Shown piece by piece: positions 1-64,000 of a stretch of 64,000 nt of DNA. A program made the translations under genes and the position numbers. The DNA comes from Asterias amurensis (taxonomy: Eukaryota > Echinodermata > Asteroidea > Forcipulatida > Asteriidae): NCBI RefSeq assembly GCF_032118995.1, contig NC_092648.1:24332059-24396058 (forward strand), written 5' to 3'. Under the pieces are notes generated by a model. The model saw only the letters and a list, made by a program, of their open reading frames with translations, had not been told where the DNA came from and made no database searches. The number at the start of each line of letters is the position of its first letter. Position 1 is the first letter of the stretch.

Positions 1-2372
1 CTCAGGATTGTTTGATTTGGTTGGTTTCTTGAGTTCATGCCAGTATCTTTAGAGTCCATTGCCATGTGACAAACTACTTAATGATAAAATCCTTGTATTT
101 GGTTGGTGGTTTGATGTTTGATCTAGTTCGAGTGGATTTTACTGAACTCGTAACCACCAAACTCTGCACCTACGATCACCATTTTCTGCTAAATGTGCAT
201 GCGCGGAATAAAATGTGCGCGCTTGGAAGCACACAAACAAAAGAAATCCCTGCTAAGCAGTGTATTTTGCTTGACGTAAGCGCAGAATTCACTGCTTCTT
301 CTAAGCACTGAATCTTTGCTTCCAGAGCAGAGCACTACATTGGGCCCATTCGCACAAGATTTTTCATAAGGTTTATCGCGATTCAGAACCGCAATGCATT
401 TTGGGAAGGAATATGGGGTGGTATCTACCAGTTTCTACGACTCGCGCTCGCAACGCCTATACCTTTGTGTGGGTTCAACAGCGCCCTCTCTTGAAATTTT
501 GCGATTTGCGATAAAACCTTAATAAGCAAGTTCCCATCATGATAGGCCTGGGTGACTAGTGAAATTTACTAACTGGACTAATCGCACCTCAAACCCAACT
601 ACGACACTTGTCGAGATAAATTACGGATTCTCAAGACTTGTGCGGCAAAGTGTTGCAAGCGCACGTTATATTATATGTTGCGAATAGTAAGAAGCAACAC
701 AACTAAGTGTTTCACCAGACAGGTAGTCGGGTCAACGTTTGAGCACGATTATAACAGAGTAGAAAAAAATAGTATTCGCGACTCAAATAATAATTTGTAG
801 TCGTGACTCAAACAATAATTTGTAGTCGCGACTTTAACACTAAAGCACACTAGTCGCCCCGGCCTACTTTTGCACGTAAGTAAACCACGGGTATTATCCT
901 GCGAATGCAAATCAAATTTTAAAGTCACTGTTGTTTTCGCAGCGAAAGTTTTGCAGGAGTTGAGCACAATTAGTCAATGTAGCGTTTTTTTATTGGGAAC
1001 TGTGACGCTCAAGAACGCATTCCTTGCTAAGCTGTTAAATTCGCTTAGCGTTAGCACAATTCCATGATTACGTAAGCGCTGCGATTCTTTCCCTTAAAAG
1101 CCATTGGCCCAAGACCAAACTACACTAAAGCTTTTTAAACACAAAAAGCAGCTAAACAAAGCAAATACAAGTACAAGTTGTGATTCAAGGTATTCTGCTC
1201 ATCTGGAATTTTTTAAAGCAAAATAATTTGCCTATTGATTATAATAAGTAGCTCTATAACATTTAGCCACTATTCTGCTCAATTTCTGCATTTTTATAAA
1301 GCAAAATGTTTTGCCTAATTATTATAAGCAGCTCTATACAAGTGACCCACTCAACCACAAGAGAAACGTCAGAATAATAAAATCGCTGCTTTTGTATTCC
1401 TGCCAAAGAGTTTTTGTATGTCATGGTATAATTTCCGAAAAGAAAGCGAAATACTTGAACTAGTTTACGGTTATGATCCCCGACTTCACCCGTAAAAGAT
1501 TCCAAATCCCAGGCGTTCTATTTTTGTCGTCCACGCTCGTCGCCTGGAATGAACCCGGTCAACTCGGTCCCAAACTAACTCGGTCCCAGTCATACGTTGA
1601 CAGTTTTTTCACTCATTTCTCAAAAACGAACCCGGTCAACTCGGTCCCAAACCAACTCGGTCCCAGTCATACGTTTTGACATTTTTTTTTCACTAATTTC
1701 TCAAAAACTACAACACCACAGCAAGTAATATTTTAAGGGAAGCTTTCAACTATCATTATCTTCAAACTGTTTAAGTTTAGTGTAATTCTGTGGACACCAT
1801 GGTATGTCGTCGTCGTCAAAAACGTACCCCTATCTATATACGCACGTTCGCTAAACGAAAACCCTATGCCTTTGTGTACGTCCAGAACTCGGTTAGGAAG
1901 TCAAGAAACAGACACTGCGCTGTGGTCCAGAACGTATGTAGAAAAACAAGAAAAAGAGACTTGAGTAGACTCCTCTCAAGAAGCCACAACTCATGATAGG
2001 TACATACGGAATCGCATTTACCACAGAGATCGTTTAACAATAACATGGAAGCGACTGCATCCAGTTATGTTCAAACGCGTAGACTCATCTCAAGAAGTCA
2101 CAACTCATGATAGGTACATACTGTACGGCATTTACCAAAGAGAATACTTCGCAATAACATGAAAGTGACTGCATCAAGTTTACAAATTAAAAATTCAAAT
2201 GAAGACCACGTGGTTAATTAATGAAGAATTTTTACACTTTTGTATTAGAATAAAGCTTAGGCTCTAAGCTTCAATTTGATATATGATTTAACTATTTTAT
2301 CCTAATACTTTAGGAGTAGGGGCCTAAACAAAAACGCTGTACAAACGCTATGGGGTTTGAGGCGGAAACAAA

Positions 2373-2420
<48 letters not shown>

Positions 2421-2424
2421 CTAG
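1..2424. repeat. Tandem array unit 1 (partial, no hairpin minisatellite)
   Basis: Right-hand part of the array unit; it aligns almost base for base with 3025-5704 and 6304-9180. It includes a 73-bp internal duplication built on an AACTCGGTCCCA motif (about 1551-1690) and ends in a pure (TAA)n tract (2376-2417) followed by CTAG at 2421-2424. Unlike units 2 and 3 it has no 27-nt hairpins in the TAA tract. No open frame exceeds about 80 codons, and none looks protein-like. I see no gene here. The left end of the unit lies outside the window. Confidence 0.9.
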
Positions 2425-2477
2425 ACATTAGGTGTTTGTGAACAAACACAAAGCTGTTCCGTGTTCTTTTGCTTAGA

Positions 2478-2900
2478 TTATGTGCTAAAATGACCAAGGA
2501 GCCTATAACTGAAAAAGAGTTTGAAATGTTGAATAGTGTCTTGAGTTATGATGCCACTTCCGGTTGACCCGAAAGTAGAGGTCGACATGGGGTCACGGTA
2601 ACCTAAGGCTAATCTCCAATGCCCAAGGGGTCTAAACTGAAAAAAAGTTTGAAAATCGGTTCAATGGCACTTGAGATATGGTCCCACTTCCAGTTGACAC
2701 GGAAGAAGAGGTCAAAATGAGGTCACGGTTTTTCCCAACAAATTTTAAGACCTAAGGAGTCTATAACTGAAGAATTTTTTTTAAATCGGTTGTGTAACTC
2801 TTGAGATATGGTCCCACTTCCGGTTAACCCGGAAGTAGAGGTCAACTTGAGGTCACAGTTTTTCAAAATTAATGTCCATGCCCCAAGGAGTCTTCACTAC
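2478..2900. repeat. Degenerate ~118-bp tandem repeats in array unit 2
   Basis: Four successive blocks share the order AAGGAGTCTATAACTGAA, AATCGGTT, CTTGAGATATGG, CCACTTCCGGTT, CCGGAAGTAGAGGTCA and GGTCACGGTTTTT. Each contains a small palindrome (ACTTCCGG...CCGGAAGT). The same four blocks recur at about 5757-6180 in unit 3. Confidence 0.8.
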
Positions 2901-5397
2901 AGACAGTGTAAAAATTGGTCCTGCACTTCTTGAGATATGGTGCTGCAAGGATTTTCACTGTCAATAGAGGGCGGTATATAAGATGAGTGGTCCCTAGTTG
3001 AATAATGTAAAAACTTGCATTTGACTCAGTATTGTTTGATTTGGTTGGTTTCTTGAGTTCATGCCAGTATCTTTAGAGTCCATTGCCATGTGACAAACTA
3101 CTTAATGATAAAATCCTTGTATTTGGTTGGTGGTTTGATGTTTGATCTAGTTCGAGTGGATTTTACTGAACTCGTAACCACCAAACTCTGCACCTACGAT
3201 CACCATTTTCTGCTAAATGTGCATGCGCGGAATAAAATGTGCGAGCTTGGAAGCACACAAACAAAAGAAATCCCTGCTAAGCAGTGTATTTCGCTTGACG
3301 TAAGCGCAGAATTCACTGCTTCTTCTAAGCACTGAATCTTTGCTTCCAGAGCAGAGCACTACATTGGGCCCATTCGCACAAGATTTTTCATAAGGTTTAT
3401 CGCGATTCAGAACCGCAATGCATTTTGGGAAGGAATATGGGGCGGTATCTACCAGTTTCTACGACTCGCGCTCGCAACGCCTATACCTTTGTGTGGGTTC
3501 AACAGCGCCCTCTCTTGAAATTTTGCGATTTGCGATAAAACCTTAATAAGCAAGTTCCCATCATGATAGGCCTGGGTGACTAGTGAAATTTACTAACTGG
3601 ACTAGTCGCACCTCAAACCCAACTACGACACTTGTCAAGATAAATTACGGATTCTCAAGACTTGTGCGGCAAAGTGTTGCAAGCGCACGTTATATTATAT
3701 GTTGCGAATAGAAAGAAGCAACACAACTAAGTGTTTCACCAGATAGGTAGTCGGGTCAACGTTTGAGCACGATTATAACAGAGTAGAGAAAAATAGTAGT
3801 TGCGACTCAAATAATAATTTGTAGTCGTGACTCAAACAATAATTTGTAGTCGCGACTTTAACACTAAAGCACACTAGTCGCCCCGGCCTACTTTTGCACA
3901 TAAGTAAACCACGGGTATTATCCTGCGAATGCAAATCTAATTTTTAAGTCACTGTTGTTTTCGCAGCGAAAGTTTTGCAGGTCAACTGTAGTCAACTGTA
4001 GCATTTTTTTATTGGGAACTGTGACGCTCAAGAACGCATTCCTTGCTAAGCTGTTAAATACGCTTAGCGTAAGCACAATTTCATGATTACGTAAGCGCTG
4101 CGATTCATTCCCTTAAAAGCCATCGGCCCAGGACCAAACTACACTGAAGCTTTTTAAACACAAAAAGCAGCTAAATACAGCAAATACAAGTACAAGTTGT
4201 GATTCAAGGTATTCTGCTCATCTGCAAATTTTTTAAAGCAAAATAATTTGCCTATTGATTATAATAAGTAGCTCTATAACATTTAGCCACTATTCTGCTC
4301 AGTTTCTGCTTTTTTACAAAGCAAAATGTTTTGCCTATTTATTATAAGCAGCTCTATACAAGTGACCCACTCAACCACAAGAGAAACGTCAGAATAATAA
4401 AATCGCTGCTTTTGTATTCCTGCCAAAGAGTTTTTGTATGTCATGGTATAATTTCCGAAAAGAAAGCGAAATACTTGAGTTAGTTTAGGGTTATGGTCCC
4501 CGATTTCACCCGTAAAAGATTCCAAATCCCAGGCGTTCTATTTTTGTCGTCCACGCTTGTCGCCTGAAACGAACCCGGTCAACTCGGTCCCAAACTAACT
4601 CGGTCCCAGTCATACGTTGACAGTTTTTTCACTCATTTCTCAAAAACGAACCCGGTCAACTCGGTCCCAAACCAACTCGGTCCCAGTCATACGTTGACAG
4701 GTTTTTTTTCACTAATTTCTCAAAAACTACAACACCACAGCAAGTAATATTTTAAGGGAAGCTTTCAACTATCATCATCTTCAAAATGTTTAAGTTTAGT
4801 GTAATTCTGTGGACACCATGGTACATGTATGTCGTCGTCGTCAAAAACGTACCCCTATTTATATACGCACGTTCGTTAAACGAAAACCCTATGCCTCTGT
4901 GTACGTCCAGAACTCGGTTAGGAAACGAAGAAACAGACACTGCGCTGTGGTCCAGAACGTATGTAGAAAAACAAGAAAAAGAGACTTGAGTAGACTCCTT
5001 TCAAGAAGTCACAACTCATGATAGTTACATACTGAATTGTATTTACCATGGAGAATGGTTAACAATAACATGGAAGTGACTGCATCCAGTTATGTTCAAA
5101 CGCGTAGACTCATCTCAAGAAGTCACAACTCATGATAGGTACATACTGTACGGCATTTACCAAAGAGAATATTTCGCAATAACATGAAAGTGACTGCATC
5201 AAGTTTACAAATTAAAAATTAAAATGAAGACCACGTGGTTAATTAATGACGAATTTTTACACTTTTGTATTAGAATAAAGCTTAGGTTCTAAGCTTCAAT
5301 TTGATATATGATTTAACTATTTTATCCTAATACTTTAGGAGTAGGGGCCTAAACAAAAACGCTGTACAAACGCTATGGGGTTTGAGGCGGAAACAAA

Positions 5398-5398
<1 letters not shown>

Positions 5399-5442
<44 letters not shown>

Positions 5443-5667
5443 TAATAAAAATCTCGACGAAAACAATAGCTGTTCCGACTGGATCGGAACAGCTAATAAT
5501 AAAAATCTCGACGAAAACAATAGCTGTTCCGACTGGATCGGAACAGCTAATAATAAAAATCTCGACGAAAACAATAGCTGTTCCGACTGGATCGGAACAG
5601 CTAATAATAATAAAAATAATAAAAATCTCGACGAAAACAATAGCTGTTCCGACTGGATCGGAACAGC

Positions 5668-5700
<33 letters not shown>
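5399..5700. repeat. TAA microsatellite with four 27-nt hairpins (unit 2)
   Basis: The TAA tract is interrupted by a 54-bp repeat containing a perfect hairpin: 11-bp stem AGCTGTTCCGA / TCGGAACAGCT around loop CTGGA. Hairpins lie at 5468-5494, 5522-5548, 5576-5602 and 5642-5668, spaced 54, 54 and 66. The linker reads ATCTCGACGAAAACAAT. Long open frames here (poly-Asn, poly-Ile, poly-Leu) are a by-product of the repeat. Confidence 0.95.
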
Positions 5701-5756
5701 CTAGACATTAGGTGTTTGTGAACAAACACAAAGCTGTTCCGTGTTCTTTTGCTTAG

Positions 5757-6180
5757 ATTATGTGCTAAAATGACCAAGGAGCCTATAACTGAAAAAAAGT
5801 TTGAAATGTTGATAGTGTCTTGAGTTATGATGCCACTTCCGGTTGACCCGAAAGTAGAGGTCGACATGGGGTCACGGTAACCTAAGGCTAATCTCCAATG
5901 CCCAAGGGGTCTAAACTGAAAAAAAGTTTGAAAATCGGTTCAATGGCACTTGAGATATGGTCCCACTTCCAGTTGACACGGAAGAAGAGGTCAAAATGAG
6001 GTCACGGTTTTTCCCAACAAATTTTAAGACCTAAGGAGTCTATAACTGAAGAATTTTTTTTAAATCGGTTGTGTAACTCTTGAGATATGGTCCCACTTCC
6101 GGTTAACCCGGAAGTAGAGGTCAACTTGAGGTCACAGTTTTTCAAAATTAATGTCCATGCCCCAAGGAGTCTTCACTACA
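5757..6180. repeat. Degenerate ~118-bp tandem repeats in array unit 3
   Basis: Counterpart of the blocks at 2478-2900, with the same order of motifs and very few differences. It carries no coding signal. Confidence 0.8.
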
Positions 6181-8674
6181 GACAGTGTAAAAATTGGTCC
6201 TGCACTTCTTGAGATATGGTGCTGCAAGGATTTTCACTGTCAATAGAGGGCGGTATATAAGATGAGTGGTCCCTAGTTGAATAATGTAAAAACTTGCATT
6301 TGACTCAGTATTGTTTGATTTGGTTGGTTTCTCGAGTTCATGCCAGTATCTTTAGAGTCCATTGCCATGTGACAAACTACTTAATGATAAAATCCTTGTA
6401 TTTGGTTGGTGGTTTGATGTTTGATCTAGTTCGAGTGGATTTTACTGAACTCGTAACCACCAAACTCTGCACCTACGATCACCATTTTCTGCTAAATGTG
6501 CATGCGCGGAATAAAATGTGCGAGCTTGGAAGCACACAAACAAAAGAAATCCCTGCTAAGCAGTGTATTTCGCTTGACGTAAGCGCAGAATTCACTGCTT
6601 CTTCTAAGCACTAAATCTTTGCTTCCAGAGCACAGCACTACATTGGGCCCATTCGCACAAGATTTTTCATAAGGTTTATTGCGATTCAGAACCGCAATGC
6701 ATTTTGGGAAGGAATATGGGGCGGTATCTACCAGTTTCTACGACTCGTGCTCGCAACGCCTATACCTTTGTGTGGGTTCAACAGCGCCCTCTCTTGAAAT
6801 TTTGCGATTTGCGATAAAACCTTAATAAGCAAGTTCCCATCATGATAGGCCTGGGTGACTAGTGAAATTTACTAACTGGACTAGTCGCACCTCAAACCCA
6901 ACTACGACACTTGTCAAGATAAATTACGGATTCTCAAGACTTGTGCGGCAAAGTGTTGCAAGCGCACGTTATATTATATGTTGCGAATAGTAAGAAGCAA
7001 CACAACTAAGTGTTTCACCAGATAGGTAGTCGGGTCAACGTTTGAGCACGATTATAACAGAGTTAGAGAAAAATAGTAGTCGCGACTCAAATAATAATTT
7101 GTAGTCGTGACTCAAACAATAATTTGTAGTCGCGACTTTAACACTAAAGCACACTAGTCGCCCCGGCCTACTTTTGCACATAAGTAAACCACGGGTATTA
7201 TCCTGCGAATGCAAATCAAATTTTTAAGTCACTGTTGTTTTCGCAGCGAAAGGTTTGCAGGTCAACTGTAGTCAACTGTAGCATTTTTTTATTGGGAACT
7301 GTGACGCTCAAGAACGCATTCCTTGCTAAGCTGTTAAATACACTTAGCGTAAGCACAATTTCATGATTACGTAAGCGCTGCGATTCATTCCCTTAAAAGC
7401 CATCGGCCCAGGACCAAACTACACTGAAGCTTTTTAAACACAAAAAGCAGCTAAACACAGCAAATACAAGTACAAGTTGTGATTCAAGGTATTCTGCTCA
7501 TCTGCAAATTTTTTAAAGCAAAATAATTTGCCTATTGATTATAATAAGTAGCTCTATAACATTTAGCCACTATTCTGCTCAGTTTCTGCTTTTTTATAAA
7601 GCAAAATGTTTTGCCTATTTATTATATATAAGCAGCTCTATACAAGTGACCCACTCAACCACAAGAGAAACGTCAGAATAATAAAATCGCTGCTTTTGTA
7701 TTCCTGCCAAAGAGTTTTTGTATGTCATGGTATAATTTCCGAAAAGAAAGCGAAATACTTGAGTTAGTTTAGGGTTATGGTCCCCGATTTCACCCGTAAA
7801 AGATTCCAAATCCCAGGCGTTCTATTTTTGTCGTCCACGCTTGTCGCCTGAAACGAACCCGGTCAACTCGGTCCCAAACTAACTCGGTCCCAGTCATACG
7901 TTGACAGTTTTTTCACTCATTTCTCAAAAACGAACCCGGTCAACTCGGTCCCAAACCAACTCGGTCCCAGTCATACGTTGACAGGTTTTTTTTCACTAAT
8001 TTCTCAAAAACTACAACACCACAGCAAGTAATATTTTAAGGGAAGCTTTCAACTATCATTATCTTCAAAATGTTTAAGTTTAGTGTAATTCTGTGGACAC
8101 CATGGTATGTCGTCGTCGTCAAAAACGTACCCCTATTTATATACGCACGTTCGTTAAACGAAAACCCTATGCCTCTGTGTACGTCCAGAACTCGGTTAGG
8201 AAACGAAGAAACAGACACTGCGCTGTGGTCCAGAACGTATGTAGAAAAACAAGAAAAAGAGACTTGAGTAGACTCCTCTCAAGAAGTCACAACTCATGAT
8301 AGGTACATACTGAATTGTATTTACCATGGAGAATGGTTAACAATAACATGGAAGTGACTGCATCCAGTTATGTTCAAACGCGTAGACTCATCTCAAGAAG
8401 TCACAACTCATGATAGGTACATACTGTACGGCATTTACCAAAGAGAATATTTCGCAATAACATGAAAGTGACTGCATCAAGTTTACAAATTAAAAATTCA
8501 AATGAAGACCACGTGGTTAATTAATGAAGAATTTTTACACTTTTGTATTAGAATAAAGCTTAGGTTCTAAGCTTCAATTTGATATATGATTTAACTATTT
8601 TATCCTAATACTTTAGGAGTAGGGGCCTAAACAAAAACGCTGTACAAACGCTATGGGGTTTGAGGCGGAAACAA

Positions 8675-8675
8675 A

Positions 8676-8726
<51 letters not shown>

Positions 8727-9180
8727 TAATAAAAATCTCGACGAAAACAATAGCTGTTCCGACTGGATCGGAACAGCTAATAATAAAAATCTCGACGAAA
8801 ACAATAGCTGTTCCGACTGGATCGGAACAGCTAATAATAATAATAATAAAAATAATAAAAATCTCGACGAAAACAATAGCTGTTCCGACTGGATCGGAAC
8901 AGCTAATAATAATAATAATAATAATAATAAAAATAATAAAAATCTCGACGAAAACAATAGCTGTTCCGACTGGATCGGAACAGCTAATAATAAAAATCTC
9001 GACGAAAACAATAGCTGTTCCGACTGGATCGGAACAGCTAATAATAATAATAATAATAATAATAAAAATAATAAAAATCTCGACGAAAACAATAGCTGTT
9101 CCGACTGGATCGGAACAGCTAATAATAAAAATCTCGACGAAAACAATAGCTGTTCCGACTGGATCGGAACAGCTAACTAG
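8675..9180. repeat. TAA microsatellite with seven 27-nt hairpins (unit 3)
   Basis: Same hairpin as in unit 2, at 8752, 8806, 8878, 8959, 9013, 9094 and 9148 (27 nt each), spaced 54, 72, 81, 54, 81 and 54. The alternation suggests amplification of a two-hairpin block with variable TAA spacers. The last hairpin is followed directly by AACTAG and then lipase-locus sequence. Confidence 0.95.
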
Positions 9181-9659
9181 AATATGAAAGGCCCAACAAG
9201 CATAAAAAGGAACGCGTCTACCAGTGTTGAAAAATAGCAGACGCGCGCGAACTAGCCGTAGCTGTAGCCGAAGTCGCCGTTTCGGACACGGCCTAAGTTA
9301 AAACTGTGTACAAACTTCTCCTGATAGCGCCCTCTTTTGAATCCTCCTCCTACACCTACGTTAATCCGACCCCTGCGTTAATTTCCAATGAGGAGGACTG
9401 AATTTCCGGCAGACAGAATTCCCTGGTACCCGGCACTGATCTCCAGTGGGACAGAATTCCCGCCACAACCCCACTCAACGAGAACGAAAACGAGCACGAC
9501 CAAAATGCACGCCCTCTCGATTGGTTGAAATGCTCCACGCAGAATACGTCCACGCCCATTCAACCAATCGAGGGCGTGCATTTTTATCGTTCTCGTTTTC
9601 GTTCTCGTTATCGGGGCCTGTGTGACCGGACCTCTAATCAATGTTCCTTCTTTTTACAG
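9181..9659 (+). other. Remnant of lipase intron 4 upstream of orphan exon A
   Basis: Matches 52077-52695 (intron 4 of gene C) at 9181-9216 and again from about 9297 on; the part between is replaced or deleted. It keeps the polypyrimidine tract and CAG acceptor (CTTCTTTTTACAG) just before 9660. The foldback at 9471-9628 lies inside it. Confidence 0.8.
9471..9628. mobile_element. Foldback MITE, AACGAGAACGAAAACGAG family
   Basis: Two arms, rich in CGAGAACGAAAACGAG on the left and its inverse on the right, face each other around a short centre containing CCACGC. The right arm ends GGGGCCTGTGTGACC. Copies sit at 49653-49831 (complete, with GGTCACACAGGCC at both ends) and 52509-52663. The element ends about 30 bp before the exon-5 splice acceptor. 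Confidence 0.8.
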
Positions 9660-9947
9660 TTGGGTCACCAAGATTTGTATCCGAACAAAGGAACCTTTAT
9701 GCAACCAAAGTGTTTGTGGAAGGTCGCTTGCAGTCACATGCGGGCATATGACTTCTACTTATCCAGCATAAAGAACTTCGACATTCAGCCCGGCCAAACC
9801 TGTTCCTTCGTCACTGAAGCGTGCAGCGGGACGACGTGCAGCGGTACATGTCCCCGGATGGGCATCCATGCTGAGAAAGGAGACGGCTCTGGAAGTTTTC
9901 GCATCACGATGACATCAAGCAACTGCGGATGTGCACACATTGTCTAG
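9660..9947 (+). pseudogene. Orphan last exon of a pancreatic-lipase-family gene (A)
   Basis: An intact 95-codon exon with stop TAG at 9945-9947 and a good CAG acceptor at 9657-9659. It encodes the lipase C-terminal part: the GHQDLYPN segment, lid cysteines flanking LWKVA, then CSH with the catalytic His, and a cysteine-rich tail (SGTCPRMGIHAEKGDG). It is nearly identical to exon 5 of gene C, with seven base differences by my count, five of them changing residues (such as L for W in the lid). Exons 1-4 are absent: upstream lies the tandem array. As it stands it cannot encode a full lipase; it is either a decapitated pseudogene or could be spliced to an unseen exon. It heads the first copy of the A-B / C-D segmental duplication. 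Confidence 0.9.
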
Positions 9948-10097
9948 GAGACGTTTGGATGGGTTATTAACAACAACAACAAGAGGAAGAAATACCAAAG
10001 TATGCCTACAAGCCTCTGCCCTTACTACCAAATTTAATTCTCCTCCAAAGTACATTGAGCTTATTTTGGTGATGGTATTTTACTGAGAATTTAATTA
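9948..10097 (+). other. 3' UTR start of orphan exon A, first duplicate
   Basis: Matches the gene C 3' UTR (52984-53130). Together with the end of the exon, 9889-10097 is repeated at 13251-13459. The polyadenylation signal is lost here and kept only in the second duplicate. Confidence 0.75.
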
Positions 10098-12950
10098 ACA
10101 GGATCAACAAGGTTATTACACACATTCTAATGTAAAAACCTTAAAACTATTATTTTACAATGCTTTGTGTCTATCAAAGTGTACCACACTGTTTGAGGGT
10201 TCAAATTAACTTGGTTTAAGACATTTTAAGTAGATACTACTGGTACTGACAAGCCAAACGTGACAGAAAGCTCATTAAAGACCCTTTTTACACACATTTT
10301 GGTCAAAACGTCTTGAATGGCAGTTTCCTCTACATCGCTCAGTTATTCAGTGTCTGTAACATCAAAATGTCCGCAGCACACTCTAAATGCAAACACACAT
10401 GACATGCCAGCTTTTATGCTGCTACATTTCATGGTTTGGTACTGCATCTCCCCTTCCTTGCAGTTGCATCAAATTGTTGTTAAAAGATTTCTGGGGTGAT
10501 ACTCCGATTAAAGCATCTTGAGTCCCAATTTATTGTTAGTATCAAACTCCCAGCCTCTTCCAAGGGGCTCAAAGAGAGGTTTTGAGATGCTTCAACATCA
10601 CAACTTGGAGGTGTTCACGGAGGGAGTGTTGTGCTGTTGCATTTGGTGTTGGTGGTACACGATCAGGATCTATTTTTTCCTTGGCTGCTTGCTTTTGGCA
10701 ACCTTGCCAGCTTGCTTTTGGCAACCTTGCCAGGACGTAATGTGGTCAGTGCATGTCAATGCATTGTTACATAGCTAACTTCGAAGAACGTCCCAGTAGT
10801 ATCATGAAGGCACCTCCATGGTAGTATGCGGTAGTTAACAGCCGGAGGCAGTGAGGGAAGCTGGAGAGAGAGTTTTAAGTGGATGAAGAAATTTTTTGCA
10901 TGGTTTTTCTAAGAAAATAAATCCTTTTCAGGATCTTCAGAGTGTTGCTGGCCAGATCGGTTCCCTGAGGGAAGGACCACAGCATGTATGCCGGCAGTTG
11001 GAGTGGACCAGACAACCCCTACCCAAGAAAGCACTCCCCTCGTAACCCGACATCTCAACATCGATAGGCCAGAGGAAACTGAAGATAAAAGTCAGAACGA
11101 TTTAAAGATCTTGACAGCTTTCTCAAAAGCATGTGACACCAGGGACGTCAGTCAAAAATCCCTTACACTGTAAAAAAAGAAGCTAGGGTGCCTGTTAAAT
11201 CACCGTAAACTTTACTGTGGAGGTTTTGTAAATTTTGCCTTGAAGGGGTAGTTTACAAAATCTCCACAGTAAAATTTACGGTGCTTACCTGGCAGCATAG
11301 GGCGCAAGGTTAAAGAACCGTGAATTTTATGGGGTTTTTTGTACAGTGTCAGAAGCAAGCTCACAACAGCGACCCAAGATGCCCCAAAGATGCCCCAACA
11401 GACACACTAGCAGCTCAAGGGCCACCATGCCGGTAAATCAAATGGCCGGTTTACTGAAGGAGTCTCGCATTATCAGCCAGTTCGGTGAATCGGGTCACGA
11501 TGAAACCTTGTTCCAGCATCTCAAAATTGCTGAGGGTAGAGAGATACATGTTGTTCGTTTAGCCACGCAGAAAAAAACAAGCAAGCTGTAAGAGTGCAGG
11601 AGGTGAGTGCCGTCAAGACCAACCTGATGAAGCAGCTCCAACAGATTCAAGCTGACTTGGCTGCTCTCAAAGCTTCCACCTTAACCAAAACAGCAGAGAG
11701 ACCCAAATGCTCCAAAAACACTGCCCTCTCATGAATGGGGCTGTAACGACAAGCCAGTAAATGACCTGAATATGACCACTGCTTCACCTGTGGTAGCTCT
11801 AAGCACTTCAGGAGAGGCTGCAAACAGCGACAACGACCCCAGCAGGCAGAAGACGGCAACGTGGCGAACGGAGGGGATGAGTAGCCGTCCTGACATCCAA
11901 TTAATCTCAAGAAATTCAATGTCTTCAAAACCAACCCAATTAACCAAAACCTCTATACACTCAAGTGATGTCTCATAGAGTGTTGCCCTCATGGTAATGT
12001 CAGCTCAGCAACTACCACAAGGTTCGAAACTGACCAACTTAGTTGGCCCGAAGTGCACCAACCGGTGTAATCTAGGAAGAACGCCAACCTAAGTCCTAGG
12101 CTTTGTGTGATACTGGTGCCCAGGTTTCCCTAGTGTCTACATCATGGCTTATAACCAGAACATGTTCAACCAGTGACTGACTTGCTATAGAACAGTACTC
12201 TGCTGATAACGGCAGCAAATAATTCAACTCTTCCTTATGATGGCTTTGTTGAGATGGAATTTCAGCTACCAACAGGTTGCCATCGTCCCTGCTGGTTCCA
12301 GTGTTGGTAACAACTGACCCCATTCTTACCCGAATCACGGCTCCTACGTTCTGGAAGAGTTGTTACAAGATTCCGAGTAAACGGTTTTTGAAGCTTTGCA
12401 CGATGTGAAGAATAAGGATGATAGTAAACTTGCAGGTTTAACAACACTTGTTTAGTTTCAAGTTAAATTTCTGTTTATTTGAAACCAAACACAACATACT
12501 ATCAAAGGTTCCAAAAGCAAGCAGCCAAGGGAAAAATGGATCCTCATCGCCTACCAGCAACACCAACAACACTCCCTTCGTGTTCTCCACCAAGTTAGGG
12601 TATGGCAGTATCTCAAATCCTCCATACTTGGGCCCCTTGAATAAGGGGGATGTGGAGTGTGCTGTGGACATTGCTCCATTGGAGCAGATATTACAGACAC
12701 CGAAAAATGAGCAATGAAGAGGAACTTTGCTATTCAAGCCGTGGTGGCCCATTCATGTGTTTAGGGTCTTTAATGAGCTTTCTGTCACGTTTGGCTTGTC
12801 AGTACCAGTAGTATCCACTTAAAATGTCTTGAACCAAGTTCATTTGAACCCTCAAACAGTGTGGTACACTTTGGTAGATACAAAGTAATGTAAAATAATA
12901 GTTTTAAGGTTTTTACATTAGAATGTGTGTAATGACCTTGTTGATCCTGT
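10098..12950. mobile_element. TIR element with gag-like remnants, inserted in lipase 3' UTR
   Basis: It begins ACAGGATCAACAAGG and ends with the inverse CCTTGTTGATCCTGT. The inverted arms are long and diverged: 10098-10290 pairs with about 12770-12950, and 10560-10740 pairs with about 12500-12680 (both carry the CTTGGCTGCTTGCTTTTGG segment or its inverse). The centre carries coding debris. The paralogous site after gene C lacks it, so it arrived after the segmental duplication or was lost from the other copy. There is no transposase frame. I cannot assign a superfamily. Confidence 0.7.
11490..11890 (+). pseudogene. Degraded gag-like fragment with CCHC zinc knuckle
   Basis: At 11774-11830 one frame reads HCFTCGSSKHFRRGC, a clean C-x2-C-x4-H-x4-C zinc knuckle as in retrotransposon gag and related CCHC proteins. 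Upstream, about 11600-11680, lies a helix-prone stretch (NLMKQLQQIQADLAALKAS). An in-frame TGA at 11762-11764 and other breaks separate the pieces, so this is a remnant. Whether it came with the inverted-repeat element or was inserted in it is not resolved. Confidence 0.6.
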
Positions 12951-13250
12951 GTTAGCAAGCGCCACATCTGAAATCAAGTGTAACCTTTTACAGGATAATA
13001 AAATGACAAAATAAACATCACTTGGTTTAAAATTAAATTTCCTTTCATTTGATACCAAACACAACATACTTTGGGTAAATTATGGGTAATTAACCCCCGG
13101 GTTTTAATTACCCCCCGGGGAAAAGATTTCCCCAACCCCAATTGGTCCTTACATTTTTTGGTGGTAAGTGACACCCATACCTACCATTATCAGTTGAAAT
13201 CAGCTTCTTTCCAATTTTTTCCCAGATGAATCCTAATATAGGGATACTAT
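12951..13250. other. Non-lipase sequence right of the TIR element
   Basis: About 300 bp that match neither the lipase 3' region nor the TIR. A short piece (13020-13075, TACCAAACACAACATACT) repeats 12445-12505, so part of it derives from the element's right arm. There is a C/G-rich patch at 13094-13120. I see no gene. Confidence 0.5.
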
Positions 13251-13309
13251 CTGGAAGTTTTCGCATCACGATGACATCAAGCAACTGCGGATGTGCACAC
13301 ATTGTCTAG
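13251..13309 (+). pseudogene. Duplicated tail of lipase exon 5
   Basis: Repeats the last 19 codons and stop of exon A (ending SSNCGCAHIV, stop at 13307-13309), then the 3' UTR. It begins abruptly within the exon after unrelated sequence, with no splice acceptor, so it is a fragment. It belongs to the 209-bp direct repeat (9889-10097 and 13251-13459) that brackets a 3.15-kb insert. Confidence 0.9.
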
Positions 13310-13550
13310 GAGACGTTTGGATGGGTTATTAACAACAACAACAAGAGGAAGAAATACCAAAGTATGCCTACAAGCCTCTGCCCTTACTACCAAATTTAAT
13401 TCTCCTCCAAAGATCATTGAGCTTATTTTGGTGATGGTATTTTACTGAGAATTTAATTATGTTAAAAGAATGAAATAAAGTTTGTTATTAGGACGCACAC
13501 TTATTACATTAATGTGGGTGAATTTTTTGGGGTTAAATAAAGTCCAGCAA
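13310..13550 (+). terminator. Lipase 3' UTR with AATAAA signals
   Basis: Continues the lipase 3' UTR. AATAAA at 13474-13479 and again near 13534-13541 are candidate polyadenylation signals. The matching gene C signal is at 53151-53156. Confidence 0.6.
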
Positions 13551-13559
13551 TTAAGTGAA

Positions 13560-15767
13560 AATTGAGAAATAGGCAATGATGGGCAAATTCATCAAAAATC
13601 AAATACATTGCCCTATTTGCTTCTGGTAAACGGTGGATGAGTCAGTTTAAATAAAGGGGATGGGCGTGACCTATAGTGGGATTGCGTCCTTACCATCTCT
13701 CTCAATGTAAAAGTGAAAACTACTCGTTTTGTCCGCCATACCACCGTTGCAAAAAGCCATAATGACATACAAATATTTTGAGAGTGAACAACGGGTACTT
13801 TTAACTCAATTTAGAGAGAAAGTTCATACCACTTTCACGTAGAGGAGTGGTGCAGATTTCACTCTCAAAAAAGCGAAACTGACACAACTCGGAAGAGAGT
13901 GAAATTGTTCACTCTTTTACCTACGGACATAATACTAGTTTACATTAAAACAGAAACTACAGGTGCGAATGAATCTGCATGTCACAAGTAAATGTTATCA
14001 GTAAAGGAAACGTTATCATTATTATAGACATGTCCATGACATTTTGAAAAGATCAAGCATAGAGAAATTGTGTCAAATTTTTTGACCGTGATACACTTAA
14101 TGATCGACTTGGAAATCGAAAAACCAACGAGTCAACACTTTTACGATCAGGAATTATATTATGTTGGCCTGACGCAATGGGAGTCTGTTCAACGCTAGGT
14201 GGCAGAAGACCAAAATAATTGTCATAGACCCGTCGAAATACCCATTGCGCAATGAGGTACATGCTGGTCTAGATAGGGACCAAGCTTGATAGCTAGCTAG
14301 ACCAGCATGCACCTTATTTCACGGCTAAGACGCGTGTACAGAGAATTTGCGAAACGTTCTATGTTTACGTCGCTGGACATGTTCACATTTCCGCTGGTAA
14401 GTCTGCTGCCATCAAGTCCCCCCACCCATTGAAATTATTCTGTTATTGCTGCATGTCATTGGGAGAACACGACTTTTAAGAAGGATGAAATTATTTCACT
14501 ACGTGGTTTTATTTGGCACTAACAGTGAATAAAAAAAGGAATGCGAAAAAGTAACAACTACAATTGTACGTGTCAGTTATTGAGCAATCCTGTCTAGAAT
14601 CCTAAATTGTACGCCTTTTAGCAAAAGTGCAAAGGATAAGATTTAACAAATTTCTGAGTGTTGACTTATAAAAAACCAAAACCAAAACAAACTGTTTTAT
14701 TTCTTTATTAGCCAACTTTCACAGTTTGCAAATTTTGTTAAGTTTTATTTTATTCAAAAACCACAAATCGGGTCAAAAATGCCAAATTGCAAGACACCTT
14801 ACATCAGAAAACCTGATATTGCCCTACGCAAAGCAAAGCAAACGCCAACTTCGCTTGAAATTCCTTTAAAAATATATTCAGCCCGTTGTAATATACAATG
14901 ACGTAGTTGTTCAGACTAATCACACTCTCGTACTTTGGTGTCCATTCGACAATTTTGTAGTTCCATTAAAAGTTTGATTATTCTATTTTACCCTGGTTTT
15001 AGCTAGTATATAGTCACTAAACTACAATTAAAGAAATACTTGTTGCCTACATGTAATTATATTTAGCTCCACTCCTATGATCAACAAAACAAACTATTTT
15101 TTTGTTTAGTCTTGCGCATTATTTTCGGTATATGATGTGTTGTGACGTATGGAACTATGTATGCGAACAGAGTGTGTTTCTTCTATGCATATTTCTAAAA
15201 ACAGTGCGGAGTGGTATCCATTGAGTTTGGTTGCAGTTTGCTCACAGGGGGCCTTCATTTCCCACTGGTACTTCGTGCAACTTGGTAAGGTTGAAGGAGT
15301 TGGTTGTGGATCTGGTGAGTTTATTGCTTTATTATCTAAATCATAAATGGAGTTATTTCACTTGTCATTGTCTTAAAATAAATTGGCTTGCCTTTACAAG
15401 ATTTTGTAATGTTAACATCCATATGTTCCAATTACAGCTTGGCGTAGTGAACATAGTAATTGCTTGCCACTTTTGTGTTAGGCAAGATAGTTGACTTTCT
15501 TTGACGCAGTTTCTCATAAACATATAATGAGCTTTCATAAAAGATTATGGGACTCTGTTTTACAACTTGGATTGTAATTGATTAAATTTGTGTAGCTTTA
15601 CTTAATTTAAATTGAGTATACTGTCTAAAATATGGTTGTTCTGATTTTCGTTTACAAAATTGTCTGTGTTTGCTTTTTGTTCATCATAACTCGTCCGAAC
15701 GTATGAAATTGTAATAACCGAGAGTCGAACAAATTAATTAAATCAATTAAATCAACAATCAAGGAGT
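13560..15767. other. Duplicated intergenic spacer, first copy
   Basis: Co-linear with about 53220-55410. It contains a small inverted repeat at 14251-14312 (catgctggtctag ... ctagaccagcatg), a C-rich run near 14418, and A/T-rich stretches. Open frames are short and differ between the two copies. I see no gene. Confidence 0.7.
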
Positions 15768-16077
15768 TTTGTAAGTTTCATCGATCCCTTCTGAATGAAT
15801 ACTCCAACCCTTGGCATGGTGAGGAACACTAGCTAGACTCACAAGCAGCCTTAGCCAGGAACCGGGGCGAACCCTTTCTCTTTTCGCTAAGTGTACTGGG
15901 TCTTTTATATGCGTTACGCAACACACGGGACCAACGGCTTTACGTCCCATCCGAAAGACGAAGCAATGGTTAAGTGTCTTGCTTAAGCAAACAAGTGTCA
16001 CGACTGCGGATTCGAACCCATACTCTGCTGATCAGAAACACCAGAGTTTGAACTTATTCGCTCGGCCACGACACTTC
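15768..16077 (-). mobile_element. tRNA-derived SINE
   Basis: On the minus strand the head reads like a tRNA: an A-box region GTGTCGTGGCCGAGCG (complement of 16061-16074) and B-box GGGTTCGAATCC (complement of about 16008-16019), about 50 bp apart as in a long-variable-arm tRNA. The body (ACGGGACCAACGGC, AAGTGTCTTGCTTAAGC) is shared with copies at 55411-55710, 56357-56445 and, more distantly, 46231-46445 and 20284-20640. Confidence 0.75.
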
Positions 16078-16829
16078 CACGCATGCAAAAATATTAAGAG
16101 AGGTGTATAGAGGTACCCTGTCCTTAAACTGTCCTTTTTCTTTAGAAATCCCTTGTGGGGTATTGTCCACTTTCAATTTACTTGTGGGATACCAATGTTC
16201 GCTTTGTTGAGGTACCCCACAAATAGGCATTATGTGAGTAGGGTATGGAGTGTAAATATGCCTCCAATGTCCTTCTTTTGCTAGTCCTAACATTTTGTTA
16301 ACAGCTCCCACGGGATTTGCTCACATTTTCCAACCTGAACCCTTTAATCGTTCGGCCATTGTCCCCTTTTGTTTTATGGATTAGTTTGAACTATAACCAG
16401 CGATCTGGGGACCTCTTCTTTTTCCTCTGTCGTTTTTTCAGTATGGTGTTGTTGCACATGAAGAGATTTCCCCCATCATCTTCCTGAGGAAGTTACAATC
16501 AGAACTTGGCCTTGTATTTTCATACAAACACTTCCTGGACGCGAGACTGGTACCGAGTTGAAGATTGAAGTATTACAACCCCCCCCCCTCTTTATGAAGG
16601 GTTGACTCTTTGAATAACCAATATTGTAGGAAAGGATGGTTTGGAAATGCAAAAAGTACAAGTATGCAGTACTGCCAGATTTGAAGGCAGGAACCAGGGT
16701 TGGACTACTGATGTTTTTTAAATAAATTGTTAATTCTACACAAGACTTGGTCTGCTTGTTCCATGTGTTAACGTCATTACTTTGAAAGCCTTGAACCCTT
16801 GCTCTATGCTTAAACAAATACTTCACAAT
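16078..16829. other. Duplicated intergenic spacer
   Basis: Co-linear with 56450-57185 of the second copy. It includes a C run at 16580-16588. No open frame is conserved between copies. I see no gene. Confidence 0.65.
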
Positions 16830-17584
16830 GCTAGGAGTCCACTGGACCAGCGCCAGTTGGTGCCAGTTCGCGCCAAAGATTATGTGATTGGCGCTTAGTG
16901 GCTCGCTGTGGCGCCGAATTAATGTCCGCTCGGCATGTGTCGCCAAGTGAAATAAACTGGGTTGCAAATGGCGTGCGCCAATTGCCACCCGGCTTGCTCC
17001 AAAATGTTGCGACAGTGTGCGCCAGTTCGCGTAATTACACGGCCATTTGATTCCAAAATTCACCCTGTTGACGCCATTCGCGCCAATAGACGGCTACTTT
17101 GCGCCACTTAGTGATTAGTTTGTGCCAAAGGTCGCCAAATTGGTTTGAACTTGCCGCCGCTTGGCGCTACTTGCCGACTATAATACCGCCCATCGGCTAC
17201 CTGGTTCAGACCCTCCTCAGCTGCTGTATGAACAACATCTCTACTAAATATTTACAATTTTGATATGTCATTGGCGCAACTTGGCGCGCGCCATTACATT
17301 CCAGTGGATTCCAATAGGCGGATTGTTTGCGCCAAAGGGCGATATGTTCGCGCCATTTGGTGCCACTTGACGCTGATTGCTCGATGCAAGTGGCGCGACG
17401 AAAATTTCAAACATTTTAAAATTTTCTTGCCGCCACATTCAAACTTGGTGCCGCAACGGGCCGCCACGAGCCAGTTGGGAGGCATTTTGAGCCACTACCC
17501 GCCACTATGCACCTTATTGGCGACACTAGGCGCCACAGTAAATTGCATTGGCGCCAACTGGCGCTGGCCCAGTGGACTCTTAGC
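16830..17584. mobile_element. TIR element packed with GCGCCA motifs
   Basis: The ends are inverted: GCTAGGAGTCCACTGG at the left and CCAGTGGACTCTTAGC at the right, followed inward by CCAGCGCCAGTTGG and its inverse. The interior carries at least fifteen GCGCC/GGCGC hexamer-like motifs in both orientations, spaced tens of bases apart. The second copy of the segmental duplication reads straight through at 57185-57197 (ATACTTCATAAGCAAC), so the insertion is specific to the A-B copy. The target duplication is unclear. It has no credible transposase; the 195-codon minus-strand frame here is a by-product of the motif composition. Confidence 0.8.
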
Positions 17585-18891
17585 ATAAGCAACAACAACA
17601 CTTCCACCAAAAGACGCCGTAAAAGGACGCACTCTTTCGGTGCTCCGACAATGCCGACATTCTCGTCAAGTTTCTGTCGTAACAAAATGGTGCCCAAAAT
17701 CACAGCCATTAAATAAATGCAATAGAAAAGGACCACGAAAATATCAAGACGATCAGAAACATTGTACGAAAATTAGCACCAAGATCCGTTTTTTCGCGGG
17801 CCGTTATTGGCATGGCAGTGGTGAGGTCTGTCTATTTGAAGACCATTAATGATCTTTACTTGAACTTATTTACATTGTTTTCGAACTTTTGGGGTGAGTG
17901 CAGATTTTATACCAAGATATATGTAGTGTTAATTTTGTCCAAATTTTATTTTTCTCTCTCACCCCTGGAGCACACTGATGAGCGTCTCATGCGCCTATCT
18001 CTTTTTCCTCTTTTAAACTCACAGGAGGCGCTGGTTTGGTTTATTTTTGGTTCCCCTATTCTCCACTATTTTTGTTTGTTGTTGTCTCAGACTTTTTCAA
18101 AAATGACGAGCGTGAATTTTGTCTGTTTCGTGTCTGGGAGCTTTGGGGTCGGGTTTGTTTGCTGCAAAACCCCGGGGTAGCATGTCGTGCGCAAAGAGGA
18201 AGACCGAAAGCCAGATTGACCTACAACATTCGTGCACTGAAAATAAGTTTGCATGAGCTAAAGACAGCTGCTCTAGACAGATGTCTTAGAGAGAGTTCGT
18301 TTCTCAGACCACCACGGTATGGCGGACGGCTTACTGGACTTATTCAGAGAGAGCATTTTTGTGTGCTTTGTATCTAGGCCGTATGGTGTTTCCTTTACAA
18401 AAGTCTTCTTCGCAAAACAGAAAGCGTATTGTTCGTATAGTGATAACACGTACTTTTTGTCCCTCCGTTGTTATTGACGTTCTGTTTCACCATGCAATCT
18501 CTCGATACCCTCGATAAATTTCCAACCAGGCAAAATGTATATTTTCATTTCCTCAAGTCAAAGAACTTTTCTGTGTAGACTTCGCTCAATAAGATATTTG
18601 TTAAGGAAACACCATGTAAAGCACACAAACATGCTCGTTCCGGCTCGGGGCAACATGCCAATATGGCAAGATGTATAGGACTACTTTTAATTTCTGATCG
18701 CACCAAAACCATAACCATATAACTTCCTTCATCGAAACACTTTTTATGATGTAATGTTTTCTTATTCTCCCTGAAACTTTTGAAATGTTGTGAAACAGAC
18801 TTTAAGTTTTACGTGTTCTTAGACCTTATAATGAAAATGCTACTTTTTCTGGTAATGATGAGGTCATCGAAGACGTCATAACATAAAGTTT
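17585..18891. other. Duplicated spacer with a 122-codon frame of doubtful reality
   Basis: Co-linear with 57186-58350. A frame at 17812-18180 is also open in the second copy (57420-57788), with the same length. The copies differ at several positions mostly by residue changes in this frame, there is no known domain, and the duplication is recent. Shared openness is therefore weak evidence and I do not call a gene. About 150 bp at 18221-18370 are absent from the second copy. Confidence 0.55.
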
Positions 18892-19270
18892 AAAGGCAGT
18901 GGACACAATTGGTATTTACTCATTATAGTTATTAATATAAAACCTTAATTGGTAACAAGTAATGGGGAGCTGTTGATAGTTTAAAACATTGTCAGAAACG
19001 GCTCCATCTGCATTAACATAGTTTCGAGAAAGAAGTAATTTTCCACGAATTTGATTTCGAGACCCCAGATTTAGAACTTGAGGTGTCTGAATTAAGCATC
19101 TGAAAGCACACAACTTCGTGTGACAAGGGTGTTTTTTCTTTCATTAATATCTCGCAACTTCGACGATCGATTGAGCTCAAACTTGTACAGGTTTGTTATT
19201 TTATGCATATGTTGAGATACACCAAGTGAGAAGACTGATCTTAGACAATTACCAAAGTGTCCAATGTCTT
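18892..19270 (+). mobile_element. ~380-bp TTAA MITE (GGCAGTGGACAC family), copy 1
   Basis: Starts TTTAAAGGCAGTGGACAC and ends GTGTCCAATGTCTT; family ends are inverted (AGGCAGTGGACACT / AGTGTCCAGTGTCT) and flanked by TTAA. A central hairpin arises from GATTTCGAGACC facing its inverse. Fully non-coding. TTAA flanks point to piggyBac-type mobilisation. Confidence 0.85.
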
Positions 19271-19507
19271 CTTATTCTCCCGGAAACTTTTGAAATGTTG
19301 TGAAACAGACTTTAAGTTTTACGTGTTCTTAGACCTTATACTGATCTTAGACAATTACCAAAGTGTCCAATGTTTTCTTATTCTCCCTGAAACTTTTGAA
19401 ATGTTGTGAAACAGACTTTAAGTTTTACGTGTTCTTAGACCTTATAATGAAAATGCTACTTTTTCTGGTAATGATGAGGTCATCGAAGACGTCATAACAT
19501 AAAGTTT
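19271..19507. repeat. Local triplication of MITE-flanking sequence
   Basis: The segment CTTATTCTCCCTGAAACTTT ... ATAACATAAAG occurs at about 18760-18890, in part at 19270-19342, and again at 19375-19507. The second segmental copy has it once (58222-58350). This local expansion is specific to the A-B copy. Confidence 0.8.
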
Positions 19508-19734
19508 AAAGGCAGTGGACACTATTGGTATTTACTCATTATAGTTATTAATATAAAACCTTAATTGGTAACAAGTAATGGGGAGCTGTTGATAGTTTAA
19601 AACATTGTCAGAAACGGCTCCATCTCCATCGATTGAGCTCAAACTTGTACAGGTTTGTTATTTTATGCATATGTTGAGATACACCAAGTGAGAAGACTGA
19701 TCTTAGACAATTACCAAAGTGTCCAATGTCTTTA
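19508..19734 (+). mobile_element. TTAA MITE (GGCAGTGGACAC family), internally deleted copy 2
   Basis: Both ends are present, but about 150 central bases between GGCTCCATCT and CGATTGAGCTC are deleted relative to the neighbouring copy 1. Confidence 0.85.
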
Positions 19735-20283
19735 ACAAATATGTATATATATTTATATATAGAGAACAATAAACGATAGACCTACAAAATATTTGCACCA
19801 TGAAAGCTCTTGATGCATGCATAATACAAACTTTACAATCACCTCTACTTTCGGCCGAAACCGGACGTTGAAATACATGTATGCAAGGATGTATGTATAA
19901 ATTGAACTACGCCATCTTGGATAAAAAGCGCGCCATCGAAAAGCTCCCGGACTTATAGACATGCAATTTTGTCTATGATGTCTTAGATCAGATTGTATTT
20001 TTCCTTTGAATGTTAATACTTATCACATCCTCATGTTAAAGCCGTTTTTGCATAAATCAAGCTAGATGTAATTCCTATGGCCGTCTTGTAATCAGTGGAG
20101 CCATCTTGCGTAAAGTGGCGCGGCTTACAGTGAATGGAAAGAAGCAGACCTTTGAAGATCCCTTACTTTCCTCAAAAATGTTTCTATGAAGCAAAGAGCA
20201 CATCACCAGTCTTCATTTGTCGTTTGTTAATGGACAGAAATACTTGGTTTTTAATGTGCACTTAGTTCTTCAGCCTGTGTAAG

Positions 20284-20640
20284 TAATAGTAATAATAGTA
20301 ATAACTATATAGCGCATTTCATAATAATGCACTTTACTTGTGCCCTGGTCACTTGGCCAGTAACTTCCCTTTAATTCTTCTCAGCTTCCTGAAAGCCCTG
20401 AGCTGCCGTGTTGCTCCAGGTGCTTTTTCGTACACAATATCAACCTCTACCTTATCAGGTACCCATTTATACCCCTGATGGGTGAAGAATAATAAATCAT
20501 TTTGCTCAAGGACAAAAGTTCACGACCATCAGGACCGGGATGTGAACCGTCACTCCGATGATCCTAACCACCAGAACTTTAAGGCGAAGTTCTATAAACC
20601 GTTCGTCCATGACACTCTACAATAGGGCTGAACCTTCAAT
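20284..20640 (-). mobile_element. SINE-like repeat, degenerate
   Basis: Contains ACTATATAGCGCATTTCA, GGTACCCATTTATACCCCTG and CTCAAGGACA, shared with the SINE at 46231-46445. It has a weak minus-strand B box (GGTTCACATCC, complement of about 20543-20553). The second copy is at 59305-59640. Confidence 0.55.
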
Positions 20641-20739
20641 ATGCTTCGTTACTAAGCTTCAATAATCCAACTTATTGTTTAATTAATTACCTGTAATCAT
20701 CGACATATCTGTATCATTACTGAGTCAGTATGAAATAAA

Positions 20740-20740
<1 letters not shown>

Positions 20741-20791
<51 letters not shown>

Positions 20792-20842
20792 TTTTGTTGT
20801 TTTTGTTGTTTTTGTTGCTGTTGTTGTTGTTGTTTTTGTTGT
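20741..20842. repeat. (CTG)n / (TTG)n microsatellite upstream of gene B
   Basis: Pure GCT triplets followed by TTG/TTTTTG runs, about 115 bp before the start codon of gene B and just upstream of its 5' UTR exon. The same place upstream of gene D holds a longer, differently composed tract (59760-60030). Confidence 0.95.
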
Positions 20843-20957
20843 TTAGGCTAATGTGATGTCGTGATTTTGAGGCACTTCACTGCTTCAATTATGCAGACAT
20901 ATTAAACTATTTTGTCATGTTTTGTTCCAGGTTTTACTGGTAGCAAGGCTGGACAAG

Positions 20958-23546
20958 ATGATTGAACTAACACGTATCCTGATTGGGTCGCTGGTACTCC
21001 TACTCATGGTCAACGAATCCTACCAGAGTAAGACAGTGAAATGTATTTCCAAATAATTACTCATATAATAACTGTGAGGAATTTTGCTAATTTTAAATTC
21101 TAACTCCACAATCTTGTAATCCGGGATAGAGCTCGCCATGTGTTCTATACTAAATAAATCTGTAACCTACGCCATATTGGATAAGAAGCACGCCATCAAA
21201 AAGCTCTCGGACTTAGACTTATTTATTTTTTATTTTTTTGCGATTCTTATTTGTTTTTCTTCGATCAGTTATACGAATTTCATTTTGCCCATTTCTCATT
21301 ATGCCCCTCATCATGAAGACATTGCGTGATATCACGCCCCTCATCACACCTGACTCCTTTGATTCAATTGAGTCATGTTTCATTACAAGAAATAACATTG
21401 TGATTCGCACTACTTAATGTTCTTTCTTTATTATGATACATTTCTAGCCACATGTTATAACAGTCAGGGCGTCCGCGATACCGATGGCCGCTTCTGCTTT
21501 GATACCAGCCTGTCTTGTTGGTCCAATAAGTTGAAGCCAGCTCACCTGTCAGACATAAACAACGAGTTCTACCTGTTCACCCGTCAGGATAATAGTGACA
21601 AACGCTGCTATTACCGACGACAATTATACTGGGACGACCCCGACACATTCGATGGTTTCCACAGCTACAAGAAAACAATTGTTATAATCCATGGCTGGCG
21701 AACAAGCGTTTGGAACGGATACTTCATGTCACTCTGTCATTCGTTCATGAAATTGGTATGTATAACTTTTGTGTCTAGATACCCTCCGCAGCGTTCTCAT
21801 TGGTTGTTCGAGTGATGTATGAAGTGCGTTTTGGCGACCCCAACCAAGCCCAACCGAGAAACGAGTCGGTTTACCGTTTTGTTTGAACAGCCTCTCTATC
21901 GCGGTTTAAACGCGAAAACGCTCAACCGATGACTAAACAGTTTCTGGTTTCGGGTCGCCAATACGCACTATATACAAATACCCTTTCGCACTCCATTGCT
22001 CAAGCGCTTACTGTTGATTGGGGTGCATGCTGGCCTAGCTAGCGATCAACCTTGATAATTTATAGCTTAACCACAGTGCATCTCATTCCACGTCTAACGT
22101 GCTCGTAACGAGTATTGACGATAATATGTGCGTAAATCCGGGGTGGGGATATTGAGGATTGCATCAGTCACACTTCGTATTACATACGGCAGGCCGCGTA
22201 TTTTTTTGCCCAGGACAGATGAGGCCACTTACCATTCAATGGGCGCATGCTAAGTGGCCTCATCTCATCTGGGGCAAAAATACGCCAGCAGGCCAAATCT
22301 TATAACACTAATAAAACAATACTGTCACATTATACAGGGCAACTACAACATCATCATGGTGAGTTGGCCATCGTTCCGATGGGACTTACTTACTTATCAA
22401 AAGAGTGTGATGGATATCGTACTGGTTGCAAAGGAACTTGCCTTACTGCTGGAGGAGTTGCACGAGCATCGAGGTTTACAGTACGAAGACGTCCACATGT
22501 TGGGGCACAGCCTTGGTGCCCATCTGGCAGGGTACACTGGCATGTTCTTAAACGGACAGATCGGGCGTATTTCAGGTATACAGCTAGACTTGAGTTAAAA
22601 TCTAGCTGAGATCGCGATTGTTTTAGCTGAATCGGACAGGCAACCCCAGCCCGGCACCTCGCGCGTTTTGCGTACTAACACATTATGGATTGATGATAAA
22701 AACTATTAAAACATTCAATATATTTCGATACTTTCAAATCACACTTCCAGTGGGTTACGATCGGGCAAAGCAATCTGGGAAAGAAAAAAACATGGCTAGG
22801 CAAGGTTATACACCGATGGGAACGAAGTTGATATGATTATCTATGGTGAGAACTATTATGTGCCTTTTTCTTTCTTTTCTATTTTAATTTCGGGTCAAAT
22901 TGATCGGCCAACCAAAAATTTTACACATAGCAATTATTATTTGGCTCTTTATAATTGTGAGTTTACCCTATACAGGCCTCGACCCTGCGAGACCTGGTTT
23001 CAGGGAGTACCTCGGCACTTCAGATTGCCATTTGGATAGAACTGACGCTGACTTTGTTGATGTCATCCATACGGATGGACCACTCCATCTGTTCGGACTT
23101 TATGAACCGGTAAGTTTTTGTTTAGCCCGAAAAAATAGCCTCAAAAGAAGATGTGTTCGGCTGAAGCTGGAACCCCTAATTAAAAAGTAAATTGGCATAT
23201 TGTGCACCCAATCTTTGTGTTAAATTAATGATATGAATGAATACCTCTGACACAGGTGGGTCACCAAGACTTTTATCCTAACCATGGCGCCCTAGCGCAA
23301 CCAGGCTGTCCTTGGATCCCCCACTGCAGTCACATGCGAGCAATTGACTACTACTTATCCAGCATGAAGAACTTCCACATTCGGCCCGGTCGAACCTGTT
23401 CCTTCGACACCCTGACTCGGATGTGGCCGCCCCGTTGCAGCGGGACATGCCCCCGGATGGGCATCCATGCAGAGAAAGGAGACGGCTCTGGAAGATTCTT
23501 CATCAGGATGAATTCCAACAACTGCGGATACCGCTTCCTTATGTAG
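20958..23546 (+). CDS. Secreted pancreatic-lipase-family enzyme, gene B
   Basis: Five coding exons: 20958-21027, 21448-21755, 22338-22575, 22976-23109 and 23256-23546, all with GT-AG introns; 346 aa. A likely 5' UTR intron ends at 20930 (TTTGTTCCAG). Residues 1-22 form a signal peptide (LIGSLVLLLMVNESY). The lipase fold shows the VIIHGW oxyanion-side motif (His105), nucleophile elbow GHSLG (Ser184), LDPA (Asp208) and CSH (His276). The Ser-Asp spacing of 24 equals that of human pancreatic lipase (152/176). Asp to His is shorter because the lid, between Cys268 and Cys274, has only five residues (PWIPH). There is no PLAT domain. Family knowledge: short-lid, PLAT-less members are often phospholipase A1 or galactolipase, so hydrolysis of phospho- or galactolipids is inferred. 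The C-terminus is RFLM; gene D reads past this stop. Paralogue of D, from which it differs mainly in exons. Confidence 0.93.
22197..22286. repeat. Foldback in intron 2 of gene B
   Basis: Arms GATGAGGCCACTTA and TAAGTGGCCTCATC face each other around about 20 bases, extended outward by TTTTTGCCC / GGGGCAAAAA. The same structure is at about 61432-61520 in gene D. It lies some 50 bp before the exon-3 acceptor. Confidence 0.85.
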
Positions 23547-23688
23547 ACGTTTGGATAGGTTACGTTTTGATATATTAGTTGTCTATTTTCTCGTATAGAG
23601 ACCTACTCAGAACTCGGTTGAGTATCTTTGTTTGATCAGCCATCGTAAACGTTTCTATTATTCTGCAAGTTTGATACACATTGTTTAA
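23547..23688 (+). other. 3' flank of gene B
   Basis: Nearly identical to 62794-62926 after gene D. I see no AATAAA close to the stop, so the polyadenylation site is not located. Confidence 0.5.
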
Positions 23689-24071
23689 AGGAACACGTTG
23701 CCTTGGATCGGTCGAGTTGGTCTTTGAAAAGCGTTCTATAACCGTTTGTTATAAAATCGGTATGGTTAGAAAGATGTTGTAAAAGTAGAATACAATGACC
23801 TACACAAATATGCCTCGAAATTGCGTGGTTTTCGTGTTACCTCGTCGACAAACACGGTCGGCCATTTATGGGGGTCAAAAACTTGACTCCCATAAATGGC
23901 CGACCGTGTTAGTCCGCGACGTAAAATGAAAACCGTACAATGTTGAGTGCTACTTGTGTGGATCATTGTATTCTACTTTTACAACATCTTTCTAACCATA
24001 TGCATTTCATAACAAACGGTTTCAAACGCTTTTCAAAGACCAACTCGTCCGATCCAAGGCAACGTGTTCCT
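23689..24071. mobile_element. Foldback TTAA MITE (GGAACACGTTGCC family)
   Basis: A near-perfect palindrome of 383 bp: AGGAACACGTTGCC ... GGCAACGTGTTCCT, with a centre at CATAAATGGCCGACCGTG facing its inverse. TTAA lies at 23685-23688 and 24072-24075. The paralogous locus after gene D (62920-62930) has a single TTTAAA and no element, which is a true empty site. Other copies are at 26268-26800 and 28961-29178. Confidence 0.93.
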
Positions 24072-24450
24072 TTAAAGGCAGTGGACATAACTATTCAAAA
24101 TAATTATTAGCATAAAACTTGTTAACGAGTAATGGGGAGAGGTTGATGGTATAAAACATTATGAGAAACGGCTCCCTCTGAAGTGACGTAGTTTTGGAGA
24201 AAGACGTAATTTTCCACGAAATGATTTCGAGACCTCAGATTCTGAAATTGAGGTCTCGAAATTAATCAAGCATCTGAAAGCACACAACTTCGTGTGACAA
24301 GTGTGTTTTTTTCGTTCATTGTTATTTTGCAACTTTGACCACCGATTGAGATCAAATTTTCACAGGTTTGTTATTTTATGCATGTGTTGAGATACAGCAA
24401 GTCAGAAGACTGGGCTTTGACAATTACCCACAGTGTCCAGTGTCTTTAAA
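24072..24450 (+). mobile_element. TTAA MITE (GGCAGTGGACAC family), copy 3
   Basis: Full-length and abutting the preceding MITE: the TTAA serves as right flank of one and left flank of the other. The counterpart after gene D is at 62927-63311. Confidence 0.88.
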
Positions 24451-25190
24451 GGTTTTGTGTACTTTTTGTACGACACAAAACATAATGTCCGCAGGTTTAC
24501 ATTTTGTTTACACAGATAATGATGGTCAAAATATACCCGCTTAAAATAATTTTTGCTGAGGTGCTGTAGTTTCTGAGAAATGAGTAAAACAATGTCACAA
24601 AAGTAATGTTCGTCTCGGGAGACGAACGTCATTCTAATTTGTTCAACGTACTTACCAGTAGTGTCATAACGATAGTCTCCTGAAAACATCACTCCCTGAT
24701 TTTCACCTTTTTTCTCTAAAGAACTTGACGAGACAGGAAGCTGAAACATCTACAGGTAAGTTATATTACATACATCTACCATGAGTTTAGGGATTCCTGT
24801 CATGTTCAAAAACCTACAAAAGGAACCGACACCCTTTCAAACTCTTAGCCTATATTATTTACTCTAATATAATATAACTTTGACAATATTTAGCGGCATG
24901 TTAATTGGCTTGTTACTTTACATATTTAGTCTTAAGCGCATTTGTCAAAAGGGGGTGGGAGTGTCTGGTATACTTTAAATAAATAAATGATAAGGGTGAA
25001 ATAGTGTGTTTAACAACGCAAACATAATTGCATTAATATGAGTAGATGGTCTTGGATTAAATTACATCTCGATCATCGGGGGAATATGTGTTTAAATGGT
25101 GGGCAAATTTGGTAGTAAACAGAGGACTCATACGGCAAACTATGCACACACTTCTTCTGTAAGCGCCCTCTTTTTAATTGTCTACCTCCG
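24451..25190. other. Duplicated 3' spacer after gene B
   Basis: Co-linear with 63312-64000. The segment at 24460-24770 includes a short inverted pair (GTTCGTCTCGGGAGACGAAC at 24609-24628). I see no gene. Confidence 0.6.
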
Positions 25191-25193
25191 TTA

Positions 25194-25378
25194 AGCCCGG
25201 TTCATACTTCCTGCGAATGCGATACGAATGTTGACGTCACAAATTCGCAACGAATAGTTCGCAGCAGTTAAACTTTTTTCAACTCACTTGCGAATATCGC
25301 TGCGAAAGAAGGGTTGTGACGTCAAAGTTACGTAAAAGTCGCTTCGCATTCGCATTCGCAGGAAGTATGAACCGGGCT
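25194..25378. mobile_element. Foldback MITE with TTA target duplication
   Basis: AGCCCGGTTCATACTTCCTG at the left faces CAGGAAGTATGAACCGGGCT at the right, with TTA at 25191-25193 and 25379-25381. A 3-bp TWA duplication is typical of PIF/Harbinger elements. A fragment of the same family sits at about 48520-48560 (GCATTCGCAGGAAGTA). Confidence 0.88.
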
Positions 25379-25438
25379 TTAGTGTACGGTGGGGGAACTA
25401 TCCCCGGCGTACAGATTTCCATAAGACACCATCACGTT

Positions 25439-25800
25439 AAAGGCACAGGACACAATTAGTAACTACTCAAAATAATTGTTAACAACAAAACTTACTCGCG
25501 GTAACGAGCAATGGAGAGCTGTTGATTCTTTTAGAAACGGCTCCCTTCTGAAGATACAGTTTTTGGGAAAGAAGTTATTTCTCACTCAAAAATAGAGGAG
25601 TTCAGGCCTGAAGCATTTAAATAAGCATTTTAAAGCACACAAATTTTTGCAACAATGGCATTTGTTCTTTCACTATTCTCTTGCAACTTCGATGATCAAT
25701 ATGGAGTCAAATTTTGGCAGATTTGTTTTAATGCATGTGTTTGGATACACCAAGTGAGAATACTGGTCTTTGACAATAACTAAACGCCAGTGCCTATAAA
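25439..25800 (+). mobile_element. TTAA MITE (GGCAGTGGACAC family), diverged copy 4
   Basis: Begins GTTAAAGGCACAGGACACA and ends CCAGTGCCTATAAA. More diverged than the copies in the segmental duplication. Confidence 0.8.
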
Positions 25801-26267
25801 CCGCAGATTTTTGATTCAAATTACACTCTGTCAATTTGTTTTTGTTAACTTCTAAGTTATTTAAAAACAAAACTTGTAATGCATGAATTTGTCTCCTCCT
25901 GACAGTTGTTATCATGGCACCTTCAAGAGTATGACGCAAGAAAACATTAAACAAAAGAGAAGACAATAATAGGCAGTATTGAATTGAGTTTTAAAGGTTT
26001 CTTTTAAGCTTGTATTATAATGATGCAAAATGTATAATGAATTCCACAAACAAGTAGCATACGCCCTCTAACACCAACTTTCTTTAGTGGGAACGAGACT
26101 CAAGGACGTTTTGAGAATCTCGATGATCGTAAACCAGGTAGAGGGGAATGAATGAAGAACAAGTATATCCAGGGGCTAAACCATTGAGGGCCCGAAAAGT
26201 AAAAACTAAATTTTTCAAAGAAATTCAATCTCGAATTATAGAATCAGGTTAACAGATTTTACTAAGC

Positions 26268-26800
26268 AACACGTTGCCTTGCAACGGTCGAGTTGGTCTT
26301 TGAAGAGCGTTCTGTAATCGTTTGTTATAAAATGCATATTCTCCAGAAGACGATCAGAGCACACTGATCGAAACGTCGAGTTAAACCAACGGTTCTTTTC
26401 AGAACCACCCCAACTCATTAAGAGATTATTACATGGTGTTACCTCAAACTCTTCTATATCTTATCTCCACCATGCAAAGTTTCATATTGTTAGAAAGATA
26501 TTGTAAAAGTAGGTTACAATGATCTACACAAATATGCCTCGAAATTGCGTGGATTTCTTTTTACCTTGTCGACTGACACGGTCGGTCATTTATGGGAGTC
26601 AACATTTTGACTCCCATAAATGGCCGACCGTGATAGTTCGCGACGTAAAAGGAAAACCGTGCAACTTTGGGTGATACTTGTGTGGATCAGTATAATATTC
26701 TACTTTTAAAACATCTTTCCAACCGTATGCATTTCATAACAAACGGTTTTAAACGCTTTTAATATACCAACTCGTCCGATCCAAGGCAACGTGTTCCTCT
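26268..26800. mobile_element. Foldback TTAA MITE interrupted by a Penelope-like tail
   Basis: Same family as 23689-24071 (CACGTTGCCTTG at the left, CAAGGCAACGTGTTCC at the right). About 150 bp of foreign sequence (26341-26489) interrupt it after TAAAATGCATA, flanked by CATA on both sides. Confidence 0.82.
26341..26489 (+). mobile_element. Penelope-like element terminal fragment with hammerhead-like core
   Basis: CAGAAGA, a 7-bp stem CGATCAG / CTGATCG, then AAACGTCGAG, followed by GGTTCTTTTCAGAACC and ACATGGTGTTACCTCAAAC. This order (CTGANGA-like box, stem II, GAAAC) is that of the minimal hammerhead ribozymes carried by Penelope-like retroelement repeats; here the first box has A in place of U. 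A tail fragment with the same ending is at about 37890-37975. Confidence 0.6.
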
Positions 26801-28960
26801 AATTTGTCACAAGAAGTATCACATCGTTTTGTACCCAGTAACACTCGATTTTAAAAATAAATCACACATGTTTTAACAAGCTGTATACCAAGGACTGCTC
26901 TTTGAGTTCCGATTCTTGTTTAAGAGTGTTGTTTGATCATCTTATGAAGCGACGTCCTAATTTGTACACGAAAGCGCAGCAAGGACCCAATCCGTAAGAT
27001 AAACCGGATCCATGTTGGTTAAATTTCCCACTCGGTTTCACTAGACAGTATAGACACTCACGGTCTAAATGCATCCCGAGGAAATGTCTTTGAACCTTCC
27101 TATTGTCCATGTACTTAACATTTTTCCCATATACATGTGTGTACTTTGTACACAAATTTCCCTTTGGAGCATCCAATGTAGGCTTCAGATTTGTCCACTT
27201 GGAGACCTTTTATTTTAGGTTTTCTTGTGACCTGATTGTACCGAATAGAGCACACAAACACACATGTTTTAAGACATACGAAGTGACAAGTGCGTGAAAT
27301 AGCTGTGCTGTATTCAATTTATACGAGTAGTGCAGAGGTACATGCAGCTGGCCAAATTAACACAGTAGGCAATAAAGCGGTAGCTCAAAGACATTGTTGA
27401 GTTGAAAGTTGCCTGATTTTAAGCTTGATCGGCCAGGGATAGACCAAGGTACAGGCAAAAAGGAATGAATAGTTCTGCTGAGTTTTGTTTGTATCCACAT
27501 TTATAATAGAAGGTATGTGATGGGATCATGCCTCAAATTGAAGTTGGCACACGGTTAGTGTTGCGACTTTGCGTCTCGGGCGGCAGAGGGCGTGCTTCGT
27601 GTGCGCAATAAAAAAAACGAATACTGCGCTTTAGGTAGCCGTTGTTTAAAAGCACGTAACAAATCTGATGTAGTCGATAACTTTCACGCTGCACAGAATT
27701 GCAGGTTTTTAGGGTTCAGAATCAATCATTATTGGCCTAAAGTCCAACTGCAGCCAGGGAGGGTCGCTTAAACATCCTGCACTTGTCATAAACCAGGCAA
27801 CGAGAGAACAGATTAAAACAGAAGTACAGTAGGCCTACTACTCTGGTGTGCGACGGTGTTTTGCTTGGTGTATGTATCACTATAAATAAGTTTGGCAACT
27901 TAAGGTCTCTGATTAACAGTTCTATAGTTAGAGTGCCATGAGAAAGATATTTGAGTACAGGTCCATTGCAGATTTGTCTTGAAAGAAAACATTAGGATAA
28001 TAACAAGAAACAATAATTCAACTTACATCAAATGTATATCAAACATTTTCCCTTATTTGCCTCACTTTTTGAGTTTCATAATACAACTTGGTGTTGTTCC
28101 ACGGCCGAACGCAGAAAAAAATACTTAAGTGATGATGGGAGTAAGTAATTTCCCATGAGTCATTTAAACGCCCCCCTCCCCCCATTTAAACCAACCTCTG
28201 GTAAAGGAGAAAAATCAGTTTTATACTATGATAACTTTTGTGACTTTTTTCTGTTTTATTTCTATTTGAATTGCTCCCCGAATAGAAGCCATTAGGCCCA
28301 ACAGTATATGACAAAAGGGAAGAAGAAGGTGGAAAAAAGAAAGAAAAAAAAAGACCGAAATGGTGAAACTTAAGTTAAAATCAGAAGTCTTTGTGTGAAT
28401 CTGTTTGGGGTATACCCCGTTGTAGTGCTTGTGAGTAGGTATACATTATTCAAACCGGGAGGCGTTATACATACTAACTTGTGTGGGTGTGAAAAGAATT
28501 GTTGATTTGCCTCGCTAATTATCACAATTAGATAAAACCATGCGAGTAAACCGATGGAAACAGAATGACAAGGAGGGGGCCTGGGACTCGCTAAAAGAAG
28601 ATTGTGGTTCAATGGAGAAAGTACTTCGGAATCCACAAAATGTAGCTAGTTTTACAAGCACATATTAATTTTACATAAAATTTGACGAGGGGAAACGTAC
28701 TCTGTTTTAGCAAAAAGCACATAAGCCTAATGTAGATTGGAGATCTATCTATGCACCATGTTTTGATCATTCTATCAACAACAAACTTCACACAAAAGTC
28801 TCTTGAATTGTCTTTATATCAAACAAATAGCGGGCTATATATCTGGCACGGCCTAAAATGGTTAGGAAACCTTCGCAGAAATAATGATGAAAGCCAGTAT
28901 GTGACATAGTATAACTATTTTGTCCTGATTGTCTAGGGTATGAGTAGACCATAGATTAAA
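26801..28960. other. Intergenic, nothing recognisable
   Basis: A/T-rich, with open frames only up to about 90 codons, none with domain-like composition or consistent splice context. I see no gene or repeat family that recurs elsewhere in the window. Confidence 0.5.
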
Positions 28961-29178
28961 GGGACAATCGGACGAGTTGGTCTTTAAAAAGCGTTTGTAA
29001 CCGTTTGTTATAAAATGCAATGTTAGGAGAACCATACAATTTCGAGGCATGTTTGTGTGAATCGTTGTATTCTATACTTTGAGAACATCTTTCTAACCAT
29101 ATGCATTTTATAACAAACGGTTACAAACGTTTTTCAAAGAACAACTCGACCGATCCAAGGCAACGTATTCCTTTAATA
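28961..29178. mobile_element. Foldback MITE (GGAACACGTTGCC family), short copy
   Basis: CGAGTTGGTCTTTAAAAAGCG facing CAAAGAACAACTCG, with AACCGTTTGTTATAAAATGC arms. About 210 bp; the central GGCCGACCGTG palindrome is missing. Confidence 0.78.
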
Positions 29179-31504
29179 TTAAAGAAAACAAGCACCCTCC
29201 CCGCAACCCCCCCCCCCAAAAAAAAAACAAAAAAAAAAAACCACATTTCAAAAGAAAATTAAATAAACCTCCCCTATACGGATGATGAAAGGGTGAATGG
29301 GTATATACAGTTCTTCAAGATGTATATTTCATCCATTGTGTTCACTCCATATTTCAAGGTCAGTATGATTATTGTTATGGTTGATATAATTACTTTAGTA
29401 TTATTATGTCAATGTCTAAGGATGCGGCCGTTGTCGGTGCTCCTTACTTGGGTGCGGACGCGTTGTGGCCCAATGTTGCTTGGCAACGCAATCCTCGGTA
29501 TCATGATCAATATTAGTATTTTCCCTTGGATGTGTAATGCACATAATCTTCCTAGTTATATTTTCTGCGCGTGCCCTATTCAAAGCTTGTTTCATCAAAT
29601 GCAAACCCCCATAAAAGAATACATATAATAATATTAAATCCCATATGTGCCCGGCAACCTCTAAAACAACGACTTCATCAACAAAATCATAATAATAATA
29701 TGGAATACCCGCGTCTGTTGGAGCAATATGACAATGCAGAAAACTAAAATATTCGTTGGTTCGAATTAAACTATGGAAGCCTCAGAACGTCATATTGATT
29801 AAAACAACAAGTATTTTTAAAATATACAGATCAGGCTATATTTCGGCGTGTCTAAATGTCAAATGAAACACATTGTGAACTCTTGTTATGAAATGATTTC
29901 GGGGAAACGCAATTATATTTCGAGGTTACGAAACAATATTTTGAGGACACAAAATATTTTGAATTGTACAGTTTAGATTGTTGTTAACCTTTCTCAGAGG
30001 GGCTCCATAATACCTTAGCTATATTATGTAAACATCTCTGAACATATTTTCGAACTTACCTTTTGACCACAAAATTTCGATTGCGTTGCGACATCCTTTA
30101 AGTTAAATTAAAAACATATTACGAAACGTCTTTTGGCAACAATGTCATGTTAAACATAGTGGTGCGTGTCAGTTGGTAAGTATTATTGGTTCTGATCAAA
30201 TAATTACAATGTGAACGTTACTCTCGTTGTTTTAAGCTTTCAATGCGATTATTCATGTGTAACCATACTATATTTCAACAGTTTGTTATAATATTATGAC
30301 TATATCTAGATAATATGTTTCGAACTACATAGTCAATATAAGTCATCAGAACTTGAGTTCAAAATAGTATAATTTTCGAGAGTTTCCGAAAAAGACTCTA
30401 AGAACGTATTAGGCATACGAAGAATTGTGTCATTAGTTTTAAATCAAATTGTATGCGCATATTGTACGAAGAATGGGTTAAGTTGTACCTTTCGTCAAAT
30501 TTGAAGACACGTGTCTGATGACTTTAGAAATCGGGAGTCCGTCATTTTACCCCCCCCCCCCCCCACCCCTCTAAAAGTATGTTTTAAATACCCTTATCAA
30601 ATAAGCACGGTCATTAAGAACCAATCGATCGGTATACCTGCTATAGCCAATCCACGAATGATAATCAACATTTCAATATCATTACTTCACTCAATTAAAG
30701 AGTAATTCTCACTACTGCTGTAACTGTTTATCGTTAATGGCAATTAACATAAGCAAGGTGTAATCACGGAGCAAGGTGTAACTAGAGGTCCTGACTCTTT
30801 GACGGTGCTTCAGCACAAACAAGCAGCTAAAGCACAACATTAGGCTCACCACAATAAAGTTACCAACCAAAGTGCCATGCCATGCCATATTTGTATTGAC
30901 TTCAAACATTCATTCAAACTTAAGTTTGGAAACGTACACCAGGTATAAGTCACTCAAATTAAATCGAATTACAAATTTTACACTCGGCACCATTATGAAA
31001 CATTGTGTGATAAGCCCACGGTATCCGATTTTACGGTCCACAATTACCTCAAGCATTATGTAATGACGTCGAATCGGGTAGGCGTCCCTGATTTTGACCC
31101 CTCCCCACACAAACCCCACAGCCAACCATACAATATCGTTGCACGTTTTTCTATATTATTTGGTGTATTAATTTGTATTATTATGATGTTCCTATATGTG
31201 CCAGTTTTACTTGTAATGTGTTCTTGTTGGACTGCCTGACCGCCATTGTCAGTGTATTCAAGCTTTAAAAAAAAAATCAAAAAAAAATCTTGCAATTAAT
31301 ATTAAAACAATAACATTTTTTATGTTAATTTTGTATTACTATATGAACTATTTTTAACTTGTAAATGTACTTTTTCGCCCTGCTTGGCCGCCAGTGCAGT
31401 GAATAAATAAAACAACAACTTTGAGTTTGATTCAAAGCAAATAGAAGAATACAAACCATGGAGAACAGACCTAGGCCTATACATAGAACAATGTGAAACT
31501 ACTC
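29179..31504. other. Intergenic with homopolymer runs
   Basis: C and A runs at 29205-29245 and a C run at 30549-30564. The 111-codon frame at 29293-29628 is hydrophobic but without a recognisable domain and is not called. At 31340-31420 the ending CCGCCAGTGCAGTGAATAAA looks like a LINE-type 3' tail. Confidence 0.45.
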
Positions 31505-31508
31505 TTAA

Positions 31509-32022
31509 AGTCACCTGGAAGTGGTATTTTTTCAAATGTGCTTTTGTCACTAATATATGTGTTTTGATGAGTGGAATGTGAATAAACAGTTAACTAAGGT
31601 TTAAAAACAATCAGTTCTTATGTTTAATACAAATTTAAGAGTAGACCCCGACCCGAGAGGGCGCTGTTCGTGACGTCAATCGAGGCAGTCGTGAGTTTGT
31701 AAGTTTAAAAACAAAATGTTTTTTTTTTCCGGCAATGCAGACCAGGTGTATTGCTGCTGAATGCAGAAAAACACTTTTTGAAATGTACCAACTCACGACT
31801 TGGACGTACATGAACTTTGCACGTGTGTTTACTATACGAATTGCAGGCAAAGTCTGCCTCGAATGACGTCACAAAAGGGGTAGGCGGAGTCAGCCCCCAA
31901 ACAACTTTATATATTTTTTAAATATATAAATCGTGACAAACAATTACTAAAAAAATTGTTTTATTGTTCGTAATCATATACTCTTATGTTTAAAAGGACA
32001 AAAATTCTTTTTCCAGGTGACT
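31509..32022. mobile_element. TTAA-flanked MITE (AGTCACCTGGAA family)
   Basis: AGTCACCTGGAA at the left, TTCCAGGTGACT at the right, with TTAA at 31505-31508 and 32023-32026. About 514 bp, non-coding. The TTAA duplication suggests piggyBac-type mobilisation. Confidence 0.88.
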
Positions 32023-32026
32023 TTAA

Positions 32027-34613
32027 TGGTTATGATGTTTACTCACGGAGTCCCGCTGCTTGTGAAATCAGTTTGCTAAATTCAATTTTGAAAATTAAGT
32101 TTGGCTAAAAAATGATTGCATTCTTGGCAAAATGTTTACACATCACTGAGTCCTGCTGATTGTGAAACCGGTCTGTTTATAGGAGTTGCTTCCAATTTTG
32201 AAAATTAAGTTTGGCTAGATGGTTCTATACGTGGGAAAGATGTTTACCCACGGCGTCATTCTTTTGTTGTCCGTTGCTCATATCGGGGTGTATTGTCTTG
32301 TATTTTGTTTTGTACTGTTATGGCAAATAAAATCATAGTAATAATAATTTTGCAGTTTTTAGTTTCCCCTCGTTTTTTAGGTTTTTGTTTTTGTTGTTGC
32401 TGGTAATGAGATTTGATAAAATCCATCCATTGTGTTTTTCCTTATGTTTTGACAAGAACATTACAAAAGAACACATCAATTTAACTGAAAGCCCCAGAAG
32501 GTCATATTTAAAAGAAAATAATTTCAAAACATGTTGATCTTCTTATTTCTGTTCGAGAGAAGGTAAGCATTCCGGAGGCAATAAACCAGCGCAATTTCCT
32601 CTTACACAATTCAGATAAATATTGTTTAAAAAAAGAATTTTCAGAAAGGGCCATTGCTTGTCAATCACATCAGCCTTTATTTTGTTCAAAGGACAATCTA
32701 TGATTGTATTGTATATTTCTCTTAATATTTTCTTTATGGAGCTGGTCTGCTATTGTAATTGCCTGCAAAGGATGGTTAAAGTTTTTTGAATTGAATTGAA
32801 TTGAATTGAATATTTGTGCTCACGAAACCAATTCGGGCAATAGACTGTTTCGGGCGCACTGTGATTTCGAGCGCTATATAAATATTATGACCTTTCGGTA
32901 TACGTGAAAACTACTTTAAAAAGATGTCCATGTTTATGGGATCCGTAGTTCGGCGCTCCGTTTTCAGCTGATATTTTGTTCAAAATTTACAGGTTTGAAA
33001 AGATGTTTAAAGAAGGTTGTTGTTCATGTTGGTAAAGCAAGAACAATTCTTCAAATATTTACTTGGGCTACACTGTGCTTAGTTGTTTGAAAAAGTTTAC
33101 AGAAAATGTCATTTTGTAATTTTAAATTTGTTTGACAAAACTACTGAAAGCATCAACGAACACACAAACCCTCTGTTTTACAGTGATTGTGATGATTTCT
33201 TTATTCTTGATTTCATATTTGGCATGTCAACAAAACCTAAAAAACAAAAAACCTCCCTCCCTCCCCCATCTGCAAAAAAGGACAATCAACAATTTTTTTT
33301 TTTATGTGGCCTTATGATGATATGTTGCTGAGTAATTACCAAACGTGTCCAATGCCTTATAATGTCATGGTTATTAGTTATAGTTATATGAACCACTGCA
33401 AATAACATAATGGTATGGATATGGGGCCACACCCTTGCAAATCTTCCCAAGTTTGATTCTTATTGCGTCTGGGAAAAAAAAAACACTAATGCAAGAACCA
33501 AGACGGTTTGCTGGTGATAGAATATTTTGTTCAAGGACGATCAAAACTTTAAAAAGAATTAAAAAATATCATGAGAAAATTTGTCATATTTTTCTTTTCA
33601 AAATCGATGGAAACATAAACTTATAGTCCCACTTATCTACCACGAATAGTATGGTTATAAGCAAATCTCCAGTCACCCAGCAATACAAGCAGATGCAGTT
33701 TTATACACAAAGGCAAAATTTGACATAATTTAGTTTTCAACTTAATAACTGGTTAATCCCCTATTGTCAGGAGAGTGACAATACCGTACTTTTGAGTCAT
33801 TCAAAGTTGGTGAGAAAAACAAGTACAATTTGAGCGAATAGTTATTACCGCGACAATTTGAAATGCTTGTAATAGTAAAGGTTGTATTGCAGTTAGAGTC
33901 TGATTAAACCATGGTCTCTCTACAGAGAAAGGTCCACGTGGCCCTATCTGTACTATTAAAAGCGTAACCCGCGCCATCTTGGATTAAAAATTAGAAGGTC
34001 CAGTGGCATGGCATCCTTGTGGAATCCAACACGGTTGTGTCGTTACAGACGTCGGATTGCAAGTCTACAAAACCCTGAACCGAACTCCCTCTTACGAGGA
34101 GTTGTCTGATTGGCTGGAGTCACGAGCGATATCTCCTTACATGTGTGGTTGTCTGGTTTTGATATGGGCCACCTGTTGATCGAAGGGGAAGCCGTAGGCT
34201 GCACACAGAGCCACCTCTTTAAGTTTGAAGTAGATGGCGACCTCGGACTTCCATTAACATTCCAGAGTGACTCATTGATGTTGCGCAGAGGGGTAAATGG
34301 TATGGTTTATATACCATTTTGTAAAGGGGGTTAATTTCGTGTGTTAAATACAAATAATTAAGGCTTTATGAGAAACAAAAATACATGCGTCTGTTACATG
34401 TGTGGGTAACTCACTCAAGTCACTCATGTAGGCCTATACCCAACTTTCCACCATTTTTTAAACGCACCAAACAGCAACCCACTGTTGCTAATAAGTTTAT
34501 TTGTTCCATTTACCCCTGTACCATTGGTGGTACAGTCCATATGTCATCCCCACACACAGAACGTATACACGCAGAAATTTGCAATATTTTCGAAAAGAAA
34601 GTGATTACAATAC
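32027..34613. other. Intergenic with LINE-type 3' tails
   Basis: At 32700-32818, GGAGCTGGTCTGC ... followed by a (TTGAA)n run, is a typical non-LTR 3' tail; another A/T tail lies near 32300-32345. At 34110-34300 one frame has protein-like composition (GFDMGHLLIEGEAVGC) and ends before GTAAAT, but a TGA lies just upstream at 34107-34109 and no acceptor is clear. It may be an exon relic; I do not name it. Confidence 0.45.
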
Positions 34614-34615
34614 TA

Positions 34616-35839
34616 TGGTGGCCCTGACGGGACACAGCCAGTCGTGAATATTTTTGCGACGTCTTGAATATTTTTGCGACGTCGTGAATTTATTCACGAC
34701 AAGTCGCGAATTTTTTCACGACTAGTCGCGAATTTTTTCACGACAAGTCGCGAATTTTTTTACGACTAGTCGCGAATTTTTTCACGACTAGTCGCGAACA
34801 TTTTCATGACGTCGTGAATATTTCTGCGACTAGTCGCGAATATTTTTTCAGTAGCTTGAGTGTGTAATTACTGTATTCACGTTGACGGCTTAGTAAGACT
34901 AAGCTGAAAGCTGTCCCGTACGATGATGGATCCGGAGGAGAATTCCGACTCTTGCAAATCGATGGTGGGTTATTTAAACAAAACTAACGTTGACGTATGG
35001 CCCTTACGGTAGGCCTACGAGGCCTGACGTTATAGTTTTACTAGTACTTTAGTAGGAGTAGGCTATCCTATGCTAGGCAATAAACGTTGGCACTTTCACT
35101 CTTCAGATAAAACATAACGTTATATGTCACCCGAGGTAAATTTTACAAACAACCCAATGATAAGTTTAATTATAATGTGTTGACAATTTCAGCAAATAAA
35201 TTTGACAATTTTTACCTGAAATGTTAGAGCAATTTGCGTTGTTATTTCCAACTTGAAACGCGAGTTCGTTCCGTCACGGCAGGGTGCAACGCATCACGTA
35301 ATCCCCCACCAAGTTTAACTGAAAGATTAATCCTTTGGCATTCAGAATTATTTGGGTTTGGAGTAATTCAACCTTGAAAACCCCCGAAATATTGATGAAA
35401 GTCAGACACTGTTTTTCCGAACTTCGATAACAGTTCTACTGGATAAAACATGGGCCCCATACACATAGCTGAGTGGCTACAATCTTCATAGCTTGGCTCT
35501 CTACGCGTGCCGTGTAAGAATTACACACTCAAGCTACTGAAAAAATATTTACGACTAGTCGCGAATTTATTCACGACTAGTCGCAGAATTATTCACGACG
35601 TCGTAAAAAATATTTGCAACTAGTCGTGAAAATATTCGCGACTAGTCGTGAAAATATTCGCGACGTCGCGAAAATATTCGCGACTTGTCGTGAATAAATA
35701 TACGACGTCGCGAAAATATTCGCGACTAGTCGTGAAAATAATTATTCGCGACGTCGCGAAAATATTCGCGACTTGTCGTGAATAAATATACGACGTCGCG
35801 AAAATATTCACGACTGGCTGTGTCCCGTCAGGGCCACCA
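34616..35839. mobile_element. DNA transposon derivative with long arrays of CGACTAGTCG-type motifs
   Basis: TGGTGGCCCTGACGGGACAC at the left faces its inverse at the right; TA at 34614-34615 and 35840-35841 is the target duplication. Each arm then carries a tandem array of ~17-bp units of the form GTCGCGAATATTTT with self-complementary joints CGACTAGTCG, CGACGTCG or CGACTTGTCG (about ten on the left, about fourteen on the right). Inside the arrays a second inverted pair, CAGTAGCTTGAGTGTGTAA and its inverse, bounds a 650-bp core. The core starts with a short frame (MMDPEENSDSCKSM, 34923-34964) followed by GTGGGT, possibly the first exon of a lost transposase. Confidence 0.85.
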
Positions 35840-35841
35840 TA

Positions 35842-36115
35842 TCCATTTCAGTCAGCCACTTCTGTTGAAGTTCTACCGAGCGGTGATTGAGAGTGATCGT
35901 TTGGTGGGGCAATGCAACAGCCGATGACCGGAAGCGTATCAGCCGGATCGTTCGCACCGCTAGTAAAATCATAGGTTGCCAACTTCCAGTCACTTGATGA
36001 ACTGTATCTCTCTCGAGTTAAAAAACGAGCCCTCTCTATAGTAGATGACCAGTTTCACCCAGCACATTCCCTCTTTCAGCCCATGCGGTCTAAGAATCGT
36101 TTCCGTTCAATTAAA
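35842..36115 (+). mobile_element. LINE 3' coding fragment, copy 1 (left part)
   Basis: Same sequence as 41528-41828: KFYRAVIES-like start, WWGNATADDRKRISRIV, then KKRALSIVDDQFHPAHSLF, as in the C-terminal region of non-LTR retrotransposon polyproteins. About 20 bp missing after AGAGTG and a shifted frame near 35990 show it is dead. It stops at 36115 and resumes at 40911, split by a 4.8-kb insertion. Confidence 0.85.
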
Positions 36116-37649
36116 GATGGACTATAACGGTACTCCTACATTAAAATCACTATCAGAACTTGTTTATGTTATGTTCAACTATCAATTCATTGTTGTGGTC
36201 ATGTTTTTCTCCAAATAATTTTGCTACAATTTGACCGAAAAAATTTGACCTCGATTCTTCGATTTTGAAATTTCCCGCCCTGTACTGGTTCCCGGCTATT
36301 AAACCAACACTGAAATCCAAGCGGATTTGTAAACCAGCGGACGTCATGAACGCGGTCAAAAAATGGTGATGTCATACCCATGAAGCAACGAGAGTAAACA
36401 AAGATTACGCCATGTTACTCCGTGTGTTGTGTATGCGTTTTCATCCACACTATAGGCGTGCGTGTGTGCTACGAAGCTTTTTGTTTCTAATGTATCAGCT
36501 ATAAATACTGCCGACTATTTGGTTGTTTGTGGATGCACTAGAAGTTTCAAAGTTTGTGTAAGAAGCCTGGATCGATTCCGAAATTTAAACCTCTAAGCAT
36601 CGAGAGAATTCAGGGGGATCTTCTACCACCAGGCCCCAGCCAGTGCTGCTTGTGCATGCTACGACGTCGGCGGGGTCCCTCTGCCGTGGCCCTGGTCGCA
36701 AGTGGCCGTGGAACAGCAAAAGAATCAAGTGGCATTACAGAAAAGAGAGGGAGAAAAGCCTGGTAAGTACTTGTTAATAATTTTTAAAAATCTACTACTG
36801 AGAAACTATCTCCATTATTAATTCAGGCCCAATACATGTACATGTAATTGTAATAAGAAAAATCTTGTTGTCAAATGACACGATGTGCATGCTCTGAATC
36901 TGACCAGACTACCATAAAATAGCTACATAGTGTATTGACTCTGTTGAGTGATGAATCCATGTAGCCACCCAAGTGCTTTAGGCATGTTTATGCCCTGGTT
37001 TACACTTTCTGGCATGTTCATGCTCAACCATGTGTGAACACTATATTAATCCATTTAAAAAGTTGATTGTTACAGTTAACAGTTTATTGGCCTCGCTGAC
37101 ATGTATTTATATTGGTCTATACTGGATTGCTGGACATTGTTTTTGCCAAAGCTGCCTAATAATTGTTCGCTTTTTTTTTTAAGGCACAGCTCAAAATATG
37201 TTCAAACTCCCATCCATATAATTGCCCATCCATGGTCATTCAGAATTTTTCTCTCCTAATTCAGGAATTACCAATTCCAGAGAAGTTTAGTCTGAAGTTT
37301 TCCTATAGCTGTGTTTATTGGCTTGGCACGGTTAATTATGGAGTGTTTACTATATTTGCATTTGTAAAATAAGGCCAGTTCTTTTTCAGCACTAGTTTTT
37401 TTATTTATTTATTTATTTTTTGTTTTTATATTTTTTTGTACAGAAAAAACTCGCAGCTCTACACTACAATGAGAATGCAGGACGAAGACAATGCAGTACG
37501 GAGACATGCTAGCCAGAACTAGAAATGGAGACCTAAGATTCTCAATAGCACTTTAGGTAAGTAGTAGGCCTATGCATGCAAATTTTCAGAGGATCAGATG
37601 ATTTCTTCATTTTTAGTTTTTCAGCTGCCCCTTTGAAAACTGTTCACGG

Positions 37650-37770
37650 TGATGGGGGGGGGGGGGGGTGGAGGGGGATGGGGTGTTGAATCGCAAGAAC
37701 CCCCCCCCCCCTACCCCGATCTGTACCTGAACAGTTTTGTACTAGGTGTAGATCTGGGGGAGGGGGGTGG
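37650..37770. repeat. G/C homopolymer-rich tract
   Basis: G runs at 37655-37668 and 37672-37682, a C run at 37701-37712 and a G-rich patch at 37756-37768. G runs and C runs on one strand could fold or form quadruplexes; they are also prone to assembly error. Confidence 0.85.
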
Positions 37771-38204
37771 TTGGAGGTCATGTTTTCTATCAGACATAAA
37801 GAAAACCTGCCCCCTTGGTTTTGTTGCATGTGGACTCCTTTTGTACTGGTTTTGCGTTAACTCCTGTAAGGTTATTTTCAAAACTACGCCAACTCAAAGA
37901 GAGATTGTCAGTACATGGTGTTACGTCAAACCTTCCGAGATTGTATTTCTGCCTTGTAAATTTTCAAGAAATCCCACATAACGATTATTTTTTTTTTTTT
38001 TTTATTTTTCATTAAACAGATACGCATAGAATGCATGCACAATGCACTTGTTCATTGTCAGCAGGGTGACAAGACATGAAAACAACTCCATCCGCAGCTG
38101 ATGTGTAACCCCCGTGTCATTGACATCAACCTTCACCAGCCGGAAAAGGATTGCAACAGCTTTTTTTTTTTTTGGGGGGGGTGGGGATTCAAAGGTAGTG
38201 GGTT

Positions 38205-38850
38205 CAACTTTGAAGAAAGAATGACCTGTGTCCAGTTTCATGGATCTGTTCATCACCAAATTCTGCGCTTATGGTCACCGTTCTCTGCTTACGTCCAAAC
38301 GCTAAATTTCTGAGCTTACTTTGTAAGCGTAGAATGCCTGGTATAAACCAACTATGCACCCATGACGGGCAAAAGCCAAAATTTGCTGGTAACCTGTGAA
38401 ACACGTTTGACGTAAGCACAGAATTTCCTGCTTCCGCAAGTGTCGATTCTTTGTTTACAGTATGCAGATCCATGAAACTGGGCCCTAGCTAGCCTGTACA
38501 CATTGATTTTTTTGTGCTTTTTTTTTGGTAGGGGGGGGGGGGGTCCATGGTAGTAGAATCAACTTTGTTTAAAGAAAGAATGACCTGTGCCCAATTTCAT
38601 GGATCTGTTCACCACCAAAATGTGCGCTATGGTCACGGTTCTCTGCTTACGTCCAAAGGCTAAATTTCTGCACTTAATACTTTGTAAGCGTAGAATGCCT
38701 GGTATAAACCAAGTATGCACCCATGACCCGCAAAAGCCAAAATTTGCTGGTAACCTGTGAAACACGCTTGACGTAAGCACAGAATTTCCTGCTTCCGCAA
38801 GTGTCGATTCTTTGTTTACAGTAAGCAGATCCATGAAATTGGGCCCTAGC
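38205..38850. repeat. Tandem pair of MITEs (GGGCCCAATTTCATGG family)
   Basis: Two near-identical blocks about 358 bp apart, each beginning near CAGTTTCATGGATCTG and ending AGATCCATGAAA(C/T)TGGGCCC, so the ends are inverted. Each is preceded by T/G homopolymers. Short, diverged pieces of the same family (TTGACGTAAGCGCAGAATTC, TTGGGCCC) occur inside the 1-9180 array units, for example 270-350. Confidence 0.8.
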
Positions 38851-39429
38851 TTGTACACATTGATGTGGGTTTTTATTTTATTTTTTATATATATATATAT
38901 TTTTTTGGGGGGGGGGGGTAACCAGGGTAGTACAATCAACTTTGTTTAAAAACAGAATGACATGGTCTGTACACAATGATTTCATTATATTCTTTTAATG
39001 TACAACTTAATTTACAATTTACAAAGAGAACCACAGCTAACTAGGTACATAACATGGCTTAGGTTTTTTTTTTTGGGGGGGAGGGGCGTTGACAGGGTTG
39101 TATAGTTAACTTTTTTTGATGACGGACTGTTCAGATGATTTCGCTATCACTAGGCAACCTTTTTTCAATTTTGATATTTTAAACTCAAAAATAAACTATT
39201 GTCGTTTGCAAATACATACAGTTTTAGTGTTGTCGTTATTATGGAGGTGTACATGGCTTCTGTTTTTTGTTTTGTTTTTATATTTCTGCTAACCAAGTTG
39301 AATGTTGTTACCATGTTAATCATAGTGTATTGTTGACAACAGGGGACAAGTTTATTGCACATAAGTGCTAAATTAATCAATTTGAACCACACACCTAATT
39401 TTATAAGCCATAGTAATTTACATTTTGTG

Positions 39430-39495
39430 TCTTTCAGAGGGGTGGGTGGTTCAAATTAAATTAATCAATTTGAACCACCCACCCATCTGAAAGAA
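39430..39495. repeat. Perfect foldback, GGGTGGGTGGTTCAAATT arms
   Basis: TTCAGAGGGGTGGGTGGTTC faces GAACCACCCACCCATCTGAA around an A/T centre. It is an isolated small hairpin inside the 4.8-kb element. Confidence 0.85.
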
Positions 39496-40910
39496 ACAAA
39501 ATGAAATAATATACATGTACATTTATACGTAAATTATTATGGCTTATCAAATTATTTCTCACTCCCTCCGGATCATTATAACTTGGAAAATTGTTACGAC
39601 TAAACCAAAGCAAAGCTGCCTAATCCGTTGGTGGATACGAAAATCCTTCCACTGTACTGTACACGAGGGTTTGGAAACGTCCTTCGTGTTGCTGCCATCA
39701 AACATGATGTCGGTGGCAGCGGTTGAACGGACAAGATAGTCCTAAGCTCACCACTTGCTGATAATCATCATTGCAGTGTTTTCTGTAAAACAAAACAAAA
39801 GAATTCATACAAAATTATTAACAAAAGAATTCATACAAAATTATTAACAACAGATTTGTGGTTTGCATGGTGAAGTGTTAATATTGCATGTGTGTACCTG
39901 AATTGCTTTAAAACTATACCCATGCCAGAAGGCAATCATAATCCAAAGTAGCAGTTACATACATGTACATGAGATATTTGTGTAGATGCACATGTGTCAA
40001 CCACCACGCAGTTACTTGGTGGAGAAAAACAACAACATAGGTTATCTACAATATCAGTTTAAATTGATAATGTATGAATTTTGCCAACAAAGTATAAAAC
40101 GCAAGACAAAAATTACCCCTCCTCTCACATTTCTACTGCCCGCTAAGTCAGTGCATGTGTTGTTCACATACATGTATTATAACGTGAATGGAGGTAAACA
40201 ATAAACCTTGTCCATCATGTTCGTTCATGTTTTAATTTAGTCAAGGATAGCCTTCAACTATTTTTTGGAGCAGAAATAAACTGATCAAACGAAGCATCAT
40301 TCAGTATAATTCATGAAACGTTTTGTGGCCTTACCAGTCTGTCTTTAGCCGTCGATCATCAGAGTTTGGCTCATCGTCTTCGGCCTGACGATCATCGTCC
40401 CCGGGCTGGTTAACTACATGTACTCATAACACGTCTTCGGCTTCTCTCTCGTCCGGTGAGCTCCCCTTATCGCTAGAGCCCTCACTTTCCTCTGAAGTGC
40501 CTCCCTGAAATGCCTTTTCCTCATCTATACTGTGGTTTTCCCAAGACCCGCTGCCATCGGACAGTTTCGCTGTTTTTTTGTGTCAAAAAAATGCAGCCTA
40601 TAGTGTCCGATGTTATTCCACATTCAGTGTACATTACATGTAAAATGCACGCACACGATCGACCTGACACACTGTGTACAGAGCTTCGGTACGTGGTGTG
40701 ACGTCACACACTGTGTATGAATGGTTCGTGGGTCACCGGCTTTTGCCGAAACTGAGTTTTCTGGGTCGGAGTACGCCGCGCGAGTTTGTGTTTTTTTTGC
40801 ATGAAGGTAAAGGTTTTATTGAATACTACTAAAATATCAGTCCTTATTTTACATTTCTTGTACAAAAATAGTAATATTGGCTATATCAATAATCTGTTAT
40901 AGTCCATCTG

Positions 40911-41500
40911 TAAATCTGGATCCAACCGTACTTTGCAGAGTTTTTATCCAACAGCTGTTCGTGTTCTAAATGACAGGTTTATCATGAACGTCTATTTCTG
41001 ATTTTAATTATATCGTACTATTTTTATTTTTCGTATTTCGCCTGTATATTGTAATACTTTTCAGAGTTGTTTATATTATATTTCCATGTATTTTTGTAAA
41101 TGGTTAATTTTTAGTGTAATTTGTATATAACATAATATGTTTAGACACGCAAAACCTTGTCTTTACTTGAACGCTTTCTTCGTTGTATTTTATTATACAT
41201 GTCTTGTATTTACTTGAACGCTTTCTTCGTTGTATTTTATTGTAAATAATTCGTAAGAACATTTTAGCACTTTCACAATTCGTACTTTTTAAACCTGCAC
41301 TGTTTTCATGATAAGATACTAATCTTGACATACTTTTGAGTGTTCTGTTCGTCTATTTTTTGGGGCTTGTATTTACTTTTAATATAAATCAGCACTGTGC
41401 AGCACGGCGCCCGGACACTTTTTGTTGGGCGGACACTATTTGTCACGTAATACATGCCAAATAGTGTCCAGGGTCTACTGCGCATGCTCAGCGGACACTT
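40911..41500 (+). mobile_element. LINE 3' end, copy 1 (right part)
   Basis: Resumes the LINE at TGGATCCAACCG with the last codons and 3' UTR (TTTCGCCTGTATATTG, TTGAACGCTTTCTTCG, GTGTTCTGTTCGTC), then a GGACACTATTTG...CAAATAGTGTCC hairpin (41431-41470). It is matched by 41827-42390. Confidence 0.85.
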
Positions 41501-41512
41501 ATTGCAAAGATT

Positions 41513-42390
41513 ATTTTTCTTGAGACGGCTGAGAAGCTTCCATGTCAGTCAGCCACTTCTGTTGAAGTTCTACCGAGCGGTGATTGAGAGTGTCTTGACA
41601 CAATCAATGATAGTTTGGTGGGGCAATGCAACAGCCGATGACCGGAAGCGTATCAGCCGGATCGTTCGCACCGCTAGTAAAATCATAGGTTGCCAACTTC
41701 CATGACTTGATGAACTGTATCTCTCTCGAGTTAAAAAACGAGCCCTCTCTATAGTAGATGACCAGTTTCACCCAGCACATTCCCTCTTTCAGCCAATGCG
41801 GTCTAAGAATCGTGTCCGTTCAATTAAACCTGGATCCAACCGTACTTTGCAGAGTTTTTACCCCACAGCTGTTCGTGTTCTAAATGACAGGTTTTAATCA
41901 TGAATGTCTATTTCTGATTTTAATTATATCGTACTATATTTATCTTTCGTATTTCGCCTGTATATTGTAATACTTTTCAGAGTTGTTTATATTATATTTC
42001 CATGTATTTTTGTAAATGGTTAATTTTTAGTGTAATTTGTATATAACATAATATTTTTAGACACGCAAAACCTAGCTTGTCTTTACTTGAACGCTTTCTT
42101 CGTTGTATTTTATTGTAAATAATTCGTAAGAACATTTTAGCACTTTCACAATTCGTACTTTTTAAACCTGCACTGTTTTCTTGATAAGATACTAATCTTG
42201 ACATACTTTTGAGTGTTCTGTTCGTCTATTTTTTGGGGGCTTGTATTTACTTTTAATATAAATCAGCACTGTGCAGCACGGCGCCCGGACACTTTCTGTT
42301 GGGCGGACACTATTTTGTCACGTAATACATGCCAAATAGTGTCCAGGGTCTACTGCGCATGCTCAGCGGACACTTATTGCCAGCGGACAG
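41513..42390 (+). mobile_element. LINE 3' end, copy 2
   Basis: The frame from 41513 reads FFLRRLRSFHVSQPLLLKFY and WWGNATADDRKRISRIV, a stop (TGA at 41702-41704), then LDELYLSRVKKRAL to NDRF and a terminal TAA at 41895-41897. This is the C-terminal end of a non-LTR retrotransposon, 5'-truncated as usual. Its 3' UTR ends with the GGACAC hairpin (42303-42346). Copies 1 and 2 are in direct tandem. Confidence 0.88.
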
Positions 42391-42403
42391 TTTTTGTCAT
42401 AAC

Positions 42404-43197
42404 ACCGGTCAACTCGGTCCCAAACCAACTCGGTCCCAGTCATACGTTGACAGTTTTTTCACTAATTTCTCAAAAACTACAACACCACAGCAAGTAATAT
42501 TTTAAGGGAAGCTTTCAACTATCATTATCTGCAAACTGTTTAAGTTTAGTGTAAATCTGTGGACATGATGGTGTGTCGTCGTCGTCAAAAACCCCTATTC
42601 AATTACGCACGTTCGTTTGAACGAAATCCCTAAACCTTCGTACTTTGTCGCGTGTAAAGTATATGGGCCCGGAACTCGGTTAGATTGTTATGGGTCCTGA
42701 ACGATGGTAGGAAAACAGAATGAGTAGACTTCCTCTCAAGAAGTCACAACTCATGATAGTTACATACTGTATGACATTTACCATAGAGAATGTTTAACAA
42801 TAACATGGAAGTGACTGCATCCAGTTATATTCAAACGCGTAGACTCATCTCAAGAAGTCACAACTCATGATAGGTACATACTGCATGGCATTTACCAAAG
42901 ATAATATTTAACAATAACATGGAAGCGACTGCATCCAGTTATATTCAAATGAAGATTAACGTGGTTAATTAATTAAGATTCTTAAAAAAATTTTACATTT
43001 AAAGTAAAGCTTATGTTCTAAGCTACAATTTGGTATAATAAACTCACTCTTTCGTATTATGGTTTGGGAGATTAGGCTTAAAGAAAAAAAAAGTGTACAA
43101 ATGGTATGGGTTTTAGGCAAAAACAAAGAATAAGAAAAAAAAAAAAAAATCACGACAGAAACAAAACCTGTTCCGACGGTAGGTCGGAACAGCTAAT
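42404..43197. mobile_element. Diverged solitary copy of the array unit's 3' part
   Basis: Aligns with 1630-2420 (ACTCGGTCCCA, GTCGTCGTCAAAAAC, AAGAAGTCACAACTCATGATAG, AAACAAAGAATAA), with many differences. It ends in one hairpin, 43168-43192: CTGTTCCGAC, loop GGTAG, GTCGGAACAG. The stem is kept while the loop differs from the array version. It shows that the hairpin is a native terminal part of the element. Confidence 0.88.
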
Positions 43198-43243
43198 AAT
43201 ATAACAAATGAACGAAATAGAAATAAACAGAGACTAAGAAAAA

Positions 43244-43938
43244 TTATGTTTTTAAGTGCTTTCTTGAAAAAAGGCAGTGAATTTGAGGTGCGTATGGTGA
43301 TGGAAAGATGGTTCCACAGTCCTGGAGCGGCCAGGGAAAATGAATTATATGCAGCGGATTGAAGAGATTTGCTGCTTGGTTTATTTTCAGCAAGACGGGT
43401 TTTGTCTGATGATGAGCTAAGCCCAGCCCTAGTTTGAATGTGAAAAGAAAAACAAGAAGCAAGATATGCTGGTGCAAGTCTCTTGGGGTTTCGTGTGTTG
43501 TTCTGTTTGTATATTCTTACTACATGTGTTTGTTTTAATGTCCGATGTGTGTTTGTGTACTTGTTGGTGTTCCCTGGTCTGTTTGATGTGGGTTTCGGTG
43601 TACTATTTTTGTCTACTTATAATAATGTTTTTATCAATGTTGTGTAATTTTTAGTGTTATATATTGGTATAAATTATTTATATTTATATTATATTTATAC
43701 ATAGTTTTTAATGATTCCTGTAAGTGGCGGCTATCCGCTGTTGGAAATCAACAAATAAATAAAAACATAAATAAAAATAAACATTTATACACATACACCA
43801 ATATTTTTAATTGAATGCACTCTTTCACCGGGAGCCAATGTGGCTCTTGGAGAAAAGGAGTTGCATGATCATGTTTAGATGCACCGTAAATATTAGTTTG
43901 GCCGCCCAATTCTGAAGACGTAAAAGACTCGTCTAGGC
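43244..43938 (-). pseudogene. LINE reverse-transcriptase 3' end, broken
   Basis: Minus-strand translation in pieces: RLQNWAAK (near 43930), HDHATPFLQEPHWLPV (near 43880-43830, one frame shift away), then PKRLAPAYL (near 43495-43470) and FSLAAPGLWNHLSITIR to FFKKALKN (43335-43245). These are hallmark segments of CR1/L2-type LINE polyproteins. About 290 bp of another retroelement tail (43497-43790, ending in AAATAAATAAAAA runs) are inserted between the HWLPV and APAYL blocks. Confidence 0.82.
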
Positions 43939-43949
43939 CTATAGACGAT

Positions 43950-44660
43950 GTGACCTATGTTTACATTCAAACCACCCTCTGCTGACAAAACACTATATAC
44001 GTCATGTTTCGCCGGGCACTGAGTTGCGTAGTCATAGTAAGATTGCGTACACTTTCTAGCTGGCTGCCAAAACACAAAGGTTTTGCCCGGCGGTATGCAC
44101 GCGAATCATGTTATGGTTTTCGTGTGACGTCAGAGGTCAAATCGTCTATACCAACAGCTCTTCGTTTCTCGTTACCGACAAAAGTTTTCTTACGGATTCA
44201 TGTGTGGTGAAGAGGTTTTAAACGTATCCGCTCGGCCTCGTCACCCTACTGTATACCATTACCACCAAGAGACCCTTAAAAGGCGTGGTACTTTTGTGGC
44301 AGTCTGTGTTGTATGTTCACTGTCTCATCAAGCTCATCCCAACCTCAAACCAATGTATTACTTCATGTACAACATGTTGAGAATAGGTTCACTTTGGGGT
44401 AGGCCTAATGTGCTAATGGAAACCTTTTGGAGTAAAGTGGTTATGCAAAAAGATACCATTTTTTATCCCCCCCCCAAAAAAAATGAATCTGAAAAGCGTT
44501 TCCGTCAGAAACGTTTTTCAGATTGTGTATTGAAATTTCGGGTTATTCTTCCATGCGTGGCGAAACTGCTCGGAATTTTCGGCTTTGTGTAAACAAAAAA
44601 CGCCGCACCGTATGAAATTAGTTTTGCACATGTAAGTGCTGTTGTATTTTATGATTGATG
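43950..44660. other. Intergenic; one 130-codon frame not called
   Basis: A frame at 44200-44592 is open but has no recognised domain or splice logic. A small palindrome TCTGAAAAGCGTTTC / GAAACGTTTTTCAGA lies at 44488-44523. I see no gene. Confidence 0.45.
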
Positions 44661-45020
44661 ACACTGGACACTATTGGTAATAATTGTTAAAGAAAAGTCT
44701 TCTCACATGCATACAATAACAAGCCTGTGACGTTTGAGCTCAATTGGTCGTCGAAATTGTGAGAAAATAATGGAAGAAAAAACACCCTTGTTGCACAAGT
44801 TGTGTGCTTTCAGATGCTTGATTTCGATACCTCAAAATCTAATTCTGAGGTATCGTAATCAAATTCAAATTAGCAAGAAATTGCTTCTTTCTCAAAAACT
44901 ACGTTACTTCAGAGGGAGCCGCGCTTCTCGCAATGTTTTATGTTTTATATTGATCATTGACAAGTAATTTTTATTCTAACAATTATTTTGGGTAATTACC
45001 AATAGTGCCAATGCCTTTAA
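44661..45020 (-). mobile_element. TTAA MITE (GGCAGTGGACAC family), inverted copy 5
   Basis: Begins ACACTGGACACTATTGG and ends AATAGTGCCAATGCCTTTAA, in the opposite orientation to copies 1-4, with the central GATTTCGATACCTC hairpin retained. Confidence 0.83.
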
Positions 45021-46230
45021 AACAATCGAACGAATCCCAAAAACTACAGGTTGATGTCTATCTCATTTCAAGTTGTTTTTCTCCATTTTGCTCAGTTTGG
45101 TCGACCCAGACAGCAATGGTATTATTTTTTTCCCACGATAGAATTCAATTCACATGCGTCACACAAGTCATCAAAACAAACGAGTTGTGATCGTTATCCA
45201 AACGAGGCAATTATGAACATCTGTGTACATTCATGCAGACAAGGTTAACACCTGTGCACATACAGGTGTTCAAAATTGCATACTAATTTTAGACTTTCAT
45301 GTGAACAAATTTAAATGCATTAATGACAGAAAAACACAAATGCTGAATACATAAACACTGCCATGTAATAGAGGCAGAGTTGATTTCCATTGTCGTCTCA
45401 AGGTGCTAACTCCGACTTTCTGTTATTCGTAAGTTGCCCCGAAAATTTGCATTAAAACCATAATTATCTCTTTCCTAGACGGGCTAATAAAACTAAAAAA
45501 TGATAAGTGGCAGATAATTAAAAAACGAAGAACGGATCTCACGTCCATAAAACCAGATGGATAATTTTTACAACGCGCCCATTGCCAGCTACAACTATAG
45601 TCGTACACATTTAATTGCCCCTTCTCCTGATGATTTTCGATTAAAAACAGCATCACCTGTCAAAGCTCTTTTAAAATTGTCAAGTGCAATGGACAAAAGT
45701 GTTTTATATGTCTAACACATTTCTAAGCATAACTTTTGGACCCACTTTTTCACATGTTTAACCTAAAACATGTTTATATTTGTGTGTGTGTTTAAACCAA
45801 AATAAGCAGGTGCCAGAATGATACACATTTAAATATTATTATGTTTCAAAGTGGCCACAACAAATATGTTTAAACTCTTAACGTGCACCGTTTTTACACT
45901 GGAGTATTTCTGATCAACAGAGTGAGAGTTCGGGTGTCAATTAGACACTCATTGCTTTAGTCCTTTGGAAAGGCGGATGTCATGTTTGGTCTGTAATACA
46001 CGTAAGGAACTTTTAAAAAAAATAAAATATTACACTAGTCGCGGCAAGAGAATGGGTTTGCCCCCTTGCTTCTGGCAGTGGCTGATAGGCGGACCCCAGC
46101 ACACTTTAACTCTTTGCTATTATAAATCGGTACAATAGTTCAAAGACTTGCCTTTGAAATGTTTCTCTTTCCTGTGCCTTGTCCACATTAGTAGATCCGT
46201 GAGTTATTTCATCCTTTAAACAATCTCAGC
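45021..46230. other. Intergenic, nothing recognisable
   Basis: A/T-rich, no frame above about 80 codons, and no repeat family shared with the rest of the window. Confidence 0.45.
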
Positions 46231-46445
46231 TCATGTGGAGTATACAGCCGGTGCTGCAAGTTACTGCACTCCAAGCTAATTATTCACATAAACCATCTCT
46301 GCCCTCACAGGTACCCATTTTACCCCTGTGTGAAGGGAAGCAATGGTTAAGTGTCTTGCTCAAGGACACTAAAGACACAAGTGTCAGGACCGGGATCGAA
46401 CCCACATCCCGTTGACTTTACTATCAGAACTTGAGTCCGATGATA
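46231..46445 (-). mobile_element. tRNA-derived SINE, diverged
   Basis: Canonical B box GGGTTCGATCC on the minus strand (complement of about 46393-46403); the body shares GAAGCAATGGTTAAGTGTCTTG with 15960-15985. Confidence 0.65.
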
Positions 46446-46779
46446 TCGGCATTATTTTATTTATCAAACATAAAAATTATTTCGGTGGAAATCAGGCATT
46501 GAAACCTTACGAACCAATTGAAATAAAACAAAGGTTGTACATGCACATTTAAAAAAGAAAGGAAAAAAAAGGCCTATATGGATTGTTAAATAAGTTTAAT
46601 TACAAGCCATGGGTGAAGATAATGCCGATCGACAGCTTTAAGATTCCATATATGGCAAACACAAAACGTCATTTTTCGGGTGCATTTCACAAGCTTTGGA
46701 TCCTCGGCCTCTAATTGGCCCTTAAATGGGCAACTGCGCAATCAATGGGCGTGGTTTGTGTGGGTGTCATGAAGAATGA

Positions 46780-46838
46780 AACCTTTACTGCGACGGTTCA
46801 GCTTTTCATATCATCGGAGTGTTCTGTCAACTCAACCG
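46780..46838 (+). promoter_or_regulatory. Putative 5' UTR exon of gene C
   Basis: The segment ends CTCAACCG followed by GTAAGTG at 46839, a strong donor. The coding exon of gene C lies after an acceptor at 47506-47507 (TGTTTTAG). A first non-coding exon here, with the promoter just upstream (GTGGTTTGTGTGGGTG region), is an inference. I see no clear TATA box. Confidence 0.4.
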
Positions 46839-47232
46839 GTAAGTGAACAACTCAGCTTGTAATGCTTTTATCGTCATAGAGTGATAGCAGACAATTGATA
46901 CAATCGATCGGGTCTGAATTGTACATTATTCGGGGTCAGGAAGGCGGGGAGTGGGGAGGGGGAGTGGTGGTCAATTTGTCTGGCGTTCAAGAATGACTCG
47001 AAATACGAGTAGAAATTACACGACCTTGTGGATTCCTTTGTCCCGGTACGCTATCTTCTGCCTGTAAAGGTTTACACATTTGGGATCTGAATCCTGGATC
47101 TGTATGTTCTGGTAATATCCCCGCGTCTCTATACCGCACGTCTGTTTCTTGTGTAATTTTACAAACAAATCAAATCTTCAAAATTTTAGTATTGGTTGAG
47201 AACATTTTGAGTTTTTTCAGCTGAAGTATTTT

Positions 47233-47410
47233 TAGCACACAAATTTCTGCAAACAAGGGTGTTTTTCTCTCTCATTGTTCTATTGCAACTTCGATGACCA
47301 ATTGCGCCCAATTTTTAACAGGTTTGTTATTTTGTGCATATGTTGGGGTAGCCCTACACCAAGTGAGAATACTGGTCTTTGGCAATTGCTAAAGGTGGTG
47401 TCCAGTGACT
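47233..47410 (+). mobile_element. TTAA MITE (GGCAGTGGACAC family), right half, copy 6
   Basis: Only the right half remains (GCACACAAATTTCTGC through GTGTCCAGTGACTT). It lies in the inferred 5' UTR intron of gene C. Confidence 0.75.
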
Positions 47411-47534
47411 TCAGATTGGAAGTAAAAGGTTTCAACTGACAAGATGCTTCTTTACAATTTTTTTCCGGGCTTCCCTTACTTTTAAACATGTATAACTGTT
47501 GTTTTAGGTTTTACTGGGAACACGGCTGGGCAAG

Positions 47535-50500
47535 ATGATTGAACTAACGCGTATCCTGGTTGGGTCTTTGGTACTCCTAGTCATGATCAACGAATCCTAT
47601 GGTAAGACAGTGTAAACTGTAATCCCCCGGTCAGAACTTCGACCCGGATCCCCGTGGGACCTGATCCGTTTCCGAGTCAGTATGACCCGGATTGTCAAAA
47701 TGACACAGAAACGTGTCAAGTTGACGCAGAATCCGAGCTGAAGTCCAATTTTTAAAGGCACCGGACTAGTCACACGTTTGGTAATTGAGACCGGAATCCG
47801 GATCAGGAGTTTTAGAGTGTGTTCAAAATAATTACTGTACACAAACTCTGAGTGTAATTTTGTTATAGGCTAATAATAATCTCTGAAATTTACGATGGGC
47901 CGAGTCAATTAAATGGAAAAGTGGTATATAATATGCATTGTGTCTGCATAAAACCATACATAAACCTAATTTAACAAGCTTGAATGTACAAACGCGCGGC
48001 ATACACATTATTCTTTATTAATAAAGGCAGTAGACGCTATCGGTAAATACACAAAATAATTGTGAGCATAAAATCTTACTTTGTAACAAGCAATGAGCTG
48101 TTGATAGTTATATAACACATTGTTAATGTTAGAAACGGCTCCCTCCAAACTAACGTAGTTTTCGAGAAAGAAGTAATTTTTTACGAATTTGATTTCGAGA
48201 CCTCAGAATTAGATTCAGATGTCCTTAAATCAAGCATCTGGAAGCACACACAACTTAAGGGTGTTTTTTCTTCCATTATTATCTTGCAACTCCGACGACC
48301 AATTGAGTTCAAATTTTCAAATTTTTACAGGTTTGTTATTTTGTGTATAATTTATGTTGAGATACACCAAGTGAGAAGACTGGTCTCTGACAATAACCAA
48401 ATGTGTCCAGTGTCTAATTTATATTCATCAATACACACAATAATTTATGCAACAACATGCAGATACCATCTATTTCGGTGGACACCTTTTTGCCTCTTAA
48501 ACAGGAAGGATTACAACATTCGTATTGCATTTGCATTCGCAGGAAGTACAGACCGGGCTTTTATATGCGGGCTTGGAATAAATAAAGAAACAATGCTTCA
48601 TTTTCAGCCGAGTGTTATGACCGTGATGGCACCGTAAACCCCGATGGCCTCTTCTGCTTTAATAGCGACGAACCATGTTGGTCCAGTTTGGACCCATCTC
48701 GTCTGGCAACCATGGACAACCAGTTCTACCTGTTCACTCGTGAACTGACGGGTGAAAACAAGTGCTCGTGCGGCGGGAATGAGCTTTCCTGGGACGATCC
48801 CAACACTTTCGGCGATATCTCCAACTCTAGAGAAACAGTTGTGATAATCCACGGTTGGACGAGCAGCAGTGGAAACGAATACGAATCTGCGATGTGCGAT
48901 GCGTTCATGGAATTGGTATGTAGCCTATATAGGGTGCGTTCGATTAGCTTCCCCGGGTCGACCCCGGTGTGTGGCGTTTTCTTTTTCTAGGACGAACATG
49001 TGCAGATAATTACCCACATTCGTCCTGGAAAAAAAAACGCCACACACCGGGGTCGACCCAGGGAAGCTAAACGAACGCACCCTTATTATGCTGTACATAG
49101 ACTTGTTCCAATAAGTCTTTTGCGTATTAGATTTGAATGTTGTTTGGTAATGGCGTGTGGATCAAAAGTCACCACCTAAGTTTGAATTCCTCAGATTATA
49201 GAGACAGTTGCTAAGTCACATGATTAGGATAAGCTTTTGCGTAGAAGTATAAGAGTGGCATGGTGATACCCTGGATGTTGTCCCGCAAGGATTGTTTTAT
49301 GGGTGTTAACCTATAACACAGTTCTGTCTGAAAGGATGTGTATGGCACAATATGGGTCTGCTCATCTGATGGAGGTTAACCTTGTTTGGAGCGAACTTGG
49401 ATAAAAAAATAATAATGAAACAATCATCTGGTATATTTGCGAGTATAGTTTGGCGAGCACATGGCTATATGAACGTGAGATAGGTAGGCCTATCACATGA
49501 GACTACAACCTCTCTCTAAGATTGATCGTAATTAGCTGATGCAAATCAATCGTAGTTGCTAAGAAAAGTGTGATGTCACAATACAAATCACTAAGGTGAT
49601 ACCTCAAAATTTGTCTTGCGCTGGATTTTATTGCTTGGTGAAATCGGCCCCTGGTCACACAGGCCTCAATAACAAGAACGAAAACGAGAAAGAAAACGAG
49701 AACGATAAAAATGCACGCCCTTTAATGGTTGAATGAGCGTGGGTTCTGCATTCAACCAATCGATGGCGTGCATTTTTATCGTTCTCGTTTTCGTTCTCGT
49801 TTTCGTTCCCGTTATTGGGGCCTGTGTGACCGGGTCTTTATGTCAAATTAATAAGTAGTCTTTACAGGCTGGTCCAGGTAAGTTTGCCATGATTGCTTCT
49901 CCGCTCACTGGAGTTGTTGTTCCCCCTAGGTTTAACACAGTATGTCATTTACAGGGCGACTATAACATCATCATGGTAAATTGGGAGTTGGCGGCCGATA
50001 ATATAAACTACATTCGGAGTAAGATGGATTCCAGACTAGTCGCAAGGGAACTTGCAGTACTACTGAAGAAGTTGCACGAGCATCCAGGATTAGACCTAGA
50101 TTACGCAAACGTTCACTTGGTGGGGCACAGCCTTGGTGCCCATTTGGCGGGCTACACTGGCGATTTCTTACAAGGACAGATCGGGCATATCACAGGTAAG
50201 GATATATAGACATATAGACTTGACTTCAGTTCTGAGGTTGCATTTTTTTTATCTACATCAGCCACACCCCCTGCGTTCATGCATACGAATTTCAGGAAGA
50301 TTTTTTTTATGCTAAAGAATGAATTTCATTTCACAGACGCAGTTTCCCAGATCCACTTGCTCCTAATAATTGTTGTACAAGTAAAAAGTATACTGAAATA
50401 TGTATGATGAAGTACAGTAAAAACAAATAGAACATGTTTATTTTCGGGTGAATTCGATATTACTATACCTCATACATATTCATGACCGAGAGTCGAGTTC

Positions 50501-52983
50501 TCAGCATCAACATCACATGACCCGATTTATGCCAAAAGACATTTCTGAAAGAATTGTTTCTCGAAAGACGAATGTTGACAAATGATGCTGATTCAAAACA
50601 TTTGTACATGTCTGGTGGACGTGAGATAGTGTCATAGCAATAATTGTTTATAACACCGTTAACAATTGGCCACTTGTTTTGTTTTTAATGCAAAATAAAC
50701 CTTAAACGAATGCTTTCATCCAAATAATTTGAAAACAAAATAGCTATTCAAAAATTTAAATCTCAATTTTCAGGTAAAATCGGCCACCCAATATAGTTCA
50801 ATCAATCAATCAAACGTAATTTGTATAGCGCCTAAATCAAAAGTTTGCTCAAAGTTGGACCTTGCGTATGAAATCAGAAGGAATACTTTGTTTGCTTTTA
50901 ACTGTTCGATTGTTTAAGTCATATAATGAAGATAATATAATTTACTACATCGAAAGCTGCTGCACTTCTAACCAAGTCAGTTTTTGTTGCCGTTATTTCA
51001 CGAGTGATAACCAAACAGTTGCATTTTTGACGTGAATTTTAATCTTGTCTTTTTGTTGGTTAATTTAACAAATTCTCATGTACAATCTAATACTGCTGGA
51101 CTTTGAATTATTTCTATTTATTTTTTTATTTTAAAGATAGTGGACACTCGGTAATTGTCAAATTATTAATCTTCTCACCTTGTATATCTCAACATACGCA
51201 TAAAATAACAAACCTGTGAAAATTTGAGCTCAATCGGTCGTCGAAGTTGCAAGATAATAATGAAAGAAGAAACACCATTGTCACACGAAGTTGTGTGCTT
51301 CAGATGCTTGATTTCGAGACCTCAAAATATTTCAAAATCCGAGATCTCGAAATCAAATTCGTCGAAAATTACGTCTTTATCGAAAACTACGCTACTTCAG
51401 TGGGTGAGCCGTTTCTCGCAATGTTTTATTATCATCAACAGCTCCCCGTTACTCGTTACCAAGTTACAGGTTTTATGCTAATAATTATTTTAAGTTATTA
51501 CCGATAGTGCCTTTAATTGTGTGCAGTTGTAATGTTTTTGAATTTTATTGTGTTAGTGTGTATGTGTGTTTATTATATTTGATATAAATGTTGAGAGACG
51601 ACGCGTGTTATATACAGCTTCGGATTTAACAATGTTATATCTATCTAATCTATCAAATCTACAGGCCTTGACCCTGCGAGACCAGATTTCAAAGATTATG
51701 TGGGAAAGCCGGAGTGCGTTTTGGATAAAACTGATGCCGACTTCGTTGACGTCATCCATTCGGATGGAAGCCTCCACGCGTATGGACTTGAGGAACCGGT
51801 AAACCTTGTTTCAACCGCCCCAACCCTTTCATAATATTAATATTTATTCGGGCAAACACATTATTTTACAAGTGCGTGAAGTATACTTATAAACAAATAT
51901 TTAAAACAAACAAAGTAAAACAACAGCGGGATACCAAGTAGAGCTTTTAAAAACTTAAAAAAAGTAAAAACAAAATTAACTTCGTCGAAAGGCGTATGTC
52001 TTCTAAACCCGAGAAATAAAAAAAAAAAACATATAAAAAGGAACATAAGAAAATACAAACCAATTAACAACTAGACTATGAAAGGCCCAACAAGCATAAA
52101 AAGGAAAACAGATGAACATAAAGGAGATACTTAAAAAGCCAGACTTAACATCAAAATGAGTTTTGAGCTTTCGACCCCCCCCCCCCCCCCGAAACCCCCA
52201 ATCAATAACACCAAAATGAGGAATTCGGTTGATGCCCGTGTCCAAGGGAATTCTGTCCGCCGGAGATTCGGTCCCCCGTTAACATTGGAGGAGGAGGATT
52301 CAAAAGAGGGCGCTGTAGAAGAAGTTTGTACTAAGTTAAAACTTTGTACAAACTTCTCCTGATAGCGCCCTCTTTTGAATCCTCCTCCTACACCTACGTT
52401 AATCCGACCCCTACGTTAGTTTCCAATGAGAAGGACTGAATTTCCGGCAGACAGAATTCCCCGGTACCCGGCACTGATCTCCAGGGGGACAGAATTCCCG
52501 CCACAACCACACTCAACGAGAACGACAACGAAACCGATAAAAATGCAAGCACTCGATTGGTTGAAATGCTCCACGCAGAATACGTCCACGCTCATTCAAC
52601 CAATCGAGGGCGTGCATTTTTATCGTTCTCGTTTTCGTTCTCGTTATCGGGGCCTGTGTGACCGGACCTCTAATCAATGTTCCTTCTTTTTACAGTTGGG
52701 TCACCAAGACTTTTATCCGAACGAAGGAACCTTTATGCAACCAAAGTGTTGGTGGAAGGTCGCTTGCAGTCACATGCGGGCATATGACTTCTACTTATCC
52801 AGCATAAAGAACTTCGACATTCAGCCCGGCCAAACCTGTTCCTTCGTCACTGAAGCGTGCAGCGGGACGACGTGCAGCGGTACATGTCCCCGGATGGGCA
52901 TCCATGCTGAGAAAGGAGACGGCTGTGGAAGTTTTCGCATCACGATGACATCAAGCAACTGCGGGTGTGCATACATTGTCTAG
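47535..52983 (+). CDS. Secreted pancreatic-lipase-family enzyme, gene C
   Basis: Five coding exons: 47535-47601, 48608-48915, 49955-50195, 51665-51798 and 52696-52983; 345 aa, same intron phases as B and D (1, 0, 1, 0). Signal peptide residues 1-21 (LVGSLVLLVMINESY). Motifs: VIIHGW (His104), GHSLG (Ser184), LDPA (Asp208), CSH (His276). The lid is five residues (WWKVA) between Cys268 and Cys274. The tail reads SGTCPRMGIHAEKGDGCG with one extra cysteine compared with exon A. There is no PLAT domain. Introns are longer than in B and D (1006, 1039, 1469 and 897 bp) because each has collected MITEs. The start has context CAAG-ATG and sits 27 bp into its exon. A secreted lipid hydrolase is certain by family; the substrate is not. 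Confidence 0.93.
48022..48416 (+). mobile_element. TTAA MITE (GGCAGTGGACAC family), copy 7, in intron 1 of gene C
   Basis: Begins ATAAAGGCAGTAGACGC and ends GTGTCCAGTGTCTAA; diverged but full-length. Confidence 0.82.
48931..49083. mobile_element. Foldback MITE just inside intron 2 of gene C
   Basis: AGGGTGCGTTCG ... CGAACGCACCCT with inner arms GGGTCGACCCCGGTGTGTGG and inverse; 153 bp. It begins only 15 bp after the exon-2 donor (GTATGT at 48916). Confidence 0.9.
49653..49831. mobile_element. Foldback MITE (GGTCACACAGGCC family), complete, intron 2 of gene C
   Basis: GGTCACACAGGCC and GGCCTGTGTGACC ends with AACGAAAACGAG-rich arms. It defines the full form of the elements at 9471-9628 and 52509-52663. 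Confidence 0.9.
51133..51515 (-). mobile_element. TTAA MITE (GGCAGTGGACAC family), copy 8, in intron 3 of gene C
   Basis: Inverted orientation: AAAGATAGTGGACACTCGG at the left, CCGATAGTGCCTTTAA at the right. The central hairpin lies at 51311-51356. Confidence 0.83.
52247..52465. mobile_element. Foldback in intron 4 of gene C
   Basis: GGAGGAGGATTCAAAAGAGG facing CCTCTTTTGAATCCTCCTCC, extended outward by GGAATTCTGTC / GACAGAATTCC. Only the right arm survives at the matching place in the A copy (9297-9432). Confidence 0.85.
52509..52663. mobile_element. Foldback MITE (GGTCACACAGGCC family) beside exon 5 of gene C
   Basis: Right arm complete (GGGGCCTGTGTGACC), left tip lost. It ends 32 bp before exon 5, so it occupies the branch-point region of intron 4. 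Confidence 0.82.
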
Positions 52984-53225
52984 GAGACGTTTGGATGGGT
53001 TATTAACAACAACAAAAAGAGGAAGAAAAACCCAAGTATGCCTACACTTTGCCTCTGCCCTTACTACCAAATTTAATTATCCTCTAAAGTACATTGAGCT
53101 TATTTTGGTGATGGTATTTTACTGAGAATTTAATTATATTAGAGGATTGAAATAAAGTTTGTTAGGACGCACACTTATTACATTAATGTGGGTGAATTTT
53201 TTGGGGTTAAATAAAGTTCAGCAAT
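52984..53225 (+). terminator. 3' UTR of gene C with AATAAA
   Basis: AATAAA at 53151-53156 (TTGAAATAAAG), about 170 bp after the stop, is the likely polyadenylation signal; a second AAATAAAG follows near 53210. Confidence 0.65.
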
Positions 53226-55410
53226 TAAGTGAAAATTCAGAAATAGGCAATGATGGGCAAATTCATCAAAAAACAAATACATTGCCCTATTTGCTTCTGG
53301 TAAACGGTGGATGAGTCAGTTTAAATAAAGGGGTGGGCGTGACCTATAGTGGGATTGCGTCCTTACCATCTCTCTCAATGTAAAAGTGAAAACTACTCGT
53401 TTTGTCCGCCATACCACCGTTGCAAAAAGCCATAATGACATACAAATATTTTGAGAGTGAACAACGGGTACTTTTAACTCAATTTAGAGAGAAAGTTCAT
53501 ACCACTTTCACGAAGAGGAGTGGTGCCGATTTCACTCTCAAAAAAGCGAAACTGACACAACTCGGAAGAGAGTGAAATTGTTCACTCTTTTACCTACGGA
53601 CATAATACTAGTTTACATTAAAACAGAAACTACAGGTGCGAATGAATCTGCATGCCATTATACACAAGTAAATGTTTTCAGTAAAGGAAACGTTATCATT
53701 ATTATAGATCTGTCCATGACATTTTGAAAAGATCAAGCATAGCGAAAATTATGTCAAATTTTTGACCGTGATACACTTTATAATCGACTTGGAAATCGAA
53801 AATTCAACAAGTCAACAATTTTACGATCTGTCTGTTCAACGCTAGGTGGCAGCAGACCAAAATAATTGTCATAGACCCGTCGAAATACCCATTGCGCAAT
53901 GAGGTACATGCTGGTCTAGATAGGGACCAAGCTTGATAGCTAGCTAGACCAGCATGCACCTTATTTCACGGCTAAGACGCGTGTACAGAGAATTTGCGAA
54001 ACGTTCTATGTTTACGTCGCTGGACATGTTCACATTTCCGCTGGTAAGTCTGCTGCCATCAAGTCCCCCCCCCCCACCCCCCATTGAAATTGTTCTTCTT
54101 AGAACACGACTTTTAAGAAGGATGAAATTATTTTACTACGTGGTTTTATTTGGCACTAACAGTGATTAAAAAAAGGAATGCGAAATAGTAACAACTACAA
54201 TTGTACGAGTCAGTTATTGAGCAATCCTGTCTAGAATCCTAAATTGTACGCCTTTTAGCAAAAATAGGTTTTAAGCCAAAGTGCAAAGGATAAGATTTAA
54301 CAAATTGTGTTGACTTATAAAAAAAAACTAACCTAAACAAACTGATTTATTTCTTTATTAGCCAACTTTCACAGTTTGCAATTTTGTTAAGGTTTATTTT
54401 ATTCAAAAACCACAAATCGGGTCCAAAATGCCAAATTAAAAGACACCTTACATCAGAACACCTGATATTGCCCTACGCAAAGCATAGCAAACGCCAACTT
54501 CGCTTGAAATTCCTTTAAAAATATATTCAGCCCGTTGTAATATACAATGACGTAGTTGTTCAGACTAACCACACTCTCGTACTTTGGTGTCCATTCGACA
54601 ATTTTGTAGTTCCATTCAAAGTTTGGTTATTCTATTTTACCCTGGTTTTAGCTAGTATATAGTCACTAAACTACAATTAAAGAAATACTTGTTGCCTACA
54701 TGTAATTATATTTAGCTCCACTCCTAAGATCAACAAAACAAACTATTTTTTTGTTTAGTCTTGCGCATTATTTTCGGTATATGAGGTGTTGTGACGTATG
54801 GAACTATAATATGAGAACAGAGTGCGTTCCTTCTAGGCCTATTTCTGATAACAGTGCGGAGTGGTATCCATTGAGTTTGGTTGCAGTTTGCTCACAGGGG
54901 GCCTTCATTTCCCACTGGTACTTCGTGCAACTTGGTAAGGTTGAAGGAGTTGTTGGGGATCTGGTGAGTTTATTATCTAAATCATAAATGGATGTTATTT
55001 TACTTGTCATTGTCTTAAAATAAATTGGCTTGCCTTTACAATACTTTGTAATGTTAACATCCATATGTTCCAATTACAGCTTGGCGTAGTGAACATAGTA
55101 ATTGCTTGCCACTTTTGTGTTAGGCAAGATAGTTGACTTTCTTTGACGCAGTTTCTCATAAACATATAATGAGCTTTCATAAAAGATTATGGGACTCTGT
55201 TTTACAACTTGGATTGTAATTGATTAAATTTGTGTAGCTTTACTTAATTTAAATGAGTATACTGTCTAAAATATGGTTGTTCTGATTTTCGTTAACAAAA
55301 TTGTCTGTGTTTGCTTTTTGTTCATCATAACTCGTCCGAATGATATGAAATTGTAATAACCGAGAGTCGAACAAATTAATTAAATAAATTAAATCAACAA
55401 TCAAGAATTT
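53226..55410. other. Duplicated intergenic spacer, second copy
   Basis: Co-linear with 13560-15767 with scattered small differences and a longer C run at 54066-54083. I see no gene. Confidence 0.7.
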
Positions 55411-55710
55411 TTGTAAGTTTCATCGATCCCTTCTGAATGAATACTCCAACCCTTGACATGGTGAAACACACTAGCTCGACTCACAAGCGAACCCTGCCTC
55501 TTTTCGATAAGTGTATTGGGTTCTTTTATATGCGTTACGCAACACACGGGACCAACGGCTTTACGTCCCATCCGAAGGACGAAGCAATAGTTGAGTGTCT
55601 TGCCTAAGCAAACAAGTGTCCAGACTGGGGATTCGAACCCATACTCTGCTGATCAGAAACACCAGAGTTTGAACTCGGTGCTCTTATTCGCTCGGCCACG
55701 ACACTTCCAC
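55411..55710 (-). mobile_element. tRNA-derived SINE, second segmental copy
   Basis: Counterpart of 15768-16077. The minus-strand A box is at about 55691-55704 and the B box at about 55628-55640. The body is slightly shortened. Confidence 0.75.
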
Positions 55711-56648
55711 GCATGCAAAAATACTAAGAGAGGCGTATAGAAGTACCCTGTCCTTCTTCTGTCATTTTTCTTTAGAAATCCCTTGTGGGGTATTGTCCAC
55801 TTTCGATTTACTTGTGGGATACCAATGTTCGCTTTGTTGAGGTACCCCACAAATAGGCATTATGTGAGTAGGGTATGGAGTGTAAATATGCCTCCAATGT
55901 CCTTCTTTTGCTAGACTTGACTCAAGTCCCAATCCCGTGCCATCCCCAGAAAACTACTGCTTTGTGATGCTCTGCATTCCAAAACCTGTTCCGCTTGCGG
56001 GACAGGGACTTGACGATGTCGCAGTCGCCTGATATGTAAATGTAATCACTTATGAATATGTAACATTGTTACGTGTTACGTTTTGACCAATCAAACGCAC
56101 CCAAAAAGAAGACTAGTTCATTTGTCACTTGTGGGTTAAGTACTTAGTTGATGATTGAATTACATTTTTTAATAACAAATTAATTATAAAAAAGAAAGCA
56201 CTTAATGTTCATTTGAATTTTAAGTAATACGTTGTAACATACATTGGGGTCGGTTTTGTTTGCAAAATTTGAATTTTGGGAAGTGCAATTAAACGACTTA
56301 TGACACCGACACCCCCTTGCCTGCTAATGAGTTTACCCGCCCCACGTGCGTGTCACGACTGGGGATTCGAACCCATACTCTGCTGATCAGAAACACCAGA
56401 GTTTGAACTCGGTGCTCTTATTCGCTCGGCCACGACACTTCCACGCATGCAAAAATACTAAGAGAGGCGTATAGAAGTACCCTGTCCTTCTTCTGTCATT
56501 TTTCTTTAGAAATCCCTTGTGGGGTATTGTCCACTTTCATTTTACTTGTGGGATACCAATGTTCGCTTTGTTGAGGTACCCCACAAATAGGCATTATGTG
56601 AGTAGGGTATGGAGTGTAAATATGCCTCCAATGTCCTTCTTTTGCTAG
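55623..56648. repeat. 292-bp direct repeats bracketing a 442-bp insert
   Basis: 55623-55914 and 56357-56648 are almost identical (SINE head through TTTTGCTAG). The insert 55915-56356 is foreign and contains GACTTGACTCAAGTCCC and, in inverse sense, GGGACAGGGACTTGAC. The A-B copy has the segment once (about 16002-16285). Confidence 0.9.
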
Positions 56649-58351
56649 TCCTAACATTTTGTTAACAGCTCCCATGGGATTTGCTCACATTTTCCAACCT
56701 GAACCCTTTAATTGTTCGGTCATTGTCCTCTTTTGTTTTATGGATTAGTTTGAACTATAACCACCGATCTGGGGACCTCTTCTTTTTCCTCTTTTGTTTT
56801 TTCAGTATGGTGTTTGTTTTTGCACATGAAGAGATTTCCCCCATCATCTTCCTGAGGAAGTTACAAACAGAACTTGGCCTTGTATTTTCAAACAAACACT
56901 TCCTGGACGCGAGACTGGTACCGAGTAGAAGGTTGAAGTATTACACCCCCCCCCCCCCCTCTTTATGATGGGTTGACTGTTTGAATAACCAATATTGTAG
57001 GAAGGGATGGTGGGGAAATGCAAAAAGTACAAGTATGCAGTACTACCAGACTTGATGACAGGAAACAGGGTTGGACTACTGATGTTTTTTAAAATATTTT
57101 TTTTCATTCTACACAAGACATGGTCTGTATTAACGTCATTACTTTGAAAGCCTTGAACCCTTGCTCTATATTTGAACAAATACGATACTTCATAAGCAAC
57201 AACAACCCTTCCACCAAAAGACGCCGTAAAAGGACGCCCTCTTTCGGTGCTCCGACAATGCCGACATTCTCGTCAAGTTTCTGTCGTAACAAAATGGTGC
57301 CCAAAATCACAGCCATTAAACAAATGCAATAGAAAAGGACCACGAAAATATCAAGACGATCAGAAACATAGTACGAAAATTAGCACCAAGATCCGTTTTT
57401 TTCGCGGGCCGTTATAGGCATGGCAGTGGTGAGGTCTGTCTATTTGAAGGCCATTAAAGATCCTTACTTGAACTTATTTGCACTGTTTTCGAACTTTTGG
57501 GGTGAGTGCAGATTTTATACCAAGATATATGTAGTGTTAATTTTGTCCATATTTTATTTTTCTCTCTCACCCTTGGAGCACACTGATGAGCGTCTCATGC
57601 GCCTATCTCTTTTTCCTCTTTTAAACTCACAGGAGGCGCTGGTTTGGTTTATTTTTGGTTCCCCTTTTCTCCACTATTTTTGTCTGTTGTTGTCTCAGAC
57701 TTTTTCCCAAATGACGAGCGTGAGTTTTGTCTGTTTCGTGTCTAGGAGCTTTGGGGTCGGGTTTGTTTGCTGCAAAACCCCGGGGTAGCATGTCGTGCGG
57801 AAAGAGGAAGACCAAAATCCAGATTGACCCTATCTAGGCCCTATGGTGTTTCCTTTACAAAAGTCTTCTTCACAAAACAGAAAGCGTATTGTTCGTATAG
57901 TGATAACACGTACTTTTTGTCCCTCCGTTGTTATTGACGTTCTGTTTCACCATGCAATCTTTCGATACCCTCGATAAATTTCCAACCAGGCAAAATGTGT
58001 ATTTTTATTATTTTCCTCAAGTCAAAGAACTTTTCTGTGTAGAGTTCGCTTAAGAAGATATTTGTTAAGGAAACACCATAAGCACACAAACATGCTCGTT
58101 CCGGCCGGGGCAACATGCCAATATGGCAAGATGTATAGGACTACTTTTAATTTCTGATTGCGCCAAAACCATAACCATATAACTTCCTTCATCGAAACAC
58201 TATTTATGATGTAATGTTTTCTTATTCTCCCTGAAACTTTTGAAATGTTGTGAAACAGATTTGAAGTTTTACGTGTTCTTAGACCTTATAATGAAAATGC
58301 TACTTTTTCTGGTAATGATGAGGTCATCGAAGACGTCATAACATAAAGTTT
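56649..58351. other. Duplicated intergenic spacer
   Basis: Co-linear with 16286-18891 but without the GCGCCA element and the 150-bp segment found at 18221-18370. I see no gene. Confidence 0.65.
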
Positions 58352-58731
58352 AAAGGCACTGGACACTATTGGTATTTACTCATTATAATTATTAATATAA
58401 AACCTTAATTGGTAACAAGTAATGGGGAGCTGTTGATAGTTTAAAACATTGTCAGAAACGGCTCCATCTGCATTAACATAGTTTCGAGAAAGAAGTAATT
58501 TTCCACGAATTTGATTTCGAGACCCCAGATTTAGAAATTGAGGTGTCTGAATTAAGCATCTGAAAGCACACAACTTCGTGTGACAAGGGTGTTTTTTCTT
58601 TCATTAATATCTCGCAACTTCGACGATCGATTGAGCTCAAACTTGTACAGGTTTGTTATTTTATGCATATGTTGAGATACACCAAGTGAGAAGACTGATC
58701 TTAGACAATTACCAAAGTGTCCAATGTCTTT
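58352..58731 (+). mobile_element. TTAA MITE (GGCAGTGGACAC family), copy 9
   Basis: Counterpart of 18892-19270. Here it is single and undisturbed. Confidence 0.87.
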
Positions 58732-59304
58732 AACAAATATGTATATATATTTATATCTAGAGAACAATAAACGATAGACCTACAAAATATTTGCACCATG
58801 AAAGCTCTTGATGCATGCATAGTACAAACTTTACAATCACCTCTACTTTCGGCCGAAACCGGACGTTGAAATACATGTATGCATGGATGTATGTATAAAT
58901 TGAAACACCTATACTAAATATCCGTAACCTACGCCATCTTGGATAAAAAGTGCGCATCGAAAAGTTCCCGGCCTTTAGACTTGCCATTTTTTCTATGATG
59001 TCTTAGATCAGATTGTATTACTCCTTTGAATGCTAATACTTATCACATCCTCATGTTAAAGCCGTTTTTGCATAAATCACCAAGCTAGATGCAACTCCTA
59101 TGGCCGTCTGGTAATCAGTGGAGCCATCTTGCGTAAAGTGGCGCGGCTTACAGTGAATGGAAAGAAGCAGACCTTTGAAGATCCCTTACTTTCCTCAAAA
59201 ATGTTTCTATGAAGCAAAGAGCACATCACCAGTCTTCATTTGTTGTTTGTTAATGGACAGAAATACTTGGTTCTTAATGTGCACTTAGTTCTTCAGCCTG
59301 TGTA

Positions 59305-59640
59305 AGTAATAGTAATAATAGTAATAACTATATAGCGCATTTCATAATAATGCACTTTACTTGTGCCCTGGTCATTTTGGCCAGTAACTTCCCTTTAATT
59401 CTTCTCAGCTCCCTGAAAGCCCTGAGCTGCCGGGTTGCTCCAGGGGCTTTTTCGTACACAATATCAACCTCTACCTTATCAGGTGCCCATTTATACCCCT
59501 GGGTGAAGAATAGTAAATCATTTTGCTCAAGGACAAAAGTTCACGACCATCACGACCGGGATGTGAACCGTCACTCCGATGATCCTAACCACCAGAACTT
59601 TAAGGCGAAGTTCTAAACCACTCGTCCATGACACTTTACA
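59305..59640 (-). mobile_element. SINE-like repeat, second copy
   Basis: Counterpart of 20284-20640 with small indels. Confidence 0.55.
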
Positions 59641-59759
59641 GTAGGGCTGAACCTTCAATATGCTTCGTTACTAAGCTTCAATAATCCAATTCATTGTTTA
59701 ATTAATTACCTGTAATCATCGACATATCTGTATCATTACTGAGTCAGTATGAAATAAAT

Positions 59760-59848
59760 GTTGTTGTTGTTGTAGTTGTAGTTGTTGTTGTTGTTGCTGT
59801 TGCTTTTGCTGTTGCTGTTGCTGCTGCAGTATGAAATAAATGTTGTGG

Positions 59849-59883
<35 letters not shown>

Positions 59884-59939
59884 GCTGTTGCTGCTGCTGC
59901 CGCTGCCGCTGCCGCTGCCGCTGCCGTTGCCGTTTGCCG

Positions 59940-60014
<75 letters not shown>

Positions 60015-60030
60015 TTGTTGTTGTTGTTTT
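59760..60030. repeat. Compound TTG/CTG/CCG microsatellite upstream of gene D
   Basis: Runs of TTG, TGC and CCGCTG interrupted by a repeat of CAGTATGAAATAAATGTTG (59826-59845, also 59747-59765), so the tract has been duplicated with its left flank. It ends about 115 bp before the start codon of gene D. Much longer than the equivalent tract before gene B. Confidence 0.95.
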
Positions 60031-60144
60031 TAGGCTAATGTGACGTCGTGATTTTGAGGCACTTCACTGCTTCAATTATGCAGGCATATCAAACTATATT
60101 GTCATGTGTTGTTCCAGGTTTTACTGGTATCAAGGCTGGACAAG

Positions 60145-62793
60145 ATGATTGAACTAACACGTATCCTGATTGGGTCGCTGGTACTCCTACTCATGGTCAA
60201 CGAATCCTACCAGAGTAAGACAGTGAACTGTATTTCCAAATAATTACTCATATAATAACTGTGAGGAATTTTGCTAATTTGAAATTCTAATTCCACAATC
60301 CTGTAATCCGGGATACAGCTCGCCATGTGTTCTGAGAAGGGCGTTCTTCATGTATGCAAGGATGTGGAATATCTATACTAAATAAATCTGTAACCTACGC
60401 CATATTGGATAAGAGGCACGCCATCAAAAAGCTCTCGGACTTAGACTTATTTATTTTTATTTTTTTGTGATTCTTATTTGTTTTTCTTCGATCAGTTATA
60501 CGATTTTCATTTTGCCCATTTCTCATTATGCCCCTCATAATGAAGACATTGCGTTATATCATGCCCCTCATCCTACCTGACTCCTTTGATTCAATTGAGT
60601 CATGTTTCATTAGAAGAAATAACATTGTGATTCGCACTACTTAATGTTCTTTCTTTATTATGATACATTTCTAGCCACATGTTATAACAGTCGGGGCGTC
60701 CGCGATACCGATGGCCGCTTTTGCTTTGATACCAGCCTGTCTTGTTGGTCCAGGCCTGGGTCCAAGTTGAAGCCAGCTCACCTGTCAGACATAAACAACG
60801 AGTTCCAGCTGTTCACCCGTCAGGATAATAGTGACAAACGCTGCACACATTACCAACAGTTAACCTGGGACAACCCCAACACATTCGATGGTTTCCACAG
60901 CTACAAGAAAACAATTGTTATAATCCCTGGCTGGCGAACGCGCGTTCGGGACGACTACATCCTGCCACTCTGTCGTTCGTTCATGAAATTGGTATGTATA
61001 ACTTTTGTGTCTAGATACCCTCCGCAGCGTTCTCATTGGTTGTTCGAGTGATGTATGAAGTGCGTTTTGGCGACCCCAACCAAGCCCAACCGAGAAACGA
61101 GTCGGTTACCGTTTGGTTTGAACAACCTCGCCATCGCGGTTTAAACGCGAAAACGCTCAACCGATGACTAAACAGTTTCTGGTTTCGGGTCGCCAATACG
61201 CACTATATACAAATACCCTTTCGCACTCCATTGCTCAAGCGCTTACTGTTGATTGGGGTGCATGCTGGCCTAGCTAGCGATCAAACTTGATCATTTATAG
61301 CTTAACCACAGTGCATCTCATTCCACGTCTAACGTGCTCGTAACGAGTATTGACGATAATATGTGCGTAAATCCGGGGTGGGGATATTGAGGATTGCATC
61401 AGTCACACTTCGTATTACATACGGCAGGCCGCGTATTTTTTGCCCAGGACAGATGAGGCCACTTACCATTTAATGGGCGCATGCTAAGTGGCCTCATCTC
61501 ATCTGGGGAAAAAATACGCCAGCAGGCCAAATCTTATAACACTAATAAAACAATACTGTCACATTATACAGGGCAATTACAACATCATCATGGTGAGTTG
61601 GCCATCGTCCCGATGGGAATTTATTCAGTTACACGAGAGTGTGATGGATATCGTACTGGTTGCAAAGGAACTTGCCTTACTGCTGGAGGAGTTGCACGAG
61701 CATCGAGGTTTACAGTACGAAGACGTCCACATGTTGGGGCACAGCCTTGGTGCCCATCTGGCAGGGTACACTGGCATGTTCTTAAACGGACAGATCGGGC
61801 GTATTTCAGGTATACAGCTAGACTTGAGTTAAAATCTAGCTGAGATCGCGATGGTTTTAGCTGAATCGGACAGGCAACCCCAGCCCGGCACCTCGCGCGA
61901 TTTGCGTACTAACACATTATGGATTGACGATAAAAACTATTAAAACATTCAATATATTTCGATACTTTCAAATCACACTTCCAGTGGGTTACGATCAGGC
62001 AAAGCAATCTGGGAAAGAAAAACACATGGCTAGGCAAGGTTATACACCGATGGGAACGAGGTTGATATGATTATCTATGGTGAGAACTATTATGTGCCTT
62101 TTTTTTTCTTTTCTTTTTTAATTTCGGGTCAAATTGATCGGCCAACCAAAAATTTTACACATAGCAATTATTATTTGGCTCTTTATAATTGTGTGTTTAC
62201 CCTATACAGGCCTCGACCCTGCGAGACCTTTTTTCCGGGAGTACCTCGGCACTTCAGATTGCCATTTGGATAGAACTGACGCTGACTTTGTTGATGTCAT
62301 CCATACGGATGGACCCATCCATGCGTTAGGACTTTATGAACCGGTAAGTTTTTGTTTAGCCCGAAAATTAGCCTCAAAAGAAGATGTGTTCGGCTGAAGC
62401 TAGAGCCCCTAATTAAAAAGCAATTGGCATATTGTGCACCCAATCTTTGTGTTAAATTAATGATATGAATGAATATCTCTGACGACACAGGTGGGTCACC
62501 AAGACTTTTATCCTAACCATGGCGACCTCGACCAACCAGGCTGTTTTTTGAAAATCGAATGCAGTCACCTGCGAGCAATTGACTACTACTTATCCAGCAT
62601 GAAGAACTTCCACATTCGGCCCGGTCGAACCTGTTCCTTCGACACCCTGACTCGGATGTGGCCGCCCCGTTGCAGCGGGACATGCCCCCGGATGGGCATC
62701 CATGCAGAGAAAGGAGACGGCTCTGGAAGATTCTTCATCAGGATGAATTCCAACAACTGCGGACGCCCCTTCATCAAGTGGCCGGTTGGATAG
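60145..62793 (+). CDS. Secreted pancreatic-lipase-family enzyme, gene D
   Basis: Five coding exons: 60145-60214, 60675-60991, 61572-61809, 62210-62343 and 62491-62793; 353 aa. The signal-peptide exon is identical to that of B. Ser187 (GHSLG), Asp211 (LDPA) and His279 (CSH) complete the triad. Two features stand out. The oxyanion-side motif reads VIIPGW, with proline 108 where B and C have histidine. The C-terminus is extended to GRPFIKWPVG because the stop used by B is a Trp codon here. Exon 2 has three extra residues (RPGSK against NK), and the lid is FLKIE. Introns match those of B closely. It is a secreted lipid hydrolase by family; the proline and the altered loops suggest changed specificity or reduced activity. 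Confidence 0.93.
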
Positions 62794-62926
62794 GTTACGT
62801 TTTGATATATAAGTTGTCTTTTTTTCTCGTATAGAGACCTACTCAGAACTCGGTTGAGTATCTTTGTTTGATCAGCAATCGTAAACGTTTCTATTATTCT
62901 GCAAGTTTGATACACAGATATTGTTT
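62794..62926 (+). other. 3' flank of gene D with empty MITE site
   Basis: Nearly identical to 23547-23688 and reads TATTGTTTAAAGGCAG at 62919-62934, the unoccupied target of the MITE at 23689-24071. Confidence 0.75.
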
Positions 62927-63311
62927 AAAGGCAGTGGACACTATTGATAACTATTCAAAATAATTGTTAGCATAAAACTTGTTAACGAGTAATGGGGAGA
63001 GGTTGATGGTATAAAACATTATGAGAAACGGCTCCCTCTGAAGTGACGTAATTTTGGAGAAAGACGTAATTGTCCACGAAATGATTTCGAGACCTCAGAT
63101 TCTGAAATTGAGGTCTCGAAATTAATCAAGCATCTGAATGCACACAACTTCGTGTGACAAGTGTGTTTTTTTTCTTTCATTGTTATTTTGCAACTTTGAC
63201 CACCGATTGAGATCAAATTTTCACAGGTTTGTTATTTTATGCATGTGTTGAGATACAGCAAGTCAGAAGACTGGTCTTTGACAATTACCCACAGTGTCCA
63301 GTGTCTTTAAA
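62927..63311 (+). mobile_element. TTAA MITE (GGCAGTGGACAC family), copy 10
   Basis: Counterpart of 24072-24450, full-length with TTTAAA at both edges. Confidence 0.88.
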
Positions 63312-64000
63312 GGTTTTGTGTACTTTTTGCACGACACAAAACATAATGTCCGCAGGTTTACATTTTGTTTACACAGTTTGAAGATAATGATGGTCAAAAT
63401 ATACCCGCTTAAAATAATTCTTGCTGAGGTGCTGTAGTTTCTGAGAAATGAGTAAAACAATGTCACAAAAGTAATGTTCGTCTCGGGAGACGAACATCAT
63501 TCTAATTTGTACAACGTATTTACCAGTAGTGTCATAACGATAGTCTCCTGAAAACATCACTCCCTGATTTTCACCTTTTTTCTCTAAAGAACTTGACGAG
63601 ACAAGAAGCTGAAACATCTACAGGTAAGTTATATTACATACATCTACCATGAGTTTAGGGATTCCTGTCATGTTCAAAAACCTACAAAAGGAACCGACAC
63701 CCTTTCAAACTCTTAGCCTATATTATTTACTCTAATATAATATAACTTTGACAATATTTAGCGGCATGTTAATTGGCTTGTTACTTTACATATTTAGTCT
63801 TAAGCGCATTTGTCCTATAGAAGGGGGTGGGAGTGTCTGGTATAGTTTAAATAAATAAACGATAGGGTGAAATAGTGTGTTTAACAACGCAAACATAATT
63901 GCATTAATATGAGTAGATGGTCTTGGATTAAATTACATTTCGATCATCGGGGGAATATGTGTTTAAATGGAGGGCAAATTTGGTAGTAAACGGAGGACTC
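63312..64000. other. Duplicated 3' spacer after gene D, to window end
   Basis: Co-linear with 24451 to about 25125. The segmental duplication is still running at the window edge. No gene seen. Confidence 0.65.

Follow-up and report, generated by a model that had tools for sequence, protein, structure and literature searches.

The starfish lipase genes B and D lie on a recent segmental duplication of Asterias amurensis, and their exons differ at about ten short blocks, which are spread over four exons. We consider it the best explanation, with a probability of roughly 0.6, that short-tract conversion has mixed active-site loops stemming from older paralogues or alleles, and that diversifying selection has preserved the resulting variety. 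All positions refer to the window, i.e., the whole 64-kb stretch of DNA that was analyzed (Table 1).

Table 1. Lipase genes in the window and individual blocks that differ between genes B and D.
Feature	Position (blocks: in B)	Position in D	Strand	Exons	Remarks
Lipase gene B	20958..23546		+	20958-21027, 21448-21755, 22338-22575, 22976-23109, 23256-23546	five exons, 346 aa; triad GHSLG / Asp / His present
Lipase gene D	60145..62793		+	60145-60214, 60675-60991, 61572-61809, 62210-62343, 62491-62793	five exons, 353 aa
Lipase gene C	47535..52983		+		five exons, 345 aa; older paralogue, served as outgroup
Lipase A	9660..9947		+		C-type exon-5 fragment on the other duplication copy; internal control
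Block 1	21522..21530	60749-60766	+		S-N-K in B, S-RPGS-K in D; three-codon indel
Block	21606..21647 CYYRRQLYWDDPDT	60842-60883 CTHYQQLTWDNPNT	+		P0001 has several D-like states
Block	21687..21743 IHGWRTSVWNGYFMSLCHS	60923-60979 IPGWRTRVRDDYILPLCRS	+		end of HG strand, then loop and helix
Block	22371..22406 SFRWDLLTYQKS	61605-61640 SSRWEFIQLHES	+		loop following the next strand, and helix start
Block	22993..23004	62227-62238	+		adjoins catalytic Asp; PGFR in B, PFFR in D
Block	23080..23097 PLHLFG	62314-62331 PIHALG	+		loop preceding the VGH motif (1gpl alignment)
Mini-lid block	23286..23339 GALAQPGCPWIPHCSHMR	62521-62574 GDLDQPGCFLKIECSHLR	+		P0002 is of the D type save two residues
C-terminal block	23526..23550	62761-62793	+		includes four bases past the B stop

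The open reading frames of B and D are intact, and the splice sites of the gene models are canonical (GT/AG). The closest database proteins to these lipases come from A. amurensis and A. rubens, and the other Asterias copies were compared as protein sequences (P0001 to P0003 and the fragment P0005). As the database shows one representative protein per 90% cluster, close copies may be hidden. The identity of B and D was 97.7% with P0001 and 89.2% with P0002; these two proteins were scanned with the PF00151 lipase profile and reached 186.5 and 191.3 bits, respectively, both above the curated cut-off of 27, and it is through them that B and D are placed in PF00151. PLRP2 carries a PLAT domain, as in the guinea-pig protein (1gpl), whereas P0001 and P0002 gave no PLAT match, and their Pfam assignments were PF00151 and two overlapping alpha/beta-hydrolase families. 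The triad motifs GHSLG, GLDPA, and CSH are all present in the translations of B, C, and D and in P0001 to P0003, and 12 of 12 cysteines are retained. Judged by sequence, B and D arose recently as copies of an Asterias enzyme of the pancreatic-lipase type that is secreted and has a mini-lid.

Ten aligned blocks of the segmental duplication differ by 1.7 to 5.2%, and the B and D genes themselves lie in two of them. Substitutions between B and D amount to 0/70, 31/308, 12/238, 8/134, and 21/291 in exons 1 to 5 and to 14/419, 8/580, 9/400, and 5/144 in introns 1 to 4, which is 72/1041 (6.9%) for the exons versus 36/1543 (2.3%) for the introns, with introns 1 and 4 differing by 3.3% and 3.5%. The preliminary description had stated that the exons diverge far more than the introns, and this was borne out; its counts for introns 2 and 3 (about 8/580 and 9/400) were reproduced by the recount, those for exons 2 to 5 (about 29, 12, 8, and about 23) came within two of ours, and the signal exon (exon 1) is indeed identical in both genes. 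As intron divergence is at or below the duplication background, it is the exons and not the introns that stand out. Homogenized introns were rejected as the main cause, with 2.3% lying within the range of the duplication blocks, near its low end. An exon effect general to the whole duplication was rejected by an internal control, the A/C pair, whose exon 5 differs at 7/288 bases versus 16/365 directly upstream; the changes in this exon comprise five replacements and two synonymous exchanges, each codon being altered at one base, and four of the seven changed codons fall in the first 19 codons.

The exon differences between B and D are strongly clustered. At most 3 nt separate 34 of the 63 neighboring pairs, with 10.9 expected and 0 of 2000 random placements as high, and the intron differences are unclustered (3/35 close pairs, 2.4 expected, p 0.44). 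Many codons within the blocks have two or three base changes, and two exon stretches of 195 bases are identical in both genes. The 259 codons outside the blocks contain no replacement, and their synonymous divergence is at background level (3/168 sites), but as the block limits were drawn around the replacements, high dN inside and zero outside are partly due to construction. Synonymous divergence is raised inside the blocks. Seven purely synonymous codons were found, in agreement with the earlier estimate of about seven, and five of these changes lie at most two codons from a replacement (p 0.005); two of the near-block changes (T109 and P241) touch a replacement and may each be one tandem double mutation, without which three of five are near a replacement (p 0.06), and a five-codon neighborhood gives p 0.08.

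The rate of replacement changes between B and D is roughly threefold that of changes in the introns (p 5e-8 to 6e-7). The preliminary description had proposed accelerated evolution, with dN/dS as its check and patchy conversion from unseen paralogues as the main alternative. Gene-wide omega was above 1 (1.4 and 1.6), but in the pairwise codon model over the whole gene not significantly so (2 delta lnL versus omega = 1 of 1.0 and 1.7), and dN was at or below dS in 8 to 16% of bootstraps. For this reason, simple positive selection as seen by gene-wide dN/dS was rejected as a sufficient explanation.

At the protein level, the Asterias lipases of the database vary at the same blocks as B and D and carry them in conflicting combinations; no single tree explains these. 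P0001 equals B apart from residues 75-89 and 291-301, P0002 and P0003 vary in the B/D blocks, and a contiguous string is common to copies that the other blocks set apart. Some of the apparent conflicts could stem from homoplasy under selection. At the 42 replaced columns compared, the outgroup C agrees with B at 10, with D at 5, and with neither at 27, which indicates rapid change at these columns in more than one lineage. The search for donor DNA in the 64-kb window covered the six larger of the ten blocks in each gene (12 strings, 16-mers, at most one mismatch) and found none except that B and D match each other in one block and that the 3' end of B matches A, C, and a stretch near position 13.3 kb. 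Single-exon protein-database searches for further Asterias fragments returned P0005 again with exon 2 and none with exon 5.

These data bear on the view that B and D evolved point by point after the duplication in the style of venom phospholipases, with some multi-nucleotide events and positive selection at loop sites but no import of sequence. The threefold replacement rate is what this view predicts, the tested blocks had no donor in the window, two near-block synonymous changes can be read as tandem double changes, and C matches neither gene at most replaced columns; nevertheless, we regard it as rather unlikely, as omega does not exceed 1 significantly, the blocks show elevated synonymous divergence, and the contiguous string is common to otherwise separated copies. 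The claim of accelerated evolution stands in part. The replacement rate, the identical signal exon, the complete set of cysteines, and the bias of replaced residues toward active-face loops speak for it, whereas the codon model, the blocks with multi-base codons, their synonymous changes, and the conflicting combinations speak against plain point-by-point acceleration. Patchy conversion from unseen paralogues, acting together with selection, fits better. According to this preferred reading, the blocks would be older than the B/D duplication, and short-tract gene conversion or recombination would have moved them between members of the family or between ancient alleles, while selection would maintain the block diversity and remove changes elsewhere.

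It is also conceivable, though unlikely, that B and D represent, or derive from, a single locus with two divergent haplotypes, either because the assembly set two alleles in tandem or because alleles of a long-standing balanced polymorphism underwent unequal crossover. A divergence of 2-5% is plausible for alleles in echinoderms, the B/D background of 2-5% is compatible with this range, and P0001 departs from B at two short segments, as an allele might. However, the duplicated unit begins inside a C-type gene, of which A is the exon-5 fragment, the region between the units (~25-47 kb) is single-copy in the window save dispersed and local repeats, and P0001 and P0002 are different copies from A. 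amurensis on contigs of equal size (38,009,675). Moreover, an allelic origin alone would not explain why only the blocks are old.

Gene D has some peculiarities. Two of its exchanges, H105P and Y146L (B numbering), affect columns with invariant H and Y in 50/50 aligned homologues, D itself not being among them, and the conserved HG ahead of the oxyanion loop is absent (PGW), whereas B and C retain HGW. In the C-terminal block, changes at 23547 and 23550 were found, and D lacks the stop of B and reads on to WPVG, resulting in a C-terminal extension. D may have lost ordinary hydrolysis. The exchanges at invariant columns and the shifted stop would suit a decaying D with exons drifting free of constraint, but this appears very improbable and was rejected: the replacements are confined to blocks with the two 195-base runs remaining identical, the 12 cysteines, reading frame, and splice sites are all retained, drift would yield the intron rate of 2-3% and not 7%, and the same blocks vary in P0002 and P0003.

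Half of the ten blocks (five) map to the active-site rim, namely to the loop after the HG strand, the next loop, the loop adjoining the catalytic Asp, the loop before VGH, and the mini-lid, and because of this position, selection would be what keeps the diversity of the blocks. The replaced residues favor active-face loops, although these loops were picked once the blocks were known, and the N-terminal and C-terminal blocks fall outside them; no significant preference of replaced residues for coil over helix or strand was found (25/157 vs 18/167, p 0.19). In a secreted enzyme of digestion or defense, as would be the setting here, such diversity could tune lipid or interface specificity or help the enzyme to evade an inhibitor or target of protein nature.

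Among known phenomena, ASSET in snake toxins comes closest. The ASSET paper describes, as in B and D, a conserved signal exon, similar introns, replaced short exon segments, and kept cysteines; the segments are surface-exposed and, in the case of serine proteases, close to where the substrate binds, and the B/D blocks can be likened to them. It calls the mechanism not understood and deems recombination unlikely because the segments are too small, and it attributes the evolution of venom PLA2 more to point mutation (PMC2711939). In B and D, too, segment replacement is confined to exons and the introns are similar. Unlike in that paper, the B/D analysis set the divergence of blocks against that of scaffold and introns, and the conflicting block combinations point to exchange. 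ASSET concerns snake venom toxin families, whereas B and D are starfish lipases.

The phospholipase A2 genes of viperid venom glands are said to have undergone accelerated evolution with dN above dS over the exons, and there, as in B and D, introns and untranslated parts are reportedly more alike than mature exons. However, their enzyme fold is unrelated, and in B and D the changes lie in blocks and omega over the whole gene does not exceed 1 significantly. In HLA-DRB1 exon 2, short polymorphic motifs are concentrated at the binding site, and their mixing is ascribed to conversion between alleles (PMC2408603), but that patchwork concerns alleles of one locus and one exon, while B and D are paralogues with blocks in four exons. 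The SpTransformer (185/333) genes of the sea urchin, another echinoderm, likewise occur in clusters, keep their first exon conserved, and are mosaics of coding elements; they have two exons, the second composed of mosaic elements, and their intron types track the exon element pattern (PMC8634487), whereas the B/D introns are nearly uniform between the copies.

Segment-wise exon replacement with quiet introns is already known from snake toxins (PMC2711939). In B and D, the combination of a recent tandem duplication, a measurable neutral background, a fixed scaffold, and shared blocks makes point mutation, multi-base mutation, and conversion separable by sequencing. The pattern would reveal that a secreted starfish lipase is under strong pressure to diversify, with prey lipid, an inhibitor, a microbe, or a predator as possible opponents. 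More tentatively, the tandem lipase family of Asterias might draw on a pool of active-site loops that serve as interchangeable cassettes. An equally tentative extension is that such a pool is common to different loci and individuals, perhaps even to different species, and that germ-line recombination would thereby reshape secreted lipases as it does MHC binding sites. If true, the process would resemble ASSET but have recombination as its visible mechanism. In the literature on starfish or Asterias lipases, positive selection, and gene conversion, the titles and abstract openings of the matches listed contained no such pattern. Guinea-pig PLRP2 (1gpl) and hornet venom PLA1 (4qnn) also rank among the nearest known systems. 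A pancreatic lipase-related protein is expressed in the spines of the crown-of-thorns starfish (PMC10448888).

The lipase gene B, its near-identical copy D, and the older lipase paralogue C are all built of five exons bordered by GT/AG, their open frames being 346 (B), 353 (D), and 345 (C) codons long, and fragment A is a lone C-type exon 5 without the remainder of the gene. The segments from A to B and from the end of C to D are two copies of a duplication, with insertions, and are 1.7-5.2% diverged over ten aligned stretches, two of which contain the B and D genes. A tblastn search of the window with B found no lipase exons beyond A, B, C, and D, only four stray matches with E >= 1, and Pfam matched none of eight ORF translations from the window, two of which are lipase exon pieces.

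Features of the lipase region and other repeats
Feature	Position	Strand	Remark
Tandem units	1-9176		3.0-3.3 kb, about three copies, 97-98% alike; inner 54-207 bp arrays
Diverged piece of this unit	42401-43133
Duplicated segments	9.3-25.1 kb; 52.3-64.0 kb		A to B; end of C to D
A	9660-9947	+	exon-5 fragment
B	20958-23546	+	lipase
C	47535-52983	+	lipase, outgroup
D	60145-62793	+	lipase
D, H105P and Y146L	60925-60982; 61605-61640	+	two residues invariant in 50 homologues
D, C-terminus	62776-62793	+	B's stop codon lost, WPVG added
Upstream exon of P0001	15132-15340; 54781-54981		B side; D side
22-bp palindrome-like units	34666-34847; 35539-35816		TCGCGAA and TTCGCGA types; the two arrays match in opposite orientation
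Dispersed repeat, roughly 230-400 bp	18.9k, 24.1k, 44.7k, 48.0k, 51.1k, 58.4k, 62.9k	both

Between B and D, 72 of 1041 bases are changed in the exons and 36 of 1543 in the introns; the excess lies in the exons, and the introns fall inside the range of the duplication background. The preliminary description, in which exons diverged more than introns, had by-eye counts accurate to within two, but introns 1 and 4, which it did not count, differ by 3.3% and 3.5%. On the coding strand, the exon differences comprise 24 (or 22) of A/C versus 5 of G/T (p = 5e-4 to 1.5e-3), compared with 7 versus 5 in the introns; mutation that favours one strand, or selection on the amino acids, could produce this lopsidedness.

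With NG86, dN and dS were 0.076 and 0.057 in an alignment with few gaps, and 0.070 and 0.046 in one with more gaps. GY94, in our own implementation, gave omega values of 1.42 and 1.63 for B versus D, no better than an omega of 1 (2 delta lnL 0.98 and 1.72). Replacements (58 of 813 sites) are in threefold excess over intron differences (36 of 1543; p = 5e-8), and both results can be reconciled because differences also tend to be commoner at synonymous sites of exons than in introns (12 of 225, p = 0.015; in the other alignment, 10 of 223, p = 0.07).

By a six-codon rule, the replaced codons form ten clusters, here called blocks. The longest stretch without a replacement spans 64 codons (expected 33, p = 0.005), and 183 of 345 codons have no replacement within five codons of them (expected 86; reached in none of 5000 shuffles). 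Two or three bases changed in 15 of 41 replaced codons, or 18 of 43 in the other alignment. Inside the blocks, dS is 0.14-0.19, versus 3 of 168 sites outside. Of seven synonymous codons, five have a replacement no more than two codons away (p = 0.005; neighbourhoods of one, three, and five codons gave 0.007, 0.014, and 0.08). Two of these five directly adjoin a second altered base and may have arisen as tandem double mutations; since p is 0.06 without both, the synonymous changes are moderate, not decisive, evidence that sequence may have been imported into the blocks. Two more differences lie within four bases beyond B's stop codon, where B rather than D agrees with A, C, and a stretch near 13.3 kb.

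Among the best 120 of 275 protein matches to B, with one representative per 90% cluster, the A. amurensis proteins P0001 and P0002 match at 97% and 90% and A. rubens P0003 at 86%, and the next full-length protein is Acanthaster P0004 at 40%; P0005, from ENA, is a 207-residue fragment similar to A. rubens. These matches place the window in Asterias, probably in A. amurensis or a close relative of it. P0001 differs from B only in the 75-89 block, which has one extra residue, and at residues 291, 293, and 301, its states at 291-301 being common to A. rubens. P0002 is D-like in the lid string and at residues 113, 116, and 118, where the shared states are D, I, and P, and B-like in the 78-89 block save one residue. 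In our reading of the alignment, none of the ten blocks is the same as in B throughout P0001-P0003; the A. rubens lipase departs from B outside the blocks, too. Among B, D, P0001, and P0002, 15 two-state sites split 11, 3, and 1 over the three possible groupings, and like-grouped sites cluster along the sequence (p = 0.014). Across five sequences, the two-state sites form 105 pairs, of which 53 fail the four-gamete test; among the 15 pairs at most 12 residues apart, 4 fail it. Convergence could explain shared states at individual positions, but would hardly yield an uninterrupted string like FLKI versus PWIP. Exchange between gene copies is the better-supported route of the blocks, and selection was very likely involved. 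B and D represent a real, well-defined exon-restricted segment diversification, for which the closest known likeness is ASSET, the exon segment switching of snake toxins.

The P0001 model carries 70 additional N-terminal residues from an upstream exon. As the counterpart of this exon near B is out of frame, they are probably an untranslated leader. Their first 54 residues match the D-side copy, the B-side copy being frameshifted, and the next residues (VLLVARLDK) agree with B, not D; judged by these matches, P0001's own locus appears to be of mixed ancestry.

In crown-of-thorns spines, a pancreatic lipase-related protein is reported as highly expressed and as secreted there alongside plancitoxin and PLA2 (PMC10448888), so that this family could conceivably serve in defence; digestion is equally possible.

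The dispersed repeat, possibly a miniature transposon, occurs no more than 0.6 kb downstream of both B and D, and C carries it in its first and third introns; identity between most sites is about 75-84%.
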